Source of the DNA: a bacterium
GTDB lineage: Bacteria > Auribacterota > UBA3054
Reading direction: 5' to 3'
DNA: 64,000 bases
NCBI GenBank assembly: GCA_017557885.1
Contig: JAFYXV010000007.1
Location: 310,001-374,000, forward strand
The notes under the pieces were generated by a model, which saw nothing but the letters and a program-made list of their open reading frames with translations, did not search any database and had not been told where the DNA came from. Numbering within the stretch: the stretch's first letter is position 1; every line of letters begins with the position of its first letter. The position numbers and the translations under genes were made by a program. Positions 1 through 64,000 of the stretch are shown here, piece by piece.

Positions 1-1
1 G

Positions 2-1366
2 ATGACCGGCAACGAAACGGCCTTCAACGTCGCCAAGAAAGCCATCGACCTTATCTACGACACCTTCCATGAAAGAAGCTATCTGGTCGGCGGCGGCTTC
101 GAGACCAACCGGGGCATCGCCCACGGCTACGCCCTGATGTACCAGGTCACCAAGGACAAGAAATACTTGGACGAAGCGGAGCGCATTATCAAAGAGGACT
201 GCCAGGAAGACAACGGCTGGTACGAATGCGCCAAGAACGGCAGGGATTTCTACACCTCCAACTGCAACCGCTGGGAGATACTTCACATGATCATGACGCT
301 GGGCATCCTCTATGAGGAAACGCACAACGCGGAGTATCTCCTGGTATTGAAGAACGTCTATGAATCGATCCTGAAGACCGACATCCACAACACCGGCGGC
401 TTCACCACCAACGAAGGCGCCCAGGGCGACCCGTACCTGAACGGCGTTATAGAGACCTGCTGCACCATCGCCTGGACGGCTTTCGTGACGGAGTACTACA
501 GGCAATCACCCAGCGTCGCTCTCATCGACGAGATCGAGCGCTCTTACTTCAACGGCGTATTGGGAAGCCTCCTGGACGACTGCCACTACTGCACCTACAA
601 CACGCCTATGAACACCGCCAACGGCATGAACGGCTACGACGGCAAGCGCGTGCCCTCCCAGAAGGACATCTCCTTCCAATATAACAACGGTTCGCCTGAT
701 ATGAACTGCTGCCAGGCCAACATCGCCAGAGGCCTCGGCCAGGTCGCCGAATGGGCCTCCGTCACCGACGGCGAGAGACTGTATCTCAACTACTACGGCC
801 CCTGCTTCCTCAGGTCAAGCTTCAACGGCGCCGAGGTCATTCTGAAGCAGGAGACCTCTTATCCCGCCGATGGCCAGGTCAGCCTGACTGTCATCTACGA
901 ATCCGAGGGCGTACTTCCGCTTAGCCTCCGCGTCCCCAAATGGGCGGAAGGCTCCACGGCGACCTTGCCTGACGGCTCCACGGTTACCCTCACTCCGGGA
1001 ACCTACCTCGACGTTGACTGCCGCAACGAAGACACCATCATTATTGTCTTCAACATGCCCTGGACATTTTTGAAGGGCAAAAAAGACCAGGCCGGCTATT
1101 ACTCCGTGTTCCGCGGCCCCATCCTCTTCGCCATAGAGGGCGGCGACAGCTCCAAGGAGCTCAGCTATTCCGCCATTACGGAAGCTAGTAAGAGCGAGCG
1201 CACGGACAAAAAGATCCACATCAACTTTGATGTGGAGACGGAAAGCGGAACGGTCCAGCTTGTGGACTTCGCCAGCGCCGGCAAATACAACGGCGCCACG
1301 ACGCCCGCCGCCTACAGGTCCTGGCTCAAGGTGAAGGACGTTCCCAGCTCAACAAAGGCTGAATAA
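2..1366 (+). CDS. GH127 (DUF1680) beta-L-arabinofuranosidase-like, 5'-truncated by window
   Basis: C-terminal part of a glycoside hydrolase of family GH127, which releases terminal beta-L-arabinofuranose from plant glycans with a zinc-bound cysteine nucleophile. Visible family residues are the Glu-Thr-Cys at about 151-153 (motif GVIETCCTIAW) and the Cys-Cys pair at about 236-237 (motif DMNCCQANIARG); these match the Glu, Cys, Cys, Cys zinc set of characterised GH127 enzymes. An alpha/alpha barrel portion is followed by a beta-rich C-terminal part. In the characterised enzyme HypBA1 the equivalent Glu lies near residue 338, so roughly 190 residues should be missing to the left; the ATG at position 2 is probably internal. 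No signal peptide can be assessed. The gene ends 55 bases before the first PEP-CTERM gene, so the two may be cotranscribed. The family call is firm; the exact substrate is not. Confidence 0.85.
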   Translation: MTGNETAFNVAKKAIDLIYDTFHERSYLVGGGFETNRGIAHGYALMYQVTKDKKYLDEAERIIKEDCQEDNGWYECAKNGRDFYTSNCNRWEILHMIMTLGILYEETHNAEYLLVLKNVYESILKTDIHNTGGFTTNEGAQGDPYLNGVIETCCTIAWTAFVTEYYRQSPSVALIDEIERSYFNGVLGSLLDDCHYCTYNTPMNTANGMNGYDGKRVPSQKDISFQYNNGSPDMNCCQANIARGLGQVAEWASVTDGERLYLNYYGPCFLRSSFNGAEVILKQETSYPADGQVSLTVIYESEGVLPLSLRVPKWAEGSTATLPDGSTVTLTPGTYLDVDCRNEDTIIIVFNMPWTFLKGKKDQAGYYSVFRGPILFAIEGGDSSKELSYSAITEASKSERTDKKIHINFDVETESGTVQLVDFASAGKYNGATTPAAYRSWLKVKDVPSSTKAE

Positions 1367-1421
1367 AAAATTTCAACACTAAAATAATAAACCTATTAAC
1401 CCACAACAATAAGATCAAATC

Positions 1422-4187
1422 ATGAAGAAATTTAATCTTTTTCTCTCACTGATTCTCTTAGCCTCCTTTGCGCTGGCTGACAGCACTGTAACGCTTGTCG
1501 ATCTGGATTTTGAAGATTGCTCTGAAGGCGCGGCTCTCGGCCAGAAAGACATGGTCGCTTCGCCCGCTACCCAGAAAGGAGCGGTCAGCACCGACGGCGC
1601 GACTATCGAAACGGTCGAAGGCAACAAGGTCCTTAAGATCAACCAGGTTGGCGACTGCCAGCAGCAGCAGGGCATTGCCATTCCCATCGACGATTCCGAA
1701 GTCGAACTGGAACCCGGCAATTACCTCAATGTCAGCTTCAAACGTTGTCAGAACCCCGGCCAGGATCTTTCGGAATGCCGCGTTTTGGCCAACTATTCCG
1801 ATACTGACACCGGCAACAACTACAAGCGCCCGGTCGTCAATTTCGAGAGCACCGGAAACGGTCAGGACTTCGTGAACCAGGGCCTGGAACTTAATTACAC
1901 CAGGGATTCCGGCATCACGACTTCCTTCAGGAATTGCATCGAAGAGGGTGCTTGGCAGGATTATTTCCTCTCCATGGAGCTTGCCACCGGTCTGGTGGAA
2001 TTCTACGTTGACGGCGTGCGTCAGCAGTCCGACAATGCGGAGCTCTTCCTCAGACGCTGCGACGGCTTCAAGTATCTGGTCTTCGCCAACGGCGCCCTTA
2101 CCTCCTTCCCGGGCCTCTTGGGCTATGACTGGTACGGCTTCGGCAATTACTACGACATGAACATCAAGTCGCATAATTTTGCCAACGCCCTCTGCTTTTC
2201 GATGAAGCAGGCCGGGCTGCCGGGCGGCTCCTTCGACCGCGACGTTGTTTACCGCAACGCCCCGAAGAGAGACACCGACTGGACCGGCGCCACTGATCTT
2301 ATCGTGGCTATCGACGGCTCCAATTTGACGCAGCCCTTCCGCTTCAGAGTGGCCTTCGAGGAACAGGTCGTCGGCCATCAGTCCTTCGATCTGAAGGACG
2401 GCGCGGCTGTCACTTATTACACGAATGAAGGCGTCGCCACTGCGACGACCGCCGACAGCGCCGGCTACGTTACGTTCCCGGCCGGCTTCCAGGGATACCT
2501 GGCTCTGCCCCTCAATCTTGACACCTTCAAGTGCTATTGGCAGGACGGCGCCAACGAAGACCTTGATCTCGGCGCGGTCGGACAGTTCCAGCTCTCTTTG
2601 AGAACGGACGACGCTGACCTCAACAATTCTTTCTATATCACAAGCTTCATGGTCGCCGGCCCCAGCTTTGCCGAAGCGACGCCCGCCGGTCTTCCTTACA
2701 CATCTGTGAAAACCGCCTGGGCCTTCGAAGGACTTTATCCCGTCTATCCCGACGGCGTTCTTACGCCCTTCGGCAACATGCTCGGCTACGACTGGTACGG
2801 TGTCGGCAATTACTATGACATCGATATCAGGACGCGCAACGCCGCCAACGCCCTCAGCTTTACGATGAAGCAGACCGGTCTTCCCGGCGGCTCCTTCGAC
2901 CGCGACATGCCTTACCGCAACGACCCCCAGGCCGACACCGACTGGTCTGGCGCCAGCGACCTTGTGGTGGCTGTTGACGGCGCGAAATTGACGCAGCCCT
3001 TCCGCTTCAGAGTGGCCTTTGAGGAACAGGTGGTGGGCCATCAGTCCTTCGATCTGAAGGAAGGCGCCACCGTCACTTATTACACGAACAAAGGCATCCC
3101 CACCGTGACTACCGCCGACGGCGCCGGTTACGTTACGCTGCCGGCCGGCTTCCAGGGATACCTGGCTCTGCCTCTCAATCTCGACACCTTCAAGTGCTAC
3201 TGGCAGGACGGCGCCAACGATGATCTTGACCTCGGCGCGGTCGGACAGTTCCAGCTCTCTTTGAGGACGGACGACGCCGACCTCAACAATTCTTTCTATA
3301 TCACGCGCTTCATGGTCGCCGGTACCGGCTTTGCGGAAACGACGCCCGCCGGACTTCCTTTCACTAGCGTTAAATCCGTCTGGACCTTCCAGGGCCTTTC
3401 TGCCATCAATCCGGAAACCTCCACTCCGGGCGTCTATTATGATGACGTGAAGGTAGAGTATGTCCAGGTCAACAAGAAGCTCGTCCGCTCCATAGACTTC
3501 AGCGAGTTCGAAGAAGGCCAGTCTCTTGAAGAGATCGCTCCGGAATGGCTCCGCGACGTCAGCCACGACGCCTATATCACCAACGTCGAATTCAACGGCG
3601 GTCCCGTCAACTGCCTCTTCATCCCTAACAACAACAGCTCCGGTTTCATTGCCGACATTGACGACGGCGACGCTTACGAAGGCAAGACCTACGCCGTGCA
3701 GCTCGGCAACGCAGCCCATAGCTTCGAAGGCTGGGCGCGCTTCGACGTCAGGCGCAACAACATGACCTTCTGGCGCTTCTGGGACAACTGGCACTGGAAG
3801 ACCTGCTGCAAGATCGACGGCTCTGAAAACAATCAGGAGATCATGTTCGGCAACGACGGCCCCATCGACAAGTGGTGCGAATCCACCTTCATCTTCAACC
3901 AGGATTCCACTCTCTACAGAATCGGCCGCATCGACACCGGCAACAAGGGCAACTGTGTCCGCGCCATCGGTGGCTACGACTTCGAGAATTCCCCGAACCA
4001 CACCTTCAATTACACCGACGGCATCGAGAAAGGCCCCGTTGATTCCGTGGCTTACTACAAGGGTTGGTGGCCCGGCGGCGATCCTCGCTTCGTCAGCCAC
4101 CTGAACGTTTACGTCTTCGGCGTGCCTGAACCGGCGTTCCTGGGTCTCATCGCTCTGGCCATCGTCGCGTTCCTGCGCAGGCGCTAA
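1422..4187 (+). CDS. PEP-CTERM secreted protein, family A, with inserted tandem 221-residue repeat
   Basis: Exported protein of 921 residues. It has an N-terminal signal peptide (about 1-19, ending ALADS) and a C-terminal PEP-CTERM anchor: VPEPAF, a hydrophobic stretch, then RRR. Such signals are known to be handled by an exosortase; none is in this window. The protein resembles the next two genes over its N-terminal part (motif LDFEDCSEGAALGQK) and C-terminal part (motif MTFWRFWDNWHWKT). Between them it carries two copies of a 221-residue unit, starting near residues 233 and 454, that the paralogues lack. Each copy contains FDRD, DW(T/S)GA(T/S)DL, FRFRVAFEEQVVGHQSFDL and GFQGYLALPL, which resembles beta-sandwich carbohydrate-binding modules; that function is inferred. 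The start lies in an A/C-rich leader without a Shine-Dalgarno sequence. A strong terminator follows. Confidence 0.85.
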   Translation: MKKFNLFLSLILLASFALADSTVTLVDLDFEDCSEGAALGQKDMVASPATQKGAVSTDGATIETVEGNKVLKINQVGDCQQQQGIAIPIDDSEVELEPGNYLNVSFKRCQNPGQDLSECRVLANYSDTDTGNNYKRPVVNFESTGNGQDFVNQGLELNYTRDSGITTSFRNCIEEGAWQDYFLSMELATGLVEFYVDGVRQQSDNAELFLRRCDGFKYLVFANGALTSFPGLLGYDWYGFGNYYDMNIKSHNFANALCFSMKQAGLPGGSFDRDVVYRNAPKRDTDWTGATDLIVAIDGSNLTQPFRFRVAFEEQVVGHQSFDLKDGAAVTYYTNEGVATATTADSAGYVTFPAGFQGYLALPLNLDTFKCYWQDGANEDLDLGAVGQFQLSLRTDDADLNNSFYITSFMVAGPSFAEATPAGLPYTSVKTAWAFEGLYPVYPDGVLTPFGNMLGYDWYGVGNYYDIDIRTRNAANALSFTMKQTGLPGGSFDRDMPYRNDPQADTDWSGASDLVVAVDGAKLTQPFRFRVAFEEQVVGHQSFDLKEGATVTYYTNKGIPTVTTADGAGYVTLPAGFQGYLALPLNLDTFKCYWQDGANDDLDLGAVGQFQLSLRTDDADLNNSFYITRFMVAGTGFAETTPAGLPFTSVKSVWTFQGLSAINPETSTPGVYYDDVKVEYVQVNKKLVRSIDFSEFEEGQSLEEIAPEWLRDVSHDAYITNVEFNGGPVNCLFIPNNNSSGFIADIDDGDAYEGKTYAVQLGNAAHSFEGWARFDVRRNNMTFWRFWDNWHWKTCCKIDGSENNQEIMFGNDGPIDKWCESTFIFNQDSTLYRIGRIDTGNKGNCVRAIGGYDFENSPNHTFNYTDGIEKGPVDSVAYYKGWWPGGDPRFVSHLNVYVFGVPEPAFLGLIALAIVAFLRRR
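2118..2780 (+). repeat. Tandem in-gene repeat, copy 1 (663 bp)
   Basis: First unit of a direct tandem duplication with a period of 663 bases (221 codons) inside the first PEP-CTERM gene. It begins at the LGYDWYG coding motif, which recurs exactly one period later at 2781. Long stretches of the two copies differ only at scattered, mostly third, codon positions, for example around 2331-2400 against 2994-3063. Confidence 0.9.
2781..3398 (+). repeat. Tandem in-gene repeat, copy 2
   Basis: Second unit of the same duplication. It is shorter at its 3' end: similarity stops after the WTFQGL-coding segment, where the sequence rejoins the part shared with the two downstream paralogues (PGVYYDDVKVEY). 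The in-frame period has kept the reading frame open. Confidence 0.85.
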
Positions 4188-4215
4188 GCGTTAAACATCT
4201 GGCAATGAAAGCCAT

Positions 4216-4249
4216 AAACCATACCGGCGCAAGCCGGTATGGTTTTTTT
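4216..4249 (+). terminator. Intrinsic terminator after first PEP-CTERM gene
   Basis: Perfect hairpin: arm AAACCATACCGGC, loop GCAA, complementary arm, then a run of T. The same hairpin and loop recur at 5830-5863, and a close variant at 7441-7476, after each of the three family A genes. Confidence 0.9.
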
Positions 4250-4271
4250 ATGCTATAAAAACATTAAGTTA

Positions 4272-4300
4272 TTGTTTCCGGATACTGTTTTTAGTAAAAT
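4272..4300 (+). promoter_or_regulatory. Sigma-70 type promoter, second PEP-CTERM gene
   Basis: TTGTTT, 17-base spacer, TAAAAT. It lies just past the preceding terminator and 55 bases before the ATG. A closely related promoter with the same spacing and flanking bases (TTATTGTTTC...TTTAGTA) precedes the next paralogue. Confidence 0.7.
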
Positions 4301-4355
4301 CTCGGTGCTAAAATGAAGACCAATTTTAACCAACAACCAATAACTAACAACCATC

Positions 4356-5804
4356 ATGAAAAAAATTTTCCTTGCAGTCTCCGTGGCGCTTTTAGCCGTC
4401 GCTGCGGTAGCTGACACTACCACGACGCTTCTTGATCTGGATTTTGAAGATTGCGCTCTCGGCGCGGCTTTGGGCCAGAAAGGCATGGTCGCTTCTACGG
4501 ACACCCAGTGGGGCAGCGTTGCTACCGCCGGCGCCACCATTGAAGATTTCGCCGGCAACAAAGTTCTGAAAGTCACCCAGGTTGGAGGAGGCCAGGAAGG
4601 CATCGCCATTCCTTTAGACGACTCCGCGATCGAGCTGGTTCCCGGCAATTATCTCAGAATCAGCTTCAAGCGCTGGCAGAACACCGGCCACTACTACGGT
4701 GAAATGCGTCTCCTCGCCAAGTACGAGAACATAAGCACCACCGGCAGCACTTGTCCGGTCATGAACTTTGAGAACAACGGTACGACGCTTCACTTCTTAG
4801 CCATGGGTTATGATCTTTCTCCGGACAAACAAGCTGGCGAAACCACTTCCTATACTGGCGCGGTGACGGAAGAGACGTGGCAGGAATTCCTTTTTGAGAT
4901 CGATCTGGCCACTGGCTTGCTCGATTTTTACATCGACGGCGTGCGTCAGGTCAACAGCACTTACCAGATGTCCATCAGACGCTGCGACGGCTTCAAGTAT
5001 CTGATTTTCGCCAACGGCACCGGCGGAGCCTCTACTACCCGTCCCGGCGTTCTTTACGACGACGTCAAGGTGGAGTACTTTGAGATCTCCAAAAAACTGG
5101 TCCGCACCATTGATTTTGACGATTTTGCCGTGGGCAAAAGTTTGAATCAGATCGCCCCCAGCTGGTTGACGCAGCAGCAGGGCGGCGGCGACTGTTACAT
5201 CACCAACATTGCTTTCAACACTACGCAGAACAGCCTTTTTCTCCCGAGAACTGCTTCCAGCGGTTTTGTCGTCGATATCGACGCCGACAACTACCAGGGC
5301 TGCACCTATGCGGTGGAATTCGGTTATGCCTACCACAGTTTGGACGGTTATTTTTGCTTCAACATCAAAAACGCCTCCGACAGGACCTTCTGGCGTTTCT
5401 GGGACAACTGGCACTGGAAGACCGCTTTCACTGTTGACGGCACTGCCAATACTGAGAAGCAGTACGGCCCCGACGGCCCGATGAACAATTGGTGCCTTAA
5501 CACTTTCGTTTTCAATCAGGATTCCACGCTTTACAGGACGGGCCGTATCGACACCGGCAACATGGGCCACAGATACCGCTCCACCGGCGGTTACGATTTC
5601 TACAACTCTCCGGATCACACCTTTGGTTACACGGACGCCGACGCTTCCGGAACAGTCAACTCCGTGGCCTTCTATCACGGCTGGTGGAATGGTGATGTAG
5701 ATATTTGTGTCAGCCACATCAACGTCTATGTTCTGGGCGTGCCCGAACCGGGCTTCCTGGCTCTCGGCCTCATCGCTCTCGTGGCGTTCCTTCGCAGACG
5801 CTGA
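4356..5804 (+). CDS. PEP-CTERM secreted protein, family A
   Basis: Exported protein of 482 residues with signal peptide 1-20 (VAAVADT at the probable cleavage site) and a C-terminal PEP-CTERM signal (VPEPGF, hydrophobic helix, RRR). Two similar halves are visible. The N-terminal half begins LLDLDFEDCALGAALGQ and ends with RPGVLYDDVKVEY. The second starts KLVRTIDFDDFAVGKSL and contains TFWRFWDNWHWKT and RTGRIDTGN. The halves look like jelly-roll (concanavalin-like) domains, but no catalytic residues are evident, so a structural or glycan-binding role is only a guess. The gene is a monocistronic unit with its own promoter and terminator. The start is preceded by an A/C-rich stretch (CAACCAATAACTAACAACC) without a Shine-Dalgarno sequence. 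It is closest to the gene at 5964 and is probably a recent duplicate. Confidence 0.85.
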   Translation: MKKIFLAVSVALLAVAAVADTTTTLLDLDFEDCALGAALGQKGMVASTDTQWGSVATAGATIEDFAGNKVLKVTQVGGGQEGIAIPLDDSAIELVPGNYLRISFKRWQNTGHYYGEMRLLAKYENISTTGSTCPVMNFENNGTTLHFLAMGYDLSPDKQAGETTSYTGAVTEETWQEFLFEIDLATGLLDFYIDGVRQVNSTYQMSIRRCDGFKYLIFANGTGGASTTRPGVLYDDVKVEYFEISKKLVRTIDFDDFAVGKSLNQIAPSWLTQQQGGGDCYITNIAFNTTQNSLFLPRTASSGFVVDIDADNYQGCTYAVEFGYAYHSLDGYFCFNIKNASDRTFWRFWDNWHWKTAFTVDGTANTEKQYGPDGPMNNWCLNTFVFNQDSTLYRTGRIDTGNMGHRYRSTGGYDFYNSPDHTFGYTDADASGTVNSVAFYHGWWNGDVDICVSHINVYVLGVPEPGFLALGLIALVAFLRRR

Positions 5805-5829
5805 CCGTCTATACAAGAAGATTTGAGCT

Positions 5830-5863
5830 AAACCATACCGGCGCAAGCCGGTATGGTTTTTTA
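5830..5863 (+). terminator. Intrinsic terminator after second PEP-CTERM gene
   Basis: Same 13-base arms and GCAA loop as the terminator at 4216, followed by a T run. The near-identity supports duplication of the gene together with its flanks. Confidence 0.9.
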
Positions 5864-5884
5864 TTCCTAAAAAACATCAAGTTA

Positions 5885-5913
5885 TTGTTTCTGGAAACAG
5901 TCTTTAGTATAAT
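5885..5913 (+). promoter_or_regulatory. Sigma-70 type promoter, third PEP-CTERM gene
   Basis: TTGTTT, 17-base spacer, consensus TATAAT. It matches the promoter at 4272-4300 in position, spacing and surrounding bases. The start codon is 51 bases downstream. Confidence 0.75.
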
Positions 5914-5963
5914 ACCCATACGAAAATCAAGAATAATTTAACCTATAACCCAAAAAAACAATC

Positions 5964-7418
5964 ATGAAGAAATTCTTCCTTTCTCTCAGCGTGGTCTTGA
6001 TCGCCGCCGCCGCGGTGGCTGATTCTACCACTGTGCTTCTCAACCAGAATTTTGAAGGTTGCAATGAAGGCGCTGCTCTCGGTCAGGCTGGCATGGTCGT
6101 TTCCCCGGCCACGCAGTGGGGCGAAGTCGCTGCTGACGGCGCTACCATCGAGACTGTTGAAGGCAACAAAGTTCTGAAAGTCACCCAGATTGAAGGCGCC
6201 GGCCAGCAGGGCATCGCGATCCCCATCGACGGCTCCGGCATCGTCCTCGAACCGGGCAATTACCTCAACATCACCTTCAAGCGTTTCCAGGTCGCCGGCC
6301 ATATGTACGGCGAATTCCGTCTGAACGCCAACTACCAGTCCACCAACACCGGCGACAACAACAAGCGCCCCCTCATCAACTTCGAGAACAACGGCACGCT
6401 GCTCAACTTCCTGAACAACGGCTACGATCTGTCTCCCGATTCCCAAAGCGGCAAGACGGTGGAATATCCCGGCGCTGTTACGGAAGACACCTGGCAGGAA
6501 TTTTTCTTCTCCGTCGAACTGGCCACCGGCCTGGTTGATTTCTACATTGACGGCGTTCGTCAGTCCGCCGCTTCCTATCAGCTGGTCATCAAGCGCTGCG
6601 ACGGCTTCGCTTACCTCGTTTTCGCCAACGGCACCGGCGGCGCCGACACCACTCGTCCCGGCGTCTATTACGACGATGTCAAGGTCGAATACGTTGAGCT
6701 CAGCAAGAAGCTCGTCCGTTCCATCAATTTCGGCGACTATGACGAAGGTCAGCTCCTGGTTGACATTGTTCCGGAATGGATGACTGCGCTCGGCACTGCC
6801 GAGAATTGCTACATCACCAATCTTACTTTCAACTCCGAACAGACTTCCTGCCTCTTCCTGGACCAGACTCCTGACACCGGTTTCTGCTTTGACGATATCG
6901 AAGCTGAGAAGTACGAAGGCTGCATTTACGTCTTTGAGATCGGAACCGCTGCCCATTATTTCGACGGTCAGTGGAGATGCGACATCAGGAACGGCGGCAT
7001 GACCTTCTGGCGTTTCTGGGACAACTGGCACTGGAAAACCAGTTTCAAAGTTGATGGCGAAGGCAAAGAGATCCAGTTCGGCAACGACGGCCCCATCGAC
7101 AAGTGGTGCAAGACTTCCTTCATTTTCGATCAGGACAGCACGCTCTACAGAGTCGGCCGTATCGACACCGGCAACATGGGCTCCGCTTACCGCGCCATCG
7201 GCGGCTATGACTTTGAGAACTCTCCGGACCACACCTTCGGCTTCACCGACGACATTTCTGGCTCCGTTGACAAAGTCGCTTTCTACCATGGTTGGTGGAC
7301 CAGCGGCAGCGGCCCCCGCTTCGTCAGCTACGCCAACGTTTACGTTCTGGGCGTTCCTGAACCGGGCTTCCTGGCTCTCGGCCTCATCGCTCTCGTGGCG
7401 TTCCTTCGCAGACGCTAA
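5964..7418 (+). CDS. PEP-CTERM secreted protein, family A
   Basis: Exported protein of 484 residues, with the same architecture as the gene at 4356. It has a signal peptide (1-20), an N-terminal half starting LLNQNFEGCNEGAALGQ, a second half starting KLVRSINFGDYDEGQLL and containing MTFWRFWDNWHWKT, and a C-terminal PEP-CTERM signal whose final 20 or so residues are identical to those of its neighbour (PEPGFLALGLIALVAFLRRR). No catalytic motif is recognisable. The gene has its own promoter and a terminator just downstream. It also starts without a Shine-Dalgarno sequence in an A/C-rich leader (CCTATAACCCAAAAAAACA). It is probably anchored at or released from the outer surface after exosortase processing, which is inferred from the signal. 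Confidence 0.85.
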   Translation: MKKFFLSLSVVLIAAAAVADSTTVLLNQNFEGCNEGAALGQAGMVVSPATQWGEVAADGATIETVEGNKVLKVTQIEGAGQQGIAIPIDGSGIVLEPGNYLNITFKRFQVAGHMYGEFRLNANYQSTNTGDNNKRPLINFENNGTLLNFLNNGYDLSPDSQSGKTVEYPGAVTEDTWQEFFFSVELATGLVDFYIDGVRQSAASYQLVIKRCDGFAYLVFANGTGGADTTRPGVYYDDVKVEYVELSKKLVRSINFGDYDEGQLLVDIVPEWMTALGTAENCYITNLTFNSEQTSCLFLDQTPDTGFCFDDIEAEKYEGCIYVFEIGTAAHYFDGQWRCDIRNGGMTFWRFWDNWHWKTSFKVDGEGKEIQFGNDGPIDKWCKTSFIFDQDSTLYRVGRIDTGNMGSAYRAIGGYDFENSPDHTFGFTDDISGSVDKVAFYHGWWTSGSGPRFVSYANVYVLGVPEPGFLALGLIALVAFLRRR

Positions 7419-7440
7419 CAATTAAGCGATAGCTAATGCT

Positions 7441-7476
7441 AAAAACCATACCGGCTCCCGCCGGTATGGTTTTTTT
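7441..7476 (+). terminator. Intrinsic terminator after third PEP-CTERM gene
   Basis: ACCATACCGGC arm, TCCC loop, GCCGGTATGGT arm and a T run. It has the same stem as the two earlier terminators with a different loop. Confidence 0.9.
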
Positions 7477-7521
7477 ATACAATAGAAAAGGCATTTGATT
7501 ATCTGCCCCGAGACCGGCGCT

Positions 7522-8478
7522 ATGAAAGAAATAAAAAACTGTTTCGTCAATTACTTCAATTTCAGAGGCAAAGCGGAAAGGAAGGAGTTTATATTCTTCT
7601 TGCTTTTCCGCATTGTCTTGCTTATCGGTCTGGGTGTTCTGGCGGAATATTCGGACGATATTTTCGACATTGACGACGAGGTTTTTTCCGCGCTGACTGT
7701 GATCTTCTGGATCGGCACGATAATTCCTATGGCGGCGGTGGGAGTCAGAAGGCTGCACGATCTTGGACGCTCGGGATGGTGGTATCTGATCATTCTGATC
7801 CCGATAGCGAATGTGATCTTTTTATTTTGTCTGGCCGTTGTCAGAGGAGAGACGCCGGAGAGATCTTCTTCAAGGGGCTGCTTCATCGCGGCGCTGGTCT
7901 GTTCTTTTCTGCCGCCCTTTTTGCTTCTTTTGCTTCCTTTGAGTTTGTTAGTGCATGATTTCGCCAAAGAGGAATTCGACAAGATCAAAACCCGCACTAT
8001 GCTTAGAAGCATGTACCGTTATCTGGACGATTACCGAAAGGAATACGGGGCTTATCCCGTAATAGATCCTGACAACTACGGCGTAAGGGATCTTTATCCT
8101 TTGTTTGAAAAGGGAAAGGCAAGACCGAAAAGGTTAAAAGCGCTGCTTCAGCCCACGGGAAGAAAATACGAAGAGTTTTCAAATGAACTGACTATCGACG
8201 ATTTTGACGCCGACCACATCGGCTGGTACTACAATCCCAAGGCTCGGCCTGGAAGCGACGATCCATTGCTGGGCGAGCAGTACTATGATTTGGTTAGGGC
8301 ATATTTAAGTGCAATTGCGTCTTCTAGCGTGCTTCTTGATCTTCATCCATACAGTAGTATAAACAAACAAGGCGTTACTGTCCTTCTAGCCAACGGACGC
8401 ATCGTTTACATTAAATACAATGAAGAAGATAATGTAAACACCAATGTCGTTCAGAACTGGGATGTCCTGAAAAAGTAA
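7522..8478 (+). CDS. DUF805 membrane protein with pseudopilin-like C-terminal domain
   Basis: Residues 1 to about 110 form a DUF805 domain: CFVNYFNFRGKAERKEF at the start, several transmembrane segments, and GVRRLHDLGRSGWW. A further hydrophobic segment lies around 120-145. The remaining 170 residues look soluble. They contain YRKEYGAYPVIDPDNYGVRD and, near the end, VTVLLANGRIVYIK. Both resemble the globular part of type II secretion pseudopilins and PVC DUF1559-type proteins (YR...YP and a DG-type motif close to the C-terminus). No prepilin N-terminus is present, so this would be a pseudopilin head on a DUF805 membrane anchor. The ATG at 7522 starts the DUF805 match; an in-frame TTG at 7495 is possible. 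The gene is convergent with the caspase-like gene, 7 bases apart. The DUF805 call is good; the C-terminal assignment is tentative. Confidence 0.7.
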   Translation: MKEIKNCFVNYFNFRGKAERKEFIFFLLFRIVLLIGLGVLAEYSDDIFDIDDEVFSALTVIFWIGTIIPMAAVGVRRLHDLGRSGWWYLIILIPIANVIFLFCLAVVRGETPERSSSRGCFIAALVCSFLPPFLLLLLPLSLLVHDFAKEEFDKIKTRTMLRSMYRYLDDYRKEYGAYPVIDPDNYGVRDLYPLFEKGKARPKRLKALLQPTGRKYEEFSNELTIDDFDADHIGWYYNPKARPGSDDPLLGEQYYDLVRAYLSAIASSSVLLDLHPYSSINKQGVTVLLANGRIVYIKYNEEDNVNTNVVQNWDVLKK

Positions 8479-8485
8479 GCGCTTT

Positions 8486-10060
8486 TTATTTCTTGGTTTT
8501 GGCAAGCTTGGCGGTGAAGCTTTTGCCTTCCTTATAGACCGTGTCGGCGGTCATCATTGCGCTGACGGTAGAGGCGTCCCTTAGGATAACGCTGACGTTT
8601 TGGGTGCCGCTATCCAGGCTGAACATGGTGTGCAGGTAGCATTCGTCGCTGTATTTGATCTTGCAGGTGTATTTGTTTTTCTTCTGGTCGAATTTGTACT
8701 GGAATTTGCCCACGGGCTCGAAATAATAATTCAGAAGCGAGACGGAGGCAGATGTCCCTTTCTTGTTGGCTTTGATGGTCTGTCCGCTTTGACTTAGGGG
8801 AATGAGCGCGCCGTTTAAGATCATGGCGGAATCGCCGATGACCGGCTCGAAGGTCTGCTTCGCGCCTTTGGCTTTGGGCTCAGTAATGGCTAGCGTTATG
8901 TCCATTGTGCTGGGAAGCGGTCCTTCCAGGTCGGCGGCTTTTTTAAGATTGGTCTTCAGGCTGAATTTGGGTACGGAAAGAGGGGACGGCTGCGCGGGAC
9001 TCGTGTTGATCTCGACATAGAGTTCCTGCCTGACGCAGGGGACGACGAAGTAGCAGAAGCCGTCTTGCTCCATCAGTCGCCCGAAGCAGCTCTTCTGCGG
9101 AATGGGGAAGGCCTGGATGTTGTTGGCAAGCTCCGGATTGCTGATATAGGGGTGCTGGCGCGTTATGTTATTGTGGTCCAGGAAAGCCAAGCCTCTGACG
9201 TAAAGTTCCGCGAAGGAGACCATGCCGTCGCCGTTCAGATCGCTGTAGGCGTCGCAGCCGAAAAAGAGTCCGCTGGTGAAGACGCTCAGAGTTTTGCCGC
9301 CGTAGGATTCCTCGTCTCCGCGGGAGGCGGTAAGGAAGGTCATGTCGTTCTTCATGTCCGCTTCGGCCTGCGCGACCGAGACGGAGAACTGCTTTGCTTT
9401 GATCTCCGCCAGCTCGCTTATTACGGCCTGAGCCAGGGCGGCGCTGGGGATCATGGCGCCGGAATAGCAGGCGTCCAGTATTATGACGATCTTGACGCCG
9501 GCCTGAAAGTAGGAAAGGTCGCTGGCCAGTTCGGAGGCGGTGTAGCGGGAGTCGTAGGTGGTCAGAGAGTAGGGGGAGTTGCCGCCGTGGCTCGACTGGT
9601 AATAGACGAAGAGGTCGCCGGAAGAGAGTGAATTGGCCGCGGCCCTTACTTGATTCCTGATGACGCTTGTCAGGGCGTTGGCGTCTTCCAAAAGCACGCC
9701 GTCTTCGCCTTTGAAATATCCGCCTTCCAGCAAAAGATTGGCCAGCGTCTCGGCGTCGTTAAGGCAAGACTTCAGGGAATTCAGTCCGCGGGAGGGGAGA
9801 TAATCGTTGATCCCCACGAAGAGCATCCTGCTTTTGTGATTGCTTACCTGTTTCGGAATGCCGGCGTAATCGAACCAGGACAACCCGTAGCCTGCCGGCA
9901 GAACGCCCCTGAAGGCGAAATTAGCCCCGTCCGCGACCTGGAAGACCATATTGGTCGTGTTGGCGGCATCGGCGCCGTAATGGACGTACACTTTGTGTTT
10001 TTCGGCGCCCAGGACGCCCAGGGCGAAAATCGTTGCCAGAACAGAGATCAGGAGTTTCAT
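8486..10060 (-). CDS. Secreted caspase-like (C14) protease with EF-hand loop, dyad intact (paralogue 1)
   Basis: Exported protein of 524 residues with signal peptide about 1-18. A short beta-rich N-terminal domain (20-75) is followed by a caspase/metacaspase-like p20 fold: strand RMLFVGINDY, SSHGG with the catalytic His158, and IILDACYSGAM with the catalytic Cys198. A canonical calcium-binding EF-hand loop follows, with D274, N276, D278, G279, V281, S282 and E285. The C-terminal 200 residues are beta-rich and end in YKEGKSFTAKL, a motif near the end of all five paralogues in this window. Metacaspase-like C14 enzymes usually cleave after Arg or Lys and many need calcium; specificity here is unknown. 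The protein is exported, unlike cytoplasmic defence-type caspases. A possible minus-strand extended -10 (TGATATAAT) lies upstream near 10160. It lies at one edge of the accessory block. Confidence 0.82.
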   Translation of the reverse strand: MKLLISVLATIFALGVLGAEKHKVYVHYGADAANTTNMVFQVADGANFAFRGVLPAGYGLSWFDYAGIPKQVSNHKSRMLFVGINDYLPSRGLNSLKSCLNDAETLANLLLEGGYFKGEDGVLLEDANALTSVIRNQVRAAANSLSSGDLFVYYQSSHGGNSPYSLTTYDSRYTASELASDLSYFQAGVKIVIILDACYSGAMIPSAALAQAVISELAEIKAKQFSVSVAQAEADMKNDMTFLTASRGDEESYGGKTLSVFTSGLFFGCDAYSDLNGDGMVSFAELYVRGLAFLDHNNITRQHPYISNPELANNIQAFPIPQKSCFGRLMEQDGFCYFVVPCVRQELYVEINTSPAQPSPLSVPKFSLKTNLKKAADLEGPLPSTMDITLAITEPKAKGAKQTFEPVIGDSAMILNGALIPLSQSGQTIKANKKGTSASVSLLNYYFEPVGKFQYKFDQKKNKYTCKIKYSDECYLHTMFSLDSGTQNVSVILRDASTVSAMMTADTVYKEGKSFTAKLAKTKK

Positions 10061-10256
10061 AGCGTTTTTTAAGTCAAGCCGTCTTGTATCCGGCTTTTTC
10101 GGCTGCTGGTTTAAGGTTTGCCTCTCTTTTAGTCATTTTAAGCAATTATATCAAATCCACCAAAGTCAACTCTTTTTATGTCGCGTTATTTCGACATCAA
10201 GGCTCTTTAAAGGACATGATGATCCAGTATAATGGACTCAACCAAACGAGGAAAAT

Positions 10257-10673
10257 ATGGCAAAGATCGTAAACATGTTGGAATTCAACGCGCAGAACGG
10301 CGACGCCGAGTCGCAGCTCAGGTGGGGAGACCGTCTGCTTTGCAGGGCGGAAGATCCGGATCCGGAAAAGGCCGTGGAGTGGTACCGAAAGTCCGCCGAC
10401 CAGGGCCATCCCGAAGCCTTCGGCAGACTGGCCGACTGTTACGCCGCGGGCAGAGGCATCCATCAGAATGTGGAATTGGCTTTTGATTACGCGACGAAGG
10501 GAGCCGAAAAAGGGGACAGCCACTGCATGTTCTTCATCGGCGAATTTTATTTCTACGGGATACTCGTGGAAAAAAATCGCCGGAAGGCCAAGGAATGGTA
10601 CAGAAAAGCCGCAAACAAATTTGATTTCGACGCGACTGAAAAATTGATAGAATGGACAGACAAGGAAGACTAA
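10257..10673 (+). CDS. Sel1-repeat protein
   Basis: Cytoplasmic protein of 138 residues, with no signal peptide, made almost wholly of Sel1-like (TPR-related) helical repeats. Repeat signatures are DPEKAVEWYRKSADQGHPEA, RLADCYAAGRGIHQN and NRRKAKEWYRKAAN, which give about three repeats. Sel1 proteins serve as scaffolds for protein-protein contacts; no partner can be named. A GAGGA Shine-Dalgarno lies just upstream and a TATAAT -10 at 10228-10233. The gene at 10695 follows after 21 bases, so the two probably form an operon. Confidence 0.8.
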   Translation: MAKIVNMLEFNAQNGDAESQLRWGDRLLCRAEDPDPEKAVEWYRKSADQGHPEAFGRLADCYAAGRGIHQNVELAFDYATKGAEKGDSHCMFFIGEFYFYGILVEKNRRKAKEWYRKAANKFDFDATEKLIEWTDKED

Positions 10674-10694
10674 GCAAAACTTACAGGATCTAAA

Positions 10695-11567
10695 ATGAGC
10701 AAACCACTTAATGATTTTTCCAAGCTGAACAAGACGATGATCAGGAAGCCGGAGCCTCCGAAACCCGCGCCGGCGGCGAAAAGCCGTCCTGCCGACGAGG
10801 AGGAGGAGTTCACCGAGGAGTATTTCCTGAGAGGGAAAAGGAATACAGACAAACATTACGCGCCCCACGAAGAGGATCTTCCCGGGGACGAGAAGGAATA
10901 CAAGATATCGGAACTCTCCAGCCAGCTCTCTGATCTGGAGCTTAAGATCAGACGGCAGGAGCAGAAGATAAAGGATCTCACCAGCGACCTGGAAGTCGCC
11001 AACGACACCATCCAGAAACTCCAGGCCCTCAGCGTCAGCGCCCTGGATCTGGAGAAGGAGAACGCCAGGCTGAAAAACGAGAACCGCCGCCTCGCCTCCG
11101 AACTGAAAAGACAGGAGACGGAAGCCGCGGCTCCCGAACCGGAATCCCAAACAGAACCGGAGCCCGTTCCCCAGGGAACGCTTTCGCTCACTTTCAAATC
11201 CGAAGAGCTTTTCCCCGGAGAGGCCCGGGAGTTGCTCCTGGCGGTCCTTAACGACGCGATCAAAAGCTGCCGCAACAACGACCAGCAGAGGCGCACGCAG
11301 ATCCTGGCGGACCTTCTGACCGCCAATCCCTCGACAGGGGAGATAAAGTCCAGGCTGGAGTTCTTCAACAAGCTCGTTACGGACTGCGACAAGTTCGTGG
11401 ACACCGACGTTCTCGCAAAGCTCAGAGAGCTGGGCATCGAGACCGTCAGCGGCAAGAATCACTGGAAGCTCCGCTACGGGAACATAACCTTCCCGCTGTC
11501 TAAGACGCCCTCTGACCGCCGCTCCCTGGCCAACAGCCTGAAAAACATCGAGAGAAAGATCTACTAA
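10695..11567 (+). CDS. Coiled-coil protein with small C-terminal alpha/beta domain, function unknown
   Basis: Hypothetical protein of 290 residues. Residues 1-65 are charged and probably disordered. About 70-140 form a long coiled coil (SQLSDLELKIRRQEQKIKDL and following heptads). A Glu/Pro linker follows at 140-160. The C-terminal domain ends with LRELGIETVSGKNHWKLRYG and a PSDRR motif. The last segment (G-x-N-H-W-K-L plus a beta hairpin and PSD) is reminiscent of small HicA or dsRBD-like folds, but this is only a resemblance. No signal peptide or membrane segment is seen. It is likely cotranscribed with the Sel1 gene. Confidence 0.55.
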   Translation: MSKPLNDFSKLNKTMIRKPEPPKPAPAAKSRPADEEEEFTEEYFLRGKRNTDKHYAPHEEDLPGDEKEYKISELSSQLSDLELKIRRQEQKIKDLTSDLEVANDTIQKLQALSVSALDLEKENARLKNENRRLASELKRQETEAAAPEPESQTEPEPVPQGTLSLTFKSEELFPGEARELLLAVLNDAIKSCRNNDQQRRTQILADLLTANPSTGEIKSRLEFFNKLVTDCDKFVDTDVLAKLRELGIETVSGKNHWKLRYGNITFPLSKTPSDRRSLANSLKNIERKIY

Positions 11568-11637
11568 GTCTTTATCTTCTGGTGATTTGAGGCCGGGATG
11601 CCTTTCTTTTGGAAAGGCTCCTGACCGCCCCCCCCTC

Positions 11638-11667
11638 TTGACAGTAATGAAATCTTTCTGATAGAAT
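11638..11667 (+). promoter_or_regulatory. Promoter and possible operator of the methyltransferase-like gene
   Basis: TTGACA, 18-base spacer, TAGAAT. Downstream, at 11688-11702, lies the inverted repeat AGTATT-AAT-AATACT, placed where a repressor could bind just after the transcription start. The Shine-Dalgarno AAGGAGG lies about 5 bases before the ATG at 11743. Confidence 0.6.
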
Positions 11668-11742
11668 ATTCGTGACATACTTATAAAAGTATTAATAATA
11701 CTTTGGCGAGTTAAGCGAATAACACAATACTAAGGAGGTCAT

Positions 11743-13356
11743 ATGATTCGCTTCGACAAAAAACAAAACCAATTTAAAAACATTTTTTCAAACATCAAAA
11801 GTCTTAAGAACGCCGGGAACACCGAAAAACTTGAAATAGTTTATAAGGTCTGGCTGACCAAAGAGCAAATATCCAGCGGCAAGGCCCAAGAGGATTCCGT
11901 TTACAATCTTATGATGAAAAACGGCAATCCGAAGGGTGAACTGTGCGTTGACGCCAAGGAAGCGACGCACCTCTATAACGTCATATCGGAGCTGGACGAC
12001 AGAGACATTATGGACCTGATCTCTTCGCTTACTTCAGCGGTCCTGGTTGGAAAGGCGCTGCTGGATAAGTTCAGAAAGACCGTCATGCGGCAGAACAACG
12101 GAAGAGATGCAAGCATCCTGCTTACCGACATTGAGTGCTACGGCTCAAATCTTCTCGATTTTCTGACGAGTTTCGACGGGAACGCCACGATCTCTCTTGC
12201 CACGGACAACTACATAGTTTTTGAGATCTACGTTAAACTCTTGAAAAAATACCACCCCGGCCTGGAATTTTACAACGTAGGCTTCTATGACTGTGACAGC
12301 ATAAGTAAATCCGTTATTAACGATCACAATGCGGTCCTGCTGCTGCCTTTCAATAAATTTATTGACGAGGATACTATGTACAGTTTCGACCTTAACGATC
12401 TTTACAGCTGGATAACATTGCTCACTGATCAAAAGAAGCCCGGCATGGTGATCGTGCCTATGCATTTCTTCCTGTCCCGCAGAACGGGCTTTGGCAGAGG
12501 AGAGTTCGCCAAGGGCGGCATATTAAAAGAGATCAGCACCATTCCCGCCTCGCTTCTGGGCATGCGTTCCATGACCAGATACGGCCTGTTTATAACTGGC
12601 AAATTCGGAGGCAAGGATCTGCTGGTCAGGAATTATGCCGATAAAAACGGCGAGCTGTTTGTCAAAGAGGAGGCAACGATCAAAAAGGACGCCGATTTCA
12701 TCGTCAATTCCGACCGTTCCAACGGCTGGAACGTCAACAAGTGGCTGAACCGATTGAATGAAGATGATGTAAAATTCTTCAGCAATAAAAAGCGTCTTGG
12801 CGAAATGGCCGACGTCATTCGCGGGAGGCTTTTCAAACAAGGGCACGATGAAGACAAAACGCGCGTGAAGATAGTTAACATCTCCGACATCGAAGACGGC
12901 TGTGTGAACGAGATCACAGAGGCCGTCGAGGCTGACCTGAGACATTGGGAGGATCATGTTTTAAGAAAAGACGACCTGCTGATAACGATCAAGGGCACGA
13001 CTATAAAGCTCGCGATCTTCGACAAGGACGACAGCCGCTACGTTGCCTCGCCCAACCTGTGCGCCATAAGGATAAAGTCCGAATTCAAGGATAACAAGCT
13101 CGTCGTTTCGTATCTGAAGTTGTACTTCGACCTGCCCTGCGGCAGGCGGCAGCTCCAGTCCATAAAACGCGGTTTGTTCGTTATGAACGTCAGCAAGGAG
13201 GACCTCCTTGACCTGCAGATCCCCGTTCCGGAGATCAACAGACAGAAAGCGCTTTGCGAAAAGTATAAAAACAGCTATGAGCAGTACAAGACAGAGATAG
13301 CCGCGGCTGAGGAAAAATGGAAAAAAGCTCAGGCGGAATTTTTACAGGAACTTTAA
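11743..13356 (+). CDS. Degenerate N6-adenine methyltransferase domain fused to a type I S-subunit-like TRD
   Basis: Protein of 537 residues that follows the layout of type I restriction-modification M and S subunits joined in one chain. The first 120 residues are helical. The region 124-206 aligns by position with the SAM-binding core, but motif I (normally DPxCGSG) reads LLTDIECYGSNLLDF, and the catalytic NPP(F/Y) position reads LPFNKF (201-206). The following strand GMVIVPMHFFLSRR, then ISTIPASLLGMRS and YGLFITGK, matches the usual VxPxGxLF, IxLPxxxF and LxFxK order of N6-methylases. From about 350 to 505 there is an HsdS-type target recognition domain (KRLGEMADVIRGR, VKIVNISDI, LLITIKGTT, DLQIPVPEINRQKALCEKY), then a coiled coil. 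Methylation is unlikely; DNA binding by the TRD is plausible. No HsdR or active HsdM is nearby. Confidence 0.65.
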   Translation: MIRFDKKQNQFKNIFSNIKSLKNAGNTEKLEIVYKVWLTKEQISSGKAQEDSVYNLMMKNGNPKGELCVDAKEATHLYNVISELDDRDIMDLISSLTSAVLVGKALLDKFRKTVMRQNNGRDASILLTDIECYGSNLLDFLTSFDGNATISLATDNYIVFEIYVKLLKKYHPGLEFYNVGFYDCDSISKSVINDHNAVLLLPFNKFIDEDTMYSFDLNDLYSWITLLTDQKKPGMVIVPMHFFLSRRTGFGRGEFAKGGILKEISTIPASLLGMRSMTRYGLFITGKFGGKDLLVRNYADKNGELFVKEEATIKKDADFIVNSDRSNGWNVNKWLNRLNEDDVKFFSNKKRLGEMADVIRGRLFKQGHDEDKTRVKIVNISDIEDGCVNEITEAVEADLRHWEDHVLRKDDLLITIKGTTIKLAIFDKDDSRYVASPNLCAIRIKSEFKDNKLVVSYLKLYFDLPCGRRQLQSIKRGLFVMNVSKEDLLDLQIPVPEINRQKALCEKYKNSYEQYKTEIAAAEEKWKKAQAEFLQEL

Positions 13357-13369
13357 AAAAAGAGCAACT

Positions 13370-14365
13370 ATGAAAAAAATAATTTTATATCACGGAACCG
13401 ATGAACGTCTGCTTCGTATGTCCGAGGAAGAACGCCAGGCCTACTTTAAGGCCGTTGACACCGCCATGGACTACGTTTACACGAAATTCAAGGAACGGGA
13501 ATTTTGCCAATACGACTCAATAGACGGCATCAACAAGCAGGTGAAGTCGCTTCACAAGGAAATGGATCGCGAGCAGCTTCTTCCGCTTTACAGCGCCTTG
13601 TACGTGACGGGAGCCTGGATAGCCGGATGTCGCTTTCTGATATTCAGGAAACTGTGCGCCACGAATTCCAGGGACAAGGCTTGCGAATACGCCCTCAATT
13701 CTTTTGCCGGCGGAGAACTGGCGGCGAAAACCTTTTTACTCATAAAGACGGCGGAGTATCTCCGGCTTCCGGGATATGATCCCCAGGGAGAGGCTAAGGC
13801 CGCCATTGAAACTGTGAAGGACTTCGCCGACAAGAAAAAAGCCGCGCCCGTGCTGGTCAGATTCGAGATAGACGATCCCGCCCAGCTGGAGTACCAGGGC
13901 GGAGGAGAAGTTGACGCAACGCAATTCGACGTTTGGTGCAAAGATTCCTGGCCCTTCGACGTATGCGTCAGGAAAAACATTTCCGAAGGCGAGATCGAGC
14001 GCCTTCAAAGCGAAACCGAAAACAACGACAACAAACAACCGGAGGATAAAAAAATGAAAAGCATCCAAGTTTTATGGATCCAGCTGATGGGCGAGAACTA
14101 TCACGAAGAAGATCCCAACAGGATCGTCGCGCTGGGAGGCGTGTACAATGACCAGAAGTGGGAAATGAGCCTTGAGGCGGTGGGCTCAGCCATCGCCAAC
14201 AAAGTCTATACCTTCTATATCAAGGTCTTCAACGAGGAACTGCCCCTGATCCCCGTTATGGACAAAAACGGGAAGATCTGCGATCTCAAGACGCCGAACG
14301 ACGTGGACGCCCTGAAGCTTCTGCGGCTCCTTCCCAAGAAGGACGAGTTCTACAACGGCATTTAA
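13370..14365 (+). CDS. Unknown protein with C-terminal DUF3892-like domain
   Basis: Reading frame of 331 residues, 13 bases after the methyltransferase-like gene and likely in its operon. Residues 1-205 are mostly helical with no recognised family. After an Asn/Gln/Lys linker at about 215-228, the C-terminal 103 residues resemble the stand-alone protein at 17255: I-x-V-x-W-x-x-L/Q-x-x-G, an LGG(V/T)Y turn, and a closing (K)TP(N/K)D then LKLL..LP. This pattern fits the DUF3892 family of small proteins. An ATG at 14054 (residue 229) has a GGAGG eight bases upstream, so the C-terminal domain may also be made separately. A strong hairpin (14390-14419) follows. Function unknown. Confidence 0.6.
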   Translation: MKKIILYHGTDERLLRMSEEERQAYFKAVDTAMDYVYTKFKEREFCQYDSIDGINKQVKSLHKEMDREQLLPLYSALYVTGAWIAGCRFLIFRKLCATNSRDKACEYALNSFAGGELAAKTFLLIKTAEYLRLPGYDPQGEAKAAIETVKDFADKKKAAPVLVRFEIDDPAQLEYQGGGEVDATQFDVWCKDSWPFDVCVRKNISEGEIERLQSETENNDNKQPEDKKMKSIQVLWIQLMGENYHEEDPNRIVALGGVYNDQKWEMSLEAVGSAIANKVYTFYIKVFNEELPLIPVMDKNGKICDLKTPNDVDALKLLRLLPKKDEFYNGI

Positions 14366-14389
14366 CGCCCGCAAAAAAGCCGCGCTTAT

Positions 14390-14419
14390 AGCGGCGGACG
14401 GCATACGCTGTCCGCCGCT
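14390..14419 (+). terminator. GC-rich hairpin, possible weak terminator
   Basis: Ten-base perfect stem AGCGGCGGAC / GTCCGCCGCT with a ten-base loop, 25 bases past the stop of the preceding gene. It lacks a good T run (only TTCCATTTT), so termination is uncertain. Confidence 0.4.
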
Positions 14420-14548
14420 TCCATTTTGATGGTCGCGGGGATATGCGTTTTTTGTGACAGTTTCCGCTTAAAAACAGCGGATAAAAATGGTACAATATTT
14501 CAAACTGAAGGCAGATTGCCAAGCGCGCTTAGCCCCAAAGAACGAAAC

Positions 14549-15517
14549 ATGAAAAAACTTCTTTCTTTCCTTGCCAAATCTTACTGTTTACCGCTATTAA
14601 TTTTAGTGGTAATGTGCGGCTGCGTCAGGGCCGACGAAAAAGCGGAACCCAAAAGCTCCGATTCTCCGGCGCTCTTCTGCTATACCTGGAACATGGAGTG
14701 GTTCCCCGCAGGAAAAGACGACGAATTCAAAGCCAAAGCCGACGAAAGGATCAAAACGGCGGGGGAGAAACTCTCTGCCGCCGCCCAAACCCTGCAGGAA
14801 AACTCATCCTCGGCGGAGCAGATATTCTTCTTCCAGGAGATCAACGGCAGCGCCACCTGCAACAAACTTATAAGCCGTCTTAACAACCCCAGGCTAAAGA
14901 TCGCCTCCATCAGTTCTTTCTACCGCGCTAAAAACCAAAAAGACAAACAGCAGATCGCCATCCTGACCACTCTCCCTGTTCTGGAACATTCCTATGAAAG
15001 ATGGCGCAACGAAGACGGCATCAAGCCTCCCAGAGGTTACACATACGCGCTTCTTGACTATAAGGACGCGTATATAGCCTGCTTCGGATTGCATCTGAAA
15101 GCGAACGGCGCGGAAAACGAGTTCTCGCTGGTAAAGCAGCAAAGGGAAACTTCCTCTCGCCAGCTCCTAAGAAAAATAAAGGAAGTTAAAGACAGCCACA
15201 CCAACAGAATCGTCCGCGTGATCATCGCCGGCGACTTCAACACCAACGTTGACGACAAGAAGTTCCTGCAGGAGGACACCCTCCGCTCTCTCTACGCCGC
15301 CCACTACCGCAGCTGCTTCAGAGACCTCAAGCCCAAGGACCGCGTCACCCATCCGGGCAGGGGAAAATATGCCGACACCACCTTCGACTACATCCTCTAC
15401 AAAGATTTTCCCAACGATCCCCAGACCAAGATCTTCCCGGGCACCGGAATATCCGACCATCACATCGTCGGCGCCAAGTTCGAGCAGCATGAAAAAACGA
15501 ATAATATCAAGTTATAA
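14549..15517 (+). CDS. Secreted endonuclease/exonuclease/phosphatase-family protein
   Basis: Protein of 322 residues with an N-terminal hydrophobic export signal containing a Cys-Gly-Cys near the cleavage region, so it may be a lipoprotein although the lipobox is not typical. The rest fits the EEP (DNase I-like) superfamily. Signature elements are TWNMEW with FFQEING (metal-binding Glu), IAILTTLPVLEHS, FGLHLKANG, IIAGDFNTN and, at the end, SDHHIVGAKF with the catalytic Asp-His. Such enzymes hydrolyse phosphodiester or phosphomonoester bonds in nucleic acids, nucleotides or lipids; the substrate cannot be read from the sequence. The ATG at 14549 is chosen because it begins the signal peptide; the frame is open upstream to 14426. 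Possible -10 TACAAT near 14492. Confidence 0.75.
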   Translation: MKKLLSFLAKSYCLPLLILVVMCGCVRADEKAEPKSSDSPALFCYTWNMEWFPAGKDDEFKAKADERIKTAGEKLSAAAQTLQENSSSAEQIFFFQEINGSATCNKLISRLNNPRLKIASISSFYRAKNQKDKQQIAILTTLPVLEHSYERWRNEDGIKPPRGYTYALLDYKDAYIACFGLHLKANGAENEFSLVKQQRETSSRQLLRKIKEVKDSHTNRIVRVIIAGDFNTNVDDKKFLQEDTLRSLYAAHYRSCFRDLKPKDRVTHPGRGKYADTTFDYILYKDFPNDPQTKIFPGTGISDHHIVGAKFEQHEKTNNIKL

Positions 15518-15681
15518 AAACTATTTTAAGTACAATTCAATTGTGGGCTTTTAGAAATGAATGATAAAAATGGAAAAAGCAATGCCTTAGGAAGATAGCC
15601 ACTATGTTAGCGATAAGTTTAACTATTTTGTATTGTTGAACGCTAGTAAAAATTGAAGCATAAGTAAAATAAACGAGACAT

Positions 15682-16290
15682 ATGAGTGAACTGAAACACA
15701 CGGAAAGTGGCATTTACTATCTTTATGACTATATTCCTAAAAGTTACTTTGAATATCATACTGAAAAAGAGATCAAAGTAACTGAAAAGACATGGGACTA
15801 TAAAGATGGTAAAGAACCTGCTGTTTTTGATTTTACATATGAATTAATGGCAGCGATATCGGAAATGTCTAAGAACATTTCTGACACTAAAATTGCTTTG
15901 CTTGCCGTGCCTCCGTCAAAAGTTGGAAAGATATCGACTATAGGAACTTCAATACAAATTATTTCTGAATGGTATAAAACAAAAATCACGTCAGAATTAT
16001 TTATGTGTAACAAAGAAATTATCAATTGCGGATGTTTGTTAACCAGATCATCGGACATTTCTACAGCTCATTTGAGTAGAAGGCCCGATTATGCTGAAAA
16101 CAAAAATGCAATTGAATTTAACAAAAGTGTTTTGCCTGAAGATGGTGTTAGCTTCTTTATTCTGGATGACATCACGACTAAAGGGACAAGCATGGATGTT
16201 TGTCAAGACATATTGGTGGAACATGGAGTTCAAAAAGGGAAAATTTATAGATTGGCGATAGCTAAAACGATTTTGGAGATTAATCGATGA
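15682..16290 (+). CDS. ComF-like phosphoribosyltransferase-fold protein
   Basis: Protein of 202 residues without a signal peptide. The C-terminal half has the type I PRTase PRPP-binding loop as FFILDDITTKGTSM (normally DDVxTTGxT), with a preceding LLTRSSDISTAHLSRR segment, as in ComF and its relatives. The usual ComF zinc finger is absent; only isolated cysteines are seen. The stop codon overlaps the start of the DprA-like gene (ATGA at 16287), so the two are translationally coupled. In competence systems ComF and DprA act with single-stranded DNA uptake, but this pair sits alone in an AT-rich stretch beside conflict-type genes. It could belong to the SLOG/PRTase nucleotide-centred systems described for prokaryotic conflict. 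That role is inferred. Confidence 0.65.
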   Translation: MSELKHTESGIYYLYDYIPKSYFEYHTEKEIKVTEKTWDYKDGKEPAVFDFTYELMAAISEMSKNISDTKIALLAVPPSKVGKISTIGTSIQIISEWYKTKITSELFMCNKEIINCGCLLTRSSDISTAHLSRRPDYAENKNAIEFNKSVLPEDGVSFFILDDITTKGTSMDVCQDILVEHGVQKGKIYRLAIAKTILEINR

Positions 16291-17225
16291 TAAAGTTCAA
16301 GGAGATACTATTTTTAAAGAGCCTAAATGGCGTAGGGAAAAGCGCGATTTATACTAAGCACTGGGATGCGCTTAAAAACGCCAATGGAATTGATTCTCTT
16401 AAAGAAGCGGTTGCTTTAAACGATCACAAACTTTCCCAAGACAATATTGAAGAGGCGGCTAAAAAAGCGGAGTTGTTGTTTAACGAGATTACAGACTATT
16501 ATGATATTAATGTTATAACAGTTTTTGACAAAGCATATCCTGAAAAGCTTAACGTCATGGGTAAAAAACGGCCGCTAGTGTTATATGTCAAGGGAGATCC
16601 TGGTGTTTTAAATAATCCTAGCATTGCAGTGGTGGGAACCAGGAATCCTTCTGGTTGGAGCATTTCTGTTGAAGAAAAGTTGATTAAGAAGATTTTGGAA
16701 ATTTCAGACAGAACTATAATTAGTGGTTTGGCTCAGGGATGCGACTATATCGCACATGACACAACTGTTAAAGAAAATAAGACAACCATCGCTGTTCTAC
16801 CTAGCGGTGTTAATGTTATTACACCCCCTGCGCACAAACAGTTAGCTGCCAGTATTATCGAAACGGGCGGATGCATCGTGTCAGAATACGAGCCGGATGT
16901 TCTCTCTTTTAAGCCCTTCTTTGTTGAAAGGGATGCTATTGTGGCTGCTCTTTCTGACGTAACTCTCGTTGTCGAGTGCGGAACAAAAAGTGGCACTATG
17001 TACACGGTTGAGGCGTCTTGTAGTTATCAAAGACCTGTAGCCTGTTATTATCCTGACGACTTGAACAAAGGCTGCTATGATGGGAATGACTTTATAGTAA
17101 ATTACAAAAATGCTGTAAAGATCTCCAACACAAATGATTTGAAAAAGTTGCTTTTATCTAACCCTAATTTACTTGATAAGAGCAATAGTCAGGAATCTCA
17201 GGAACAATTGTTTTTGGATTTATAA
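16287..17225 (+). CDS. DprA/Smf-like (SLOG-fold) protein
   Basis: Protein of 312 residues. An N-terminal helical segment with a possible helix-hairpin-helix (LNGVGKSAIY) is followed by a DprA Rossmann-like core: PLVLYVKGDPGVL, IAVVGTRNPSGWSISVEEKL, IISGLAQGCDYIAHDTTV, TIAVLPSGVNVITPP, GGCIVSEYEPD and VVECGTKSGTMYTVEA. Known DprA loads RecA on incoming single-stranded DNA. The winged-helix tail common in DprA is not evident here. Codon use and base composition are AT-rich compared with the neighbouring GC-rich genes, which suggests acquisition. A chromosomal competence dprA cannot be excluded, but no other competence gene is nearby and the partner is a PRTase. Confidence 0.75.
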   Translation: MIKFKEILFLKSLNGVGKSAIYTKHWDALKNANGIDSLKEAVALNDHKLSQDNIEEAAKKAELLFNEITDYYDINVITVFDKAYPEKLNVMGKKRPLVLYVKGDPGVLNNPSIAVVGTRNPSGWSISVEEKLIKKILEISDRTIISGLAQGCDYIAHDTTVKENKTTIAVLPSGVNVITPPAHKQLAASIIETGGCIVSEYEPDVLSFKPFFVERDAIVAALSDVTLVVECGTKSGTMYTVEASCSYQRPVACYYPDDLNKGCYDGNDFIVNYKNAVKISNTNDLKKLLLSNPNLLDKSNSQESQEQLFLDL

Positions 17226-17254
17226 TTATTTCCGTTAGCAGCAAGGAGGTAGCT

Positions 17255-17638
17255 ATGAGAGATATTGAAGTTTCCTGGGTGGAACTGGCCGGACCGAAGG
17301 CCAAGGATCCCGATCAGCTGATGCTTTTAGGCGGAACTTACGGCGGCAGGGAATGGAGCATGCGTCCCGAGGCCATGGCCATGGCGATCGACAGGGGGCT
17401 GTATGCTTTCCATGCGGTGGTTTTCGAAGAGGTCTTGCCGGTCGTTTTGATAAAAAACGCCGCCGGGAAGGTCTGCGGGTTGGGGACGCCCAAGGATATC
17501 GGCCCCCTGAAGCTCCTGCTGACGCTTCCAGGGCGTTCTTCCTCAAAGGGCGATGAGAAGACCGTGACGGTGACAAAAGCGCGTAATTTGGGCGCTGGGG
17601 CGAAAAAAACGGTTGCCACGAAGAAGACCGTGAAGTAG
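17255..17638 (+). CDS. Small DUF3892-like protein with basic tail
   Basis: Protein of 127 residues with AAGGAGG before the ATG. The first 97 residues match the C-terminal domain of the gene at 13370: IEVSWVELAGP, MLLGGTYGGREW, FEEVLPVVLIKN and GTPKDIGPLKLLLTLPG. The last 30 residues are Lys/Ala/Thr-rich (KKTVATKKTVK), which suggests nucleic acid or membrane-phosphate contact. DUF3892 proteins have no established function. It lies between the PRTase-DprA pair and a membrane acyltransferase. Its GC-rich codon use resembles the host genome rather than the AT-rich pair. Confidence 0.6.
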   Translation: MRDIEVSWVELAGPKAKDPDQLMLLGGTYGGREWSMRPEAMAMAIDRGLYAFHAVVFEEVLPVVLIKNAAGKVCGLGTPKDIGPLKLLLTLPGRSSSKGDEKTVTVTKARNLGAGAKKTVATKKTVK

Positions 17639-17642
17639 ATCC

Positions 17643-18737
17643 ATGGTCGAAGAGAAAAAGAGACTGGTCTCTCTGGATATCGCCAGGGGCTTCGACATGA
17701 TCTGGATCATGGGTCTGGAGGATGTTGTCGTCGCTCTGGCGGGATTGTTGGGCTGGGATTGGCTGGCAAGGCAAATGCATCATCCGGCCTGGCACGGGCT
17801 GACATTTATCGACACGGTCTTTCCGACGTTTTTGTTTCTGGCGGGATTATCTTTTCCCTTTTCTTTGGCGAGCTCAAGGGAGAAGGGGAGAAGCACGATT
17901 GGGATCGTGTTGCGTATCGTGCGGCGGGCTCTGGTCCTGGTCTTTTTGGGCATGGTCTATAACGGACTGTTGGAAGACGGATTTTCCGACCTTAGGTATG
18001 CGAGCGTCTTGGGAAGAATCGGCCTGGGCTGGGGGCTGGCGGCGATAGTTTATATGTTCGTCGGTCTCAAGGGACGTATTGGCGTTTTTGTTGGCGCGCT
18101 GGCCGGGTATTTCTTCGCTATGAAATATCTGCCTGGCGTGCTCGGCTTGGGAGACCCCATGAGCTTGAAGGGGAACCTGTGCGGGTATATCGACAGGCTG
18201 CTGCTGCCGGGTGTTTTCGTGCCGGCTCCGGGAGTGTTCGACGTGGAGGGGCTTTTGGGAGTCGTGCCTTCCGCCTGCACAGCGTTGCTGGGAACTTTTG
18301 TGGGGGATATCGTTAGATGTGAGCGCTGGTCGGGTAAGAGGAAAAGCCTTTTGCTTTTGGGTATGGGCGCGGCGTTGGTCGTTTTGGGATTGCTTGTCGC
18401 TTTTGCGTTCCCAATCAATAAGAAGCTGTGGTCGCCATCCTTCGTGCTTTTGATGGGCGGATATTCCACATGCATGTTTCTGCTTTTTTATTATGTCGCT
18501 GATGTGTTGGGATATGCTAAGCCTTTCTTCGTTTTCAGGGTGATCGGCTTGAACGCCATAACGATCTATATGCTGCAAAGAATGGTGCATCTTCACGGAA
18601 CGAACAAATTCCTCTTCGGTGCGGTCGCGGGAGCTTTAGGAAGATTTGAAGAGCTGTTCCTGGCGATCACTTACACACTGCTGTGCTGGGTGATCTTGTG
18701 GCTTTTGTACAAAGGTAAGATATTCTTGAAAGTGTAA
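17643..18737 (+). CDS. NagX/HGSNAT-like membrane acyltransferase (DUF5009/DUF1624 type)
   Basis: Integral membrane protein of 364 residues with about nine or ten hydrophobic helices. The start RLVSLDIARGFDMIWIMGLED and the HHPAWHGLTFIDTVFPTFLF segment are typical of the heparan-alpha-glucosaminide N-acetyltransferase/NagX family, which moves acetyl groups from cytoplasmic acetyl-CoA to amino sugars across the membrane. The histidine in HPAWHG corresponds to the region holding the proposed active-site His. FRVIGLNAITIYML near the C-terminus is also a family feature. The gene starts four bases after the DUF3892-like gene stop, so the two are probably cotranscribed. A bidirectional terminator separates it from the convergent caspase-like gene. 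The exact acceptor is unknown. Confidence 0.78.
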   Translation: MVEEKKRLVSLDIARGFDMIWIMGLEDVVVALAGLLGWDWLARQMHHPAWHGLTFIDTVFPTFLFLAGLSFPFSLASSREKGRSTIGIVLRIVRRALVLVFLGMVYNGLLEDGFSDLRYASVLGRIGLGWGLAAIVYMFVGLKGRIGVFVGALAGYFFAMKYLPGVLGLGDPMSLKGNLCGYIDRLLLPGVFVPAPGVFDVEGLLGVVPSACTALLGTFVGDIVRCERWSGKRKSLLLLGMGAALVVLGLLVAFAFPINKKLWSPSFVLLMGGYSTCMFLLFYYVADVLGYAKPFFVFRVIGLNAITIYMLQRMVHLHGTNKFLFGAVAGALGRFEELFLAITYTLLCWVILWLLYKGKIFLKV

Positions 18738-18742
18738 AAAAA

Positions 18743-18772
18743 GAAGGCCTCCTTTCGGGAGGCCTTCCTTTT
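18743..18772. terminator. Bidirectional terminator between convergent genes
   Basis: GAAGGCCTCC / GGAGGCCTTC stem with a five-base loop, flanked by A-rich and T-rich tracts. It can serve the NagX-like gene on the plus strand and the caspase-like gene on the minus strand. Confidence 0.85.
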
Positions 18773-18790
18773 TGCAGTTGTTTTCTTGTT

Positions 18791-20341
18791 TTATTTTTTG
18801 ATAAGGGTGGCGGAGAAGGATTTTCCTTCCTTGTATTTTTTGGAAACGGAGATGGGGAAGCTCATGACTTCTCCGTGGCTGATCAACGTCAGATCGACGA
18901 GCTGCCTGTCTTCTCCCAAAGGCGTGAAGGCTTCCCAGAGATTGAGGACCTCGTTCAGTTTCAGCCTGAACTTGGCTTCCCCTTTCTTTTCGTTGACCTT
19001 TATCTGGAAAGTGCCGAGGGAGAAGAAATTGTAGTCCATGATCTCATAGGTCTTGGTGGTCCCGTTCTTGTTGGATTTGGAGGGCTGCCCGGTCTGGCCT
19101 AAGACGACAGGATATTTGTTGATCCATAAAGTGGCGCTGAAGTTTTCAACTTTGGCTTTTATTCCGGGCTTGAACTTGTACGTAAAGGCAAGGTCGAATT
19201 TAGTGGGGAACAGGGGATCAAACTCATAGCGCTTGAAGTTGACTTTAAGGGACTGCTTGGTGACGGTATAATTCGGTTTTTCTTCGATTGGGGCGTCGTT
19301 TACCGTTATGTTAAGATCCTGGCTGACGTTCGAGAAAGAATAGCCGAAGTAACCGTCTTCAAGTTCCAGATACCCGTAGGATTCCGGCTGGGGGATCGGA
19401 GAAGCGAAGAGCGAGTCGCCGAGAGAGGGGTTGCTGATATAAGGTTCCTGCCAGCCAATGGGGACTACGAAGGAGTAAGCCCTGTTGAAGAGCTCGGAGA
19501 AGGAAATGAGGCCGTCTTGATCTTCATCGGTGAGGGAATCGAAAGCAAAAACCAAGCCCGAGGTGAAAAGGCTGTAGAAATCCGAGGTGTAGGAATATTC
19601 GTCGCTTTGGCTGGCGGTGATGAAGAGAGAGTCGTTCTTAAGGTCGGCGGCGGCTTGGGCGGCGGAGATGCCGCATTTTTTGGCTTTGATATTCGCCATT
19701 TCTGTTTGGATGGCTTCGGCCATGGCTTCGGGTGGGATCATGCCGGCGGAGAAGCAGGAGTCCAAGATGACGATGATTATTACGCCGTCCTTGAATTTGG
19801 CGAGGTCTTCGGCTAACTCAGTGGCGAAATATTCCTCATCGTAGGCGCAAAGGCAGAAGGGATCGTCTCCGCCGTGGCTGGAATGGAAGTAGAGGAAGAT
19901 GTCGCCAGGGTTAAGAGACTCGGAGGCTGCGGAGATCTTTTTCCTGATGGAGTCCTTGGTGGCGTTTTCATTGTTCAATATGGTGGCGTTTTTCGCGTTG
20001 AAATAGCCCAGACCAGTAAAGCCTTCCGCCATGCCCTGGGAGTCGTTCACGCAGGTGTCGAGGGATCCCGGATCGAATTCTGGATCATATTCGTCGATGC
20101 CGACGAAGAGGGAGATGTTGTGGCGGTCTGATTGAGCGATCTTGCCTTCCCAAGAGGCATTTTTTATAAACCTGCCGGAGGGAACGGATCCGCCGCCGAC
20201 GAAGAATCCGCCGGGAGAAACGGAGGCGGTGTAGTTCGTGGAGTAGCCGTCAATAGAGTTGTAGGTGAAGGTCACCTGATAGGCGAGAAGAGTGCTCGCC
20301 GCGAAAGCGACTGAGAGCGCGATTGCTGAAAGTTTTTTCAT
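18791..20341 (-). CDS. Secreted caspase-like (C14) protease with EF-hand loop, dyad intact (paralogue 2)
   Basis: Exported protein of 516 residues, paralogous to the gene at 8486. It has signal peptide 1-20 (ASTLLAYQ), a beta-rich N-terminal domain with STNYTASVSPG, and a caspase-like core: LFVGIDEYD, LDTCVNDSQG, FHSSHGGDD with catalytic His156, and VILDSCFSAG with catalytic Cys196. The EF-hand loop is intact (D272, D274, D276, G277, I279, S280, E283). The beta-rich C-terminus ends YKEGKSFSATLIKK. The pattern D(S/A)C(F/Y)S is the canonical metacaspase/caspase active-site context, so activity is expected, probably in the periplasm or outside the cell. A minus-strand extended -10 (TGCTAAAAT) is visible about 50 bases upstream. 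Together with the gene at 8486 it brackets the accessory block. Confidence 0.82.
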   Translation of the reverse strand: MKKLSAIALSVAFAASTLLAYQVTFTYNSIDGYSTNYTASVSPGGFFVGGGSVPSGRFIKNASWEGKIAQSDRHNISLFVGIDEYDPEFDPGSLDTCVNDSQGMAEGFTGLGYFNAKNATILNNENATKDSIRKKISAASESLNPGDIFLYFHSSHGGDDPFCLCAYDEEYFATELAEDLAKFKDGVIIIVILDSCFSAGMIPPEAMAEAIQTEMANIKAKKCGISAAQAAADLKNDSLFITASQSDEYSYTSDFYSLFTSGLVFAFDSLTDEDQDGLISFSELFNRAYSFVVPIGWQEPYISNPSLGDSLFASPIPQPESYGYLELEDGYFGYSFSNVSQDLNITVNDAPIEEKPNYTVTKQSLKVNFKRYEFDPLFPTKFDLAFTYKFKPGIKAKVENFSATLWINKYPVVLGQTGQPSKSNKNGTTKTYEIMDYNFFSLGTFQIKVNEKKGEAKFRLKLNEVLNLWEAFTPLGEDRQLVDLTLISHGEVMSFPISVSKKYKEGKSFSATLIKK

Positions 20342-20564
20342 TTGATCTTTATTTAAGATTGTTATTCAGATATTGACTTTAATAATTTTAGCATATATCT
20401 AGAACCAGTTTGATGTTTTGACAAAAAGTGATACTATTCCTTGTTCTTATCAGGGGAATAATCACATTTAAGCCCTTTAAATATGTCCCGTTTCTTAATA
20501 ATAGTGCCGGTTTTTGATATAATTAAAACGGAATAATTGATTTAATCTTTTTTGGGCATATTAA

Positions 20565-20906
20565 ATGGAAAAAAGAGTAGAAAAAATATTAAATGAATAT
20601 GTGGATGTAGTAAAGAATATCTACAAGGAACATATTCAGCAGATCATCCTATACGGTTCCTATGCGAGAGGGGACTATAGAGATGATTCTGATATTGATA
20701 TTATGATTCTTCTTGATATTCCTGATATGAAGATAAAAGATTATCGTCATACTCTCTCGAATTATACATATGATTTCAATATAGATAATGATGTTGACAT
20801 AAAGCCTATAGCCAAAAACGAGGCTCACTTTAACAAGTGGGCCGTCAATTATCCTTTTTACAACAACATCAGGAATGAGGGAATAAGGCTGTATGGAACC
20901 AAATAG
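20565..20906 (+). CDS. MNT-type nucleotidyltransferase (MNT/HEPN pair)
   Basis: Protein of 113 residues of the minimal nucleotidyltransferase family. The defining motif is LYGSYARGDYRDDSDIDIMI (GS...R...DxD). MNT proteins pair with HEPN toxins and neutralise them, in known cases by adding AMP residues. An upstream TATAAT with TGA extension is at 20515-20523. The composition is AT-rich compared with flanking genes. Its partner HEPN frame starts at 20893, overlaps its last 14 bases, and is interrupted by a stop. Confidence 0.85.
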   Translation: MEKRVEKILNEYVDVVKNIYKEHIQQIILYGSYARGDYRDDSDIDIMILLDIPDMKIKDYRHTLSNYTYDFNIDNDVDIKPIAKNEAHFNKWAVNYPFYNNIRNEGIRLYGTK

Positions 20907-21303
20907 TGATAGTGGCTCCAGAAAAGATTTGATGTTGTATAGAATGAGTACTGCCAAAGAGAATTTGGCAGAGGCGAAATTGTTGTTGTCTTAAAATCTT
21001 TTTAAAGGCGCTAACAACAGGGCGTATTATGCTATTTTTCACGCCATAAACGCGATCTTTGCGCTGGACGGAAAAAGTTATAGACGCCATAAAGATGTTC
21101 TGGGAAATTTTAACAAAGAGTATGTTAAAACTGGTGCTTTTCCTAAGGATCTAGGCAGCAGGATCGTGGCAGCAGAGGAAATCAGACATACAAGCGATTA
21201 TGACGATTTCTATATTGCGACGAAAAATGAGGCTGAAGAAATAATAGATACAGCTGAAGAATTTATCAAACTTGCGGAAAAGTTTTGTGAGTCTCAAGTT
21301 TGA
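20893..21303 (+). pseudogene. HEPN-domain toxin gene interrupted by an in-frame TAA
   Basis: Reading from the ATG at 20893 gives MEPNSDSGSRKDLMLYRMST and then AKENLAEAKLLLS, followed by TAA at 20992-20994. The same frame then stays open to a TGA at 21301-21303. The continuation includes NLFKGANNRAYYAIFHAINA, with the HEPN RNase motif R-x6-H (RAYYAIFH), and a helical tail (AAEEIRHTSDYDDFY). Without the stop this would be a 136-residue HEPN protein partnered with the upstream MNT. The stop lies where relatives have a polar residue, so a CAA-to-TAA change is the simplest explanation. A sequencing error is an alternative. As read, the conserved RNase motif is not translated. Confidence 0.75.
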
Positions 21304-21331
21304 TTCAAGTTATAGAAGAGAGAAAGAATAA

Positions 21332-21883
21332 TTAATATTCATAGCCCGGACGAAAAAGGATGGTCTGCATCAGATTCTCTTCAACCATGTCTGACAAAGA
21401 ATTATATTCGTAGGTCGATTCGTCAGGTTTGTCGCTGCTATCAGATTTCTCTTTCGATCCTTCGTTCGGCTCCTTCACAGTGATTGGGTTTTCAAAGTAT
21501 CCCAAAGTCGCTAGATCAAAAACAGTCAGGCCAAGGAATGTCGGAACTCCCAGGGTCATCATTAAGACCGGGGTTACTACAGGATATGTTCCATGTGCCG
21601 GTACGAAGGAAACAATTGGACCTAAGACTACCCAAGACAAAGGGCGCGCGAAAGCGAAGGGATGAATACTCGGAAGATCCGATTCGTCAACACGGTCTGT
21701 TTCCTGATTGGTTTCCGCCACTGCCACCGGTATCGCCTGTTTAACCGTTTCTTCTCCTTTGGCTTTTTCATCATTTATGATGTTGCCCTTCTCGTCATAA
21801 TTGTAAAACTCAACTGTTACGCATGACGACAGGGTTGTCATCATGAGGAGCGTTGCAAGAGTTAGGAGAATTTTGGACTTCAT
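21332..21883 (-). CDS. Predicted lipoprotein, last gene of the pseudocaspase operon
   Basis: Protein of 183 residues with a lipoprotein signal (LLMMTTLSSCVTVEFY; lipobox LSSC). The middle carries a hydrophobic stretch (PVVTPVLMMTLGVPTFLG), and the tail is rich in Glu, Ser, Asp and Lys. No family is recognised with confidence. The ATG at 21883 is chosen because it starts the signal peptide; the open frame continues upstream into the preceding gene. It starts 28 bases after the caspase-like gene at 21912 on the same strand, so it is the fourth gene of that unit and its product may be a membrane partner of the exported caspase homologues. Confidence 0.6.
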   Translation of the reverse strand: MKSKILLTLATLLMMTTLSSCVTVEFYNYDEKGNIINDEKAKGEETVKQAIPVAVAETNQETDRVDESDLPSIHPFAFARPLSWVVLGPIVSFVPAHGTYPVVTPVLMMTLGVPTFLGLTVFDLATLGYFENPITVKEPNEGSKEKSDSSDKPDESTYEYNSLSDMVEENLMQTILFRPGYEY

Positions 21884-21911
21884 TTTTGGAAGGCCCTGAC
21901 GGAAATGAGGT

Positions 21912-23288
21912 TTACTTTTTTCTGGGGAATTTGGCGGTGAGGGTCTTTCCGGGCTTGTAGGTCTTCTGGAAGGGGACCATGGGGTGGAAGAGGATAGAGA
22001 AGTCCCTAAGGGATACCTGGATCTCTTCGGGGCTGGAGTCGAGGGTGAAGGCGTCGGCCAGGAAGCTCTTTTCGCTGAAGGTGAGTTTGCCAACAAGGGT
22101 CTTCTTGTTTATGGTGAGTTTGCCGACGGTCTTGAACTCGTAATTCTCTATCGTGTAAGTGACGGAGGACTTGGATTCCTTTATTTTTCTGCCTATGGGG
22201 ATGCAGATCCGGTCAAGGTATAGGGCCGGGGAGACGAAGTCGTAGTAGGGGAAGAGGGCCTCAAGGGAGAACTTGGTGGGGTACGAGGGGCCGCCGTCTT
22301 TCAGTTTGGCCTGGAGGGAGCCTTTTCGGACTTCGAGAAGATTATCCCAGGTGCCTTTCCAGCTGCCTTCCTCTATGTAAAGCTCCAGGTCGGAGTCCAC
22401 CGCGGGGACCCAGGCGGTGAAGTCGTTTTTACTTACCCGGATCCAGCCGTCGCATCCGACTTCGGGAGCCAGGGCCCAGTAAAGGGGAGAAGAGATCTCG
22501 CCGTATCCGTAATAGGGCGAGAGCTTCGATTTGATGGCGATGAGGTAATTCCTGGCGCGGTAGTACATTTCCGTGAAGGAAAGCAGTCCGTTGCCGTCGC
22601 CGTCGGTGACATTGTCGAAGGAGCGGTCGAGGGCGAGAGTGAAGGGGCTCATCTGCTCCTTGTACTTCTTGGAAATGTTCTTATCGCAGTATATGTAGAC
22701 GCGTTCATTTTTAAGAACGTAAGGGACGAAATCCCTGGCGTTGTCGGCGTCTATTATGACGACGATCCTTACGTTGGTGTCGAAGAGTGATAGGTCCGAG
22801 ACGAACTCGTCCGTGGTGTAGACTTCGTCGTTATAGAGGAGCAGTCCGCCGTCTTTAACCGTGCCGGTGAAGTAGAAGAGGAGGGTATCCTTGATGGCGA
22901 GCTGGGAGGCCTGGCCCTTTATGAAGCCTCGGACGGTGTCCTTGGTCGCCAGGGAGCCGTAGAAGGAGTACTTGGTGAAGATGGTGTTGCAGATCTTATC
23001 TATGCACTCCATGTCGTGGTAGGCGAGCTGAGACCCTTCACTTGTTTCCTGTCCTACGATGAGGGCGACGTTCTTGTCGTACTGCTGGGGGGAGATCCTG
23101 TGGATCCTGAAGTTCTTGACGCCATCCTGGCCCGATGAGATCTGGTTCACATAGTAGAAGTCCTCGCCGGGGGGGACGGTGGTGAAGAAGTTCGTGCCGT
23201 AGTCTTTGCTTTCATATTCTACGTGGATCTGATAGGCGCTTGCGGTCAAGCAGGCGGCTGCCAGAAGAAGTACGGAGAGCCGATGCAT
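21912..23288 (-). CDS. Secreted pseudocaspase with EF-hand loop (paralogue 3)
   Basis: Exported protein of 458 residues, homologous to the caspase-like genes at 8486 and 18791 in layout: signal peptide (ASAYQ), YGTNFF...PPGEDF N-terminal domain, caspase-like core, EF-hand, and beta-rich C-terminus ending YKPGKTLTAKFPRKK. Both catalytic positions are changed. The SSHGG His site reads FYFTGTVKDGG (Thr143), and the DACYS site reads VIIDADNAR (Asp182). The EF-hand loop is complete (D229, D231, N233, G234, L236, S237, E240). The fold is therefore kept without protease chemistry. A Shine-Dalgarno (GAGGAG) lies inside the end of the preceding gene, two bases separating stop and start. Confidence 0.75.
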   Translation of the reverse strand: MHRLSVLLLAAACLTASAYQIHVEYESKDYGTNFFTTVPPGEDFYYVNQISSGQDGVKNFRIHRISPQQYDKNVALIVGQETSEGSQLAYHDMECIDKICNTIFTKYSFYGSLATKDTVRGFIKGQASQLAIKDTLLFYFTGTVKDGGLLLYNDEVYTTDEFVSDLSLFDTNVRIVVIIDADNARDFVPYVLKNERVYIYCDKNISKKYKEQMSPFTLALDRSFDNVTDGDGNGLLSFTEMYYRARNYLIAIKSKLSPYYGYGEISSPLYWALAPEVGCDGWIRVSKNDFTAWVPAVDSDLELYIEEGSWKGTWDNLLEVRKGSLQAKLKDGGPSYPTKFSLEALFPYYDFVSPALYLDRICIPIGRKIKESKSSVTYTIENYEFKTVGKLTINKKTLVGKLTFSEKSFLADAFTLDSSPEEIQVSLRDFSILFHPMVPFQKTYKPGKTLTAKFPRKK

Positions 23289-23290
23289 AG

Positions 23291-24730
23291 TTATCTCCTC
23301 TTGTCAAGTTTGGCGGAGAAAGTCTTTCCGGGCTTGTAGGTCTTTAGGAATGAGAGTCCGGCGCCTGAAAGCATTCCGCGGCAGTTGATCATCAGGGGAA
23401 CGATCTCTTCGCCGTCCTCGAACTTGAGTTCGTTGGCTATCTTGGACGTGCTCTTGAGGTTGATATTGCATTGGCAATATCCTTTTTTTATGCTGAATTT
23501 AAACTTGGACGTGATATTGAAATCGTAGTCAACCGTGGCCATGGTGAGGCTGCGCTCGGTCTCTTTCAAGAAAGTGTCGAAGGGCATGAAGTAGTTCCCG
23601 AAGTTAATGGATAAATAGTCGATCTCCGGAATATCTTCAACGTTGAAAGTGAGGGAGAGCTTGGTGGGATAATTGGGGCCGGCTTCCTTTAAGTTAGCGT
23701 TCAGGGAGGCTTTCTGAGGAGTGATGACATAGTCCGACCTCGTTTCGCCTTCCTCAAGGTAGACTATGGCGTCGCTCTGGATGTTGGGAAGCATGAACTT
23801 GAAAGTGTCGTCCTCGTGATTGACATAGACTCTTCCGTTGCTGGAAACGTAGGGGACGGGGGAGAGGTATATCTTGGAGGCGAGCTCCTGGTTGTTCATG
23901 CTCGGCTGGTTGGTAAGCTTTTTGGAAGCGAGCCAGGCCTTGGCCCTGAGGAAATATTCGTCGCAGGAGAGGAGTCCGTCTTCGTTCAGGTCGGTCACAT
24001 TGGCGCGCGACAACCACATTCCCATTGTGAAGGGGCTGACTTCTTCCTGCCATTTGCCGACGATCTTTCTCCATTTTTTATGCTTGGCGGGAAGGTTTTT
24101 GTCGGAGGCGATCATGAGGAAGTTCTTGTTGTCTTTCTGGATCCCCTTGTTGGCGAGCAGGTGGGCATTGTCGGCGTCCAGCACGACGATGATTATGACG
24201 CCGTCCTTGAAGAGCGAGAGGTCCTCGGCGAATTCAGTGGAAGTGTAGTTGTCGTCGTAGAGGGCCATGCTCGCGTCGGAATTGATTATGCCGGAGTAAT
24301 AGAAGAGGAAAGTGTCGCCCTTTTCGTAATTGGCGGCGCATTCCTGGAAGATCTCCCGAATGCGGTCTTTTTTGACTTTTATGTCTGTCATAATTTCCCT
24401 ATTAGGGAAGTACTCGGCGACATACTCGCCCATGACGTAGGCGTCGTCAGCGAACATTTCATCATAGAGTGGAAGATCCGTAGTCGACTCGGATAGTCCT
24501 ACAAAGAGCCCGGCGTTGGCATGAGCGATCTGGTCGGGCAGACGGGAGACCGTCATCTTGGTCAGACTTTGCTCAAAGGTCAGTTTCCCATTGTAGGTGA
24601 AGTCTTCTCCGGGAGAGACCACGGCGGTGAAGTTCGTTCCGTATTCGGCCCCGGCGAAAGTGAAGTCGATCTCGTAGGCTAGCGCTGCCTGGGCAAGGAG
24701 GAGAACTGCTAAGGCGAAAAGATTTTTCAT
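23291..24730 (-). CDS. Secreted pseudocaspase with EF-hand loop (paralogue 4)
   Basis: Exported protein of 479 residues of the same family: signal peptide ending ALAYE, EYGTNFTAVVSPGEDF domain, caspase-like core. At the catalytic His position it reads FLFYYSGIINSDA (Ile148), and at the Cys position VVLDADNAH (Asp187), so both residues are lost. A good EF-hand loop (DLNEDGLLSCDE) and the C-terminal YKPGKTFSAKLDKRR motif remain. The start codon overlaps the stop of the upstream paralogue (ATGA), implying translational coupling and coordinated amounts. It is most like the gene at 21912 (both read DADNA at the former Cys), so they probably arose by duplication after inactivation. Confidence 0.75.
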   Translation of the reverse strand: MKNLFALAVLLLAQAALAYEIDFTFAGAEYGTNFTAVVSPGEDFTYNGKLTFEQSLTKMTVSRLPDQIAHANAGLFVGLSESTTDLPLYDEMFADDAYVMGEYVAEYFPNREIMTDIKVKKDRIREIFQECAANYEKGDTFLFYYSGIINSDASMALYDDNYTSTEFAEDLSLFKDGVIIIVVLDADNAHLLANKGIQKDNKNFLMIASDKNLPAKHKKWRKIVGKWQEEVSPFTMGMWLSRANVTDLNEDGLLSCDEYFLRAKAWLASKKLTNQPSMNNQELASKIYLSPVPYVSSNGRVYVNHEDDTFKFMLPNIQSDAIVYLEEGETRSDYVITPQKASLNANLKEAGPNYPTKLSLTFNVEDIPEIDYLSINFGNYFMPFDTFLKETERSLTMATVDYDFNITSKFKFSIKKGYCQCNINLKSTSKIANELKFEDGEEIVPLMINCRGMLSGAGLSFLKTYKPGKTFSAKLDKRR

Positions 24731-26130
24731 TTCTTATAGGTGGCGGTTAAGGATTTGCCATCTTTAAAGACGACGTTGTAAACGACAGAGGGGGTATGGA
24801 CGCTGTCGATGAAATATCTTGTGGCTATGCGGGCGGGGCAGGGGCTGGATGATTCGGGGAAGATGTTGTTGAGAGCCCCGGCGGAGTTGACGCTGAGCTT
24901 GCAAGTGTAGCCGCCTTTCTTCAAGTCTTCCTTGATTTGGCAGCTGCCGATCTTCCTGAACCAGTAGTCCTCGATCACGTAGTTGTGGGAGCCGCTTTTG
25001 CTTGTCTTGTATTCCGGGCCTATGAAGATCTTCGCGCCGTTGATCTCAAATCCCGGGGTCGAGACGGAGTAGGTCTTCGCTGTGTAGTCGATGGTGAACT
25101 TGGCTTCGCCTTTCTTGATGTTTTTCTTGTAAGCGCTCTTCTTGATCTCGACGGTGGTGTCCTGGCTGCTGCCCGTTTCCTCGATGTAGACGAAGGTGTA
25201 GGAATTGACGCAGTCAAGGTAGGCGCTGACGCTGTTGTAGTCAACGCTGACGTACCCGTCGGTGGTTCGGTCCTGGTAGTCGGTGAAATAGACCTCCTGC
25301 TCGATGTCGCAGTTGATCCTTACGATCACGTCCTGGTCCTGTTTTACGCTCCTTGTGTATTGGTGGGCCCTTTGGTACATTTCCATAAATGACAGGAGGC
25401 CGTCTTTGTTATCGTCGGTCTGAGCGCTCACGCATCTTTTGAGGGCGTAGGTGAAGGGACTCAGCTCGGTTTTCCATTTTTTCTTTACGGGCTTGTTGCC
25501 GGTCATGACGCAGGTGGTCTCGGCGAACATGTCGGTCATCTTGGAGGCGTACTCGGCGTCCAGCACGACGATGATCTTAACGCCGTCCTTGAAATGCTGG
25601 AAAAGGGTGTCGAGATTTTCTACGAACAGGAAGCCGTCGTAGCAGGCAACTCCCGGGATCTCGTCGTAGCCGCGGGACGAATGGTAGTAGAAGAAGGTGT
25701 CGCCGGCCTCAAGCTTGTCGGCGGCGGACTTGATCTCGTTTTCTATTCTGTCCCTGGTGGCGTCGGCGTTTTTCAAAACCACCTGGTGGTTGCAGAAAAT
25801 GTCGGTCGCCCCTCTGATGAAGGTCGTGTCGGCTTCGCAGGTCGTCAGTTTCGGAAGGTATTCGTCTTTGTACTCGTCCACGCCTACTATCAGGGAAGCG
25901 TTTTTGGAGTAGCGCTTGAACTGCTCCGGCTGGCGGGTGACCAAAAAGCGGCTGATCCTTTTGGAGGAATCCCTTTTGAGCGTGACGGAAAAAGGCTTGC
26001 CCGGTTCGACGTCCGTGACATAGTTGGTGCCGTAAAACTCGCTTTCAAATTGGACATGCACGTCGAATTTGTTCGCCAGGGCGGAAAGGGCCGCCAGGCA
26101 CATAACGACGACTAAAAGTTGGATCTTCAT
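24727..26130 (-). CDS. Secreted pseudocaspase with EF-hand loop (paralogue 5), first gene of operon
   Basis: Exported protein of 467 residues when read from the ATG at 26130, which has AAGGAG six bases upstream and begins the signal peptide MKIQLLVVVMCLAALSALAN. The family layout is FYGTNYVTDVEPGKPF, then SLIVGVDEY, then an altered dyad. The His motif reads YYHSSRGYDE (Arg153 in place of His, with the SS and G retained), and the Cys motif reads VVLDAEYAS (Glu193). EF-hand loop DDNKDGLLSFME is intact, and the C-terminus ends FKDGKSLTATYKK. The Arg position still shows the active-site context of the functional paralogues, so this copy looks less diverged than the other two pseudoenzymes. A possible promoter with TGATAGAAT lies about 80 bases upstream. 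Confidence 0.75.
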   Translation of the reverse strand: MKIQLLVVVMCLAALSALANKFDVHVQFESEFYGTNYVTDVEPGKPFSVTLKRDSSKRISRFLVTRQPEQFKRYSKNASLIVGVDEYKDEYLPKLTTCEADTTFIRGATDIFCNHQVVLKNADATRDRIENEIKSAADKLEAGDTFFYYHSSRGYDEIPGVACYDGFLFVENLDTLFQHFKDGVKIIVVLDAEYASKMTDMFAETTCVMTGNKPVKKKWKTELSPFTYALKRCVSAQTDDNKDGLLSFMEMYQRAHQYTRSVKQDQDVIVRINCDIEQEVYFTDYQDRTTDGYVSVDYNSVSAYLDCVNSYTFVYIEETGSSQDTTVEIKKSAYKKNIKKGEAKFTIDYTAKTYSVSTPGFEINGAKIFIGPEYKTSKSGSHNYVIEDYWFRKIGSCQIKEDLKKGGYTCKLSVNSAGALNNIFPESSSPCPARIATRYFIDSVHTPSVVYNVVFKDGKSLTATYKK

Positions 26131-26288
26131 AGTGCTCCTTACTTTTTTGTGTTCGGGGGCGTCCCGATTATTAATCAATATTCTTATTTATTCTATCATT
26201 TTTGACCCGAAGGCTGAACAGAGTCGGCGGGAATTCAAATTGATCTTGGCAGACGCGGCGGAAGGGGGAGAAACACGCTTCCCACTAT

Positions 26289-26316
26289 TTGCCGGAACGC
26301 CGCTTTTTGCTATAAT
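26289..26316 (+). promoter_or_regulatory. Promoter of the GLUG protein gene
   Basis: TTGCCG, 16-base spacer ending in TGC, consensus TATAAT (extended -10). The start codon is 50 bases downstream, preceded by AAGGAG. Confidence 0.65.
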
Positions 26317-26366
26317 AAAACTACTTTAATATCCCGCCGGAAGGCAAGGCCTTCCAAGGAGTTCTT

Positions 26367-27524
26367 ATGAAAAACAATCTCATCATTTTCTTGGCTGTTT
26401 TCTCGGCCGCGCTGCCGCTTCTGGCCAAGAACGAGCCCATCACCCCTCCGGGGAACGGCACGAAGGATTCTCCCTACCTTATCAGCAAGATGGAGCATCT
26501 GGTCTGGATGCAGGAGACGGTGGAGAATTCCTACCGCAAATATTACAAGCTGACCTGCGACCTGGACGCTTCCGAAACGAAGAGCTGGAACAACGGCAAG
26601 GGCTTCATCCCCATCGGCATGGAAACGCCTTCCAACAAGCGTTTTCGGGAAAAAGGCAAAAATTATCCTCCCTTCCTGGGACATTTCGACGGGGGAGGGC
26701 ATTCCATCTCGAACCTTTACATCAGGCGCCCGGAAGAGGACTACGCGTCCTTCTTCGGCAAGGTCGGAGCGGACTGGATGCCGCCCCCTTCCGGCACCCA
26801 GGTCTTAGGCAAATTTACCCGCGAGCAAGCCCAAAGCCTTATGAATCGGGATAATGTTTACGTCATAAAAGACCTGGCGCTGCTCAACGTCGATTTTACC
26901 ATCGGGATCTACGGAGCGGGCTTGGCCGGCAAATTAACGGACTGCCAGGTCTCCGGCTGCTATGTCTCCGGGACCATCACGGCCAACAAAGCCATTTCAG
27001 GACTTACCACTTTTTCATTGAGAAGTTACTTTTCCGAATGCGCCTCGAACATAAATTACGAGAATCGTTTTTGCGGCGTGGCGGGATTCACGGCGAGCGC
27101 CGACCAATCCTATTATTGCAATTGCTACAGCAGCGGCAAATTTAAATTGCCGGAAAGTTCCATTGACCCTAAGCACATAGGGGAAGTGAGAAGCAAGCAG
27201 GGCGGGTGGTCCTTCAACGGACATCACATTTGGACCATGACAGGATTGGGAAACGGAAGGGGCCTTTTTGAGAACTGTTACAGCAATATGAAGCTGCAGG
27301 GCAGCCGGCGCAGCGAAAAAGTCGTGCCTATGTTTGAAAACGAAGAAAACTGCTACTGCAGCGCCGACAACTTCGGCGTCTCCAAGGAGCCCACCAAAGG
27401 CATCGTCAGTAACGAGAACATGCGCAAGAAAGAGACCTTCAAGGGCTGGGACTTCGAGAACATCTGGGAGATGAAGTCGGGCAGAAAAGCCCCGAGCCTC
27501 CGCAAACTGGAAAAGTGGATGTGA
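26367..27524 (+). CDS. Secreted GLUG-motif-type protein
   Basis: Exported protein of 385 residues with signal peptide about 1-20 (ALPLLAKN). The body fits proteins with GLUG-like repeats: GNGTKDSPYLISKMEHLVWM, YYKLTCDLDA, FIPIG, PFLGHFDGGGHSISNLYIRR, then repeated glycine-rich strands with cysteines, and a typical ending (ETFKGWDFENIWEMKSGRKA then PSLRKL). Such proteins are surface or secreted beta-rich proteins of gut bacteria; some bind host or glycan targets, but function here is unknown. A Shine-Dalgarno AAGGAG precedes the start. It shares a bidirectional terminator with the convergent PEP-CTERM gene. It has no PEP-CTERM or other sorting tail. Confidence 0.75.
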   Translation: MKNNLIIFLAVFSAALPLLAKNEPITPPGNGTKDSPYLISKMEHLVWMQETVENSYRKYYKLTCDLDASETKSWNNGKGFIPIGMETPSNKRFREKGKNYPPFLGHFDGGGHSISNLYIRRPEEDYASFFGKVGADWMPPPSGTQVLGKFTREQAQSLMNRDNVYVIKDLALLNVDFTIGIYGAGLAGKLTDCQVSGCYVSGTITANKAISGLTTFSLRSYFSECASNINYENRFCGVAGFTASADQSYYCNCYSSGKFKLPESSIDPKHIGEVRSKQGGWSFNGHHIWTMTGLGNGRGLFENCYSNMKLQGSRRSEKVVPMFENEENCYCSADNFGVSKEPTKGIVSNENMRKKETFKGWDFENIWEMKSGRKAPSLRKLEKWM

Positions 27525-27544
27525 TCTTTCTTATGCACCAATCA

Positions 27545-27578
27545 TAAAAAAACGCCGAGCTTTCACTCGGCGTTTTTT
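27545..27578. terminator. Bidirectional terminator
   Basis: AAAAAACGCCGAG / CTCGGCGTTTTTT with a short loop between convergent genes. The A and T tracts allow function on both strands. Confidence 0.9.
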
Positions 27579-27601
27579 GTTTCATTCTGCTTTTTAGCCG
27601 C

Positions 27602-29140
27602 TTACTTTCTGCGGAGGAAAGCGAGGCCGAAGAGTGCGAGCAAAGCGATCATGCCCGGTTCCGGTGCGGCGTACTCGACCTTGAAATAATCGAGGCCGGT
27701 CCAGCGCACGTCGCTGTTGGGCCAGCCTTGAATGGCCAAGGCGGCCTGATTCGGGTTTTTCGCCAAGTGGGTGTCGTAGTAGGTGCTCCAGGGACAGCCC
27801 CAGACGTAATCGGTGTAGCCGGACTGAGAAGTGCCGATGTTACAAGATTCCAAATAGGCGCCGTCGGCATCGTTGGCCACGGTGACTTTGGCGGTCACAA
27901 AGTAAGATGAGCCGTAAATGTTTCTTTCGCGGCCGCTGTAGCGGGGAGAGACGTAGGCGCCTTCCGTCCAGGTCGCGAACCAGGCATTGGCGCTGTGGTA
28001 GCCGTAGGAGGCCTCGGGCGTGCCGTTATTGAGAAAAGCAAAATAGGTGCCGTTGTCCTTCACGATGGTTCTTATGGTAAGTCTCAGCTTGGTGCCGTCG
28101 GCGGGGACGCAGGCCTCCGGGATGTCGTAATAGACACCGTCTATGGGAGAGCCGGTAGGCTTGTTGATCCAGAGTTTGGCGTAGGTGCCAATTTCTTCGC
28201 TTACGATTTCATCGGTGAAAGTTTCCTCGCTGCCGATCCTCTTGTAGGCCGGGTTGGCCGCGGTGAGGGATTCGCCGGCGTTGTAGCTTGAGAAATCGTC
28301 CTCAAAGACCGTTACCCAGGGAATGCGCTCTTTCTGAATGAAGGTCACTTTCAGATCGTCGAAGTAAGCGCCGGATCTTTCGGCGTTCCAGCCGTTGCCG
28401 ACCGCCGTGAACTCAAAGAAGGAGGGGGCGGAGCGGAAAAATTTAAGTATAGTGGCGTAGTCGCTGGCGAAGTTGAAGGTGTCGTTGTCGGTAATCTCGA
28501 AAGATCTTAAGAAGCCGTTCTCACAGTCAATGAATATCGCGAAGTCGCACCATGTGTCAAATTTGACGGCATCATCATACGAGGTTCTGTCGGTCTTCGT
28601 CTGAAAACGCGGTTCGTTGGCATTGGCGGCGCCGGAGTTGACGGTGCGGTTGTCGTTGAAATTGTAGAAGTAAGTCTTGTATCCGCCATCTTTGCCATAA
28701 GGGGAGAAGCGCATCATCCATTTGTCAGCGGAGTTGGCGAGACGAAGCTCGGCGTAGCCGTCGCCTCCAGCGGGGACTTTGAGTTTGCCGGTGATCAGCA
28801 TGTTGGCGTTTTCGCCGCCATTGTAATCGACACCCTGCCAATTGAGCGGGATCCTGAGGCCGCGGTCTTTGCCGTATGAATCTTCAGTAGTTTTGGTTCT
28901 TTTAACATAGAGAACGTTGGAGGCGCGTTCCTCGTCGTAAACGATGGTGACTTCGCCGTCTCTCGGCGCTTCGTTGGTGCAGTTCACATCGGAATACATG
29001 ATCTGGAAGTCGGCGTCCTGTCCGTAGAAGTTGCCGGGGACGTAACTGTCGAAATCGTTCTCAAAGAGGACGGTCTGCGTCACAGCGGCGAAAAGCATAG
29101 CCGGAGCGACAAAAAGGGAAAGCAGGAATAATTTCTTCAT
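27602..29140 (-). CDS. PEP-CTERM secreted protein, family B
   Basis: Exported protein of 512 residues: signal peptide 1-19 (AMLFAAVTQ) and C-terminal sorting signal APEPGM, hydrophobic helix, RRK. Two related halves each begin with a TVLFENDFDSYVPG / TVFEDDFSSYNAGESL motif, so the protein is probably two jelly-roll type domains derived by internal duplication. Recurrent family B motifs include DRGLRIPLNWQ, AELRLANSADKWMMRF and FFEFTAVGNGWNAERSGAYF. It is closest to the gene at 32770. The leader on the minus strand is A/C-rich (AACCATTTAACCAACCGATA) and lacks a Shine-Dalgarno. A role in the cell envelope or in glycan binding is inferred from the sorting signal and fold type only. Confidence 0.82.
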   Translation of the reverse strand: MKKLFLLSLFVAPAMLFAAVTQTVLFENDFDSYVPGNFYGQDADFQIMYSDVNCTNEAPRDGEVTIVYDEERASNVLYVKRTKTTEDSYGKDRGLRIPLNWQGVDYNGGENANMLITGKLKVPAGGDGYAELRLANSADKWMMRFSPYGKDGGYKTYFYNFNDNRTVNSGAANANEPRFQTKTDRTSYDDAVKFDTWCDFAIFIDCENGFLRSFEITDNDTFNFASDYATILKFFRSAPSFFEFTAVGNGWNAERSGAYFDDLKVTFIQKERIPWVTVFEDDFSSYNAGESLTAANPAYKRIGSEETFTDEIVSEEIGTYAKLWINKPTGSPIDGVYYDIPEACVPADGTKLRLTIRTIVKDNGTYFAFLNNGTPEASYGYHSANAWFATWTEGAYVSPRYSGRERNIYGSSYFVTAKVTVANDADGAYLESCNIGTSQSGYTDYVWGCPWSTYYDTHLAKNPNQAALAIQGWPNSDVRWTGLDYFKVEYAAPEPGMIALLALFGLAFLRRK

Positions 29141-29342
29141 GGGTTTATCGGTTGGTTAAATGGTTAGCAAAGGAAGATTTTCGAACACACTATCCATTAT
29201 TGTAGCATAAAGTAATTTCAAAATGAAACAGGGAAAGGGCTCGAAAGGCATTTTTGACGGCTTTTGCCGCTGAAAATATCTGAAATTAACTAATTGCGAA
29301 ACAATAAGATGCGCTGGCAGACGCCGGAATTGTTTTAAGAAG

Positions 29343-29371
29343 TTGAAATTGGAGTCCTGATTTCATATAAT
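29343..29371 (+). promoter_or_regulatory. Sigma-70 type promoter
   Basis: TTGAAA, 17-base spacer, consensus TATAAT, 37 bases before the start codon of the PEP-CTERM gene at 29409. Confidence 0.75.
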
Positions 29372-29408
29372 ACTGCGAATAATATTTTTAACCAACAGAG
29401 GTGTGTTC

Positions 29409-30956
29409 ATGAAAAAACTTCTCTTAATCGCGGCGGTGCTTTATGCCGCCAGCTTCGCTTTCTCTTTTGAGACCGTTCTTTGGGAAAGCGATTTCGAATC
29501 CTTCGCTGAAGGCGAGATCATCGGCCAGACTGACGCTTACGGCAATCAGGTCACCGTTATGAACAACGGCGACAGATGCAGCGGCGTTGCTCCTGATGCC
29601 GGCGATTATACCATCACTACATTTGAAGAGTCCAAAGTTCTGAAAGTTAAGAGGACCGGCGGCAGCGGCGGCGACAAAGGCATTAACATCAGGCTTAACT
29701 GGGGCGACACTACTTACAACCCCCTGATCGGCTGTATCAAGATGACCGGTCGCGTTTATTCAATGGGCGACGGTTATTTGGAACTGCGTTTAGGCAATGT
29801 TAACAGCGCCACTATGTTCAGATGGTGTCCGTGGCCCAAGGACTTCAAAAACAGCTATATTCATCACTTTGACCGCACTAAACCTCTCTACGGTGTCAAC
29901 CAGGATGATCCGAATTTCGAGTACAAAGACAATTATGGCGTTCGTCTTTGGGCAACCAAGATCCAGTCTGTGGACACCTGGTACAACTTTGAGATCGTGG
30001 TCGGCGCCGCTAAAGGCCTCGTGACTTACAGGTATTGGACTGATGACAACAGCGATACTTACGAAGAAACCAGGACGGCGAATGCTTTGCGCTACGGCGG
30101 CTATGTCCCGACTTTCGTTTCTTTCACCGCTGAGTGCAACGGCTATGAAGCCGCCCGCGATGGCGGTTACTGGGATGATGTTCAGGTCTCTTACGTTGAG
30201 GATGACGACAACTGGACGACCACTTTCGAGGATGATTTCCAGTCTTACGGCGCCGGCGAATCCCTCTTTGACAACGGCTACACCCCGGTGGGCGAAGTCA
30301 ATGTGACCCCGAACGTGGAAGCCACCATCGTCGATACCTTCAGAGATATGAGCCTGCCTTTCGGTCAGTGCGCTTACATAACCTTGCACAATGAAAACGG
30401 CGGTTATCCCAGAACCGGCGCCGGCGTCCCGCTGCCCGCTGAATTCACCGGCAAGCCGAACGCCAAGGTCCGCATCACCAGTAGAGTGTATCGTCCCGAC
30501 AACGGCATCTGGGGCGCTGCGGTCTATGATTCTTCCGCCAACGTGAAAGCCAGTTTCGGTTATTACGGCGCTTATTGCTCTGTTTTGGATGTCAACGGAC
30601 AAGCTTACCAGGCCGCCACACCGAAATACATCTGCCCGTGCTGGGTCAATACCGTTATGGTGATCGCCAACGATGAGGAAGGCAATCCTTATGTGGAATA
30701 CACCGGCTCCGCTAAGGCTGTGATCGATCATGAGAACGAAGCCTTCAATTTCAGCAAGGTTTATGATATCAATCTTGATGATGACGTGACATACGCCGGC
30801 GTTCAGGTCCAGGCCTGGGGCAGCGACTATGATCAGCCTAATCCCGGCCGCTACGCTCTGCTGAACTATCTGAAGATCGAATACCAGGCTCCGGAACCGG
30901 GCTTCATCGCCCTGGCTCTGCTTCTTGGCCTTGCTTTCGTTCGCAAGATGAGATAA
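29409..30956 (+). CDS. PEP-CTERM secreted protein, family B
   Basis: Exported protein of 515 residues with signal peptide 1-18 (ASFAFSFE) and C-terminal APEPGF, hydrophobic helix, RKMR. The two-half layout of family B is clear: TVLWESDFESFAEGEIIGQ near the N-terminus and TTFEDDFQSYGAGESL near residue 275. Conserved family segments are DKGINIRLNWGDT, LELRLGNVNSATMF and VSFTAECNGYEAARDGGYWD. Many aromatic residues and few lysines suggest a beta-sandwich surface protein. The ATG at 29409 begins the signal peptide; a GTG two codons upstream is in frame. Unlike most of its relatives it has a modest Shine-Dalgarno (AGAGG). No enzymatic motif is seen. Confidence 0.82.
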   Translation: MKKLLLIAAVLYAASFAFSFETVLWESDFESFAEGEIIGQTDAYGNQVTVMNNGDRCSGVAPDAGDYTITTFEESKVLKVKRTGGSGGDKGINIRLNWGDTTYNPLIGCIKMTGRVYSMGDGYLELRLGNVNSATMFRWCPWPKDFKNSYIHHFDRTKPLYGVNQDDPNFEYKDNYGVRLWATKIQSVDTWYNFEIVVGAAKGLVTYRYWTDDNSDTYEETRTANALRYGGYVPTFVSFTAECNGYEAARDGGYWDDVQVSYVEDDDNWTTTFEDDFQSYGAGESLFDNGYTPVGEVNVTPNVEATIVDTFRDMSLPFGQCAYITLHNENGGYPRTGAGVPLPAEFTGKPNAKVRITSRVYRPDNGIWGAAVYDSSANVKASFGYYGAYCSVLDVNGQAYQAATPKYICPCWVNTVMVIANDEEGNPYVEYTGSAKAVIDHENEAFNFSKVYDINLDDDVTYAGVQVQAWGSDYDQPNPGRYALLNYLKIEYQAPEPGFIALALLLGLAFVRKMR

Positions 30957-30985
30957 GGCTGAAAGCCTGATCTGGTTTAATATAA

Positions 30986-31017
30986 ACGGGACGTCAAATA
31001 CTGGCGTCCCGTTTTTT
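30986..31017 (+). terminator. Intrinsic terminator abutting the next start codon
   Basis: ACGGGACGTC / GGCGTCCCGT stem (one G-T pair) with a seven-base loop and a T run ending about ten bases before the ATG at 31029. The AAGGAA Shine-Dalgarno of the next gene starts right at the end of the T run. Confidence 0.85.
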
Positions 31018-31028
31018 AAGGAACACTT

Positions 31029-32621
31029 ATGAAAAAGAAACTTCTGTTATTGCTTTTTGTCTTCTGCTTTTCAGCGTTTTTAGCTTCCGCGGAAACGACG
31101 GTCCTATGGGAAGGACTTTTCAATGAATTCGAGACGGACAACTTGCTTTGCGGTCTGGAAGATCCCTTCAGCGGTTATGTGATCGACAAGATGACCGCTA
31201 ACTGCGCGCCCTCTACAGGCGACGAGCCTTTCGGCGACGAGCTCGCGATCGTGGAGGATGCGGAGAGTGGAAACAAACTTCTGAAAGTTTGCCGCAAGTC
31301 TATCGGCGAGGACAGCAAGGGCTGCCGCGGCGTCAGGACGAAGCTGACCTGGGGCGAAACGGAATACGACGCCTCCAAGGGCTTTCTGAAGATCGAGGGC
31401 CGCGTCAAAGCGGCGGCTTTTACGGAACTGAGGATCGCCAACGTCAACGGCGCCTGCATGGCCAGATTCGGTCTGAACGGCGGACCTGACATCAATAACA
31501 AGGCCTATCTGGCGCACTATGGCTACAACCTGAACGAAGTGGTCAGCGACGCTGTCAACAAGGGCGACGAGCGCTTCTTCGTCTCCAGCGACGACCTTGG
31601 CTGGAATCTGGCGAAATTTAGCGGCATACCCGCGGACGGGAACTGGTACAACTTCGAATTGTGCCTGGATCTCTCCGTCTGCGACCTGGCCTATTTCACG
31701 GTCTGGTCCGATGATCAGAGCTACTTCGACATCTACACCGGACGCTGCAACGCCCTGACCTACCAGGGCTACAGGCCCACCTATATATGCTTCACTTCCT
31801 GGGCGAAAAACAACGAAGCCAGGGAGGCCTCCTATTTCTCAAATTTGAAAGTCTCTTACGTTGTGGACGAGGAAGAGGAGAATTGGGAGACGTTCTTCGA
31901 GGATGATTTCTCAGCGTACCAGCCCGGGCAGTCGCTTTTCAACGTCAATCCGGAATTCATCCAGACGGGGGACAACGCCCCCAATCTTGAGGCGACCATC
32001 ATCGATCATTACGAAGGCGTCAGCTTTGAATCCAACGCTGTTTATTTCGCCGTCAACAACGCTACGGAAGCAACCCCGAAGGCCGGCATAGCTCTGTCGG
32101 TGCCCAGGGATATGTTCGACTATCCGAACGCCAAACTGAGAATGAGCCTGAAGGCTTACTATAAAGACGGCGGCATAGGCTTCTCCGTTTTCAATGAGGA
32201 CGACAGGCAGACCATGTATTACGGCAGAAGCAAAGCCGAGGAGAGATACTCCCACCGCTATTACCTCTATGTCAACGGCTCAAAATACGACTGCATGACG
32301 CTGCAGGATCACAACGCCTGGAAGAAGTTCGTCATAGAACTCTTCAACGACGAGGAGGGCAAGACTCATATTTACGGCGTGGCCAATCATATGCTGGTGG
32401 TGGATCACTACGACAACGGCATGGGCTTCGACAAGTACTACCCAGATGTTACAATAGGTTATCCCAACTATGCCGGCATCCAGCTGGAGGCCAAGCCCAA
32501 CGAGACCGGCGATGCGCGCTTTTTGCTCCTCAAAGACGTGAAGTACGAAGTGCAGGTCCCGGAGCCGGTCTTCTTAGGCCTTCTGGCGCTTTTTGGATTG
32601 GCGTTCTTAAGAAAACGTTAA
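31029..32621 (+). CDS. PEP-CTERM secreted protein, family B
   Basis: Exported protein of 530 residues with signal peptide about 1-20 (AFLASAET) and C-terminal VPEPVF, hydrophobic helix, RKR. It is the most acidic member of family B. The first half starts TVLWEGLFNEFETDNLL and the second TFFEDDFSAYQPGQSL (near residue 293). Family segments are RGVRTKLTWGETEY, FTELRIANVNGACMARF and PTYICFTSWAKNNEAREASY. The Shine-Dalgarno AAGGAA overlaps the end of the preceding terminator, so no independent promoter fits between that terminator and this gene. Expression probably needs read-through from the upstream paralogue or a promoter within it. A terminator follows. Confidence 0.82.
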   Translation: MKKKLLLLLFVFCFSAFLASAETTVLWEGLFNEFETDNLLCGLEDPFSGYVIDKMTANCAPSTGDEPFGDELAIVEDAESGNKLLKVCRKSIGEDSKGCRGVRTKLTWGETEYDASKGFLKIEGRVKAAAFTELRIANVNGACMARFGLNGGPDINNKAYLAHYGYNLNEVVSDAVNKGDERFFVSSDDLGWNLAKFSGIPADGNWYNFELCLDLSVCDLAYFTVWSDDQSYFDIYTGRCNALTYQGYRPTYICFTSWAKNNEAREASYFSNLKVSYVVDEEEENWETFFEDDFSAYQPGQSLFNVNPEFIQTGDNAPNLEATIIDHYEGVSFESNAVYFAVNNATEATPKAGIALSVPRDMFDYPNAKLRMSLKAYYKDGGIGFSVFNEDDRQTMYYGRSKAEERYSHRYYLYVNGSKYDCMTLQDHNAWKKFVIELFNDEEGKTHIYGVANHMLVVDHYDNGMGFDKYYPDVTIGYPNYAGIQLEAKPNETGDARFLLLKDVKYEVQVPEPVFLGLLALFGLAFLRKR

Positions 32622-32651
32622 GCTGCGTAATTTTTGAATGTTAACTCAAAG

Positions 32652-32682
32652 ACAAGCCTCCCTGCGGGGGGCTTGTTTTTTT
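32652..32682 (+). terminator. Intrinsic terminator
   Basis: ACAAGCCTCCC / GGGGGGCTTGT stem with a very short loop and a long T run, after the PEP-CTERM gene at 31029. Confidence 0.88.
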
Positions 32683-32707
32683 ATGTTTTTATTTTTTGGG
32701 AAGGTTT

Positions 32708-32716
32708 TGCTAAAAT
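32708..32716 (+). promoter_or_regulatory. Extended -10 promoter
   Basis: TGCTAAAAT, an extended -10 element, 53 bases before the PEP-CTERM gene at 32770. No convincing -35 is seen at 17 bases. The transcribed leader would be A/C-rich and without a Shine-Dalgarno. Confidence 0.5.
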
Positions 32717-32769
32717 ATTGTCACCATTGAAATTCAATCTTTAAACCTCCCAACCTTACAACTAACAAC

Positions 32770-34293
32770 ATGAAGAAACAACTTTTTGTATTGGCGCTTA
32801 TTTTGACGGGCGCCGCTTTCGCTTCAACGCAGGTCCTTTTCCAGGACGACTTTGAAAGCTACAACACCGGCGACTGGCTCGGCCAGGGCAACACCGAACT
32901 CATGCGGTCCACTGTTGGCACGACCACTGAAGCCCCGGCTGCCGGCGAAGTCGAGATCATTGACAAGGACGGTTCGCAGGTGCTGCACGTCTGCAAGTTC
33001 GAAAGTCCTGCTGGCATTTCAAGCCCCGGCAAGGACCGCGGCGTCAGAGTGCCTTTAAACTGGGGCTCCTTCGACTATGCGAGCGGCGTGGACGGCGTCA
33101 TCATAATCATCGGCAGAGTCAACGTTCCGAGCGGCGGCACAGGCTATGGTGAATTGAGACTGGCCACGGCCGCCGACAAGCCCATGATGCGTTTCTGTTT
33201 CCGTTCATCCGACTACCAGACCTACTGCTACACTGACAACCGCAGGGAAGGCGTCAACAATGGTGCCGCGAACTACGGTGATCCTCGCTGGCCCTCTGCC
33301 AGCGCCGACAAGATTAAGTACAACCCGGATGACTCTGTGCTCTGGAACACTTGGTGCGACTTCACGCTGGTCGTGGATTGCCATACCGGCACGCTCCTTC
33401 ACTACAATATCACCGACAATGCCGGCTTCGAGTTTACCGGCGACAAGGTCTGCCAGCTCTATGAATTCGGCACCGAACGTCCGGCCTATGTGGAATTCAC
33501 CGCTGTCGGCAACGGCTACAACACCACCAGAAACGGTTATTTCCTGGACGACCTCTCCATCACCTATGAAAAGGAAGACATCCCCTGGGTGACGGTCTTC
33601 GAGGACGACTTCCAGAGCTATGCGCTGGGCCAGTCCCTGACCGCGCAGAACGCTGAATATCAGAGGATCGGCAACGATGCCGCGTATTCTGATCTTATCA
33701 TTGAGACCAACGGATATATCTGCGCCAAAGTGTGGATGAACAAGCCTGCTGGCTATCCCAAAGACGGCGTCAAAGTGATGCTGCCGGATTCCTGCGTGCC
33801 CGTCGAGGGCGGAAAACTGCGTCTCACGAGCTCTTTCTTATGCCCGGACAACGGTTGCTGGAATATCTTCTTTAAAGAAGACTCGCCCGTCGCTTCCTAC
33901 GGCTTCCACTCCGCCAACCGCTGGTTCGCCACCTGGGGCAGCAACGACACGACTCCCCGCTACGACGGCATGGAGAACGGTCCCTATAGCGACTGGATCG
34001 ACTTCATGGTGACGGTCGCTTATGACGGGGAAGGCGGCGCCTATCTTGAAAGCGCTGTCCTGAACAATGCCAAAGACGTTACCAAGAGGCAGGGCTTAAG
34101 ATGGTGCGGATATTTCGACACCACTATGCCCGGCGCTCCGGATTCCGCTGGTATTCAGGTCCAGGGCTGGGATAATTTCGGCGGCCGCTTCGCCGGTATA
34201 AAATACTTGAAGATCGAATACGCCGCTCCGGAACCGGCTTTCTTGGGCCTTCTGGCGCTGGCTGGCTTGGCAATCCTTCGCAAGAGGAGCTAA
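32770..34293 (+). CDS. PEP-CTERM secreted protein, family B
   Basis: Exported protein of 507 residues with signal peptide about 1-18 (GAAFASTQ) and C-terminal APEPAF, hydrophobic helix, RKRS. Two halves start VLFQDDFESYNTGDWLGQ and TVFEDDFQSYALGQSL (near residue 277). The conserved blocks DRGVRVPLNWGSF, GELRLATAADKPMMRF and VEFTAVGNGYNTTRNGYFLD are shared with the minus-strand paralogue at 27602, to which it is closest. The start lies in an A/C-rich leader (CCTTACAACTAACAAC) with no Shine-Dalgarno. The gene is a monocistronic unit bounded by strong terminators. No catalytic residues are recognisable. Confidence 0.83.
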   Translation: MKKQLFVLALILTGAAFASTQVLFQDDFESYNTGDWLGQGNTELMRSTVGTTTEAPAAGEVEIIDKDGSQVLHVCKFESPAGISSPGKDRGVRVPLNWGSFDYASGVDGVIIIIGRVNVPSGGTGYGELRLATAADKPMMRFCFRSSDYQTYCYTDNRREGVNNGAANYGDPRWPSASADKIKYNPDDSVLWNTWCDFTLVVDCHTGTLLHYNITDNAGFEFTGDKVCQLYEFGTERPAYVEFTAVGNGYNTTRNGYFLDDLSITYEKEDIPWVTVFEDDFQSYALGQSLTAQNAEYQRIGNDAAYSDLIIETNGYICAKVWMNKPAGYPKDGVKVMLPDSCVPVEGGKLRLTSSFLCPDNGCWNIFFKEDSPVASYGFHSANRWFATWGSNDTTPRYDGMENGPYSDWIDFMVTVAYDGEGGAYLESAVLNNAKDVTKRQGLRWCGYFDTTMPGAPDSAGIQVQGWDNFGGRFAGIKYLKIEYAAPEPAFLGLLALAGLAILRKRS

Positions 34294-34319
34294 CAGCTGC
34301 TTTGATAGTTTGATCGCTG

Positions 34320-34354
34320 AAATAAGCCCCGCTTAGGCGGGGCTTATTTTTTTT
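34320..34354 (+). terminator. Intrinsic terminator
   Basis: Thirteen-base perfect stem AAATAAGCCCCGC / GCGGGGCTTATTT with a TTAG loop and a T run, ending the PEP-CTERM block. Confidence 0.92.
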
Positions 34355-34571
34355 CGTCTTGCGTGACTTTCGGGGTGCGGCGAGAGATGGGAGAACGGTT
34401 TTGACGCGCTTTTTTACATTGATTTTAATTGTTGCGGATAAGTAAGTTAAGGCATATGATATGACAGTTTTGGCAGGATGGCGATAAGTTTTATAAACAA
34501 TTTCGTTTTAATTTCAAGGCATTTAGGCCAAGTCCGCGTTGCAATTTTACTTTTGGAGTTTGGCTTTCGGC
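34355..34571. other. Gene-free AT-rich region before rpmH
   Basis: The interval between the last PEP-CTERM gene and rpmH is 351 bases. It holds the terminator above, the rpmH promoter at its right end, and between them this AT-rich stretch with no credible open frame. Two DnaA-box-like nonamers with one mismatch each are visible (TGCGGATAA, the complement of TTATCCGCA, near 34434, and TTATAAACA near 34492). Two imperfect boxes are not enough to call an origin, although rpmH-rnpA often lies near oriC in bacteria. Confidence 0.4.
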
Positions 34572-34600
34572 TTGCTTTTTGGAAGGCAATTTAATATAAT
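34572..34600 (+). promoter_or_regulatory. Promoter of the rpmH-rnpA-yidC operon
   Basis: TTGCTT, 17-base spacer, consensus TATAAT, 44 bases before the rpmH start. Confidence 0.8.
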
Positions 34601-34644
34601 CCTCCTACTCAATAATGAAAACTAATTAAAAAAGGAGGACAAAA

Positions 34645-34779
34645 ATGAAAAGAACGTTCCAGCCCCATACGCTGCGTCACAAAAGAACGCATGGCTTCCG
34701 CGCTCGCATGAGCACCAGAGGTGGCCGCGCCGTAATTGCCAGACGCAGAGCCCACGGCCGCGTCCGTCTGTCCGCCTAA
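34645..34779 (+). CDS. rpmH: 50S ribosomal protein L34
   Basis: Protein of 44 residues: [20 protein letters not shown] followed by [20 protein letters not shown] and RLSA. This is the standard L34 sequence pattern (KRTFQP, HGFRxRM, GRxVIxRRRAKGR). L34 is a small basic protein of the large ribosomal subunit. AAGGAGG lies seven bases before the ATG. It heads the classical rpmH-rnpA-yidD-yidC-mnmE order. Confidence 0.97.
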
Positions 34780-34783
34780 AGGC

Positions 34784-35416
34784 TTGAAGAGCGGAAACAA
34801 GTGCGAAACGACGGTAGTCAAACCGTCGTTTTCTTTTCCCAGGGAAAAGAAGCTGAAAGGCCAGAAGACTTTCGATAGGCTCTTTACAAAAGGGCGCTTT
34901 TCGAAAGCCCGCCACCTTTACATGGCTTACGAAAGGGAAGGCTGCGTCAGCTGGAAGGTCGCGGTGGTGGCCAGGAAAAAGGACTACCCCAAAGCCTACA
35001 TGCGCAACCGGGTGAAAAGAAGGCTGAGAGAAGTCGTAAGGCTTCATCAAGCGGCTTATCTTCCTTTCAACGGCGTGGTGGTGGCCAAACGTGGCCTCAT
35101 GGATCTGCCTTGGGAAAAACTAATCGAAGAGTGGCTTGCGGTGTGCGCCCAGGCGGAGATCCTCTCGCCGTCATGCGAAGAGGAAGCTGTCAGGCCGCCC
35201 TCGCTGGCCGCCAAAGGAGGGATGGCTCTCGTGCGTTTTTACCGTGCGTGCATCTCGCCATTGTTTCCGCCCTGCTGCCGTTTTAGGCCGACATGCTCCC
35301 AATACGCTCTGGAGGCCCTTAGGAAACACGGTTTCCTGAAGGGGACCTTGCTCAGCGTATGGAGAATACTGCGCTGCAACCCATTTAATCCAGGCGGGGA
35401 TGATCCCGTCCCTTAA
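34784..35416 (+). CDS. rnpA: RNase P protein component fused to YidD
   Basis: A single uninterrupted frame encodes two normally separate proteins. The N-terminal part is RnpA, which helps the RNase P RNA mature tRNA 5' ends: [20 protein letters not shown], then the RNA-binding signature [16 protein letters not shown]. After a linker ([19 protein letters not shown]) comes a complete YidD, the membrane-insertion efficiency factor: [34 protein letters not shown], and [18 protein letters not shown]. No ATG suits the start. A TTG at 34784, just past rpmH, is used here; another TTG at 34736 would overlap rpmH, as rnpA does in Thermus. A GTG shortly after AAAGGAGGG near 35214 could start YidD separately. 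Confidence 0.85.
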
Positions 35417-35434
35417 AAATACGATCGATATTAT

Positions 35435-37039
35435 ATGGATAGAGATAAACTGATAGGCGTGGCTCTGCTGGGCCTGGTCTTCGTTATGTTTTTCACGCAG
35501 ATGAAAAAGAAACAGGAGGCCCCGGTCCGCCCAGCGGCTCAGACGCAAAGCACCCAGACCGCCGCGACGCCCGCCGGCTTCTACAGCGCCGAGCCCAATA
35601 TCGCGATGATATCCGGGCTGAGCCATCCCGCTGTCTCCAACGATCTGTTGTGCTGCACCTACGGAGAAGATCTTGGCGACATCACGAAGGTCGAGCTTTT
35701 CCCCAGCGACGTCATCAAGGAAAGGTATGTTACCATCACCGGTCACAGCTCGGAATACGAGCTGCCGCTGAGGATCTGCAGTTACGGCGAACAGTCCGGA
35801 AGAGATCTTGCGTTCTCCTACGCTCCAAGCGCCGCCCGCAACACCTTGTGCTTTTCGGGAAAGTGGAGCAACGGTCTGGAGGTCTTGAAGACTTACGAAC
35901 TGTCAGTGAGCAATTACCTGACCTCGGTCAGCATTGCGCTGATCAACAAGGGTGAAAACGCCCTTCCCGCGCAGGATCTGAAGATCTGGCTGGGAACCAT
36001 CGACAAACTGAACGAAGCGAAGGAGCGTCCGCCGGTCAGAAGCCTGACGGTCAGCTACGTCAACGAGAACGGCAAGGAGAAGATCAAGCGCTTCAATCCC
36101 GGGAAGGAAAGCAAAACTTTGGAGGGCGGCATCGTGTGGGCCTCCGTGGCCAACCGCTATTTCGTGCACGCCCTCAGCTCCAAGCACCAGGCCGTCAGAA
36201 TCGAGACGGGCTTCCGCAGCGACAAGAAAGCCGGCTGGCTCTCCGGAGTGCTGACCTATCCCGTGCCGGAACTGAAGCCGGGAGAAGCTTATCAGTGGCA
36301 GGGGACGCTCTACACCGGTCCCAAGCAGTACGAAAGGCTGAAAGGCCTGGATAAGCAGATGGTCTGCGGAGAAGATTACGTCAAGATCATCGATCTGGGC
36401 TGGTACTCCGTCATCGCCACCTGGCTCATGCAGTACGGGCTCAAGCTCACTTACCGCTACGTGGGAAGTTACGGCATATCCATCATAATCCTGACCGTCA
36501 TCATCAAGCTTCTTTTGTGGCCCCTGACCACCAAGAGCACCATGGCCATGAAGAAGATGCAGAAACTGCAGCCCGAGATCAAGGCCATCCAGGAAAAATA
36601 CAAGGACGATCCCAAGAAGCAGCAGGAAGAGATGATGCTTCTCTACAGGAAGTACGGCTACAACCCCATGGGCGGCTGCCTGCCCATGCTCATCCAGCTG
36701 CCCATTTTCGTGGCGCTGTACCAGGCTTTGTCAAACGCCATCGAACTGCACAAGACGCCCTTCTTGTGGATCGCGGACCTTTCCATGCCTGACAAGGTGG
36801 GCGCCATTTTCGGTTTCCCCATCCATCCTCTGGCCATCGCCATGGGATTGGGCATGGTCGCCCAGCAGCTCCTCACTCCCAAGATGGGAGACGCGAACCA
36901 GCAGAAGATGATGTATATCATGCCGGTCATCTTCACGGTCTTGTTTTACAATATGCCCAGCGGCCTGGTGCTCTACTGGTTCGTGAACCAGCTGCTGACC
37001 ATGGCTCAGACTACTTACCTTCAGTACAAAAAAGATTGA
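35435..37039 (+). CDS. yidC: Membrane protein insertase YidC
   Basis: Protein of 534 residues of the YidC/Oxa1 family, which inserts and folds inner-membrane proteins alone or with SecYEG. The Gram-negative layout is complete: an N-terminal transmembrane anchor (6-22), a large periplasmic P1 domain (about 60-300), and a conserved C-terminal core of five helices from about 335. The latter includes YGISIIILTVIIKLLLWPLT (which holds the hydrophilic-groove Lys/Arg region), the coiled C1 loop (MKKMQKLQPEIKAIQEKY) and GGCLPMLIQLPIFVALYQAL. It starts 18 bases after the rnpA-yidD fusion and precedes mnmE by 9 bases. Confidence 0.95.
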   Translation: MDRDKLIGVALLGLVFVMFFTQMKKKQEAPVRPAAQTQSTQTAATPAGFYSAEPNIAMISGLSHPAVSNDLLCCTYGEDLGDITKVELFPSDVIKERYVTITGHSSEYELPLRICSYGEQSGRDLAFSYAPSAARNTLCFSGKWSNGLEVLKTYELSVSNYLTSVSIALINKGENALPAQDLKIWLGTIDKLNEAKERPPVRSLTVSYVNENGKEKIKRFNPGKESKTLEGGIVWASVANRYFVHALSSKHQAVRIETGFRSDKKAGWLSGVLTYPVPELKPGEAYQWQGTLYTGPKQYERLKGLDKQMVCGEDYVKIIDLGWYSVIATWLMQYGLKLTYRYVGSYGISIIILTVIIKLLLWPLTTKSTMAMKKMQKLQPEIKAIQEKYKDDPKKQQEEMMLLYRKYGYNPMGGCLPMLIQLPIFVALYQALSNAIELHKTPFLWIADLSMPDKVGAIFGFPIHPLAIAMGLGMVAQQLLTPKMGDANQQKMMYIMPVIFTVLFYNMPSGLVLYWFVNQLLTMAQTTYLQYKKD

Positions 37040-37048
37040 TCGTCCCTC

Positions 37049-38395
37049 ATGCGGGAAGACTTTGAGACCATAGCGGCTATCGCCACAGCCCGCGGAAGAG
37101 GCGCCATCGGCGTCCTCAGGATAAGCGGACCTCAGACGAAAGAGGTCCTGGACAAAGTTTTTCGCGCCAGGAAGGGGATGAAATCGGAAAAATTCGGCAG
37201 CTTCCGGCTGCGCTTCGGATCTTTCACAAGCGCCTCCGGGGAAACCATCGACAGCGGCCTGGCCTTCTTCGCCAAGGGGCCCAAGAGCTACACCGGGGAA
37301 GACTACGCGGAGCTTTTCTGCCACGGCAATCCTCTGATACTGGAGGAAGTGCTCAATTCCGTCCTGAAATCGGGAGCGTCTCCCGCAAAGCCGGGTGAGT
37401 TTACCCGCCGGGCTTTCCTCATGGGAAAGATGGACCTGACGCAATGCGAAGGCGTGGACGAGCTCATCAGGGCGAACTCAGTTGCTTACGCCGGAGCGGC
37501 CTTCAGGCTGCAGGACGGAGAATTGAGGCGCAAACTGGAGCCGCTGGCGGAAAGCCTGAACAAAGTCTTCGCGCATATGCAGGGCGCCATCGAATTCCCG
37601 GAGGACATCATAGAAGACAGGGGGAAATGGCTCTCGGAATCGAAGAAGGCGATCGAAATACTGAAGGGGATCCTGAAGGATTCCAAGACTTCCGCCAAGG
37701 TGAAAGACGGACTCCGCGTCGCCATAGCCGGCCGCCCCAACGCCGGGAAATCGAGCCTTTTCAATTTCCTTCTGAAAGAGGAAAGGGCTTTGGTCACCAA
37801 GGTCCCAGGAACCACCAGGGACGTATTGCAGGGGGAGCTGGAGATCGCCGGCTTGAACATAATAATATACGACACCGCGGGCTTGCGGGAAGCCAAGGGA
37901 AAAATAGAAGCCCTGGGCGTGGCGAAAGCCGAAAAGATCCTGGAGGATTCCGACGCCGTGATCTGGCTCTTTGACGGACAGAAGAAGATCAGCGCGAAGG
38001 AAAAGGAAGAACTTAATTGCTGGCGCGCCAAAAAGCCAGTTTTGGCTTTGGTCAGCAAGAGCGATCTTGGATCCGCGCAGGAAGGCTTCCTGTCCTGCTC
38101 TTCCCTTAGCGGGGAAGGGGCGGAATTGATAAGAGCCTTTCTGAAAGAGCAGGCGGAGGAATTATTGAAAGACCACGAGGATCTCATCCTTCTGAAGGCC
38201 CGGCACGAAAAGCTTTTGAAAGAAGCGCTCGCCAGTTTGAAAAAAGTCTGCTCCGGCCTTGAGAAAGGAGCCTTCAGCGAACTCGTGGCCAGCGATCTGG
38301 AAACGGGCTTGGAAAAGATCTGGGAAGTGACGGGCAGAGTGACGCCCAACGAGATACTGGACATTGTTTTCGGAGAATTCTGCGTCGGAAAATAA
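37049..38395 (+). CDS. mnmE: tRNA uridine-5-carboxymethylaminomethyl modification GTPase MnmE
   Basis: Protein of 448 residues. MnmE with MnmG modifies U34 of certain tRNAs in the cytosol. The N-terminal folate-binding domain starts ETIAAIATARGRGAIGVLRI and contains GPKSYTGEDYAELFCHGN. The G domain has G1 GRPNAGKSS, the GTTRD switch and G3 DTAGL; G4 reads SKSD in place of NKxD. The helical domain is split around the G domain, and the chain ends with the catalytic CVGK, the expected C-terminal Cys motif. Length and order are normal. It belongs to the conserved rpmH-yidC-mnmE cluster. Confidence 0.95.
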   Translation: MREDFETIAAIATARGRGAIGVLRISGPQTKEVLDKVFRARKGMKSEKFGSFRLRFGSFTSASGETIDSGLAFFAKGPKSYTGEDYAELFCHGNPLILEEVLNSVLKSGASPAKPGEFTRRAFLMGKMDLTQCEGVDELIRANSVAYAGAAFRLQDGELRRKLEPLAESLNKVFAHMQGAIEFPEDIIEDRGKWLSESKKAIEILKGILKDSKTSAKVKDGLRVAIAGRPNAGKSSLFNFLLKEERALVTKVPGTTRDVLQGELEIAGLNIIIYDTAGLREAKGKIEALGVAKAEKILEDSDAVIWLFDGQKKISAKEKEELNCWRAKKPVLALVSKSDLGSAQEGFLSCSSLSGEGAELIRAFLKEQAEELLKDHEDLILLKARHEKLLKEALASLKKVCSGLEKGAFSELVASDLETGLEKIWEVTGRVTPNEILDIVFGEFCVGK

Positions 38396-38398
38396 TCA

Positions 38399-41221
38399 AT
38401 GCGCAACAGGCTTATCTACATATTCTGGCTTAGCGTAGGATTGGCGGCCTTTCTGATCCTGGGGTATTACTACCGCCAGCTGGACCGCTCGGAGCGCCAT
38501 CTGGCCAAGAAGCTGCGCTATTTTAGGATGGCCGATCCCTTCAGGGCTTACCAGCAGCTCATGCCCCAGCTGCACGGCTGGCGCAAATCCGAAAACCCCG
38601 GCGACCTGAAGGAGTATTTCACCAAAGACCGCGCCTACGTTTACCAGAGCGACGAAGAATTCAGCGATTACCTGAAGAACTTCGGCAAGGAGGCCAGGGA
38701 AGCCTATTTGAGATCCGTCAAGAGAGTATTGCTTTCCCCGGCTTCGGACGAGACGAAGGCGCGCTTCATTAACAGCAACAACCTCTCTTTCGACGACTCC
38801 GCTTTCATTCAGTTCACCACCAACGATCTGAAGCGCCCCAGGCACGAATTCTTCTGGCTGGAGGCGGTGGATTCCGAGGAGACGGCCTGGGAATGGTGGC
38901 GGGAGAAGGAGCCGGTGCTGCAGAAAGCCAAGGAAGAAAAGATCATCGCGGATTACAAGGATCTGCTTTTCCTGGCCGTGGATCCCTTCGAGCGTACCAA
39001 CCGCTACGAACTTTTGAAGGACGCGGCGGACGAGGAAATTTACACGGCGTCTTTAAGGGACGAAGCCCCCGCCCAGGGGCTGGACCGCCGGCTCTTCAGA
39101 GTCAGCCAGGGACGCCTGGCCTCCACCGGTTTCGCCCTGCAGCCGCCGCTGACTATATCCGAACAGTTCAACCGCTGGCGGGAACTGGGGCTCACGAACC
39201 TTCTGCACAATTATCTCCTGCCCCGCTCCAACGGATTCTGGGCGGTGGTGAGGATAGACGGCGGCGAAGGCAAGCGCGCGGAATCTGCCCTCAAGCTGAG
39301 CGAACTGCACGGCACCAACGATCTGCCCCTTGTGATCTGCGAAGGCGCCCTGAAGCTGGAATACCAGAAAAAGATGAACATCCTCATAAAATGGGTGATG
39401 CTCAGCTGGCTGGTGGTCTTCGGCTTGATCTTCGTTTTGCAGACGATCCGGCAGTTCTTCCTGCACTTCCTCATGGGCAGGGGATTCGTGCCCGAGGTCA
39501 TGTACCGCTATTTCTCTCCCGGCGTCAGGGCCTATCTCATCAGGAACGGCTACAAGACCTTCACCCACGTCATGACCTTCGAGGAGGTCCAGGAAAAGCG
39601 CAGCCACGGCCAGGAAGTTCCGGAAGTCATGGTCATGCGGGTGCATGAAAAGAAAGGCAACATAAGAAGAATAGACTCCCTGCAGATGGAAGCGGGCTTC
39701 CGCTCGATCTGCCCCTCGGGCAAAGTGTATCTGAAGCGCGCCTACGGAAAGGGCATGAAAGAGCTGAGAAGGGAATTCATCAACATGCGCCGCATGAGCA
39801 GGCGTGGACTTAAGATCCCCAAGATACTGGGTTATTGCGAGGCGCAGTGGAAGGGCTACTGGTGCGGCTACCTTATGACCGCCAACCTGGATTCCCACAT
39901 GCCGCTGGACTATTGGCAGACCTACGTGGCGCCTTACCTGGAAAAAGAGGAACGCCAAAAAATAGTAAGAAGCCTTTCCAAGAGCTTGGCCGGCATGCTG
40001 CGCAGGGCCCACCGCCACGGCATCTTCAAGCTTCAGCTTTTCGGCAAGCACATATTTTTCGATCCCGAGAACCTTCAGTGGGGCGTGACTCTGATCGACG
40101 TGGAGAAGGCCTATTGCCTGAACGACATGGGACTTTCCCTGCTCAGGCGCTTCCCCAAACTGTACGCCCGTTATATCGTTCCCGACCTGGCGTTCCTGAA
40201 CCGCTATCTTTTCTGGGAATACTGGACGCTTCAGGAAAGGTTCAGAATGTACGTCAACTACTGCCGGCGCTCCAGCTTCCCGGGCGCGGGAAGAAGGCCT
40301 TTGGACGCCGGGGAGAAGGGAAGGCTTGAGAAGATCAACAGCATCTGTCTGAGGAAAGGCTACGGCCAGTATCAGAAGGTCAACGACGTTTTCTTCAACG
40401 TGGCGAATTATTCGGAAATGAAATTCTGCGTGCCGCAGACTTTCAAGGAACTGTTCTCGATCAAATCCGACGAGAACGTCACCAGGAAGAAAGGACGCAC
40501 GGTGGTGAAGACTTATTTCGGCGGCAAGACTTACTATCTCAAGCGCCACTACGGCATGAAGCTCAAAGACGCCCTGCTGGAATACTGGCGCCACCATAGG
40601 AGAATGAGCAACGGGAGGCTGGAGTGGAAGGCCATGCAGACAGCGGACTCCCTGGGCATTCCCAACACGCCCTTCAGAGCCTTCGGCGAAAAGTACAAAG
40701 GCTGGAGGGAAAAAAGTTCCTTCCTTTTGACGGAGGCGCTGCCGCCCGGCCGCACCGTGGAGGATCACCTGCGCTCCGGACTGCGGCTCGACCTCAGGGA
40801 AAAGAGAGAGCTTGGCAAGAGGATCGCCGCCATCGCCAGGAAGCTGCATGCCGCGGGCTACACTCACAAGGATTTTTACCTCGGCCATTTCTACGTGGTG
40901 GGGGATCTTAAGGGCGAATACAAACTTCACCTTCTCGATCTGCAGAGATTGTGCAAGGGCGCCAAACTTTTGAACCGCTGGTCCCTGAAAGACATGACGG
41001 CGCTTTATTTCTCGGCGCTGCCTTTCCTCCATGACGGCCTGATAACCAGAACGGACATGCTCAGCCTTTATCTTGCTTATGTCCGGCGCGAAAAACTGGA
41101 GGAGCGGGACAAGAAGTTCCTCGCGAAGCTCTTCCTGAAGGAAAAGAAGATCGCCGCCCACACGGAGAAACTTTTGGCGAAACGCAGGAAAAGGGGAGAG
41201 CTGGAAGGCTTGGTGAAATAA
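38399..41221 (+). CDS. Membrane protein with tandem WaaP/Kdo-kinase-like domains (pseudokinase then kinase)
   Basis: Protein of 940 residues starting three bases after mnmE. A transmembrane helix (about 5-23) and a second one (about 327-352) enclose a predicted periplasmic domain of 300 residues. Two cytoplasmic lipopolysaccharide-kinase-like domains follow. Domain 1 (about 430-640) has the ATP-binding Lys446 in VYLKRAYG and Asp567 in LIDVEKA, but its catalytic loop reads GIFKLQLFGKHIFF (542-555) without the catalytic Asp. Domain 2 (about 690-900) has Lys in YYLKRHYG (near 714), THKDFYLGHFY with His823 and Asp825, and LLDLQR with Asp847, so it looks active. WaaP-type enzymes phosphorylate LPS core sugars. 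The transmembrane-sensor layout could instead signify a receptor-type kinase. It is not known from sequence which applies. Confidence 0.75.
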   Translation: MRNRLIYIFWLSVGLAAFLILGYYYRQLDRSERHLAKKLRYFRMADPFRAYQQLMPQLHGWRKSENPGDLKEYFTKDRAYVYQSDEEFSDYLKNFGKEAREAYLRSVKRVLLSPASDETKARFINSNNLSFDDSAFIQFTTNDLKRPRHEFFWLEAVDSEETAWEWWREKEPVLQKAKEEKIIADYKDLLFLAVDPFERTNRYELLKDAADEEIYTASLRDEAPAQGLDRRLFRVSQGRLASTGFALQPPLTISEQFNRWRELGLTNLLHNYLLPRSNGFWAVVRIDGGEGKRAESALKLSELHGTNDLPLVICEGALKLEYQKKMNILIKWVMLSWLVVFGLIFVLQTIRQFFLHFLMGRGFVPEVMYRYFSPGVRAYLIRNGYKTFTHVMTFEEVQEKRSHGQEVPEVMVMRVHEKKGNIRRIDSLQMEAGFRSICPSGKVYLKRAYGKGMKELRREFINMRRMSRRGLKIPKILGYCEAQWKGYWCGYLMTANLDSHMPLDYWQTYVAPYLEKEERQKIVRSLSKSLAGMLRRAHRHGIFKLQLFGKHIFFDPENLQWGVTLIDVEKAYCLNDMGLSLLRRFPKLYARYIVPDLAFLNRYLFWEYWTLQERFRMYVNYCRRSSFPGAGRRPLDAGEKGRLEKINSICLRKGYGQYQKVNDVFFNVANYSEMKFCVPQTFKELFSIKSDENVTRKKGRTVVKTYFGGKTYYLKRHYGMKLKDALLEYWRHHRRMSNGRLEWKAMQTADSLGIPNTPFRAFGEKYKGWREKSSFLLTEALPPGRTVEDHLRSGLRLDLREKRELGKRIAAIARKLHAAGYTHKDFYLGHFYVVGDLKGEYKLHLLDLQRLCKGAKLLNRWSLKDMTALYFSALPFLHDGLITRTDMLSLYLAYVRREKLEERDKKFLAKLFLKEKKIAAHTEKLLAKRRKRGELEGLVK

Positions 41222-41235
41222 GTTTTCCCGGAAAG

Positions 41236-41269
41236 AAAAAAGCGGACTTATGGAAGTCCGCTTTTTTTT
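41236..41269. terminator. Bidirectional terminator
   Basis: AAAAAGCGGACTT / AAGTCCGCTTTTTTTT with a four-base loop between the convergent kinase gene and uraA. Confidence 0.9.
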
Positions 41270-41298
41270 GCGCCTATTTCAGATCACCGGCGGCGTTT

Positions 41299-42534
41299 TC
41301 ATTCCCCTTGCTCCGCGCTTTCCTTTGCTTTCGGCGTTCCTTCCTCCTGCTTCGGCAGGATGAGATTCAGCGCTATGCCTGTGAGCGCGCAAAGTCCAAT
41401 TGAGCTCAGCGTGAATTTCCCGGCTGTTAAGACCACGCCGCCTATCCCCAGAGCCAGCATCAGCGAAACTATTATTGTGTTGCGCGACTTTGAAAAATCT
41501 ACCTTGTGACGGATCATGCTCTGTACGCCGACAGAGGCGATGGTGCCGAATAAAAGCAGCATTATGCCGCCCAGGATGCCCTTGGGGATGAATCGCAAAA
41601 AGGCGTTCATCTTGCCGCTTATTGAGAGGAGTATCGCGGCGATGGCGGTGATGCGCAAGACCGCAGGATCGGTCACGCGGGTGATCTGTATGGCGCCCGT
41701 CACTTCGCTGTAAGTTGTGACCGGAGGGCCGCCGATCAAAGAACCGAAGAGCACGGCCAGCCCGTCGCCAAGGATGGTGCGGTGCAGTCCGGGTTCGCGG
41801 ACAAAATCTTTTTCCGCCACCTGGCTTATGACATAGACGTCGCCGACATGCTCTATTATGGATACCAGGGCGATCGGCATCATTACGACCAACGGCTGCC
41901 AGGCTATCGCCGGCATTTGCGGATGAGTGATGTTTTTCGGCAGCATGAACCAGGGAGCGTCAGCGATAGGGGAGAAATTTACTTTGCCCATACAGGCGGC
42001 GACGAGGTAGGCGACGGCGATGCCCGCGATTATTGGCAAAAGCCCGAGAAGCCCCTTGCCCCAGGCCAGGACGGCTATGGCTGCGGCAAGTGCTATGATC
42101 GCCAAAAGCCAATCGTTCTTCGCCATGTCGACAGCCGAGGGGCAAAGCGAAAGCCCGATCAGCATAATGGTCGGCCCAATGACCACGGGCGGGAAAAGCC
42201 GATCGAGAATTGCGATCCCTTTCCAACGGACGAGAGCGGAAATGAAAAAATAGACGAGCGCAACGCCCGCCAGCCCTGTCATTACCCCTGGCATTCCCCA
42301 ATCTTCCGCGACCAGCGCTATCGGCATCAGAAAGGCGAAATTGCTGCCGAGATAAATGGGCACTTTCCCTTTCGTCACGAGATGGAAGATCAGTGTGCCG
42401 ACACCCGCGGTGAGAAGGGCGGTGGAGGGGTCTATGCCGAGGAGCAGCGGCATGGTTACTGTGGCGCCGAAAGCCACGAAAAGGAACTGCACGCCAACTA
42501 TGGTCTTTTTAACGGGAGTGAGAGTCTGGGGCAT
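41299..42534 (-). CDS. uraA: Uracil/xanthine permease (UraA, NAT/NCS2 family)
   Basis: Inner-membrane proton symporter of 411 residues for uracil or a related nucleobase. Family features are the N-terminal GVQFLFVAFGATVTMPLLLG, IYLGSNFAF, FPPVVIGPTIMLIGL, the NAT signature region VSIIEHVGDVYVISQVAEKD, GDGLAVLFGSLIGGPPVTTY with the conserved TTYSE, and GGIMLLLFGTIASVGVQ. These match UraA better than XanQ or UacT, but the substrate remains a prediction. It starts about 30 bases beyond the rnfB terminator on the minus strand, without a clear Shine-Dalgarno. Confidence 0.88.
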   Translation of the reverse strand: MPQTLTPVKKTIVGVQFLFVAFGATVTMPLLLGIDPSTALLTAGVGTLIFHLVTKGKVPIYLGSNFAFLMPIALVAEDWGMPGVMTGLAGVALVYFFISALVRWKGIAILDRLFPPVVIGPTIMLIGLSLCPSAVDMAKNDWLLAIIALAAAIAVLAWGKGLLGLLPIIAGIAVAYLVAACMGKVNFSPIADAPWFMLPKNITHPQMPAIAWQPLVVMMPIALVSIIEHVGDVYVISQVAEKDFVREPGLHRTILGDGLAVLFGSLIGGPPVTTYSEVTGAIQITRVTDPAVLRITAIAAILLSISGKMNAFLRFIPKGILGGIMLLLFGTIASVGVQSMIRHKVDFSKSRNTIIVSLMLALGIGGVVLTAGKFTLSSIGLCALTGIALNLILPKQEEGTPKAKESAEQGE

Positions 42535-42561
42535 GCTTTTGGTCGCTTGATTTTTAAATTT

Positions 42562-42602
42562 AAAATAAAAAAAGAGCGCGCTCCTTTTAAGAAAGCGCGC
42601 TC
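42562..42602 (-). terminator. Terminator after rnfB (minus strand)
   Basis: Nine-base stem GAGCGCGCT / AGCGCGCTC with an eleven-base loop, followed on the minus strand by a T-rich tract. It lies between rnfB and uraA. Confidence 0.8.
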
Positions 42603-42612
42603 CGCTTTGCCT

Positions 42613-43413
42613 TTAGGCCGAGGCTGGCGTCTCGGAAGGCATGGTGTTCACGATGGCGCCGGTGGGGCAGTTGGCCACGCAAGTTCCGCACATCGTGCAT
42701 TTCTTCTTGTCTATCACCGCCACCAGTCCGTCCATCGATATGGCTTCCGCAGGGCAGTTCTTAACGCACTTCTGGCAGCCGATGCAGGCGGTCTGGCAGA
42801 ATTTTCTCTTGACAACGGGCTTGTCCTGGGAAGCGCAGGCCACCTTTATGGAGCGGGAGACCGGGCCGATCGCTATGACTTTCTTGGGGCAGGCTCTCAT
42901 GCAGCTGCCGCAGCCGCCGCAGATCTCGGGGTCGATGACGGGGATCTCGCCGGGCTTTATGGAAATGGCGCCGAACTGGCAGGCGGAAACGCAGTCGCCC
43001 AGTTTCAGGCAGGAGAACTTGCAGTCGAAGGGACCCATGGCCGGGATGGCGGCCTGGGCGCAGGTCTTGGGGCCGTTGTAGTCGGTCTGGAGGGAAGAGT
43101 GGCCCTGGCAGCGTATGTAGGCGATGGATTTTTCAAAATCGCCCAGTTCCTGGCCCATGATGGCGGCTATCTTCGCCGCGACCTCTTTGCCGCCGGGCGC
43201 GCAGTGGTCGAATTCTGCTTTGCCCTCCGCCACGGCGGAGGCGTAGGCCGAGCAGCCGGCGAAGCCGCAGCCGCCGCAGTTGGCGTTCGGAAGGACTTCC
43301 AATATGGCGTCCACCCTGGGGTCGGTCTTTACGGCGAAGATCTTCGAAGCTATGGCGAGCCCGATGCCGAAAAGGAGGCCCAAGCCTCCCATGCAGATAA
43401 GTGCGTAGAGCAT
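42613..43413 (-). CDS. rnfB: RnfB-like ferredoxin subunit of electron transport complex
   Basis: Protein of 266 residues. After an N-terminal membrane helix (MLYALICMGGLGLLFGIGLA) comes the 4Fe-4S domain with NCGGCGFAGC, typical of RnfB. Paired ferredoxin clusters follow: CKFSCLKLGDCVSAC, CGGCGSCMRACPKK, CQTACIGCQKCVKNCPAE and CTMCGTCVANCPTG. RnfB takes electrons from ferredoxin into the Rnf complex, which links ferredoxin-NAD exchange to ion pumping. The other rnf genes (C, D, G, E, A) are not beside it, so it may be encoded apart from the complex or serve another redox partner. It is divergent from the TPR gene at 43558. Confidence 0.9.
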   Translation of the reverse strand: MLYALICMGGLGLLFGIGLAIASKIFAVKTDPRVDAILEVLPNANCGGCGFAGCSAYASAVAEGKAEFDHCAPGGKEVAAKIAAIMGQELGDFEKSIAYIRCQGHSSLQTDYNGPKTCAQAAIPAMGPFDCKFSCLKLGDCVSACQFGAISIKPGEIPVIDPEICGGCGSCMRACPKKVIAIGPVSRSIKVACASQDKPVVKRKFCQTACIGCQKCVKNCPAEAISMDGLVAVIDKKKCTMCGTCVANCPTGAIVNTMPSETPASA

Positions 43414-43500
43414 TTCAAACCTTGGATTATTGGTTTAGCGATACTGAAAAAAATTCTATCAGAAAAAGCAGGGGAATGCAATTTGAGCGCTCTGTTCGGT

Positions 43501-43529
43501 TTGACAGCCGATAGTCAAAAAGGTATAAT
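43501..43529 (+). promoter_or_regulatory. Consensus sigma-70 promoter of the TPR-Exb operon
   Basis: Perfect TTGACA, 17-base spacer, perfect TATAAT. The start codon is 28 bases downstream with AAGG as Shine-Dalgarno. This predicts strong constitutive expression of the envelope operon. Confidence 0.9.
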
Positions 43530-43557
43530 ATCTTTAATAATCAGTTAAGGAATATCT

Positions 43558-46323
43558 ATGAAGATCACGAAACTGCTTTCGCTTTTAGCCGTTCTTGTTT
43601 TCCTTTGCTCCGCCCTGCAGGCGGCGCCTTCCGCGCAGTCGGAGGAAGCGGTCAACAAAGCCCTCAAGATGGCTGACAAATCGCTGTCTTCCGCCATACC
43701 CCTTCTCGAGAACGCGGAGAAGAATTATCCCTTCCACCCGGCCAACATGGAGGTGCTCTACCAGCTGGCCATGGCGTATGTGGAGGTCGGCCGCTACGAG
43801 GACGCCAACAAGACTCTCGACAAGCTCTCCCAGCGCTACGGCAAATACGCCGACACCATCCAGCGCGTGGACGAAGCCAAGGTCGCCAAGGCCCACGTCC
43901 TGGTGGCCCAGGGCAAATACGACGAGGCGCTGCAGCTCATACAGAAGTTCCTGAGGGAAGTTCCCAAGAGCCCGGCCAGAAACTCGGCTTACCTTGAGTA
44001 CGCCAAGGTGCTTGTGAAGAAGGGCCGCTACGACGACGCCAAGAAGCAGATCGCGGACTTCACCAAGAACCCCAACAACGAGCTTTTCATTCCCTCCTCC
44101 TACGTCCTGGCTGAGATCTACGTCAGGAACGGCCAGTCCGAGGAAGCGGAAAAAATGATGCGCAACATTTTGAAGACCACCAACAACAAGGACGTGCGCA
44201 TCGCCACCTTCTACAAGCTGGGCGAGATCTACCGCGGCTGCAGCAACTATGTGGGCGCCATCAACGTTTACCGCCGGATCAAGACGCCGGGCAAGAAACC
44301 CGACGACAGGGCCCAGAACGCCGGCATCCTCTGGGAGATCGCCCAGACCTACGAGCAGCTCGGCCACTTCCTGGAAGCCAGGATCGGCTTCGACGGCATC
44401 ATGCGCCTCTACCCCGAAGTGGAGTTTTCCACCCAGGCCTGGTTCCGCGCCGTGCAGAGCGACATTTCCGCCGGCGACTTCAAGCGCGCCGAACAAGCTT
44501 ACGTGGACTTCATAAAGGAACATCCGGGCAACGAGATCGCCGCGCCGGTAAGACTGGCCCTGGCCCAGGCCCTCATGGAGACCAACCAGTACAAGGAAGC
44601 CGTCAGGAACCTGAAGGCCGGCCTTGAGGAATACAAGGAAGGCGAGATCGCCGAGAACATGTACTTCACCCTTGGTTCCGCTCTTCTGGGCGCCCAGGAA
44701 TACAAGGAGGCGGAGGACACCCTGAAGCAGTTCGCGGAGAAATTCCCGGAGAGCACCCTGGTCCCCCAGAGCTACCTGAGGCTCACGGAGGGCTACATCG
44801 AGCAGAAACGCTATCAGGACGCCCTCAATTTCCTGGAAAAGACCGTGGCGGATTTCTCGGAATTCGCCAAGGAATACAAGCTTGAGGAATACGCCCAGGA
44901 GATCACGCTGGCCTACGCCACCTACGAGGCGGAACAGAAGAATTTCGAGAAAGCCGAGGAACTCTGCGCCACCGTCACGCTTCCCAGGCTGAGGGAGCAG
45001 TCCCTCTACCTCCAGGCCGACATGTGCTGCAAGCAGGGCAACTACGAGAAGGGCGTGGAAGTTCTTGAAAACATGCTCAAGGAATTCGAAGACAGCGATC
45101 TTCAGGCGGATATCCTGATGACTTTGGGCGGCGTTTACATGAACCAGAAGCAATACGACAAAGCCAAGGAGACCTTCGACCGCGTCGTGGCCCTGGACAA
45201 AGAGGCCGCCCAAAAATCCAAGCCCCTGGCCGTCCTGCAGAAGGCTTTCTGCTCCTACTACGCCAACGACATGGTCGGCATGAAAGAAAATTTGGAAGTC
45301 ATCCTGAAGGATTACCCAACCTCTCCGGAGGCCGGCGACGCCCTTTACTGGATGGCTTATTTCGCCAAGTCCGACCGCAAGTACGCCGACGCCGCGGAAT
45401 ACAGCGCCAGGCTCGTCAAAGAATATCCCGACCACGGCTACGCTCCGGAATCCGCCTACGAAGTGGGCGAGAACAAGGTTTTGGGCAACAAATATTTCGA
45501 GGCGGTGGAGGCATTCAAGGAAGCCTACGCCAAATATCCCGACACCGGCTACGGCGCTCTTGCCCTGGTGAGAGTCGGCGAAGTTTTGGTCAGCCAGCAG
45601 TACTCCACGGAGGACTGGCAGAAAGAGCTTTCCGAAAAGAAAGACGCCGCCTCCAGGATCGCGCTTCTCTCCATTCCCCTGAGAGCGGGGGACAGGGAGA
45701 AGACCGACGAGGCTTTGGCGAAGCTTGACTCTTTCAAGATGAACGAGGCCCAGAAGGGCTACGCCCTGGCCATGAAAGCCGGCGCCGAGAACCTGGCGGG
45801 CGCTTACAAGAAAGCCGCCCAGACCGCCGACGAAGCGCTGGAACTTACCAGGGAATGCGGCGAGAACGTGGACGAGGCGCTTTACCAGCGCGCCGAGGCG
45901 GCCTATCTTTCCGGCGAGCACGACGAAGCCGTTCCTTATTACGACGAACTGCTGCAGAACTACGTGGTGCCCAACGCCCAGATCAGGATCAACGCGCTCC
46001 TGAACCGCTCCCAGTGCGCCCTGGAAACGAAGGACGCGGCCACCGTTGACAAATATTGCCAGGAAGCCCTCTCCCTGAGGCCCTCTTCCAAACAGTCCGC
46101 TGCGGCGGTATTGATGCGCGCCCAGGCCTGCCAGGCCGCCGGCAAGACCAAGGAGGCCGCCCAGTTCTACAAGCGCGTGACTGTGCTTTACGGCAAGATG
46201 CCGGAATACGCGGTGCCCGCCTACAAGGGGCTCATAGCCTGCTACGGCAAGCTGGGACTTAAGAACGAGCAGGAGGAGGCCAAGACCCAGTTCAAGGCCC
46301 GCTACCCCAACGACGCTGAATAA
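43558..46323 (+). CDS. Exported TPR-repeat protein
   Basis: Protein of 921 residues with a signal peptide (1-21, CSALQAAPS) and otherwise nearly continuous tetratricopeptide repeats. Examples are YQLAMAYVEVGRYEDANKTL, KYDEALQLIQKFLREVPKSP, ILWEIAQTYEQLGHFLEARI, QYKEAVRNLKAGLEEYKEGE and QYDKAKETFDRVVALDKEAA, which suggests more than twenty repeats. It resembles periplasmic TPR proteins associated with Tol/Exb systems and BamD/YbgF-like scaffolds. It is first in an operon with another TPR protein, ExbB, two ExbD and a TonB-like DUF4159 protein, so it probably acts as a periplasmic scaffold for that machine. The partner assignment is inferred from position. Confidence 0.85.
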   Translation: MKITKLLSLLAVLVFLCSALQAAPSAQSEEAVNKALKMADKSLSSAIPLLENAEKNYPFHPANMEVLYQLAMAYVEVGRYEDANKTLDKLSQRYGKYADTIQRVDEAKVAKAHVLVAQGKYDEALQLIQKFLREVPKSPARNSAYLEYAKVLVKKGRYDDAKKQIADFTKNPNNELFIPSSYVLAEIYVRNGQSEEAEKMMRNILKTTNNKDVRIATFYKLGEIYRGCSNYVGAINVYRRIKTPGKKPDDRAQNAGILWEIAQTYEQLGHFLEARIGFDGIMRLYPEVEFSTQAWFRAVQSDISAGDFKRAEQAYVDFIKEHPGNEIAAPVRLALAQALMETNQYKEAVRNLKAGLEEYKEGEIAENMYFTLGSALLGAQEYKEAEDTLKQFAEKFPESTLVPQSYLRLTEGYIEQKRYQDALNFLEKTVADFSEFAKEYKLEEYAQEITLAYATYEAEQKNFEKAEELCATVTLPRLREQSLYLQADMCCKQGNYEKGVEVLENMLKEFEDSDLQADILMTLGGVYMNQKQYDKAKETFDRVVALDKEAAQKSKPLAVLQKAFCSYYANDMVGMKENLEVILKDYPTSPEAGDALYWMAYFAKSDRKYADAAEYSARLVKEYPDHGYAPESAYEVGENKVLGNKYFEAVEAFKEAYAKYPDTGYGALALVRVGEVLVSQQYSTEDWQKELSEKKDAASRIALLSIPLRAGDREKTDEALAKLDSFKMNEAQKGYALAMKAGAENLAGAYKKAAQTADEALELTRECGENVDEALYQRAEAAYLSGEHDEAVPYYDELLQNYVVPNAQIRINALLNRSQCALETKDAATVDKYCQEALSLRPSSKQSAAAVLMRAQACQAAGKTKEAAQFYKRVTVLYGKMPEYAVPAYKGLIACYGKLGLKNEQEEAKTQFKARYPNDAE

Positions 46324-46340
46324 ATTTTAAGGAAAGATAT

Positions 46341-47144
46341 ATGAAGATCCAAAAACTTACGGTTTTGCTTGCAGTTCTGAGCATATCGCTGTCTTACGGC
46401 GACGAGCTGGTCCTCAACAACGGCGCCCGTTACAAAGGCACCATTTCCCGCAACGCCAAGGGCCAGGTGGAGATCTCCACGTCCAAGGGAACTTTCTCCT
46501 ACGATGACGACAAGGTCTCCTTCAAGCAGACCAAGATCAACGAGCCCGGCGATTTCACGGACTATCAGACCGCCCTTAAGAAAAAAGACTTCGCCAAGAT
46601 CAAGACCATATCCGCCGCCTGGGGCAAGCGCTTCCAGGGAATGCCGGTCAGATGGAACGAAATGGCCCTTTACGGCAAAGCCCTCGTCGCGGTCAACGAC
46701 AAGAAGAAAGACGAGGCCATCCAGATCTTCGACGAGTATTTCAAACTCTTCCCCAAGGGCGCTTACAAGGGAGAAATAGACGTCATGAACCTCGATCTCA
46801 GGTCGGACTCCATGAGCAAGGAAGAGCTCATCAAGACCTACAGCGAGATCCTGGAAAAGAACAGCGGCTCCGAAGCCGCCAACGCCAGGATGCACCTGGC
46901 TCTGGCCAAGCTTCAGCTGGAAGCGGGGGACAACTGGAAGGCCCTGGAAAACTTCGCCTCCGTGGTGGTCCTTTACGGCGACATCCCCGACCTTGAGACG
47001 GAAGCCCTCTGGGGCTGCGGCTCGGCTTACGAAGCCATGGGTCAATATAAGAACGCCCTCTTCTATTACGAGCAGATGGCCGAGAACAAGGACTGCCCCT
47101 ACAAGGACAAGGCCCAGGCCAAGGTCAAGGAACTCAAGAAATAA
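46341..47144 (+). CDS. Exported protein with SH3-like beta domain and TPR repeats
   Basis: Protein of 267 residues with signal peptide 1-19 (SISLSYGD). Residues 20-65 look like a small beta-barrel found in PVC proteins (LVLNNGARYKGTISRN, then GQVEISTSKGTFSYDDDKVS). The rest is helical TPR-like (MALYGKALVAVNDKKKDEAI, NARMHLALAKLQLEAGDNW, GQYKNALFYYEQMAENKDCP). It lies 17 bases after the large TPR gene and 60 bases before exbB. It has no enzymatic motif and probably assists the same periplasmic complex. Confidence 0.75.
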   Translation: MKIQKLTVLLAVLSISLSYGDELVLNNGARYKGTISRNAKGQVEISTSKGTFSYDDDKVSFKQTKINEPGDFTDYQTALKKKDFAKIKTISAAWGKRFQGMPVRWNEMALYGKALVAVNDKKKDEAIQIFDEYFKLFPKGAYKGEIDVMNLDLRSDSMSKEELIKTYSEILEKNSGSEAANARMHLALAKLQLEAGDNWKALENFASVVVLYGDIPDLETEALWGCGSAYEAMGQYKNALFYYEQMAENKDCPYKDKAQAKVKELKK

Positions 47145-47204
47145 ATTTTAATTCGAAAATAAAAACAATCAATAACAATCCCTTCAATCAAAAAGGAGAA
47201 AACC

Positions 47205-47942
47205 ATGTCCAAAAAGAATTTCAGTTTGTTACGCCTGGCGGCCTTCCTGACCGTTTTCCTGGCCCCTTTGATGGCCTTCGCCGATGAAGTGGCCGAGAAC
47301 GCCGAAGGCGCGGAGGAAGCCGCTGCGGAAAGCGTCAACCTCATCGACCTTATCTTCGTAAAGGGCGGCGCCTTCATGTACCCCATCGTCCTTCTTTCCT
47401 TCTATATGGTCTATCTGATCATCGACGCCATCCTTGTCATCCGCAAGAAAAAACTCATGCCGGATGAGACCGTCAAGTATCTGAGGGAAAACTTCAAGAA
47501 AGACAAAGTTGACGAATGCGACAAGTACTGCCAGGAGCATCCCTGCGCGCTGACCGTGGTGGTCGGACACGCCATCACCGCCGAGAAGAAAGGCAAAGGC
47601 CCCATCGGCATGCAGGAAGCCGTGGTGGAATACGGCGGCCGTCTCGCCAACGATCTGAGGGCGAGAGTCGCTTATCTGAACACCGTCGCCACCATCTCAC
47701 CGATGCTTGGTCTTCTGGGCACGGTCTCCGGTATGATCAAAGCCTTTAGCAACATCGGCGCTTCCGGCGTGGGCAAAGCCTCCGCTCTGGCCAACAACAT
47801 TTCCGAAGCTCTTATCACCACCGCCGGCGGCCTGGTCGTGGCCATTCCCGCCCTGGCGGCTTTCTTCTTCTTCCGCAACCGCATCACCGAGACCATGGTG
47901 GCCGTGGAAGACGAGATCGGCGAGCTCATCGAGCAGTTCTAA
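47205..47942 (+). CDS. exbB: ExbB/TolQ-family proton channel protein
   Basis: Protein of 245 residues of the MotA/TolQ/ExbB family. It has a cleavable-looking N-terminal signal (FLAPLMAFADE), common in the ExbB group of PVC bacteria. The first core helix is GGAFMYPIVLLSFYMVYLII, followed by a cytoplasmic loop. The helix pair is RVAYLNTVATISPMLGLLGT and LITTAGGLVVAIPALAAFFF, containing the conserved VSGMIKAF and the Pro/Thr residues lining the proton path. With ExbD it converts proton motive force into work on a TonB-type partner. AAGGAG lies before the ATG. It heads the exbB-exbD-exbD part of the operon. Confidence 0.92.
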   Translation: MSKKNFSLLRLAAFLTVFLAPLMAFADEVAENAEGAEEAAAESVNLIDLIFVKGGAFMYPIVLLSFYMVYLIIDAILVIRKKKLMPDETVKYLRENFKKDKVDECDKYCQEHPCALTVVVGHAITAEKKGKGPIGMQEAVVEYGGRLANDLRARVAYLNTVATISPMLGLLGTVSGMIKAFSNIGASGVGKASALANNISEALITTAGGLVVAIPALAAFFFFRNRITETMVAVEDEIGELIEQF

Positions 47943-47993
47943 GTTTTGGCATTTTTAGCTTAACGCTTTAATGAACGGAGTAAGACCGGTCAT

Positions 47994-48425
47994 ATGAAAT
48001 TCAGAAAATTTAACATCGAAGATGTGCCGATGCAGACGACATCGCTTATCGACATCGTCTTTCTGCTTCTCATTTTCTTCATTGTTTCTTCGCAGTACAA
48101 GAACATGGAGGTGGAAACGGAAGTGACGCTGCCGATTGCGGATTCCGCCAGCGTAGTGCAGGCGGAGGGCGTGGACGAGATCACGCTGAACGTCACGGCC
48201 AAAGGCAACATCAAAGTCGGCGGCGAGGTCTTCAGCATGGAGCAGCTGACCAAGGCGCTGCAGACTGAGATCGACGCAGATCCCAGCCGCGAGCGCCGCG
48301 TCATCATAAGGGGCGACAAGAAATGCCTCTTCGGAAGGACCATGCGGCTCATGGCCGCCTGCGCTGAAGCGGGACTTTGGAACGTCTCGTTTGCCGTTTA
48401 CCAAGAAGACCAAGGTGATAATTGA
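47994..48425 (+). CDS. exbD: ExbD/TolR-family protein, first copy
   Basis: Protein of 143 residues. A short cytoplasmic N-terminus (MKFRKFNIEDVPMQ) leads to the single membrane helix TTSLIDIVFLLLIFFIVSSQ, which has the essential proton-carrying Asp after TSLI. The periplasmic domain follows, ending with VIIRGDKKCLFGRTMRLMAA. Length and pattern are standard. Six bases separate it from the second exbD-like gene. Two different ExbD proteins per ExbB are common in planctomycetes and relatives. Confidence 0.92.
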   Translation: MKFRKFNIEDVPMQTTSLIDIVFLLLIFFIVSSQYKNMEVETEVTLPIADSASVVQAEGVDEITLNVTAKGNIKVGGEVFSMEQLTKALQTEIDADPSRERRVIIRGDKKCLFGRTMRLMAACAEAGLWNVSFAVYQEDQGDN

Positions 48426-48431
48426 GGAATT

Positions 48432-48878
48432 ATGAAATTCAAGAGCGAACCAGATAATGATGTCCGCGACATGGATATTTCCTCCATGTCGGACGTGGTC
48501 TTCCAGCTTCTCATCTTCTTCCTCGTGGCCACCAACATCCAGCAGGAGGAATCCCAGCTGAAAGTCGCCATCCCCGTGGACCAGCAGGCCACCGAGGCCC
48601 AGGCCGTGGATCTGGCGGAGGAAGTGGTCATAGACATCTATGACAACGGAGAAGTTTATTGGAACGGACAGTACGTGGACAGCCCGGACAGCGTGGACAT
48701 GCCTGAACTGAAGAACATTCTTTATGAGCTCAAGCAGGCTTATCCAAACCAGTCCGTGGTCATACGCGGTCAGAGAGACACCCAGCATCAGAGGATCGTG
48801 GCGGTTTTGAACGCCTGCGCCTATGCTGGCATCGATCAGATAACATTCCCTTCGGATCCTACGATCTATATTGACTGA
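48432..48878 (+). CDS. ExbD/TolR-family protein, second copy
   Basis: Protein of 148 residues, a divergent paralogue of the preceding gene. The N-terminus is KSEPDNDVRDMDISSMSD, and the membrane helix SDVVFQLLIFFLVATNIQQ keeps the functional Asp. The periplasmic part ends VVIRGQRDTQHQRIVAVLNA. The two copies may form mixed ExbD dimers around one ExbB pentamer; this is inferred. The stop lies two bases before the DUF4159 gene. Confidence 0.9.
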   Translation: MKFKSEPDNDVRDMDISSMSDVVFQLLIFFLVATNIQQEESQLKVAIPVDQQATEAQAVDLAEEVVIDIYDNGEVYWNGQYVDSPDSVDMPELKNILYELKQAYPNQSVVIRGQRDTQHQRIVAVLNACAYAGIDQITFPSDPTIYID

Positions 48879-48880
48879 TT

Positions 48881-50068
48881 ATGAAATTTAGTTTTAAAGA
48901 GTTTCTGAAGAAGAACTATCTGGCTCTGCAGCACGCCGAATCCATAACCATCACGGTGGTGCTGCACGCCATCATGTTCGTGGCCTTCGCCTTCATCATC
49001 GTTTCCCAGTCGGAAACGGCCAAGGAGACCATCAAGACATTCTTCAAGAAGCAGGAGGAAAGGCAGATCGAACCGCCGAAGCCGGTGGTCCAGCCCAAGG
49101 ACATCCCGGTCACCATGGCGCCGCCGCCCCCCAGGACGGAGAACATGCCTGACATAAACGACCGCATGATGGTCAAGAAGGACATCACCTCCAAGCTTTT
49201 GCCCAAGACCCAGGTCATCATGAAGAAGACCAAGATCGAGTTCGACACAGCCAAGGAAGTCGGCCGCGGCGTCAGGCAGAAGATGAATTCCGATTACCGC
49301 AAGAAATACGGTGTGGCAGGACATGGCAGCACCGTGGAGGCGGTCATCGAGAAATTCGTCGTGGTGCAGTATGAAGGCGGCGACTGGTATTGCGAGCTCG
49401 TCAAGAACGACAAGGGCGTGGACGGAGCCCACGGCACTATCCCGAACCTTATTGGCGAAATAAGGAAGAGGACCAACATCCGCGTCAACCAGGACACCGT
49501 GACGGTGGTGAGGGCGGACTCCAAGGAGATCCACGAGAGCCCCTTTGTTTACTTCACCGGGCATGACAATTTCGTCCTGACGGAAGCGGAAGTTGAGAAC
49601 CTGAGGGCTTACATCCTGCAGGGCGGCGCCATCATCGCCAACAGCGCCCTCCCCGGCAGAAGGTCCCGTTTCGACATGGCTTTCCGCCGCGAGATGAACC
49701 GCGTCATGCCCAACTTCCCGCTGCACGCCATAGACATGAAGCATCCCATTTACGAGGCCTTCACGATCTTCAAGGAAGTGCCCGAGGGCATGAACTACTG
49801 GAAGGAGCCCCTGGAAGTGATCGAGGTGGACGACCGCATCGCGGTCATCTACAACCTGAACGACTACGGCGAAATGATGTGGCCGGTGGTGATAAACGGC
49901 TTCACGGAGATCAAGCGCGGCTGGGCCGCCAACGTTCCGGGCTGGTGCTACGAAGGCAACCTGGCCAGGTACAACGCCGGCGTCTGCGTCAACGTCAACT
50001 CCATTCCCCACATCGACAACGCCCACAAGATGTTCATCAACATGCTGGCCTATCTCCTGACCAGATGA
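48881..50068 (+). CDS. TonB-like N-terminus joined to DUF4159 domain
   Basis: Protein of 395 residues. A cytoplasmic N-terminus is followed by a single transmembrane helix (ITITVVLHAIMFVAFAFIIV, with a His inside the membrane as in TonB) and a proline-rich segment (EPPKPVVQPKDIPVTMAPPP), the arrangement of TonB/TolA energy transducers. Instead of a TonB C-terminal domain it has DUF4159 from about 160 to 395: VVVQYEGGDWYCELVKN, EIRKRTNIRVNQDTVTVVRA, FVYFTGHDNFVLTEAEVENL, AYILQGGAIIANSALPGRRS and FDMAFRREMNRVMP. DUF4159 is a GATase1-like fold of unknown function. Placed after exbB-exbD-exbD, it is the probable force-receiving subunit. The partner and cargo are unknown. Confidence 0.8.
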   Translation: MKFSFKEFLKKNYLALQHAESITITVVLHAIMFVAFAFIIVSQSETAKETIKTFFKKQEERQIEPPKPVVQPKDIPVTMAPPPPRTENMPDINDRMMVKKDITSKLLPKTQVIMKKTKIEFDTAKEVGRGVRQKMNSDYRKKYGVAGHGSTVEAVIEKFVVVQYEGGDWYCELVKNDKGVDGAHGTIPNLIGEIRKRTNIRVNQDTVTVVRADSKEIHESPFVYFTGHDNFVLTEAEVENLRAYILQGGAIIANSALPGRRSRFDMAFRREMNRVMPNFPLHAIDMKHPIYEAFTIFKEVPEGMNYWKEPLEVIEVDDRIAVIYNLNDYGEMMWPVVINGFTEIKRGWAANVPGWCYEGNLARYNAGVCVNVNSIPHIDNAHKMFINMLAYLLTR

Positions 50069-50069
50069 C

Positions 50070-51257
50070 ATGGGCTTTTTAGGCGTCATAACCTTTGTTC
50101 TCCTGGCCACTCTTCTGAGAGGAAGATCCGCTTTCAGAAAATGGCCCTGGAGAATAGTGGCGGGCGGTCTGCTTTTACAGGCCGCCTTCCTTTTTCTTCT
50201 GAAGCCCGAGGGAGCGGCCTACCGCCTGACGGGTAAATTTTTCCAACTTTTGGGAGAATCGGCGGCGGCGGGCGGAAGGAGCGTTTTCGGCAGCGTCGAC
50301 ATCAGGATGTACTTCGCCCTGAACTGTCTCTGCACGATCATAATGATCTCGGCGTTCATGGGGGTCTTGTACTATTTCGGGATACCGCAGAAAGTCATTT
50401 CCTGCATAGCCAAAGTCTTCAGGAAGCTTTTTGAAATAGAGGGTGCGGCCGCTTTCGCCGCCGCCTGCTCCATCTTTTTCGGAGTCGGCGTCACCGTAAG
50501 CATCCTGACGCCTTACATTCCAAAAATGAGCAGGCGAACGCTCATGATCCTTTTGGTCTCTTCGCTTGCCACCATCTCTTTCGCCCTGATGCCGCTGCTT
50601 TCAAGCATGGGCATCTCCTCGGGAGACCTTGTCCTGGCCAGTTTCATGTCGGCTCCCTCGGCGGTGATCTATGCCGTCTTGCTCTGCCCGGACGAGGAGG
50701 AAAGCCGCGAGGAAGGCGAAATAAAGGCCGATCTTCTCGCGGGCAGGGGAATTGCCGAGTCTTTCGCGAAAGGGGCCTTGACGGGCCTCAAATTGGCCGT
50801 AAGCGTCATCGCCATGCTCATTGCGATCTCGGCGGCCATTTATTTCATAAACAGGCTGCTCGTTTCTCCCAAGGCCTTTTTCCCGAATTATCCGGAAATA
50901 TCGCTCCAGGGCCTTTTCGGATACCTGGGCTTGCCTTTCGCTTTCCTGATGGGCGTTCCGTCTTCCGAATGCGGGGAAATAGGCTACGTGCTGGGCTGCA
51001 AAGTCGTTTTGAACGAGATCGTCGCGTATCAGGAGCTCCTTAAGATCGCAGGTTCGCTTTCCCCGAAAACTATAAGGATCGCCACCTTCGCCTGCTGCGG
51101 TTTCGCGAATTTCGGAACGGTTTCGATCCTCTTCGGCCTCGTCTCTCCTTTGCTGGAAAGCGAAAAACTGGAAGACTTTTCCAAGCTTCTCATGAGGGCG
51201 CTTTTGGCGGCGGTTCTGGCCTCTTTCACCACCGCCGCCCTTGCCTCGCTTTCCTGA
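50070..51257 (+). CDS. nupC: NupC-type concentrative nucleoside transporter
   Basis: Integral membrane protein of 395 residues. The CNT family is recognised by the C-terminal region FGYLGLPFAFLMGVPSSECG, then LGCKVVLNEIVAYQELLKIA and IATFACCGFANFGTVSILFG, as well as FFGVGVTVSILTPYIPKMSR near residue 140. These transporters import nucleosides with protons or sodium. The ATG is one base past the stop of the DUF4159 gene, so translation may be coupled although no functional link is obvious. The end is followed by the nusA promoter region. Confidence 0.85.
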   Translation: MGFLGVITFVLLATLLRGRSAFRKWPWRIVAGGLLLQAAFLFLLKPEGAAYRLTGKFFQLLGESAAAGGRSVFGSVDIRMYFALNCLCTIIMISAFMGVLYYFGIPQKVISCIAKVFRKLFEIEGAAAFAAACSIFFGVGVTVSILTPYIPKMSRRTLMILLVSSLATISFALMPLLSSMGISSGDLVLASFMSAPSAVIYAVLLCPDEEESREEGEIKADLLAGRGIAESFAKGALTGLKLAVSVIAMLIAISAAIYFINRLLVSPKAFFPNYPEISLQGLFGYLGLPFAFLMGVPSSECGEIGYVLGCKVVLNEIVAYQELLKIAGSLSPKTIRIATFACCGFANFGTVSILFGLVSPLLESEKLEDFSKLLMRALLAAVLASFTTAALASLS

Positions 51258-51339
51258 TTTCCTTTCCATATTTTTCGGAGGCCCTTTGACCTTGCGGCGA
51301 AAGGATTTCCCCGGCTTTGAGGCTTGCGCGCCTTCCATC

Positions 51340-51368
51340 TTGATTTTAAAACCCTCTTTTGGTATTAT
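51340..51368 (+). promoter_or_regulatory. Promoter of the nusA-infB operon
   Basis: TTGATT, 17-base spacer, TATTAT, about 100 bases before the nusA start codon. A hairpin with a T run (51402-51428) lies between the predicted transcription start and nusA. Confidence 0.65.
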
Positions 51369-51401
51369 ACTCATACGTTTAGAAACTTCTTTAAAGCAAA
51401 G

Positions 51402-51428
51402 AAGCGGGTGGGCTCATCCGCTTTTTTT
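51402..51428 (+). terminator. Terminator-like hairpin in the nusA leader (possible attenuator)
   Basis: AAGCGGGT / ATCCGCTT stem (one G-T pair), six-base loop GGGCTC, then seven T. It sits about 30 bases downstream of the predicted start of transcription and 39 bases before nusA, so it could stop most transcripts unless overcome. It could also end transcripts from nupC. Confidence 0.65.
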
Positions 51429-51466
51429 GTTTTATGAAACCCAAAAAGAGAGGCACAGGAAAAATT

Positions 51467-52654
51467 ATGAAGGAGATCTTAGCCCTGATCAAGGTCCTTG
51501 AAAAGGAAAACGGACTTGACGCCGGAACAATTACCGATATCCTTGAAAAAAGCATAGAGGCGGTCGCCCGCAAGAAGGAAAATCTTCCTCCGATCAAAGT
51601 GAGGATCGACGAGGAAGGCAACATCACCATGGAAAGCACCATCACGGTGTGCCCGGACGATTACATCGCCAGGCTTCGCAGCGAGGAAGGCTTTGAAGCC
51701 GACATTCCCGAAGAGGAGAGGCTCGAGAACCCCATGACGATCCAGGAAGCCAAGCGCTATTATCCCGACACCGATCTTGAGGAAGGCGACCAGATCACCC
51801 AGACTTACAATTACGACGAGACCTTCGGCCGCATAGACGTGCAGACCATCAAGCAGATCACCTCCCAGAAGATCAAGGAAGCCAAGAAGAACATGATCCT
51901 GAACGAATACAGGGACAAGATCGGCGACCTGGTGCCCGGGACGATCTTGAGGATCGAGCACGGCTCGTATATCGTCGAACTGGAGCGCACGGAAGCCACC
52001 ATGCCCCGCAAGGAGCAGCTTCCCAGGGAGCATTTCAAAGCCGGCGAACGTGTGAAAGCCGTGGTCTGCGACGTGAAGGAAGAAGACGACCGCAAGGGCC
52101 CCAGGGTCATCCTCTCCCGGGCCGTGCCGGCCATGATAAGGCGTCTCTTCGAGATCGAGGTCCCCGAGATCTACGACGGCATCGTTGAGATCAAGGCGGT
52201 GGCCAGGGTGGCCGGAAGCCGCAGCAAGATCGCCGTCCTGAGCCACGATCCCAAAGTGGACTGCGTGGGCGCCTGCGTGGGCGTCAGGGGCGCCAGGGTC
52301 AAATCCGTCGTGCAGGAAATAAACAATGAGAAAGTTGACATCGTAAGATGGAGCGACGATCTGGAAACCCTCGTGAAGAACGCCCTGGAACCCACGGAAC
52401 TTCTGAAGTTCTACTGCGGCGACGAGGATGACGAAAACTCCATGGTAGTGGCCGTCGTCCCCGATGACCAATACGTCGCCACAATGGGCATAAAGGGGCA
52501 GAACGTCCGTATGATATCGAAGCTTATCGGACATCCCTTCAGGGTCATCACCCAAACGAGAGATCTGGAATTGAAGGCTGCCGCAGAGGAGGAAGAAGAA
52601 GGGGAAGACCGCGAGTCCGTCGAAACCGCCCAGGATCAGGAAGAGCAGGAATAA
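51467..52654 (+). CDS. nusA: Transcription termination/antitermination factor NusA
   Basis: Protein of 395 residues. NusA binds RNA polymerase and nascent RNA to control pausing, termination and antitermination. Domains in order: the N-terminal RNAP-binding domain (1 to about 125), S1 (from GDLVPGTILRIEHGSYIVEL), and two KH domains (IAVLSHDPKVDCVGACVGVR with GARVKSVVQEINNEKVDIV; VVPDDQYVATMGIKGQNVRM). It ends in an acidic tail and lacks the C-terminal repeats of the E. coli protein, as in many bacteria. The ATG at 51467 is chosen for its AGGA Shine-Dalgarno and family-like start (KEILALIKVLEKE); an ATG at 51434 is in frame. rimP, often upstream, is absent here. Confidence 0.93.
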   Translation: MKEILALIKVLEKENGLDAGTITDILEKSIEAVARKKENLPPIKVRIDEEGNITMESTITVCPDDYIARLRSEEGFEADIPEEERLENPMTIQEAKRYYPDTDLEEGDQITQTYNYDETFGRIDVQTIKQITSQKIKEAKKNMILNEYRDKIGDLVPGTILRIEHGSYIVELERTEATMPRKEQLPREHFKAGERVKAVVCDVKEEDDRKGPRVILSRAVPAMIRRLFEIEVPEIYDGIVEIKAVARVAGSRSKIAVLSHDPKVDCVGACVGVRGARVKSVVQEINNEKVDIVRWSDDLETLVKNALEPTELLKFYCGDEDDENSMVVAVVPDDQYVATMGIKGQNVRMISKLIGHPFRVITQTRDLELKAAAEEEEEGEDRESVETAQDQEEQE

Positions 52655-52723
52655 TTTGTTTGCCGGAAGGACTAGAGGGAACGGAGCGGATTAATTTGGC
52701 ACGCATCAGGAAGGTGATATCAC

Positions 52724-55700
52724 ATGAAATTGAACGACCTATACGTTATTTTTGAAGGCGCGTATAAGTGCCACAACAACGAGAATGACAGAAGCGCTTT
52801 GCGAAAGTACATCAGAGATATTCTGAAAGGGTACGGAGTAAAAGCGGCTGCGCCTGGCGACGCTGTTCCTGACAGCTGTTTGATCAAGCTGAGGAACGAT
52901 CTGCAAGTCTGCATGGACACCAGAAAAAAGAACCAGGAGAAGAACAAGACGGCCCTGGCCAAAGCCGCCGCCAAGAAGGCGGAAGCGGCTGCCGCCGAAA
53001 CTTCCGCAAAGGAAGCGGAGGAGAAGCCCGCCGCCGTGAAAAAGGCGGCCGCCAGCTCCTCCAAAACGAAGACGGCCGCCAAGACCGCCAAGAAAGAAGA
53101 AACGGAAGAAAAACCCGCGGAGAAAAAGCCCGCGGTCAAAAAGACGGCTAAAGAAAAGTCTGCGACGGATTCCTCCAAAGCGAAAAAAGACGAGGCGCCG
53201 GCTGCCAAAGCGCAGCCCATAACTTCCAAATCCCGCAATAAAGAAAAGCAGGCCAAGGCGGAGCAGGAAAAGCTGCGCCAGCAGGAAGAGGAAGAGCGTC
53301 AGAAAGGCGCTTCCCAGGACGCGGAAACCAAAGGGGAGGAAGACACCAGGATAATAAACCTCGACAATGCCTCCGACTCCCGCGTCAAGGTCGCCAAGAT
53401 AAAAAAAGTTTCCTTCGCCCGCCCGACGCCAACGCCGGTCGCCGTCAAGGAAGAAGAACCCGAGGAAACCGCGGCCCCTTCCGAAACTCCCAAGGAAGTC
53501 GAAGAGGCCAAGCCCCAGGTCAAGGAAACTGTCGAGACCGAAACCGTCGAGACTAAGGAGCCCGAAACCGCCGAGCCCGCTTCCGAAGAAAAAGAAGCGC
53601 CCGCACAGCCTAAAGAAGAGGCGAAGACCGCGGAACCGGCCTCCGCTGAAACTGAAACTAAGCCGGCGGGCAAGGAAGAGGCTCCCGAAGCAAAGGAAGC
53701 TCCCAAGCCGGAGAAAGAAGAGAAGCCTCAGGCCGCCAAGCCGGAAGAGAAGAAACCAGGCGACGTGGTGAAACCTGTCTCCACGGTCTCTGTGGAGACT
53801 TACGTGGCCCAGCAGGAAAACAATCTTCCCCGCGCTACGGAAACGGTTCCCCTCGACCGTCTGAAAGGCTGGCGTCCTCCCGAACTGGGCAAGAAGAAAT
53901 CCTCCCAGAAGACCGAGAGCCGCCCCGGCGAACGCAAGCCCGCCGGCAAGGACGCCTCCAAAGAGCCCGCCGCCCCCATGGGCGACGCCAACCGCAAAGG
54001 CGACAACCGCCGCGGCAAAAAAGACAAGGGCAAGGACAAGGATAAAGACAGGGACAGGGCCTCCAAAGAAGAAATGATGAACAGGCCCCGCATTTCCTCC
54101 CAGGCTTCCCTGCGCCGGCAGAACGCCGACGAGAGGGCGGGAGAGGAAGGCGAATACAGGATCCGCCGCAGCAAGAGCAAAAAGCAGCAGACCCAGTCCC
54201 AGCCCACCAAGGCCGACATCGTCAAAGGCGACATCAAGGTTTCCGTGCCGATCAACATCAGGGATTTCTCCCAGGAGATCGGCGTCAAGGTCGGCGAGAT
54301 CATCACGGTCTTCTTCAAAATGGGCGAGATGCTGACCATCAACAGCATCCTCGACCAGACGCACGTAGAGATCGCGGCCGAAGCGCTGGGCGTCAGCGTC
54401 CAGGTCAAGAGCAAAGAGGAGAACCTCGAGGCCGAGACCTTCAGCGAGGAAGGCTTCGAGGAAGAGCTGACCGCGGAAGAAGTCCCCAGAGCCCCTGTGG
54501 TAGTCTTCATGGGACACGTTGACCACGGCAAAACTTCCCTTATCGACGCCATCCGTCAGAGCAAAGTCGCCCAGGGCGAATCCGGCGGCATTACCCAGCA
54601 CATCGGCGCTTACGAAGTGGACACCAGCCAGGGCCACATAACCATCATAGACACTCCGGGCCACGAGGCTTTCACCACCATGCGCGCCCGCGGCGCCAAA
54701 GCCACCGACATCGCCATATTGGTGGTGGCCGCCGACGACGGCATCATGCCCCAGACTCTGGAAGCCATCAACCACGCCCGGGCGGCCAACGTCGCGATCA
54801 TCGTGGCCATCAACAAAATAGACCTTCCCGGCGCCAACCCCGACAGAGTCATCAGGCAGCTTTCCGAAAACAACATCCTGGTGGAGGAATGGGGCGGCGA
54901 CGTTTTGTGCGTCAAAGTTTCCGCCCATACCAAGGAGGGCCTTGACAAACTGCTTGAGGCGATCAGCCTCCAGGCTTCCATGATGTCCATTACAGCCAGG
55001 GCCGAAGGCCCCGCGGAAGGCGTGGTCCTGGAATCGGAACTGAACCCCGGCCGCGGCACCAGCGTCACGCTGCTGGTCCAGAAAGGCAAACTGAAAGTCG
55101 GCGACCCCATCGTCTGCGAGACCTGCTACTGCAAGGCCCGCGCCATGATGAACTACAAGGGCGAAAACATAAAAGTTGCCGGTCCCAGCCAGCCTGTCCA
55201 GATCCTGGGATTCACGGAAGTTCCCCAGCCCGGCGCCAAATTCAGAGTCGCCGCCAGCGAGAAACTGGCCAAAGACCTGACGGACAAGCGCCGCGAAGAG
55301 GAGCGCGTTCTATCCATGGAGAAGAAAGCCGGGGCGACCTTGGAAAACTTCCTGAACACGATAAACGAAAATGGCTCCTCCGTGAAAGAGCTTCCGCTTA
55401 TCGTCAAAGGCGACACCAAGGGCACCACGGAAGCTGTGAAAGCGGCTCTTGAAAAACTTTCCACCGACGAGGTGAAAGTAAAGATCCTTCACTACGCCGT
55501 GGGCGACGTTTCGGAAAACGACGTCAACCTGGCCTCCGCCAGCAAAGGCATCATCATTGCCTTCAAGACTTCCGTGACGGAATCCACCCGCGCCCTGGCC
55601 AAATCCAAGAGCGTTGAGATCAGGCGCTACGACGTCATATACCACGCCACGGAACAGATCCAGAAAGCGCTCCTTGGCCTTCTGGAGCCCACCTTCCACG

Positions 55701-55993
55701 AGGAAGAGACGGGCATCGCGGAAGTCAGGCAGCTCTTCACGATCTCCGGCACCGTGGTGGCCGGCTCCCACGTCGTCAGCGGCGAAATACACCGCACCGA
55801 CAAGGTGAGAGTGATGAGAGGCAAGAATCTTCTCTTTGACGGCGAGATCCAGACTCTGAAACATTTAAAAGACGATGTCAAGGAGATCCGCTCCGGATAC
55901 GATTGCGGCATTGTATTGAACGGCTTCAACGATTTCGCGGAAGGCGACAAGCTTCACGCTTACAAGATGGTCCAGGACGGACTGGCGGAATGA
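52724..55993 (+). CDS. infB: Translation initiation factor IF-2
   Basis: Protein of 1089 residues, at the long end for the family. Residues 1 to about 500 are an N-terminal extension: a small folded start (LNDLYVIFEGAYKCHNNEND) and then a long Lys/Ala/Glu/Pro-rich low-complexity region. The conserved part has the IF2_N-type segment (NIRDFSQEIGVKVGEIITVF) and the G domain with G1 GHVDHGKTS, G3 DTPGHEAF and G4 NKIDLP, followed by domains II-IV. IF-2 places initiator fMet-tRNA on the ribosome using GTP. The operon order nusA-infB-rbfA is conserved across bacteria. Confidence 0.95.
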   Translation: MKLNDLYVIFEGAYKCHNNENDRSALRKYIRDILKGYGVKAAAPGDAVPDSCLIKLRNDLQVCMDTRKKNQEKNKTALAKAAAKKAEAAAAETSAKEAEEKPAAVKKAAASSSKTKTAAKTAKKEETEEKPAEKKPAVKKTAKEKSATDSSKAKKDEAPAAKAQPITSKSRNKEKQAKAEQEKLRQQEEEERQKGASQDAETKGEEDTRIINLDNASDSRVKVAKIKKVSFARPTPTPVAVKEEEPEETAAPSETPKEVEEAKPQVKETVETETVETKEPETAEPASEEKEAPAQPKEEAKTAEPASAETETKPAGKEEAPEAKEAPKPEKEEKPQAAKPEEKKPGDVVKPVSTVSVETYVAQQENNLPRATETVPLDRLKGWRPPELGKKKSSQKTESRPGERKPAGKDASKEPAAPMGDANRKGDNRRGKKDKGKDKDKDRDRASKEEMMNRPRISSQASLRRQNADERAGEEGEYRIRRSKSKKQQTQSQPTKADIVKGDIKVSVPINIRDFSQEIGVKVGEIITVFFKMGEMLTINSILDQTHVEIAAEALGVSVQVKSKEENLEAETFSEEGFEEELTAEEVPRAPVVVFMGHVDHGKTSLIDAIRQSKVAQGESGGITQHIGAYEVDTSQGHITIIDTPGHEAFTTMRARGAKATDIAILVVAADDGIMPQTLEAINHARAANVAIIVAINKIDLPGANPDRVIRQLSENNILVEEWGGDVLCVKVSAHTKEGLDKLLEAISLQASMMSITARAEGPAEGVVLESELNPGRGTSVTLLVQKGKLKVGDPIVCETCYCKARAMMNYKGENIKVAGPSQPVQILGFTEVPQPGAKFRVAASEKLAKDLTDKRREEERVLSMEKKAGATLENFLNTINENGSSVKELPLIVKGDTKGTTEAVKAALEKLSTDEVKVKILHYAVGDVSENDVNLASASKGIIIAFKTSVTESTRALAKSKSVEIRRYDVIYHATEQIQKALLGLLEPTFHEEETGIAEVRQLFTISGTVVAGSHVVSGEIHRTDKVRVMRGKNLLFDGEIQTLKHLKDDVKEIRSGYDCGIVLNGFNDFAEGDKLHAYKMVQDGLAE

Positions 55994-55994
55994 T

Positions 55995-56363
55995 ATGGCT
56001 GTCGCTAGAACGCTGAAGATAAACGAGCTCCTGAAAAGGGCAATGTCGGAGATCATCCAGGACCGCTACCGCGACCGCAAGGCGCCCTGGATGACGATCT
56101 CCCGCGCCGAGACTTCCCGCGACCTGAGATTCTGCAGGATCTATCTCACCGTGCTGGGAGACGAGAGCAAAGAAAAGGAAGCCCTTGCCAAGCTGAAAGA
56201 GGACACGCCCAGGATCCGTTTCATACTCGGCCGCAAAGTCGATCTGAGGATCGTGCCGAATCTGGAATTCGCCATCGACGAAGACTTGAAGGAAGCCCTC
56301 AAAGTTGACGCCCTCATAGAGAAGAACGGCCCCATACCGCCTCCAGAGGACGAGGAGGAATAA
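55995..56363 (+). CDS. rbfA: Ribosome-binding factor A
   Basis: Protein of 122 residues: RTLKINELLKRAMSEIIQDR, DLRFCRIYLTVLGDES, IRFILGRKVDLRIVPNLEF. These match the KH-like RbfA fold, which assists late maturation of the 30S subunit. It starts one base after the infB stop and its stop overlaps the next ATG by one base. Confidence 0.93.
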   Translation: MAVARTLKINELLKRAMSEIIQDRYRDRKAPWMTISRAETSRDLRFCRIYLTVLGDESKEKEALAKLKEDTPRIRFILGRKVDLRIVPNLEFAIDEDLKEALKVDALIEKNGPIPPPEDEEE

Positions 56364-57307
56364 TGGAAAAGATCGGTGCGGACAAAGCGGCTGCGCTTCT
56401 TGATTCAGCCGAAGAAATTCTTCTGATAGGCCACACCGATCCCGACGGCGACTGCCTCGGTTCGCTCTACGCTATGAAAGCGGGGCTTGTTTCCAAAGGA
56501 AAGAAGGCGAGCGTATATCTGAGGAAGCCGCTGCCCCTGAAGTATCGCTTCCTTGGCGACGAACTCGAGAAAAACGCCGAGATACCGGAATGCGACCTTG
56601 TCGTCGCCCTGGACACGCCGCAGCTGAAGAGATTGGACATCGGCGATCCCGCGCGGCTGAAGAGCCCGATCTTAGCCATAGATCATCATCCCGGCGAGCA
56701 CTCTGAATTTTCTTACGCTCTGTGGGATGACGGAAAGTCCGCCTGCGCGCTTTTGGTAAAAGAGGTGTTCCAAAAAATGGCGGTCGCGATCACGCCGAAA
56801 ATGGCAGGCGCCCTTTACGCCGGCATAATGACCGACACGAATTGCTTCGTCAATCAGAACACGGAAAGGGACGCTTTTGTGGCCGCGGGAGAATTGATGG
56901 ATCTGGGCGCCCGGCCGAACGAAATAGCCAAATACGTTTACGGCTCCCTTACTCCCGGCGACATTTTGGCCCTTTCCAAAGCCCTCTCCTCACTGGAACT
57001 CTACGACAGAGACAGGATCGCGATTCTGTCTTTGAAGAAAGAATGGCAGGACGAGCATAACGACGCCGACACGGAGCTTTTCGTGAACTACGCAAGGAAC
57101 CTCATCAACACCGAGGTGGCGATCATGCTGACGGAAACGAAGGAAAGCGTCAGGGTGAACCTGAGATCCAAGAACGGCTTCGACGTCAGCGCGGTGGCGA
57201 AAAGATTGGGCGGCGGGGGACACAAGCCCGCCGCCGGCATCAGAATGAAATGCTCCCTTGAAGAAGCCAAAAAAATATTGCTGGAAAATATCAAATTCGA
57301 TGACTGA
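56363..57307 (+). CDS. nrnA: DHH/DHHA1 phosphoesterase (NrnA-like oligoribonuclease/pAp phosphatase)
   Basis: Protein of 314 residues. The DHH-family metal motifs are LIGHTDPDGDCLGSLYAM, VVALDTPQL and AIDHHPGEH, and the DHHA1 substrate-binding GGGGHKPAAG lies near the C-terminus. NrnA degrades short RNA oligonucleotides and 3'-phosphoadenosine phosphate. The common bacterial neighbourhood infB-rbfA-nrnA supports the call. Its last bases overlap the trxB start (ATGACTGA). Confidence 0.9.
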   Translation: MEKIGADKAAALLDSAEEILLIGHTDPDGDCLGSLYAMKAGLVSKGKKASVYLRKPLPLKYRFLGDELEKNAEIPECDLVVALDTPQLKRLDIGDPARLKSPILAIDHHPGEHSEFSYALWDDGKSACALLVKEVFQKMAVAITPKMAGALYAGIMTDTNCFVNQNTERDAFVAAGELMDLGARPNEIAKYVYGSLTPGDILALSKALSSLELYDRDRIAILSLKKEWQDEHNDADTELFVNYARNLINTEVAIMLTETKESVRVNLRSKNGFDVSAVAKRLGGGGHKPAAGIRMKCSLEEAKKILLENIKFDD

Positions 57308-58205
57308 CAAAACTTACGATCTCGTCATTGTGGGCGCCGGACCGGCCGGCTTGACCGCCGCCATCTACGCCGCCAACTCCGGAATAGATTTCCTTGTCAT
57401 TTCCGGCTTCACCGGCAGCGCGGCAGCCACCGCGCCGAAGGTAGCCAACTATCCCGGCTTTCCGGAAACCATCTCCGGCGCCGAGCTCGTGGCGAATTTC
57501 GAGAACCAGGCCAAAAATCTAGGCGCCAAAATCGAAAGCGATTCCATAACGGAGATAAAAAAAGAAACAGACGGCTCCTTCACCTTGACAGGAACCCTCA
57601 GCACTTATTCAGCCAAAGCCGTCATCTACGCCGCAGGAGCCCTTGCCAAACGTCTCCGCTTGGAGGAAGAGCCCCGCTATTTCGGCCGGGGCGTTTCCGT
57701 CTGCGCCACCTGCGACGGACACTTTTTCAAGAATAAGCCTGTCGCCGTGGCGGCGGGGGACAATACCGCCGCTTCCGAAGCCTTATATCTCGCGGGCATC
57801 TGCGAAAAAGTTTATTTCATCACAAAAGACGGCGCGCTTCCCAAAGAACTGGACGGGATAGATAAAATCGTCCCCAAAGCGAATACCCAGGTCTGCGCTC
57901 TGAAAGGCGAGAAGAAACTGGAAGGGCTGACCATAGAAAATCTCTCCACCAAAGAGCGGGAAGAATTAACAGTCAGCGCGCTTTTCACCGCCGTGGGGCA
58001 TGATCCCGAAACGGCCCCTCTCGCAGGCCTTCCCGTTTTGGACGATAAAGGAGCCGTCGTCACCGAGAAAGACGGCTCTACGGCCGTCCCGGGGCTTTTC
58101 GCGGCCGGCGACGCGGTAAAAGGCGCCGTCAGACAGATAGTCTTCGCCGCCAGCTCCGGCATGCTGGCCTTCCTTGCCGCGAGAAAATATCTCCGCACGC
58201 TTTAG
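57300..58205 (+). CDS. trxB: Thioredoxin reductase-like flavoprotein
   Basis: Protein of 301 residues, overlapping the nrnA end by eight bases. It has the FAD-binding VIVGAGPAGLTAAIYAAN, the redox-active Cys-Ala-Thr-Cys in VCATCDGHFF, and the C-terminal FAD segment GLFAAGDAVKGAVRQIVFAA typical of TrxB. The second nucleotide site is atypical. Where NADPH-dependent enzymes have GGGxSA and HRRxxxR, this protein reads AAGDNTAASEA and FITKDGALPKE, lacking the arginines that hold the 2'-phosphate. It may use NADH, ferredoxin or another donor. Ferredoxin- and flavin-type thioredoxin reductases are known in anaerobes. Confidence 0.85.
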   Translation: MTDKTYDLVIVGAGPAGLTAAIYAANSGIDFLVISGFTGSAAATAPKVANYPGFPETISGAELVANFENQAKNLGAKIESDSITEIKKETDGSFTLTGTLSTYSAKAVIYAAGALAKRLRLEEEPRYFGRGVSVCATCDGHFFKNKPVAVAAGDNTAASEALYLAGICEKVYFITKDGALPKELDGIDKIVPKANTQVCALKGEKKLEGLTIENLSTKEREELTVSALFTAVGHDPETAPLAGLPVLDDKGAVVTEKDGSTAVPGLFAAGDAVKGAVRQIVFAASSGMLAFLAARKYLRTL

Positions 58206-59014
58206 AGCGCGTGTCCTCCGGACACTTTTATAACCTGCCCCGTAAGCATTTTCGCCTGTTCGCCGGCTAAAAACAAGATCGTTTCGGCGATGTCTTCCGG
58301 CTGGATCAGTTTTCCCATGGGGATCAAAGGCAGGATTGCTTTCTCCAGGCCGGCGTCGATCCAGCCTGTCTGCGTGGGGCCAGGCGCCACGCAGTTCACC
58401 GTGATCCCGTATTTCGCCGTTTCCAGGGCAATGCTGCGGGTCAGCGCTTCCAATGTTGCTTTGCTTGCGCCGTAGGATATCTGCCCGGCGAAAACTTGCG
58501 CCGCGTCCGTGGAGATAAAGATTATTCTGCCGCAGCCGACCCGGCGCTTTACGAATTCCGCGGTCATCAGAACGCTTCCCCGGACGTTGACCGCGAAGGT
58601 GTCGTCGATCACCTTTCGGGTGATCTTTTCTATCGTGTCAAGTCCGTCCATATCGCAATCCGCGGCGTTGTTTACCAAAACGTCGATCCTTCCGAAGCGT
58701 TCTGAGGCCGCGGCATAAATATTTTTTACGGCTTCCTCGTCGGTTATGTCGCTTTCCAAAACGAGAAATTCGGCGTTCATTTCTTTAAGCTTACTTTCGA
58801 CGATCTTTGCGTTTCCGGCGTTCGCTTTAAAATATCTGTCCGCTCCGTTGCTGCCGGCTTTTAGTTCGTCAAAGGGCCTTGTAATTTTCTTGTAAACCAA
58901 CACCACCTTCGCTCCTTCCCGGGCGAAAGCAAGGGCAGTCGCCGCCCCGATGCCCTGAGGATTATTCGCTCCGGTTATAAGAGCGACTTTTCCCTTCAGT
59001 CCGTAATCGATCAT
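58202..59014 (-). CDS. SDR-family oxidoreductase
   Basis: Protein of 270 residues of the classical short-chain dehydrogenase/reductase family. It has a cofactor-binding TGANNPQGIGAATALAFARE, NNAADCD, catalytic Ser in IIFISTDAA, and the YxxxK pair in ISYGASKATLEAL, then NCVAPGPTQTGWID. It resembles FabG-like 3-oxoacyl reductases, but the TGANNPQGIG loop is longer than usual, so the substrate is unclear. It overlaps the convergent trxB by four bases at the 3' ends. Confidence 0.85.
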   Translation of the reverse strand: MIDYGLKGKVALITGANNPQGIGAATALAFAREGAKVVLVYKKITRPFDELKAGSNGADRYFKANAGNAKIVESKLKEMNAEFLVLESDITDEEAVKNIYAAASERFGRIDVLVNNAADCDMDGLDTIEKITRKVIDDTFAVNVRGSVLMTAEFVKRRVGCGRIIFISTDAAQVFAGQISYGASKATLEALTRSIALETAKYGITVNCVAPGPTQTGWIDAGLEKAILPLIPMGKLIQPEDIAETILFLAGEQAKMLTGQVIKVSGGHAL

Positions 59015-59089
59015 TTTTATTCCCTCCGCGCTGATAGCATAATTGAAGCGCTTTTATTTTATCACAGGAACTCAAAATGAAAAAGGACT

Positions 59090-59323
59090 TTATTTCTTCT
59101 TTTTTGAAATAGAGAAAGCGAAGCTTAATCCTGCCACGGCGGCAATGACCAAGGAAATGATAATAAAATATTCTGTCTCCAGCAATTTTGTTGCGTTGCC
59201 AAAGGCTATGAGTCCAGTGAGAACTACAATGCCGACTCCCCAGCATCCTAAGGATTCCAGACAGCTGGCGTCGTTTTTTTGCGGACCGTCGCCGTGCCCG
59301 CAGCCGTCGTAAAATTCGCACAT
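59090..59323 (-). CDS. Small membrane protein, unknown
   Basis: Predicted protein of 77 residues. The N-terminus contains cysteines (CEFYDGCGHGDG...CLESLGCWGV), two hydrophobic helices follow (about 28-46 and 51-71), and the tail is KKKK. A Shine-Dalgarno GGAG lies five bases before the ATG. No family is recognised. The length, the codons and the ribosome binding site make it a plausible real gene. Confidence 0.5.
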   Translation of the reverse strand: MCEFYDGCGHGDGPQKNDASCLESLGCWGVGIVVLTGLIAFGNATKLLETEYFIIISLVIAAVAGLSFAFSISKKKK

Positions 59324-59501
59324 AAAGTCTCCCTGGGTTAATGGTTGTTTTAATTTTACCAGAGCGGCTTAGAAGATCACGTATGCAAATGTCACAATTT
59401 TTTCGCATCAGCGGAGGGCGCGGTCATAGGAGAAACAATAGCCGATATGCTAGAATTGTTATGAAATATATTAAATAATCTTTTTACCTTTTATTGAAAC
59501 T

Positions 59502-60128
59502 ATGTCTGTCGTTTCGGAACAACCCTGGGATTTTGTTTCTTTGTCCGAAGGAATACCGGAGGTCATGCTGGATATGCGCTATTACTCGACCTTCAATTTC
59601 ATCGGAGACCGCATAGAAGGGTATGAGAAGCCTGCGGCGTACCTGACCATCCCCGCCGCGGCTGCTTTGAAGAAGGTCTGCGAAGAATGCCTGAGATGCG
59701 GATACAGGGTGAAGATCTTCGACGCCTACCGACCGCAGCGGGCGGTGGAGCATTTTATGCGCTGGTCGAAGGATCTGGAGGACCTCAGGATGAAGAAGTA
59801 TTTCTATCCCGACCTGACCAAAGATCAGATCATAATCGAAGGTTATGTTTTGGAGAGATCGGGACACTCCAGGGGAAGCACCATAGACCTCACGCTTTTC
59901 GACATGGATTCCGGACGCGATCTTGACATGGGCGGCACCTTCGATTTCTTCGGGAAGGAATCCCATCCTGATTTCAAGGGCGTGACGTCGGAGCAGCACG
60001 CCAACCGCATGTTTTTGAGAAGCGTCATGGCAAAGCAAGGCTTCGCCCCCGTTGACAACGAGTGGTGGCATTTCACCCTGAAAAACGAACCCTACCCGGA
60101 CACTTATTTCGATTTCCCTGTTAAGTGA
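59502..60128 (+). CDS. D-alanyl-D-alanine dipeptidase (VanX/DdpX family)
   Basis: Protein of 208 residues without a signal peptide. VanX-family zinc ligands and catalytic residues are visible: FDAYRPQRAVEHF (with the key Arg), SGHSRGSTIDLTLFD (zinc His and Asp) and NEWWHFTL (catalytic Glu and zinc His). These enzymes hydrolyse D-Ala-D-Ala. In glycopeptide-resistant bacteria they act with VanH and VanA, neither of which is here. In Gram-negatives DdpX-like enzymes recycle cell-wall D-Ala. A nutritional or recycling role is therefore more likely. rarA follows three bases later. Confidence 0.9.
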   Translation: MSVVSEQPWDFVSLSEGIPEVMLDMRYYSTFNFIGDRIEGYEKPAAYLTIPAAAALKKVCEECLRCGYRVKIFDAYRPQRAVEHFMRWSKDLEDLRMKKYFYPDLTKDQIIIEGYVLERSGHSRGSTIDLTLFDMDSGRDLDMGGTFDFFGKESHPDFKGVTSEQHANRMFLRSVMAKQGFAPVDNEWWHFTLKNEPYPDTYFDFPVK

Positions 60129-60131
60129 CGT

Positions 60132-61496
60132 ATGAAAAACAAAGAATTTGGACTTTTCGATCAGCTGGAAAAAGAGAACATCAGCGAGAGCACTCCGCTG
60201 GCGGAGCGGCTGCGGCCTCTTACGCTGGACGAGGTGGTCGGCCAGGATCATCTCATCGGTCCGGGGAAAGTTTTGCGCCGGCTCATCGAGCGGGACAGCG
60301 TTCCCTCCATGATCTTCTGGGGTCCGCCGGGGGTGGGGAAGACGACTCTGGCGAACGTCATCGCCAACAAGACCAATTCCCGCTTCATTAATTTTTCCGC
60401 GGTCACCAGCGGAATAAAGGAGATCAAGGAAGTGATGAGCCAGGCGGAGGAGAACCGCGCCTACGGCATGAAGACGATCCTTTTCGTGGACGAGATCCAC
60501 CGTTTCAACAAGGCTCAGCAGGACGCTTTTCTGCCTTTCGTGGAGAAGGGCAGCATCATATTGATCGGCGCCACTACGGAGAATCCCTCCTTCGAGGTGA
60601 ACGGCGCGCTTTTGTCCCGCTGCAAGGTCTTTGTTCTGAAGGGCCTTTCGGAGGACGATCTTGTCGCTTTGCTTTCCCGGGCGGTCAGGGATCCCAGGGG
60701 CTTCGGAGACCGTCGGATCGTTATCTCCGACGAGCAGCTCAGAAGTTTGGCGATCTTTGCGAACGGCGACGCCAGAGGGGCGCTCTCCACGCTGGAGATG
60801 GTTATCCTGAACTGCGAGGAAAAGGACGGCGAAACAGTCGTGGACGACGAGATCGTGGCGCAGTGCACCTCCAGGAAATCGCTTTTGTACGACAAGAACG
60901 GCGAAGAGCATTACAACATTATTTCCGCCCTGCACAAATCCATGCGCAATTCCGATCCGGACGCGGCGGTCTATTGGCTGGCCAGAATGCTGGAGGGGGG
61001 CGAGGATCCACTGTACGTGGCCAGGAGAGTGACGCGCTTCGCGGCGGAGGATATCGGATTAGCCGATCCCCAGGCGCTGCAGATAGCGGTGGCGGCTTTC
61101 CAGGCCTGCCACATGATCGGCATGCCGGAGTGCACGGTGCATCTGGCGGAGGCGGTGATTTATCTTGCCATGGCGCCGAAATCGAACTCTTCCTACATCG
61201 CCTACGAAAGGGCGAAGGAAGACGCTTTGAAAAAGAACGCCGAACCTGTGCCGCTGGCCATCCGCAACGCGGTGACCAAGCTGATGAAGGAGGAGGGCTA
61301 CGGCAGGGGATATCGCCTGGCCCATTATGAGGAAAACAAGATAGCGGATCTGCAGTGCCTGCCGGATTCCCTCAAGGACGCGGTTTATTACACGCCCACG
61401 GAAGAAGGCGTGGAAGGCAGGATAAAAGAAAGGCTGCGCCGCATCAAGGAGTGGAAGGAAATTTTGAAAAGACGAAGAGGCGGCCCTAAAAACTGA
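60132..61496 (+). CDS. rarA: Replication-associated recombination protein A (RarA/MgsA AAA+ ATPase)
   Basis: Protein of 454 residues. N-terminal motif LAERLRPLTLDEVVGQDHLI, Walker A WGPPGVGKTTLANVIA, Walker B TILFVDEIHRFNKAQQDAFL, sensor GATTENPSFEVN, arginine-finger region ALLSRCKVF, and the helical C-terminal tetramerisation domain (IRNAVTKLMKEEGYGRGYR). RarA acts at stalled replication forks and is related to the clamp-loader ATPases. The size is normal. Confidence 0.95.
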   Translation: MKNKEFGLFDQLEKENISESTPLAERLRPLTLDEVVGQDHLIGPGKVLRRLIERDSVPSMIFWGPPGVGKTTLANVIANKTNSRFINFSAVTSGIKEIKEVMSQAEENRAYGMKTILFVDEIHRFNKAQQDAFLPFVEKGSIILIGATTENPSFEVNGALLSRCKVFVLKGLSEDDLVALLSRAVRDPRGFGDRRIVISDEQLRSLAIFANGDARGALSTLEMVILNCEEKDGETVVDDEIVAQCTSRKSLLYDKNGEEHYNIISALHKSMRNSDPDAAVYWLARMLEGGEDPLYVARRVTRFAAEDIGLADPQALQIAVAAFQACHMIGMPECTVHLAEAVIYLAMAPKSNSSYIAYERAKEDALKKNAEPVPLAIRNAVTKLMKEEGYGRGYRLAHYEENKIADLQCLPDSLKDAVYYTPTEEGVEGRIKERLRRIKEWKEILKRRRGGPKN

Positions 61497-61500
61497 AGGG

Positions 61501-62361
61501 CTATCGCTGCTTTTCAGCCAGACGCCGCACTTCCTTTTCAAATTCCCTGACAAGGATCATGTTCAGCCGCTGGGCGGCGGAAACGGAAAGCGGGCCTATC
61601 AGCCAGAGAACGGCCACGGCGGCGGACTGGATCTTTAGGGCGTGTTCCCTCGGGATGAAAAGAAAAGCGCTGTCCTGAAGGAGCGCGAAAGGAAGCATCA
61701 GCCCCAGTATGAAGGGCAGAGTCAGGATGAAAAAAGCGCTCCAGTGGTATTTCAGGATCCTGATCGTCACGTAGTTCCAGGAGGCCGCGATGCCGCTGAA
61801 AAAATTCTTCCTGGGCATTTCCAGGGAAATGGTGGGCAGAAAGACAAGCTTGGCGGAAACGATCACCAGGAAGGGCCAGATGATCAGGGTGAAGGCCGAA
61901 AGGAAGAGCAAGGCGTTGGCGGTTCCGCCGAAGGAAAGCAGTTTGAAAAGGCCGGCGTAAACAGTCAGAAGAAAATGCAATAGATAGGGGAGGACTATCC
62001 AGACCGGCAGGAGGGGCAGGGCCATTTCCCAAAAGCGCTTCAGGCTTTGGCTGACCAGATATCCCAGGGGAACTTCATCGAAACGCTCGTCGGCTATCCT
62101 GGACCAGACCGTGAACTGCTGGGAGACGGCCAGGATCTCGACCAGGTTGAGGAAGACCAGGCCCAAAAGAGCGAAGCTAGGTATGCTGTCCGCCTTTGAT
62201 CCAATCGAATTCAGAAGCGCGTCGTTGCAGCGGATGGAGAAAAAAAGCAGGACTGCCCCGGGCAATCCGGCCAAAAGGAGGCCGGGGTAGCGCCCCAGGG
62301 AGAAGGCGAAGGCTTTTAATAGTTCCTTCAGAAGGTAAAGTCTTTTGAAAAGTATCAGCAT
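61501..62361 (-). CDS. Multi-pass membrane protein, unknown
   Basis: Protein of 286 residues with about six hydrophobic helices (for example GLLLAGLPGAVLLFFSI, FALLGLVFLNLVEILAVSQQ, ALLFLSAFTLIIWPFLVIVS, FFILTLPFILGLMLPFALL). No catalytic motif or family is recognised. A minus-strand TGCTATAAT lies just upstream. Its -10 hexamer covers the alternative ATG at 62370, so the ATG at 62361 (MLILFKRLYLLKELLK) would be at the 5' end of the transcript and is preferred here. It is convergent with rarA, four bases apart. Confidence 0.6.
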   Translation of the reverse strand: MLILFKRLYLLKELLKAFAFSLGRYPGLLLAGLPGAVLLFFSIRCNDALLNSIGSKADSIPSFALLGLVFLNLVEILAVSQQFTVWSRIADERFDEVPLGYLVSQSLKRFWEMALPLLPVWIVLPYLLHFLLTVYAGLFKLLSFGGTANALLFLSAFTLIIWPFLVIVSAKLVFLPTISLEMPRKNFFSGIAASWNYVTIRILKYHWSAFFILTLPFILGLMLPFALLQDSAFLFIPREHALKIQSAAVAVLWLIGPLSVSAAQRLNMILVREFEKEVRRLAEKQR

Positions 62362-62368
62362 GCAAAAC

Positions 62369-62377
62369 ATTATAGCA
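62369..62377 (-). promoter_or_regulatory. Extended -10 overlapping a start codon (minus strand)
   Basis: TGCTATAAT on the minus strand ends eight bases before the ATG at 62361, which predicts a leaderless or nearly leaderless mRNA. Confidence 0.55.
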
Positions 62378-62449
62378 ACTTTTTAAAACGGTCCGGCAGG
62401 CTTGCTTGCTCCTTTATGCTCCGCTTCGCTTTCATCTTGCGGAATTATT

Positions 62450-62458
62450 TGTTATAAT
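62450..62458 (+). promoter_or_regulatory. Extended -10 promoter of hpf
   Basis: TGTTATAAT with consensus hexamer, 57 bases before the hpf ATG. No good -35 is seen at the usual spacing. Confidence 0.6.
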
Positions 62459-62515
62459 ACTGCTGATGACGCGGCATGCGCCCAATTCTTAACAAATACA
62501 AAGGAGGTTTCCAAT

Positions 62516-62842
62516 ATGGAAGTGGTCGTTACATCCAAAGGCATCAGTGTTAATTCCCGCGACCGTGAATTCATCGAAACCAAAATCCCCGCCGCTCTCC
62601 GCTCGGTGGCTTCGATCACAAAGAGCATCAAAGTCCAGGCCGGCTATGAAGGCAATTATTACACCCTGGAGGCTCAGGCCGACCTTTCCTGGCGCGGCAG
62701 TTTCATCAAGGCCAACGCCAGCGGCGCCGACCTCAGGACGACCCTGGACGCTCTCTGCGACAAAATCAACGAGCAGGCCAGGACTATAAAAGGCAAAATG
62801 ACCGCCAAGGAAAAGGACACCATCCGTTCCACGGAGCCCTGA
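62516..62842 (+). CDS. hpf: Ribosome hibernation-promoting factor, short form
   Basis: Protein of 108 residues: VVVTSKGISVNSRDREFIET, VQAGYEGNYYTLEAQADLS, and DLRTTLDALCDKINEQARTI. The fold and the basic C-terminus match the HPF/YfiA (S30AE) family, which binds the 30S A/P site and silences ribosomes in stationary phase. It lacks the long-HPF dimerisation domain. AAAGGAGG lies seven bases before the ATG at 62516. It has its own promoter and terminator. Confidence 0.9.
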   Translation: MEVVVTSKGISVNSRDREFIETKIPAALRSVASITKSIKVQAGYEGNYYTLEAQADLSWRGSFIKANASGADLRTTLDALCDKINEQARTIKGKMTAKEKDTIRSTEP

Positions 62843-62884
62843 GGATCATTTAGATATCGTCCCGACAGATTTTAACAACCCTTC

Positions 62885-62914
62885 GCGGCCCGCAGGAAGC
62901 GGGCCGCTTTTTTT
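62885..62914 (+). terminator. Terminator after hpf
   Basis: Nine-base GC stem GCGGCCCGC / GCGGGCCGC, loop AGGAA, seven T. Confidence 0.95.
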
Positions 62915-62925
62915 ACCCTGAATTT

Positions 62926-62934
62926 TGATAAAAT
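62926..62934 (+). promoter_or_regulatory. Extended -10 adjacent to hprK start
   Basis: TGATAAAAT ends seven bases before the hprK ATG at 62942. If used, it would give a leaderless hprK transcript. No Shine-Dalgarno is present upstream of hprK. Confidence 0.5.
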
Positions 62935-62941
62935 TTAATAT

Positions 62942-63916
62942 ATGCGTGTTAGTAAATTGGAATCAATAGAGGTCGGCGAATTTTTCCAGGCCCTGGGCTC
63001 GCAAAACCACCTGACGGTGGTCTCGGGCGAGCGTGGCATGGAAAGGAAGATCACGACCAGCGAATTGAACCGCCCAGGCATGGCTTTGACCGGCTATTAC
63101 GACGACTTCGCGGAATACCGCATTCAGGTCCTGGGCCTTGTGGAAGTTGTTTATCTGGGCAAGCAGCCGGAGGAAGTCCAAAGAGAACGTCTCAGCAGGC
63201 TTCTCCAGATGCACATTCCCTGCGTTATCGTGACCAGGGGCTATGAGCCGCCGCCCGTGCTTCTGGAACTCTCGGACAAGTTCGGCGTTCCCGTCATGAC
63301 GACCCCGGACGTCACCATGCCTTTCATGAACAAGGTCTCCAAGTGGCTTGACGAGGTCTTTTCGCCCAGGGCGATCGTGCATGGGGAACTGGTGGAGGTT
63401 TACGGCGTGGGCGTCCTGATCATGGGCAAATCCGGAGTCGGCAAATCGGAGTGCGCCCTTTCACTGGTCTCCCGCGGCCACATCTTCGTGGCGGACGACG
63501 TGGTGAAACTGAGGATATCCTCCGAAAAGGGACTGGTTGGGGCCGTCAATGAAAAGACCGGCCATCACATGGAGCTCCGGGGCGTCGGGATCGTCAACGT
63601 CATGTCCCTTTACGGCGTAAAGGGCATCAGAATGGAAAAGAGCATCGACGTGGTTGTGACGCTTTTCAACTGGGAGGAGCGGGATCAGATCGACCGTTCC
63701 GGTCTGGAAGAATCCACCACGGAGATCCTCGGCCAGACGCTTCCCCATATGCAGATCCCTGTGAAGCCCGGCCGCGACGTGGCGCTTCTCATCGAGGCGG
63801 CCGCCCAGACCTTCAAATTAAAATCGCTTGATTTCGACGTGGCCAAGCGTTTCAACGACCAGCTTATCGACAGCATGATCCAGGCCGCGGAAAACAACAA
63901 CAAGATCGTTAAATAA
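62942..63916 (+). CDS. hprK: HPr kinase/phosphorylase
   Basis: Protein of 324 residues. The N-terminal DRTGG-like regulatory domain (1 to about 125) is followed by the catalytic domain with the P-loop MGKSGVGKSECALSLVSRGH, the aspartate-rich VADDVVKLR and the HprK signature MELRGVGIVNVMSLYG. The C-terminal K3/K4 region PVKPGRDVALLIEAAA is present. HprK phosphorylates HPr on a serine using ATP and reverses it with phosphate, coupling carbon status to regulation. In Gram-negatives it often controls processes other than catabolite repression. The HPr gene follows directly. Confidence 0.96.
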   Translation: MRVSKLESIEVGEFFQALGSQNHLTVVSGERGMERKITTSELNRPGMALTGYYDDFAEYRIQVLGLVEVVYLGKQPEEVQRERLSRLLQMHIPCVIVTRGYEPPPVLLELSDKFGVPVMTTPDVTMPFMNKVSKWLDEVFSPRAIVHGELVEVYGVGVLIMGKSGVGKSECALSLVSRGHIFVADDVVKLRISSEKGLVGAVNEKTGHHMELRGVGIVNVMSLYGVKGIRMEKSIDVVVTLFNWEERDQIDRSGLEESTTEILGQTLPHMQIPVKPGRDVALLIEAAAQTFKLKSLDFDVAKRFNDQLIDSMIQAAENNNKIVK

Positions 63917-63934
63917 CAGAAACAAAGATAAAGT

Positions 63935-64000
63935 ATGCCGCAAGAATCCACAGCCCTTGAACGTTCGTTGGAAGTCCAGAATTACCAGGGACTGCACGCC
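63935..64000 (+). CDS. ptsH: HPr phosphocarrier protein, 3'-truncated by window
   Basis: Only 22 codons are present: MPQESTALERSLEVQNYQGL then HA at the edge. The GLHA is the start of the HPr active-site motif GLHARP, whose histidine is phosphorylated by enzyme I. The N-terminus is about five residues longer than in E. coli HPr. Position 18 bases after hprK agrees with the call. Confidence 0.85.
   Translation, partial: MPQESTALERSLEVQNYQGLHA

Follow-up and report, generated by a model that had tools for sequence, protein, structure and literature searches.

Several dead caspase homologues share an operon with one live copy in a ruminant-gut bacterial genus: candidate exported partners of a protease

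Dead caspase homologues abound in some bacteria, but there is no agreement on their job. Pseudo-orthocaspases make up 8.6% of bacterial orthocaspases (Klemencic et al. 2019, PMC6426788) and an earlier survey put the share lacking an intact dyad at 16% (Asplund-Samuelsson et al. 2012, PMC3501461); among p10-bearing bacterial metacaspases the pseudo forms number 4 of 1,121 (PMC6426788). The window analysed here, a stretch of 64,000 nucleotides from contig JAFYXV010000007.1, encodes three dead copies in a tight row together with live ones. What might such dead copies do, and do they have anything to do with the live protease?

An earlier note on this DNA had described five exported paralogues, two active-looking and three dead. 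All five open reading frames were found, each on the minus strand:

8486..10060, minus strand: intact caspase-like protein, predicted to be exported, 524 aa, Pfam Peptidase_C14 38 bits
9587-9589 and 9467-9469, minus strand: catalytic His158 and Cys198 of the 8486 copy
18791..20341, minus strand: intact caspase-like protein, predicted to be exported, 516 aa, Pfam Peptidase_C14 56 bits
19874-19876 and 19754-19756, minus strand: catalytic His156 and Cys196 of the 18791 copy
21912..23288, minus strand: dead copy T/D, 458 aa
22860-22862 and 22743-22745, minus strand: Thr143 at the His position and Asp182 at the Cys position of the T/D copy
23291..24730, minus strand: dead copy I/D, 479 aa
24727..26130, minus strand: dead copy R/E, 467 aa, first gene of the operon

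Each protein begins with a putative signal peptide, a hydrophobic N-terminal stretch with a site of the A-x-A or G-A type at its end, as read by eye from the sequence and not from a predictor, and all five carry the C-terminal (Y/F)K(E/P/D)GK(S/T) motif. Alignment confirmed SSHGG together with DACYS (8486) or DSCFS (18791) in the two active-looking copies, and placed R/E (24727), I/D (23291) and T/D (21912) in the columns of the dyad in the other three. Across the family the His-Cys dyad lies in SxHG and DxC motifs in 19 of 19 intact rows. Pfam Peptidase_C14 (cut-off 21.4) matches the two intact copies and none of the three dead ones, so routine annotation would miss the latter. A sixth paralogue, also intact, is encoded on a different contig of the same genome. 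The C-terminal beta domain is conserved in all copies; we considered whether it is a genome-wide surface anchor and rejected this, as its profile matched the six paralogues only.

Full-length members of the family occur in all eight genomes examined of one ruminant-gut genus, several of which are fragmented assemblies; a search of 36 further genomes from the phylum gave no full-length member, and the nearest match outside the genus is to the core of an intact protein in genome G021. Live copies are present in 8/8 of the genus genomes and dead ones in six or seven, the exception being G007 with two live copies and no dead ones, a pattern indicating that live copies can manage without dead ones. 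The named records of the genus come from buffalo reticulum and rumen, sheep rumen and yak omasum.

The caspase-like core claimed for these proteins is borne out by AlphaFold2 models, built with the family alignment, of one live and one dead copy, both of which have the caspase fold. The live model (18791) has a pLDDT of 85.6 and a pTM of 0.84, and the dead T/D model (21912) a pLDDT of 84.7 and a pTM of 0.81. The best structure match of both is Arabidopsis metacaspase-4 (Z 20.9 live, 20.7 dead), to which the 18791 model aligns through its p10 half, and a p10 domain in the dead copies would class them as metacaspase-type; against PDB 6w8r the live model gave Z 20.9 over 209 aligned residues with an rmsd of 2.8. 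Geobacter GSU0716 follows (Z 20.7 live, 19.8 dead), and then caspases and legumains. These matches span the caspase core and not the N- and C-terminal beta domains; the flanks of the core are predicted to be beta-rich in both models. Since the alignment used for the dead model included intact relatives, the same fold was favoured there, but homology itself is certain from the sequence.

In a tree rooted on the intact G021 protein, from which the dyad columns, the linker and the EF-hand loop were left out, the 19 dead rows form one clade against the intact rows (support 100/99). Hence activity was probably lost once, and the dead copies would have diversified afterwards. Six residue pairs replace the dyad, namely R/E, I/D and T/D together with V/D, Q/N and Y/V, the last three being absent from the window and present in other genomes, and the dead classes are far apart, with stem lengths of 0.8-1.4 changes per column. 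Relocation of the catalytic residues, which the earlier note had named as a finding that would overturn its reading, was rejected, because no His or Cys is invariant across the dead clade. It is very unlikely that the dead copies run a different chemistry with their new residues, for example an Asp or Glu at the Cys position. Such a residue does replace Cys in three classes, constant within each, but the replacement varies from class to class (E, D, V or N) and the invariant columns hold no shared new candidate for a catalytic pair.

The dead copies are nevertheless maintained by purifying selection. Each of the five dead classes gave pairwise dN/dS values mostly between 0.14 and 0.40 within the class, a range that intact orthologues share, with one close R/E pair at 0.54. 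That they are merely decaying pseudogenes, as might be supposed from the split R/E copy of G002, the T/D copy of G006 that reads beyond its normal end and the Q/N copy deleted in the window, is scarcely credible: most genomes have full-length open frames, and the dN/dS values together with conserved functional columns largely refute decay.

Which functional columns are conserved, and which parts have gone, gives the dead copies a distinct pattern. The relevant features were mapped on the live 18791 copy:

19634..19741, minus strand: p20/p10 linker, residues 201-236, including Lys219
20042-20044 and 19760-19762, minus strand: S1-pocket acids Asp100 and Asp194, mapped from TbMCA2

Metacaspases are processed after a Lys or Arg within the p20/p10 linker. 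All 20 intact sequences, the G021 relative from outside the genus included, have a Lys or Arg at the position of Lys219, and this family would be expected to be processed there too. From the strand of the catalytic Cys to the next strand the linker measures 40-44 residues in intact copies versus 11-21 in every dead one, a loss that fits proteins without need of maturation.

The substrate pocket shows the opposite behaviour. TbMCA2 Asp95 and Asp211 hold basic side chains, according to the passage in which PMC6426788 cites that work, and a profile alignment identifies Asp100 and Asp194 of the 18791 protein as their equivalents. Both columns are invariant in the 18 dead rows counted as well as in the intact rows. 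We had considered that the pocket was lost in dead copies, where a Lys-rich stretch replaces DExSY, but the TbMCA2 profile alignment rejected this: in it the acids of the pocket fall on the Asp of CxND and the Asp of DxC, both kept, and the pocket is thus retained. Judging from these two residues, the intact copies would cleave after Arg or Lys. Among six chosen functional positions four are invariant in comparison to 18 of 192 columns (P ~7e-4), a value that assumes independent columns and ignores relatedness and is therefore indicative only. Taken together, the dead copies most likely show the pattern of proteins able to bind basic segments but unable to cut them.

A canonical 12-residue EF-hand loop had also been reported in each protein, and indeed PROSITE PS00018 matches once per protein in 5/5, in a single alignment column, while fewer than 1% of shuffled versions of the five proteins hold any match. 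Four were located in the two live and two of the dead copies, and the fifth in the R/E copy:

9206-9241, minus strand: EF-hand loop DLNGDGMVSFAE of the 8486 copy, PS00018 match at residue 274
19493-19528, minus strand: EF-hand loop DEDQDGLISFSE of the 18791 copy, PS00018 match at residue 272
22569-22604, minus strand: EF-hand loop DGDGNGLLSFTE of the T/D copy, PS00018 match at residue 229
23957-23992, minus strand: EF-hand loop DLNEDGLLSCDE of the I/D copy, PS00018 match at residue 247
25381-25416, minus strand: EF-hand loop DDNKDGLLSFME of the R/E copy, PS00018 match at residue 239

Both models place a helix-loop-helix around the loop, with helices 257-266 and 280-294 in the live one (model numbering, which for 18791 is protein numbering minus 1, the first Met being omitted) and 215-225 and 238-251 in the dead one. 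Dead rows have invariant residues at loop positions 1 and 12 and either D or N at positions 3 and 5. It was from this built-in loop that the earlier note had argued for a calcium-regulated system; the loop stands, but the argument is weakened by how ordinary it is. A generic probe of 37 residues, covering the loop and its flanking helices (the p10 helix-loop-helix), matched 110 plasmid records, and most of the annotated ones among the matches listed are called caspase family proteins. The matches span Actinobacteria, Bacteroidota, Cyanobacteria and Proteobacteria, with caspase family proteins from Nonomuraea, Streptomyces, Runella, Stanieria, Rippkaea, Nostoc, Rhizobium and others. Four Lewinella homologues have the loop at the same place, as does the G021 homologue within the phylum by a pattern looser than PS00018; it is absent from in-phylum homologues of another type (L065-L067, L084, L089). 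EF-hand motifs have also been reported in 7 archaeal orthocaspases (PMC6426788). We therefore rejected the idea that the loop sets this family apart, and since it is common in bacterial C14 proteins it is by itself no sign of calcium regulation.

An extracellular switch, in which calcium at the loop activates the live protease and docks its dead partners, accordingly appears improbable. The PS00018 match in all five proteins, the helix-loop-helix of both models and the invariant ligand positions 1 and 12 would suit it. Bacterial C14 proteins nonetheless widely carry the same loop in that position, the Pfam EF-hand models score 12.3 and 11.8 bits, under cut-offs of about 25, there is one unpaired EF-hand only, the Q/N and Y/V dead classes have lost the Gly at position 6, and any calcium may be constitutive and structural. 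Calcium binding by the loop is plausible, but it would be characteristic of the wider family, and the calcium is as likely to be structural as regulatory.

The evidence that links dead copies to a live one is the gene order. The earlier note described the dead genes as a tight operon, which their layout supports, and in relatives the operon includes a live copy as well. In G004 six genes lie on one strand in the order R/E, I/D, T/D, Q/N, lipoprotein and intact protease; three of the junctions are 4-base overlaps and the other two are gaps of 2 and 6 bases. The order in G002 is R/E (split), I/D, lipoprotein and intact protease; that in G003 is four dead genes, lipoprotein, a toxin-antitoxin pair on the opposite strand and the intact gene. 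In G005 the contig ends inside the lipoprotein gene, and the partial orders of G000, G002, G003 and G005 agree with the G004 operon. By the same comparison the 18791 copy of the window corresponds to the live member of the operon. The R/E gene overlaps the I/D gene by 4 bases, and an upstream TTG start would lengthen its product by 16 aa. The remaining member is

21332..21883, minus strand: lipoprotein gene of the operon, 183 aa, lipobox LSSC

which matches no Pfam family and is conserved across five genomes. On this layout a single transcript would carry the dead, lipoprotein and live genes.

We tentatively propose, with somewhat less than even confidence, that the dead copies are exported, non-catalytic caspase-fold binders of Lys/Arg segments that act in the envelope as partners or decoys of the live protease. 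The grounds are the fold, the loss of dyad and linker, the retained pocket, the single origin, the selection and the operon layout. In this model the locus encodes an exported protease set of one live protease per operon, three to four dead paralogues and a lipoprotein that may serve as anchor. The dead proteins, with a caspase fold but neither nucleophile, His nor processing linker, would use the retained pocket acids and the outer ligands of the calcium loop to bind basic segments of peptides and leave them uncut. As products of one transcript they would be partners of the live protease in the cell envelope, where they may shield or bind Lys/Arg-rich substrates or pair with the protease to set its activity. 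A more specific version, in which three to four co-transcribed dead metacaspase-like subunits, diversified after a single loss of catalysis, and the lipoprotein assemble with one live protease and control its cutting, as an envelope or extracellular counterpart of dead/live caspase pairing, seems to us rather unlikely. Confidence is limited because the case for partnership consists of operon linkage and conserved columns.

Several observations speak against a partnership: G001 has two dead copies (Y/V) that are solitary and away from any live gene, the dead genes of G006 lack the lipoprotein-live end, and G007 has no dead copies. The two pocket Asp may also have a structural role, and Klemencic et al. 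regard prokaryotic pseudo-orthocaspases that occur beside true ones as most likely not regulators (PMC6426788). The main rival to the partner or decoy reading is an independent binding role, the dead copies being surface adhesins or ligand receptors on a caspase scaffold that are co-transcribed through descent by tandem duplication. This is possible, though doubtful. The strong divergence among dead classes, the solitary G001 copies, the C-terminal beta domain conserved in all copies and the published view that pseudo-orthocaspases act apart from active ones (PMC6426788) agree with it; yet exactly the S1-pocket acids are kept in all dead classes, and the operon link to the live gene and lipoprotein is kept in several genomes.

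With regard to known proteins, the dead copies are p20 homologues with the dyad replaced (by alignment, and for T/D by a fold match of Z 20.7), and like pseudo-orthocaspases and pseudo-metacaspases they combine a bacterial C14-type p20 and a retained caspase fold with replacement of both catalytic residues. The two pocket Asp are likewise kept, and the proteins are conserved through evolution. Alphaproteobacteria and Cyanobacteria account for 90% of known pseudo-caspases, most of which are Y/S or Y/N (PMC6426788). The genus studied here, from the ruminant gut, instead has R/E, I(V)/D, T/D, Q/N and Y/V; its dead copies have also lost most of the p20/p10 linker, and several of them share an operon with a lipoprotein gene and a live gene. 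Among open-access papers we found none that describes an operon in which a live copy is combined with several dead ones. Bacterial pseudo-caspases as such are known already; the new element is this arrangement.

In both sequence and fold, GSU0716 of Geobacter sulfurreducens (PDB 3bij) and type I/II metacaspases (PDB 4afr, 6w8r) match best. They have the same p20-p10 order and share the pocket Asp pair with the intact copies, but their dyad is present and no dead homologues accompany them in an operon. We know of no export signal combined with a beta-domain architecture among them. Dead homologues that pair with or are processed by live ones include c-FLIP(L) with caspase-8 and TbMCA4 with TbMCA3, according to the passages of PMC6426788 that treat them. 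Those pairs are eukaryotic and intracellular, whereas operon linkage is what is seen here, and nothing indicates that the dead state was inherited from a common ancestor. If true, our proposal would show that pseudo-caspase partnership exists beyond eukaryotes and in an extracellular setting, and four dead genes with a lipoprotein and a live gene make a small defined system in which the question of regulation becomes testable.

Finally, the window has the G003 arrangement minus the Q/N gene, and three features bear on the history of the locus:

21911..22003, minus strand: recombination scar, 93 bases matching the 3' ends of the G003 T/D and Q/N genes
20565..20906, plus strand: MNT nucleotidyltransferase, antitoxin type (PF01909, PF18765)
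20894..21304, plus strand: HEPN toxin-type gene with an early in-frame stop in the window

The C-terminal end of the window T/D protein resembles the Q/N protein, and the match of the scar to both 3' ends is as expected of recombination between paralogues. Judged by sequence comparison, the window locus is a derived version in which one dead gene was deleted and the toxin-antitoxin pair inserted. The MNT gene sits between the lipoprotein gene and the live caspase gene, outside the ancestral operon. A toxin-antitoxin module also adjoins MaOC1 of Microcystis (PMC7935541), which resembles the pair beside the live gene here, except that the protease here has a putative export signal and the pair is missing from G004 and G002. 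For the latter reason we rejected the pair as part of the system, and it looks like a chance insertion. Its HEPN gene is intact in G003.

The closest relative beyond the ruminant-gut genus is an intact caspase-like protein (L075) from G021, a genome elsewhere in the phylum. It has a signal-like start, and the same linker and EF-type loop as the genus's intact copies, whereas its C-terminus is a FRPSSGLW-type repeat region rather than the beta domain of the genus's copies.

Within the genus, two of the dead copies, named by the residues replacing the His-Cys dyad, are irregular:
L040:6713-8560 (G006), T/D copy extending beyond the usual end
L041:4806-6210 (G002), R/E copy split by a frame change
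Both the run-on and the split may reflect either real decay or assembly error.

At several sites a DUF805 membrane protein gene lies close to intact copies of the 8486 type, to which it may be linked. The assignment to DUF805 was made on the copy in the window, and the other two resemble it in sequence:
window 7522-8478, DUF805 membrane protein gene
L048:5788-6729, DUF805-like gene
L055:10005-10958, DUF805-like gene

The caspase-like locus is flanked by exported proteins with PEP-CTERM-like ends, and its caspase-like proteins have no end of this kind:
window 5964-7418, flanking protein
window 27602-29140, flanking protein, below the Pfam cut-off
G000:C7:401000-401812, the genome's exosortase (126 bits)

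Other genes also lie within the locus:
window 11743-13356, protein with a type I restriction specificity domain, its gene lying between the window's two intact caspase genes
window 20565-21304, plus strand, MNT-HEPN toxin-antitoxin pair, an insertion between the lipoprotein gene and a live caspase gene
The stretch around the former holds a mixture of genes that are possibly mobile. The window's HEPN gene is interrupted early by an in-frame stop; its G003 counterpart is an open frame.
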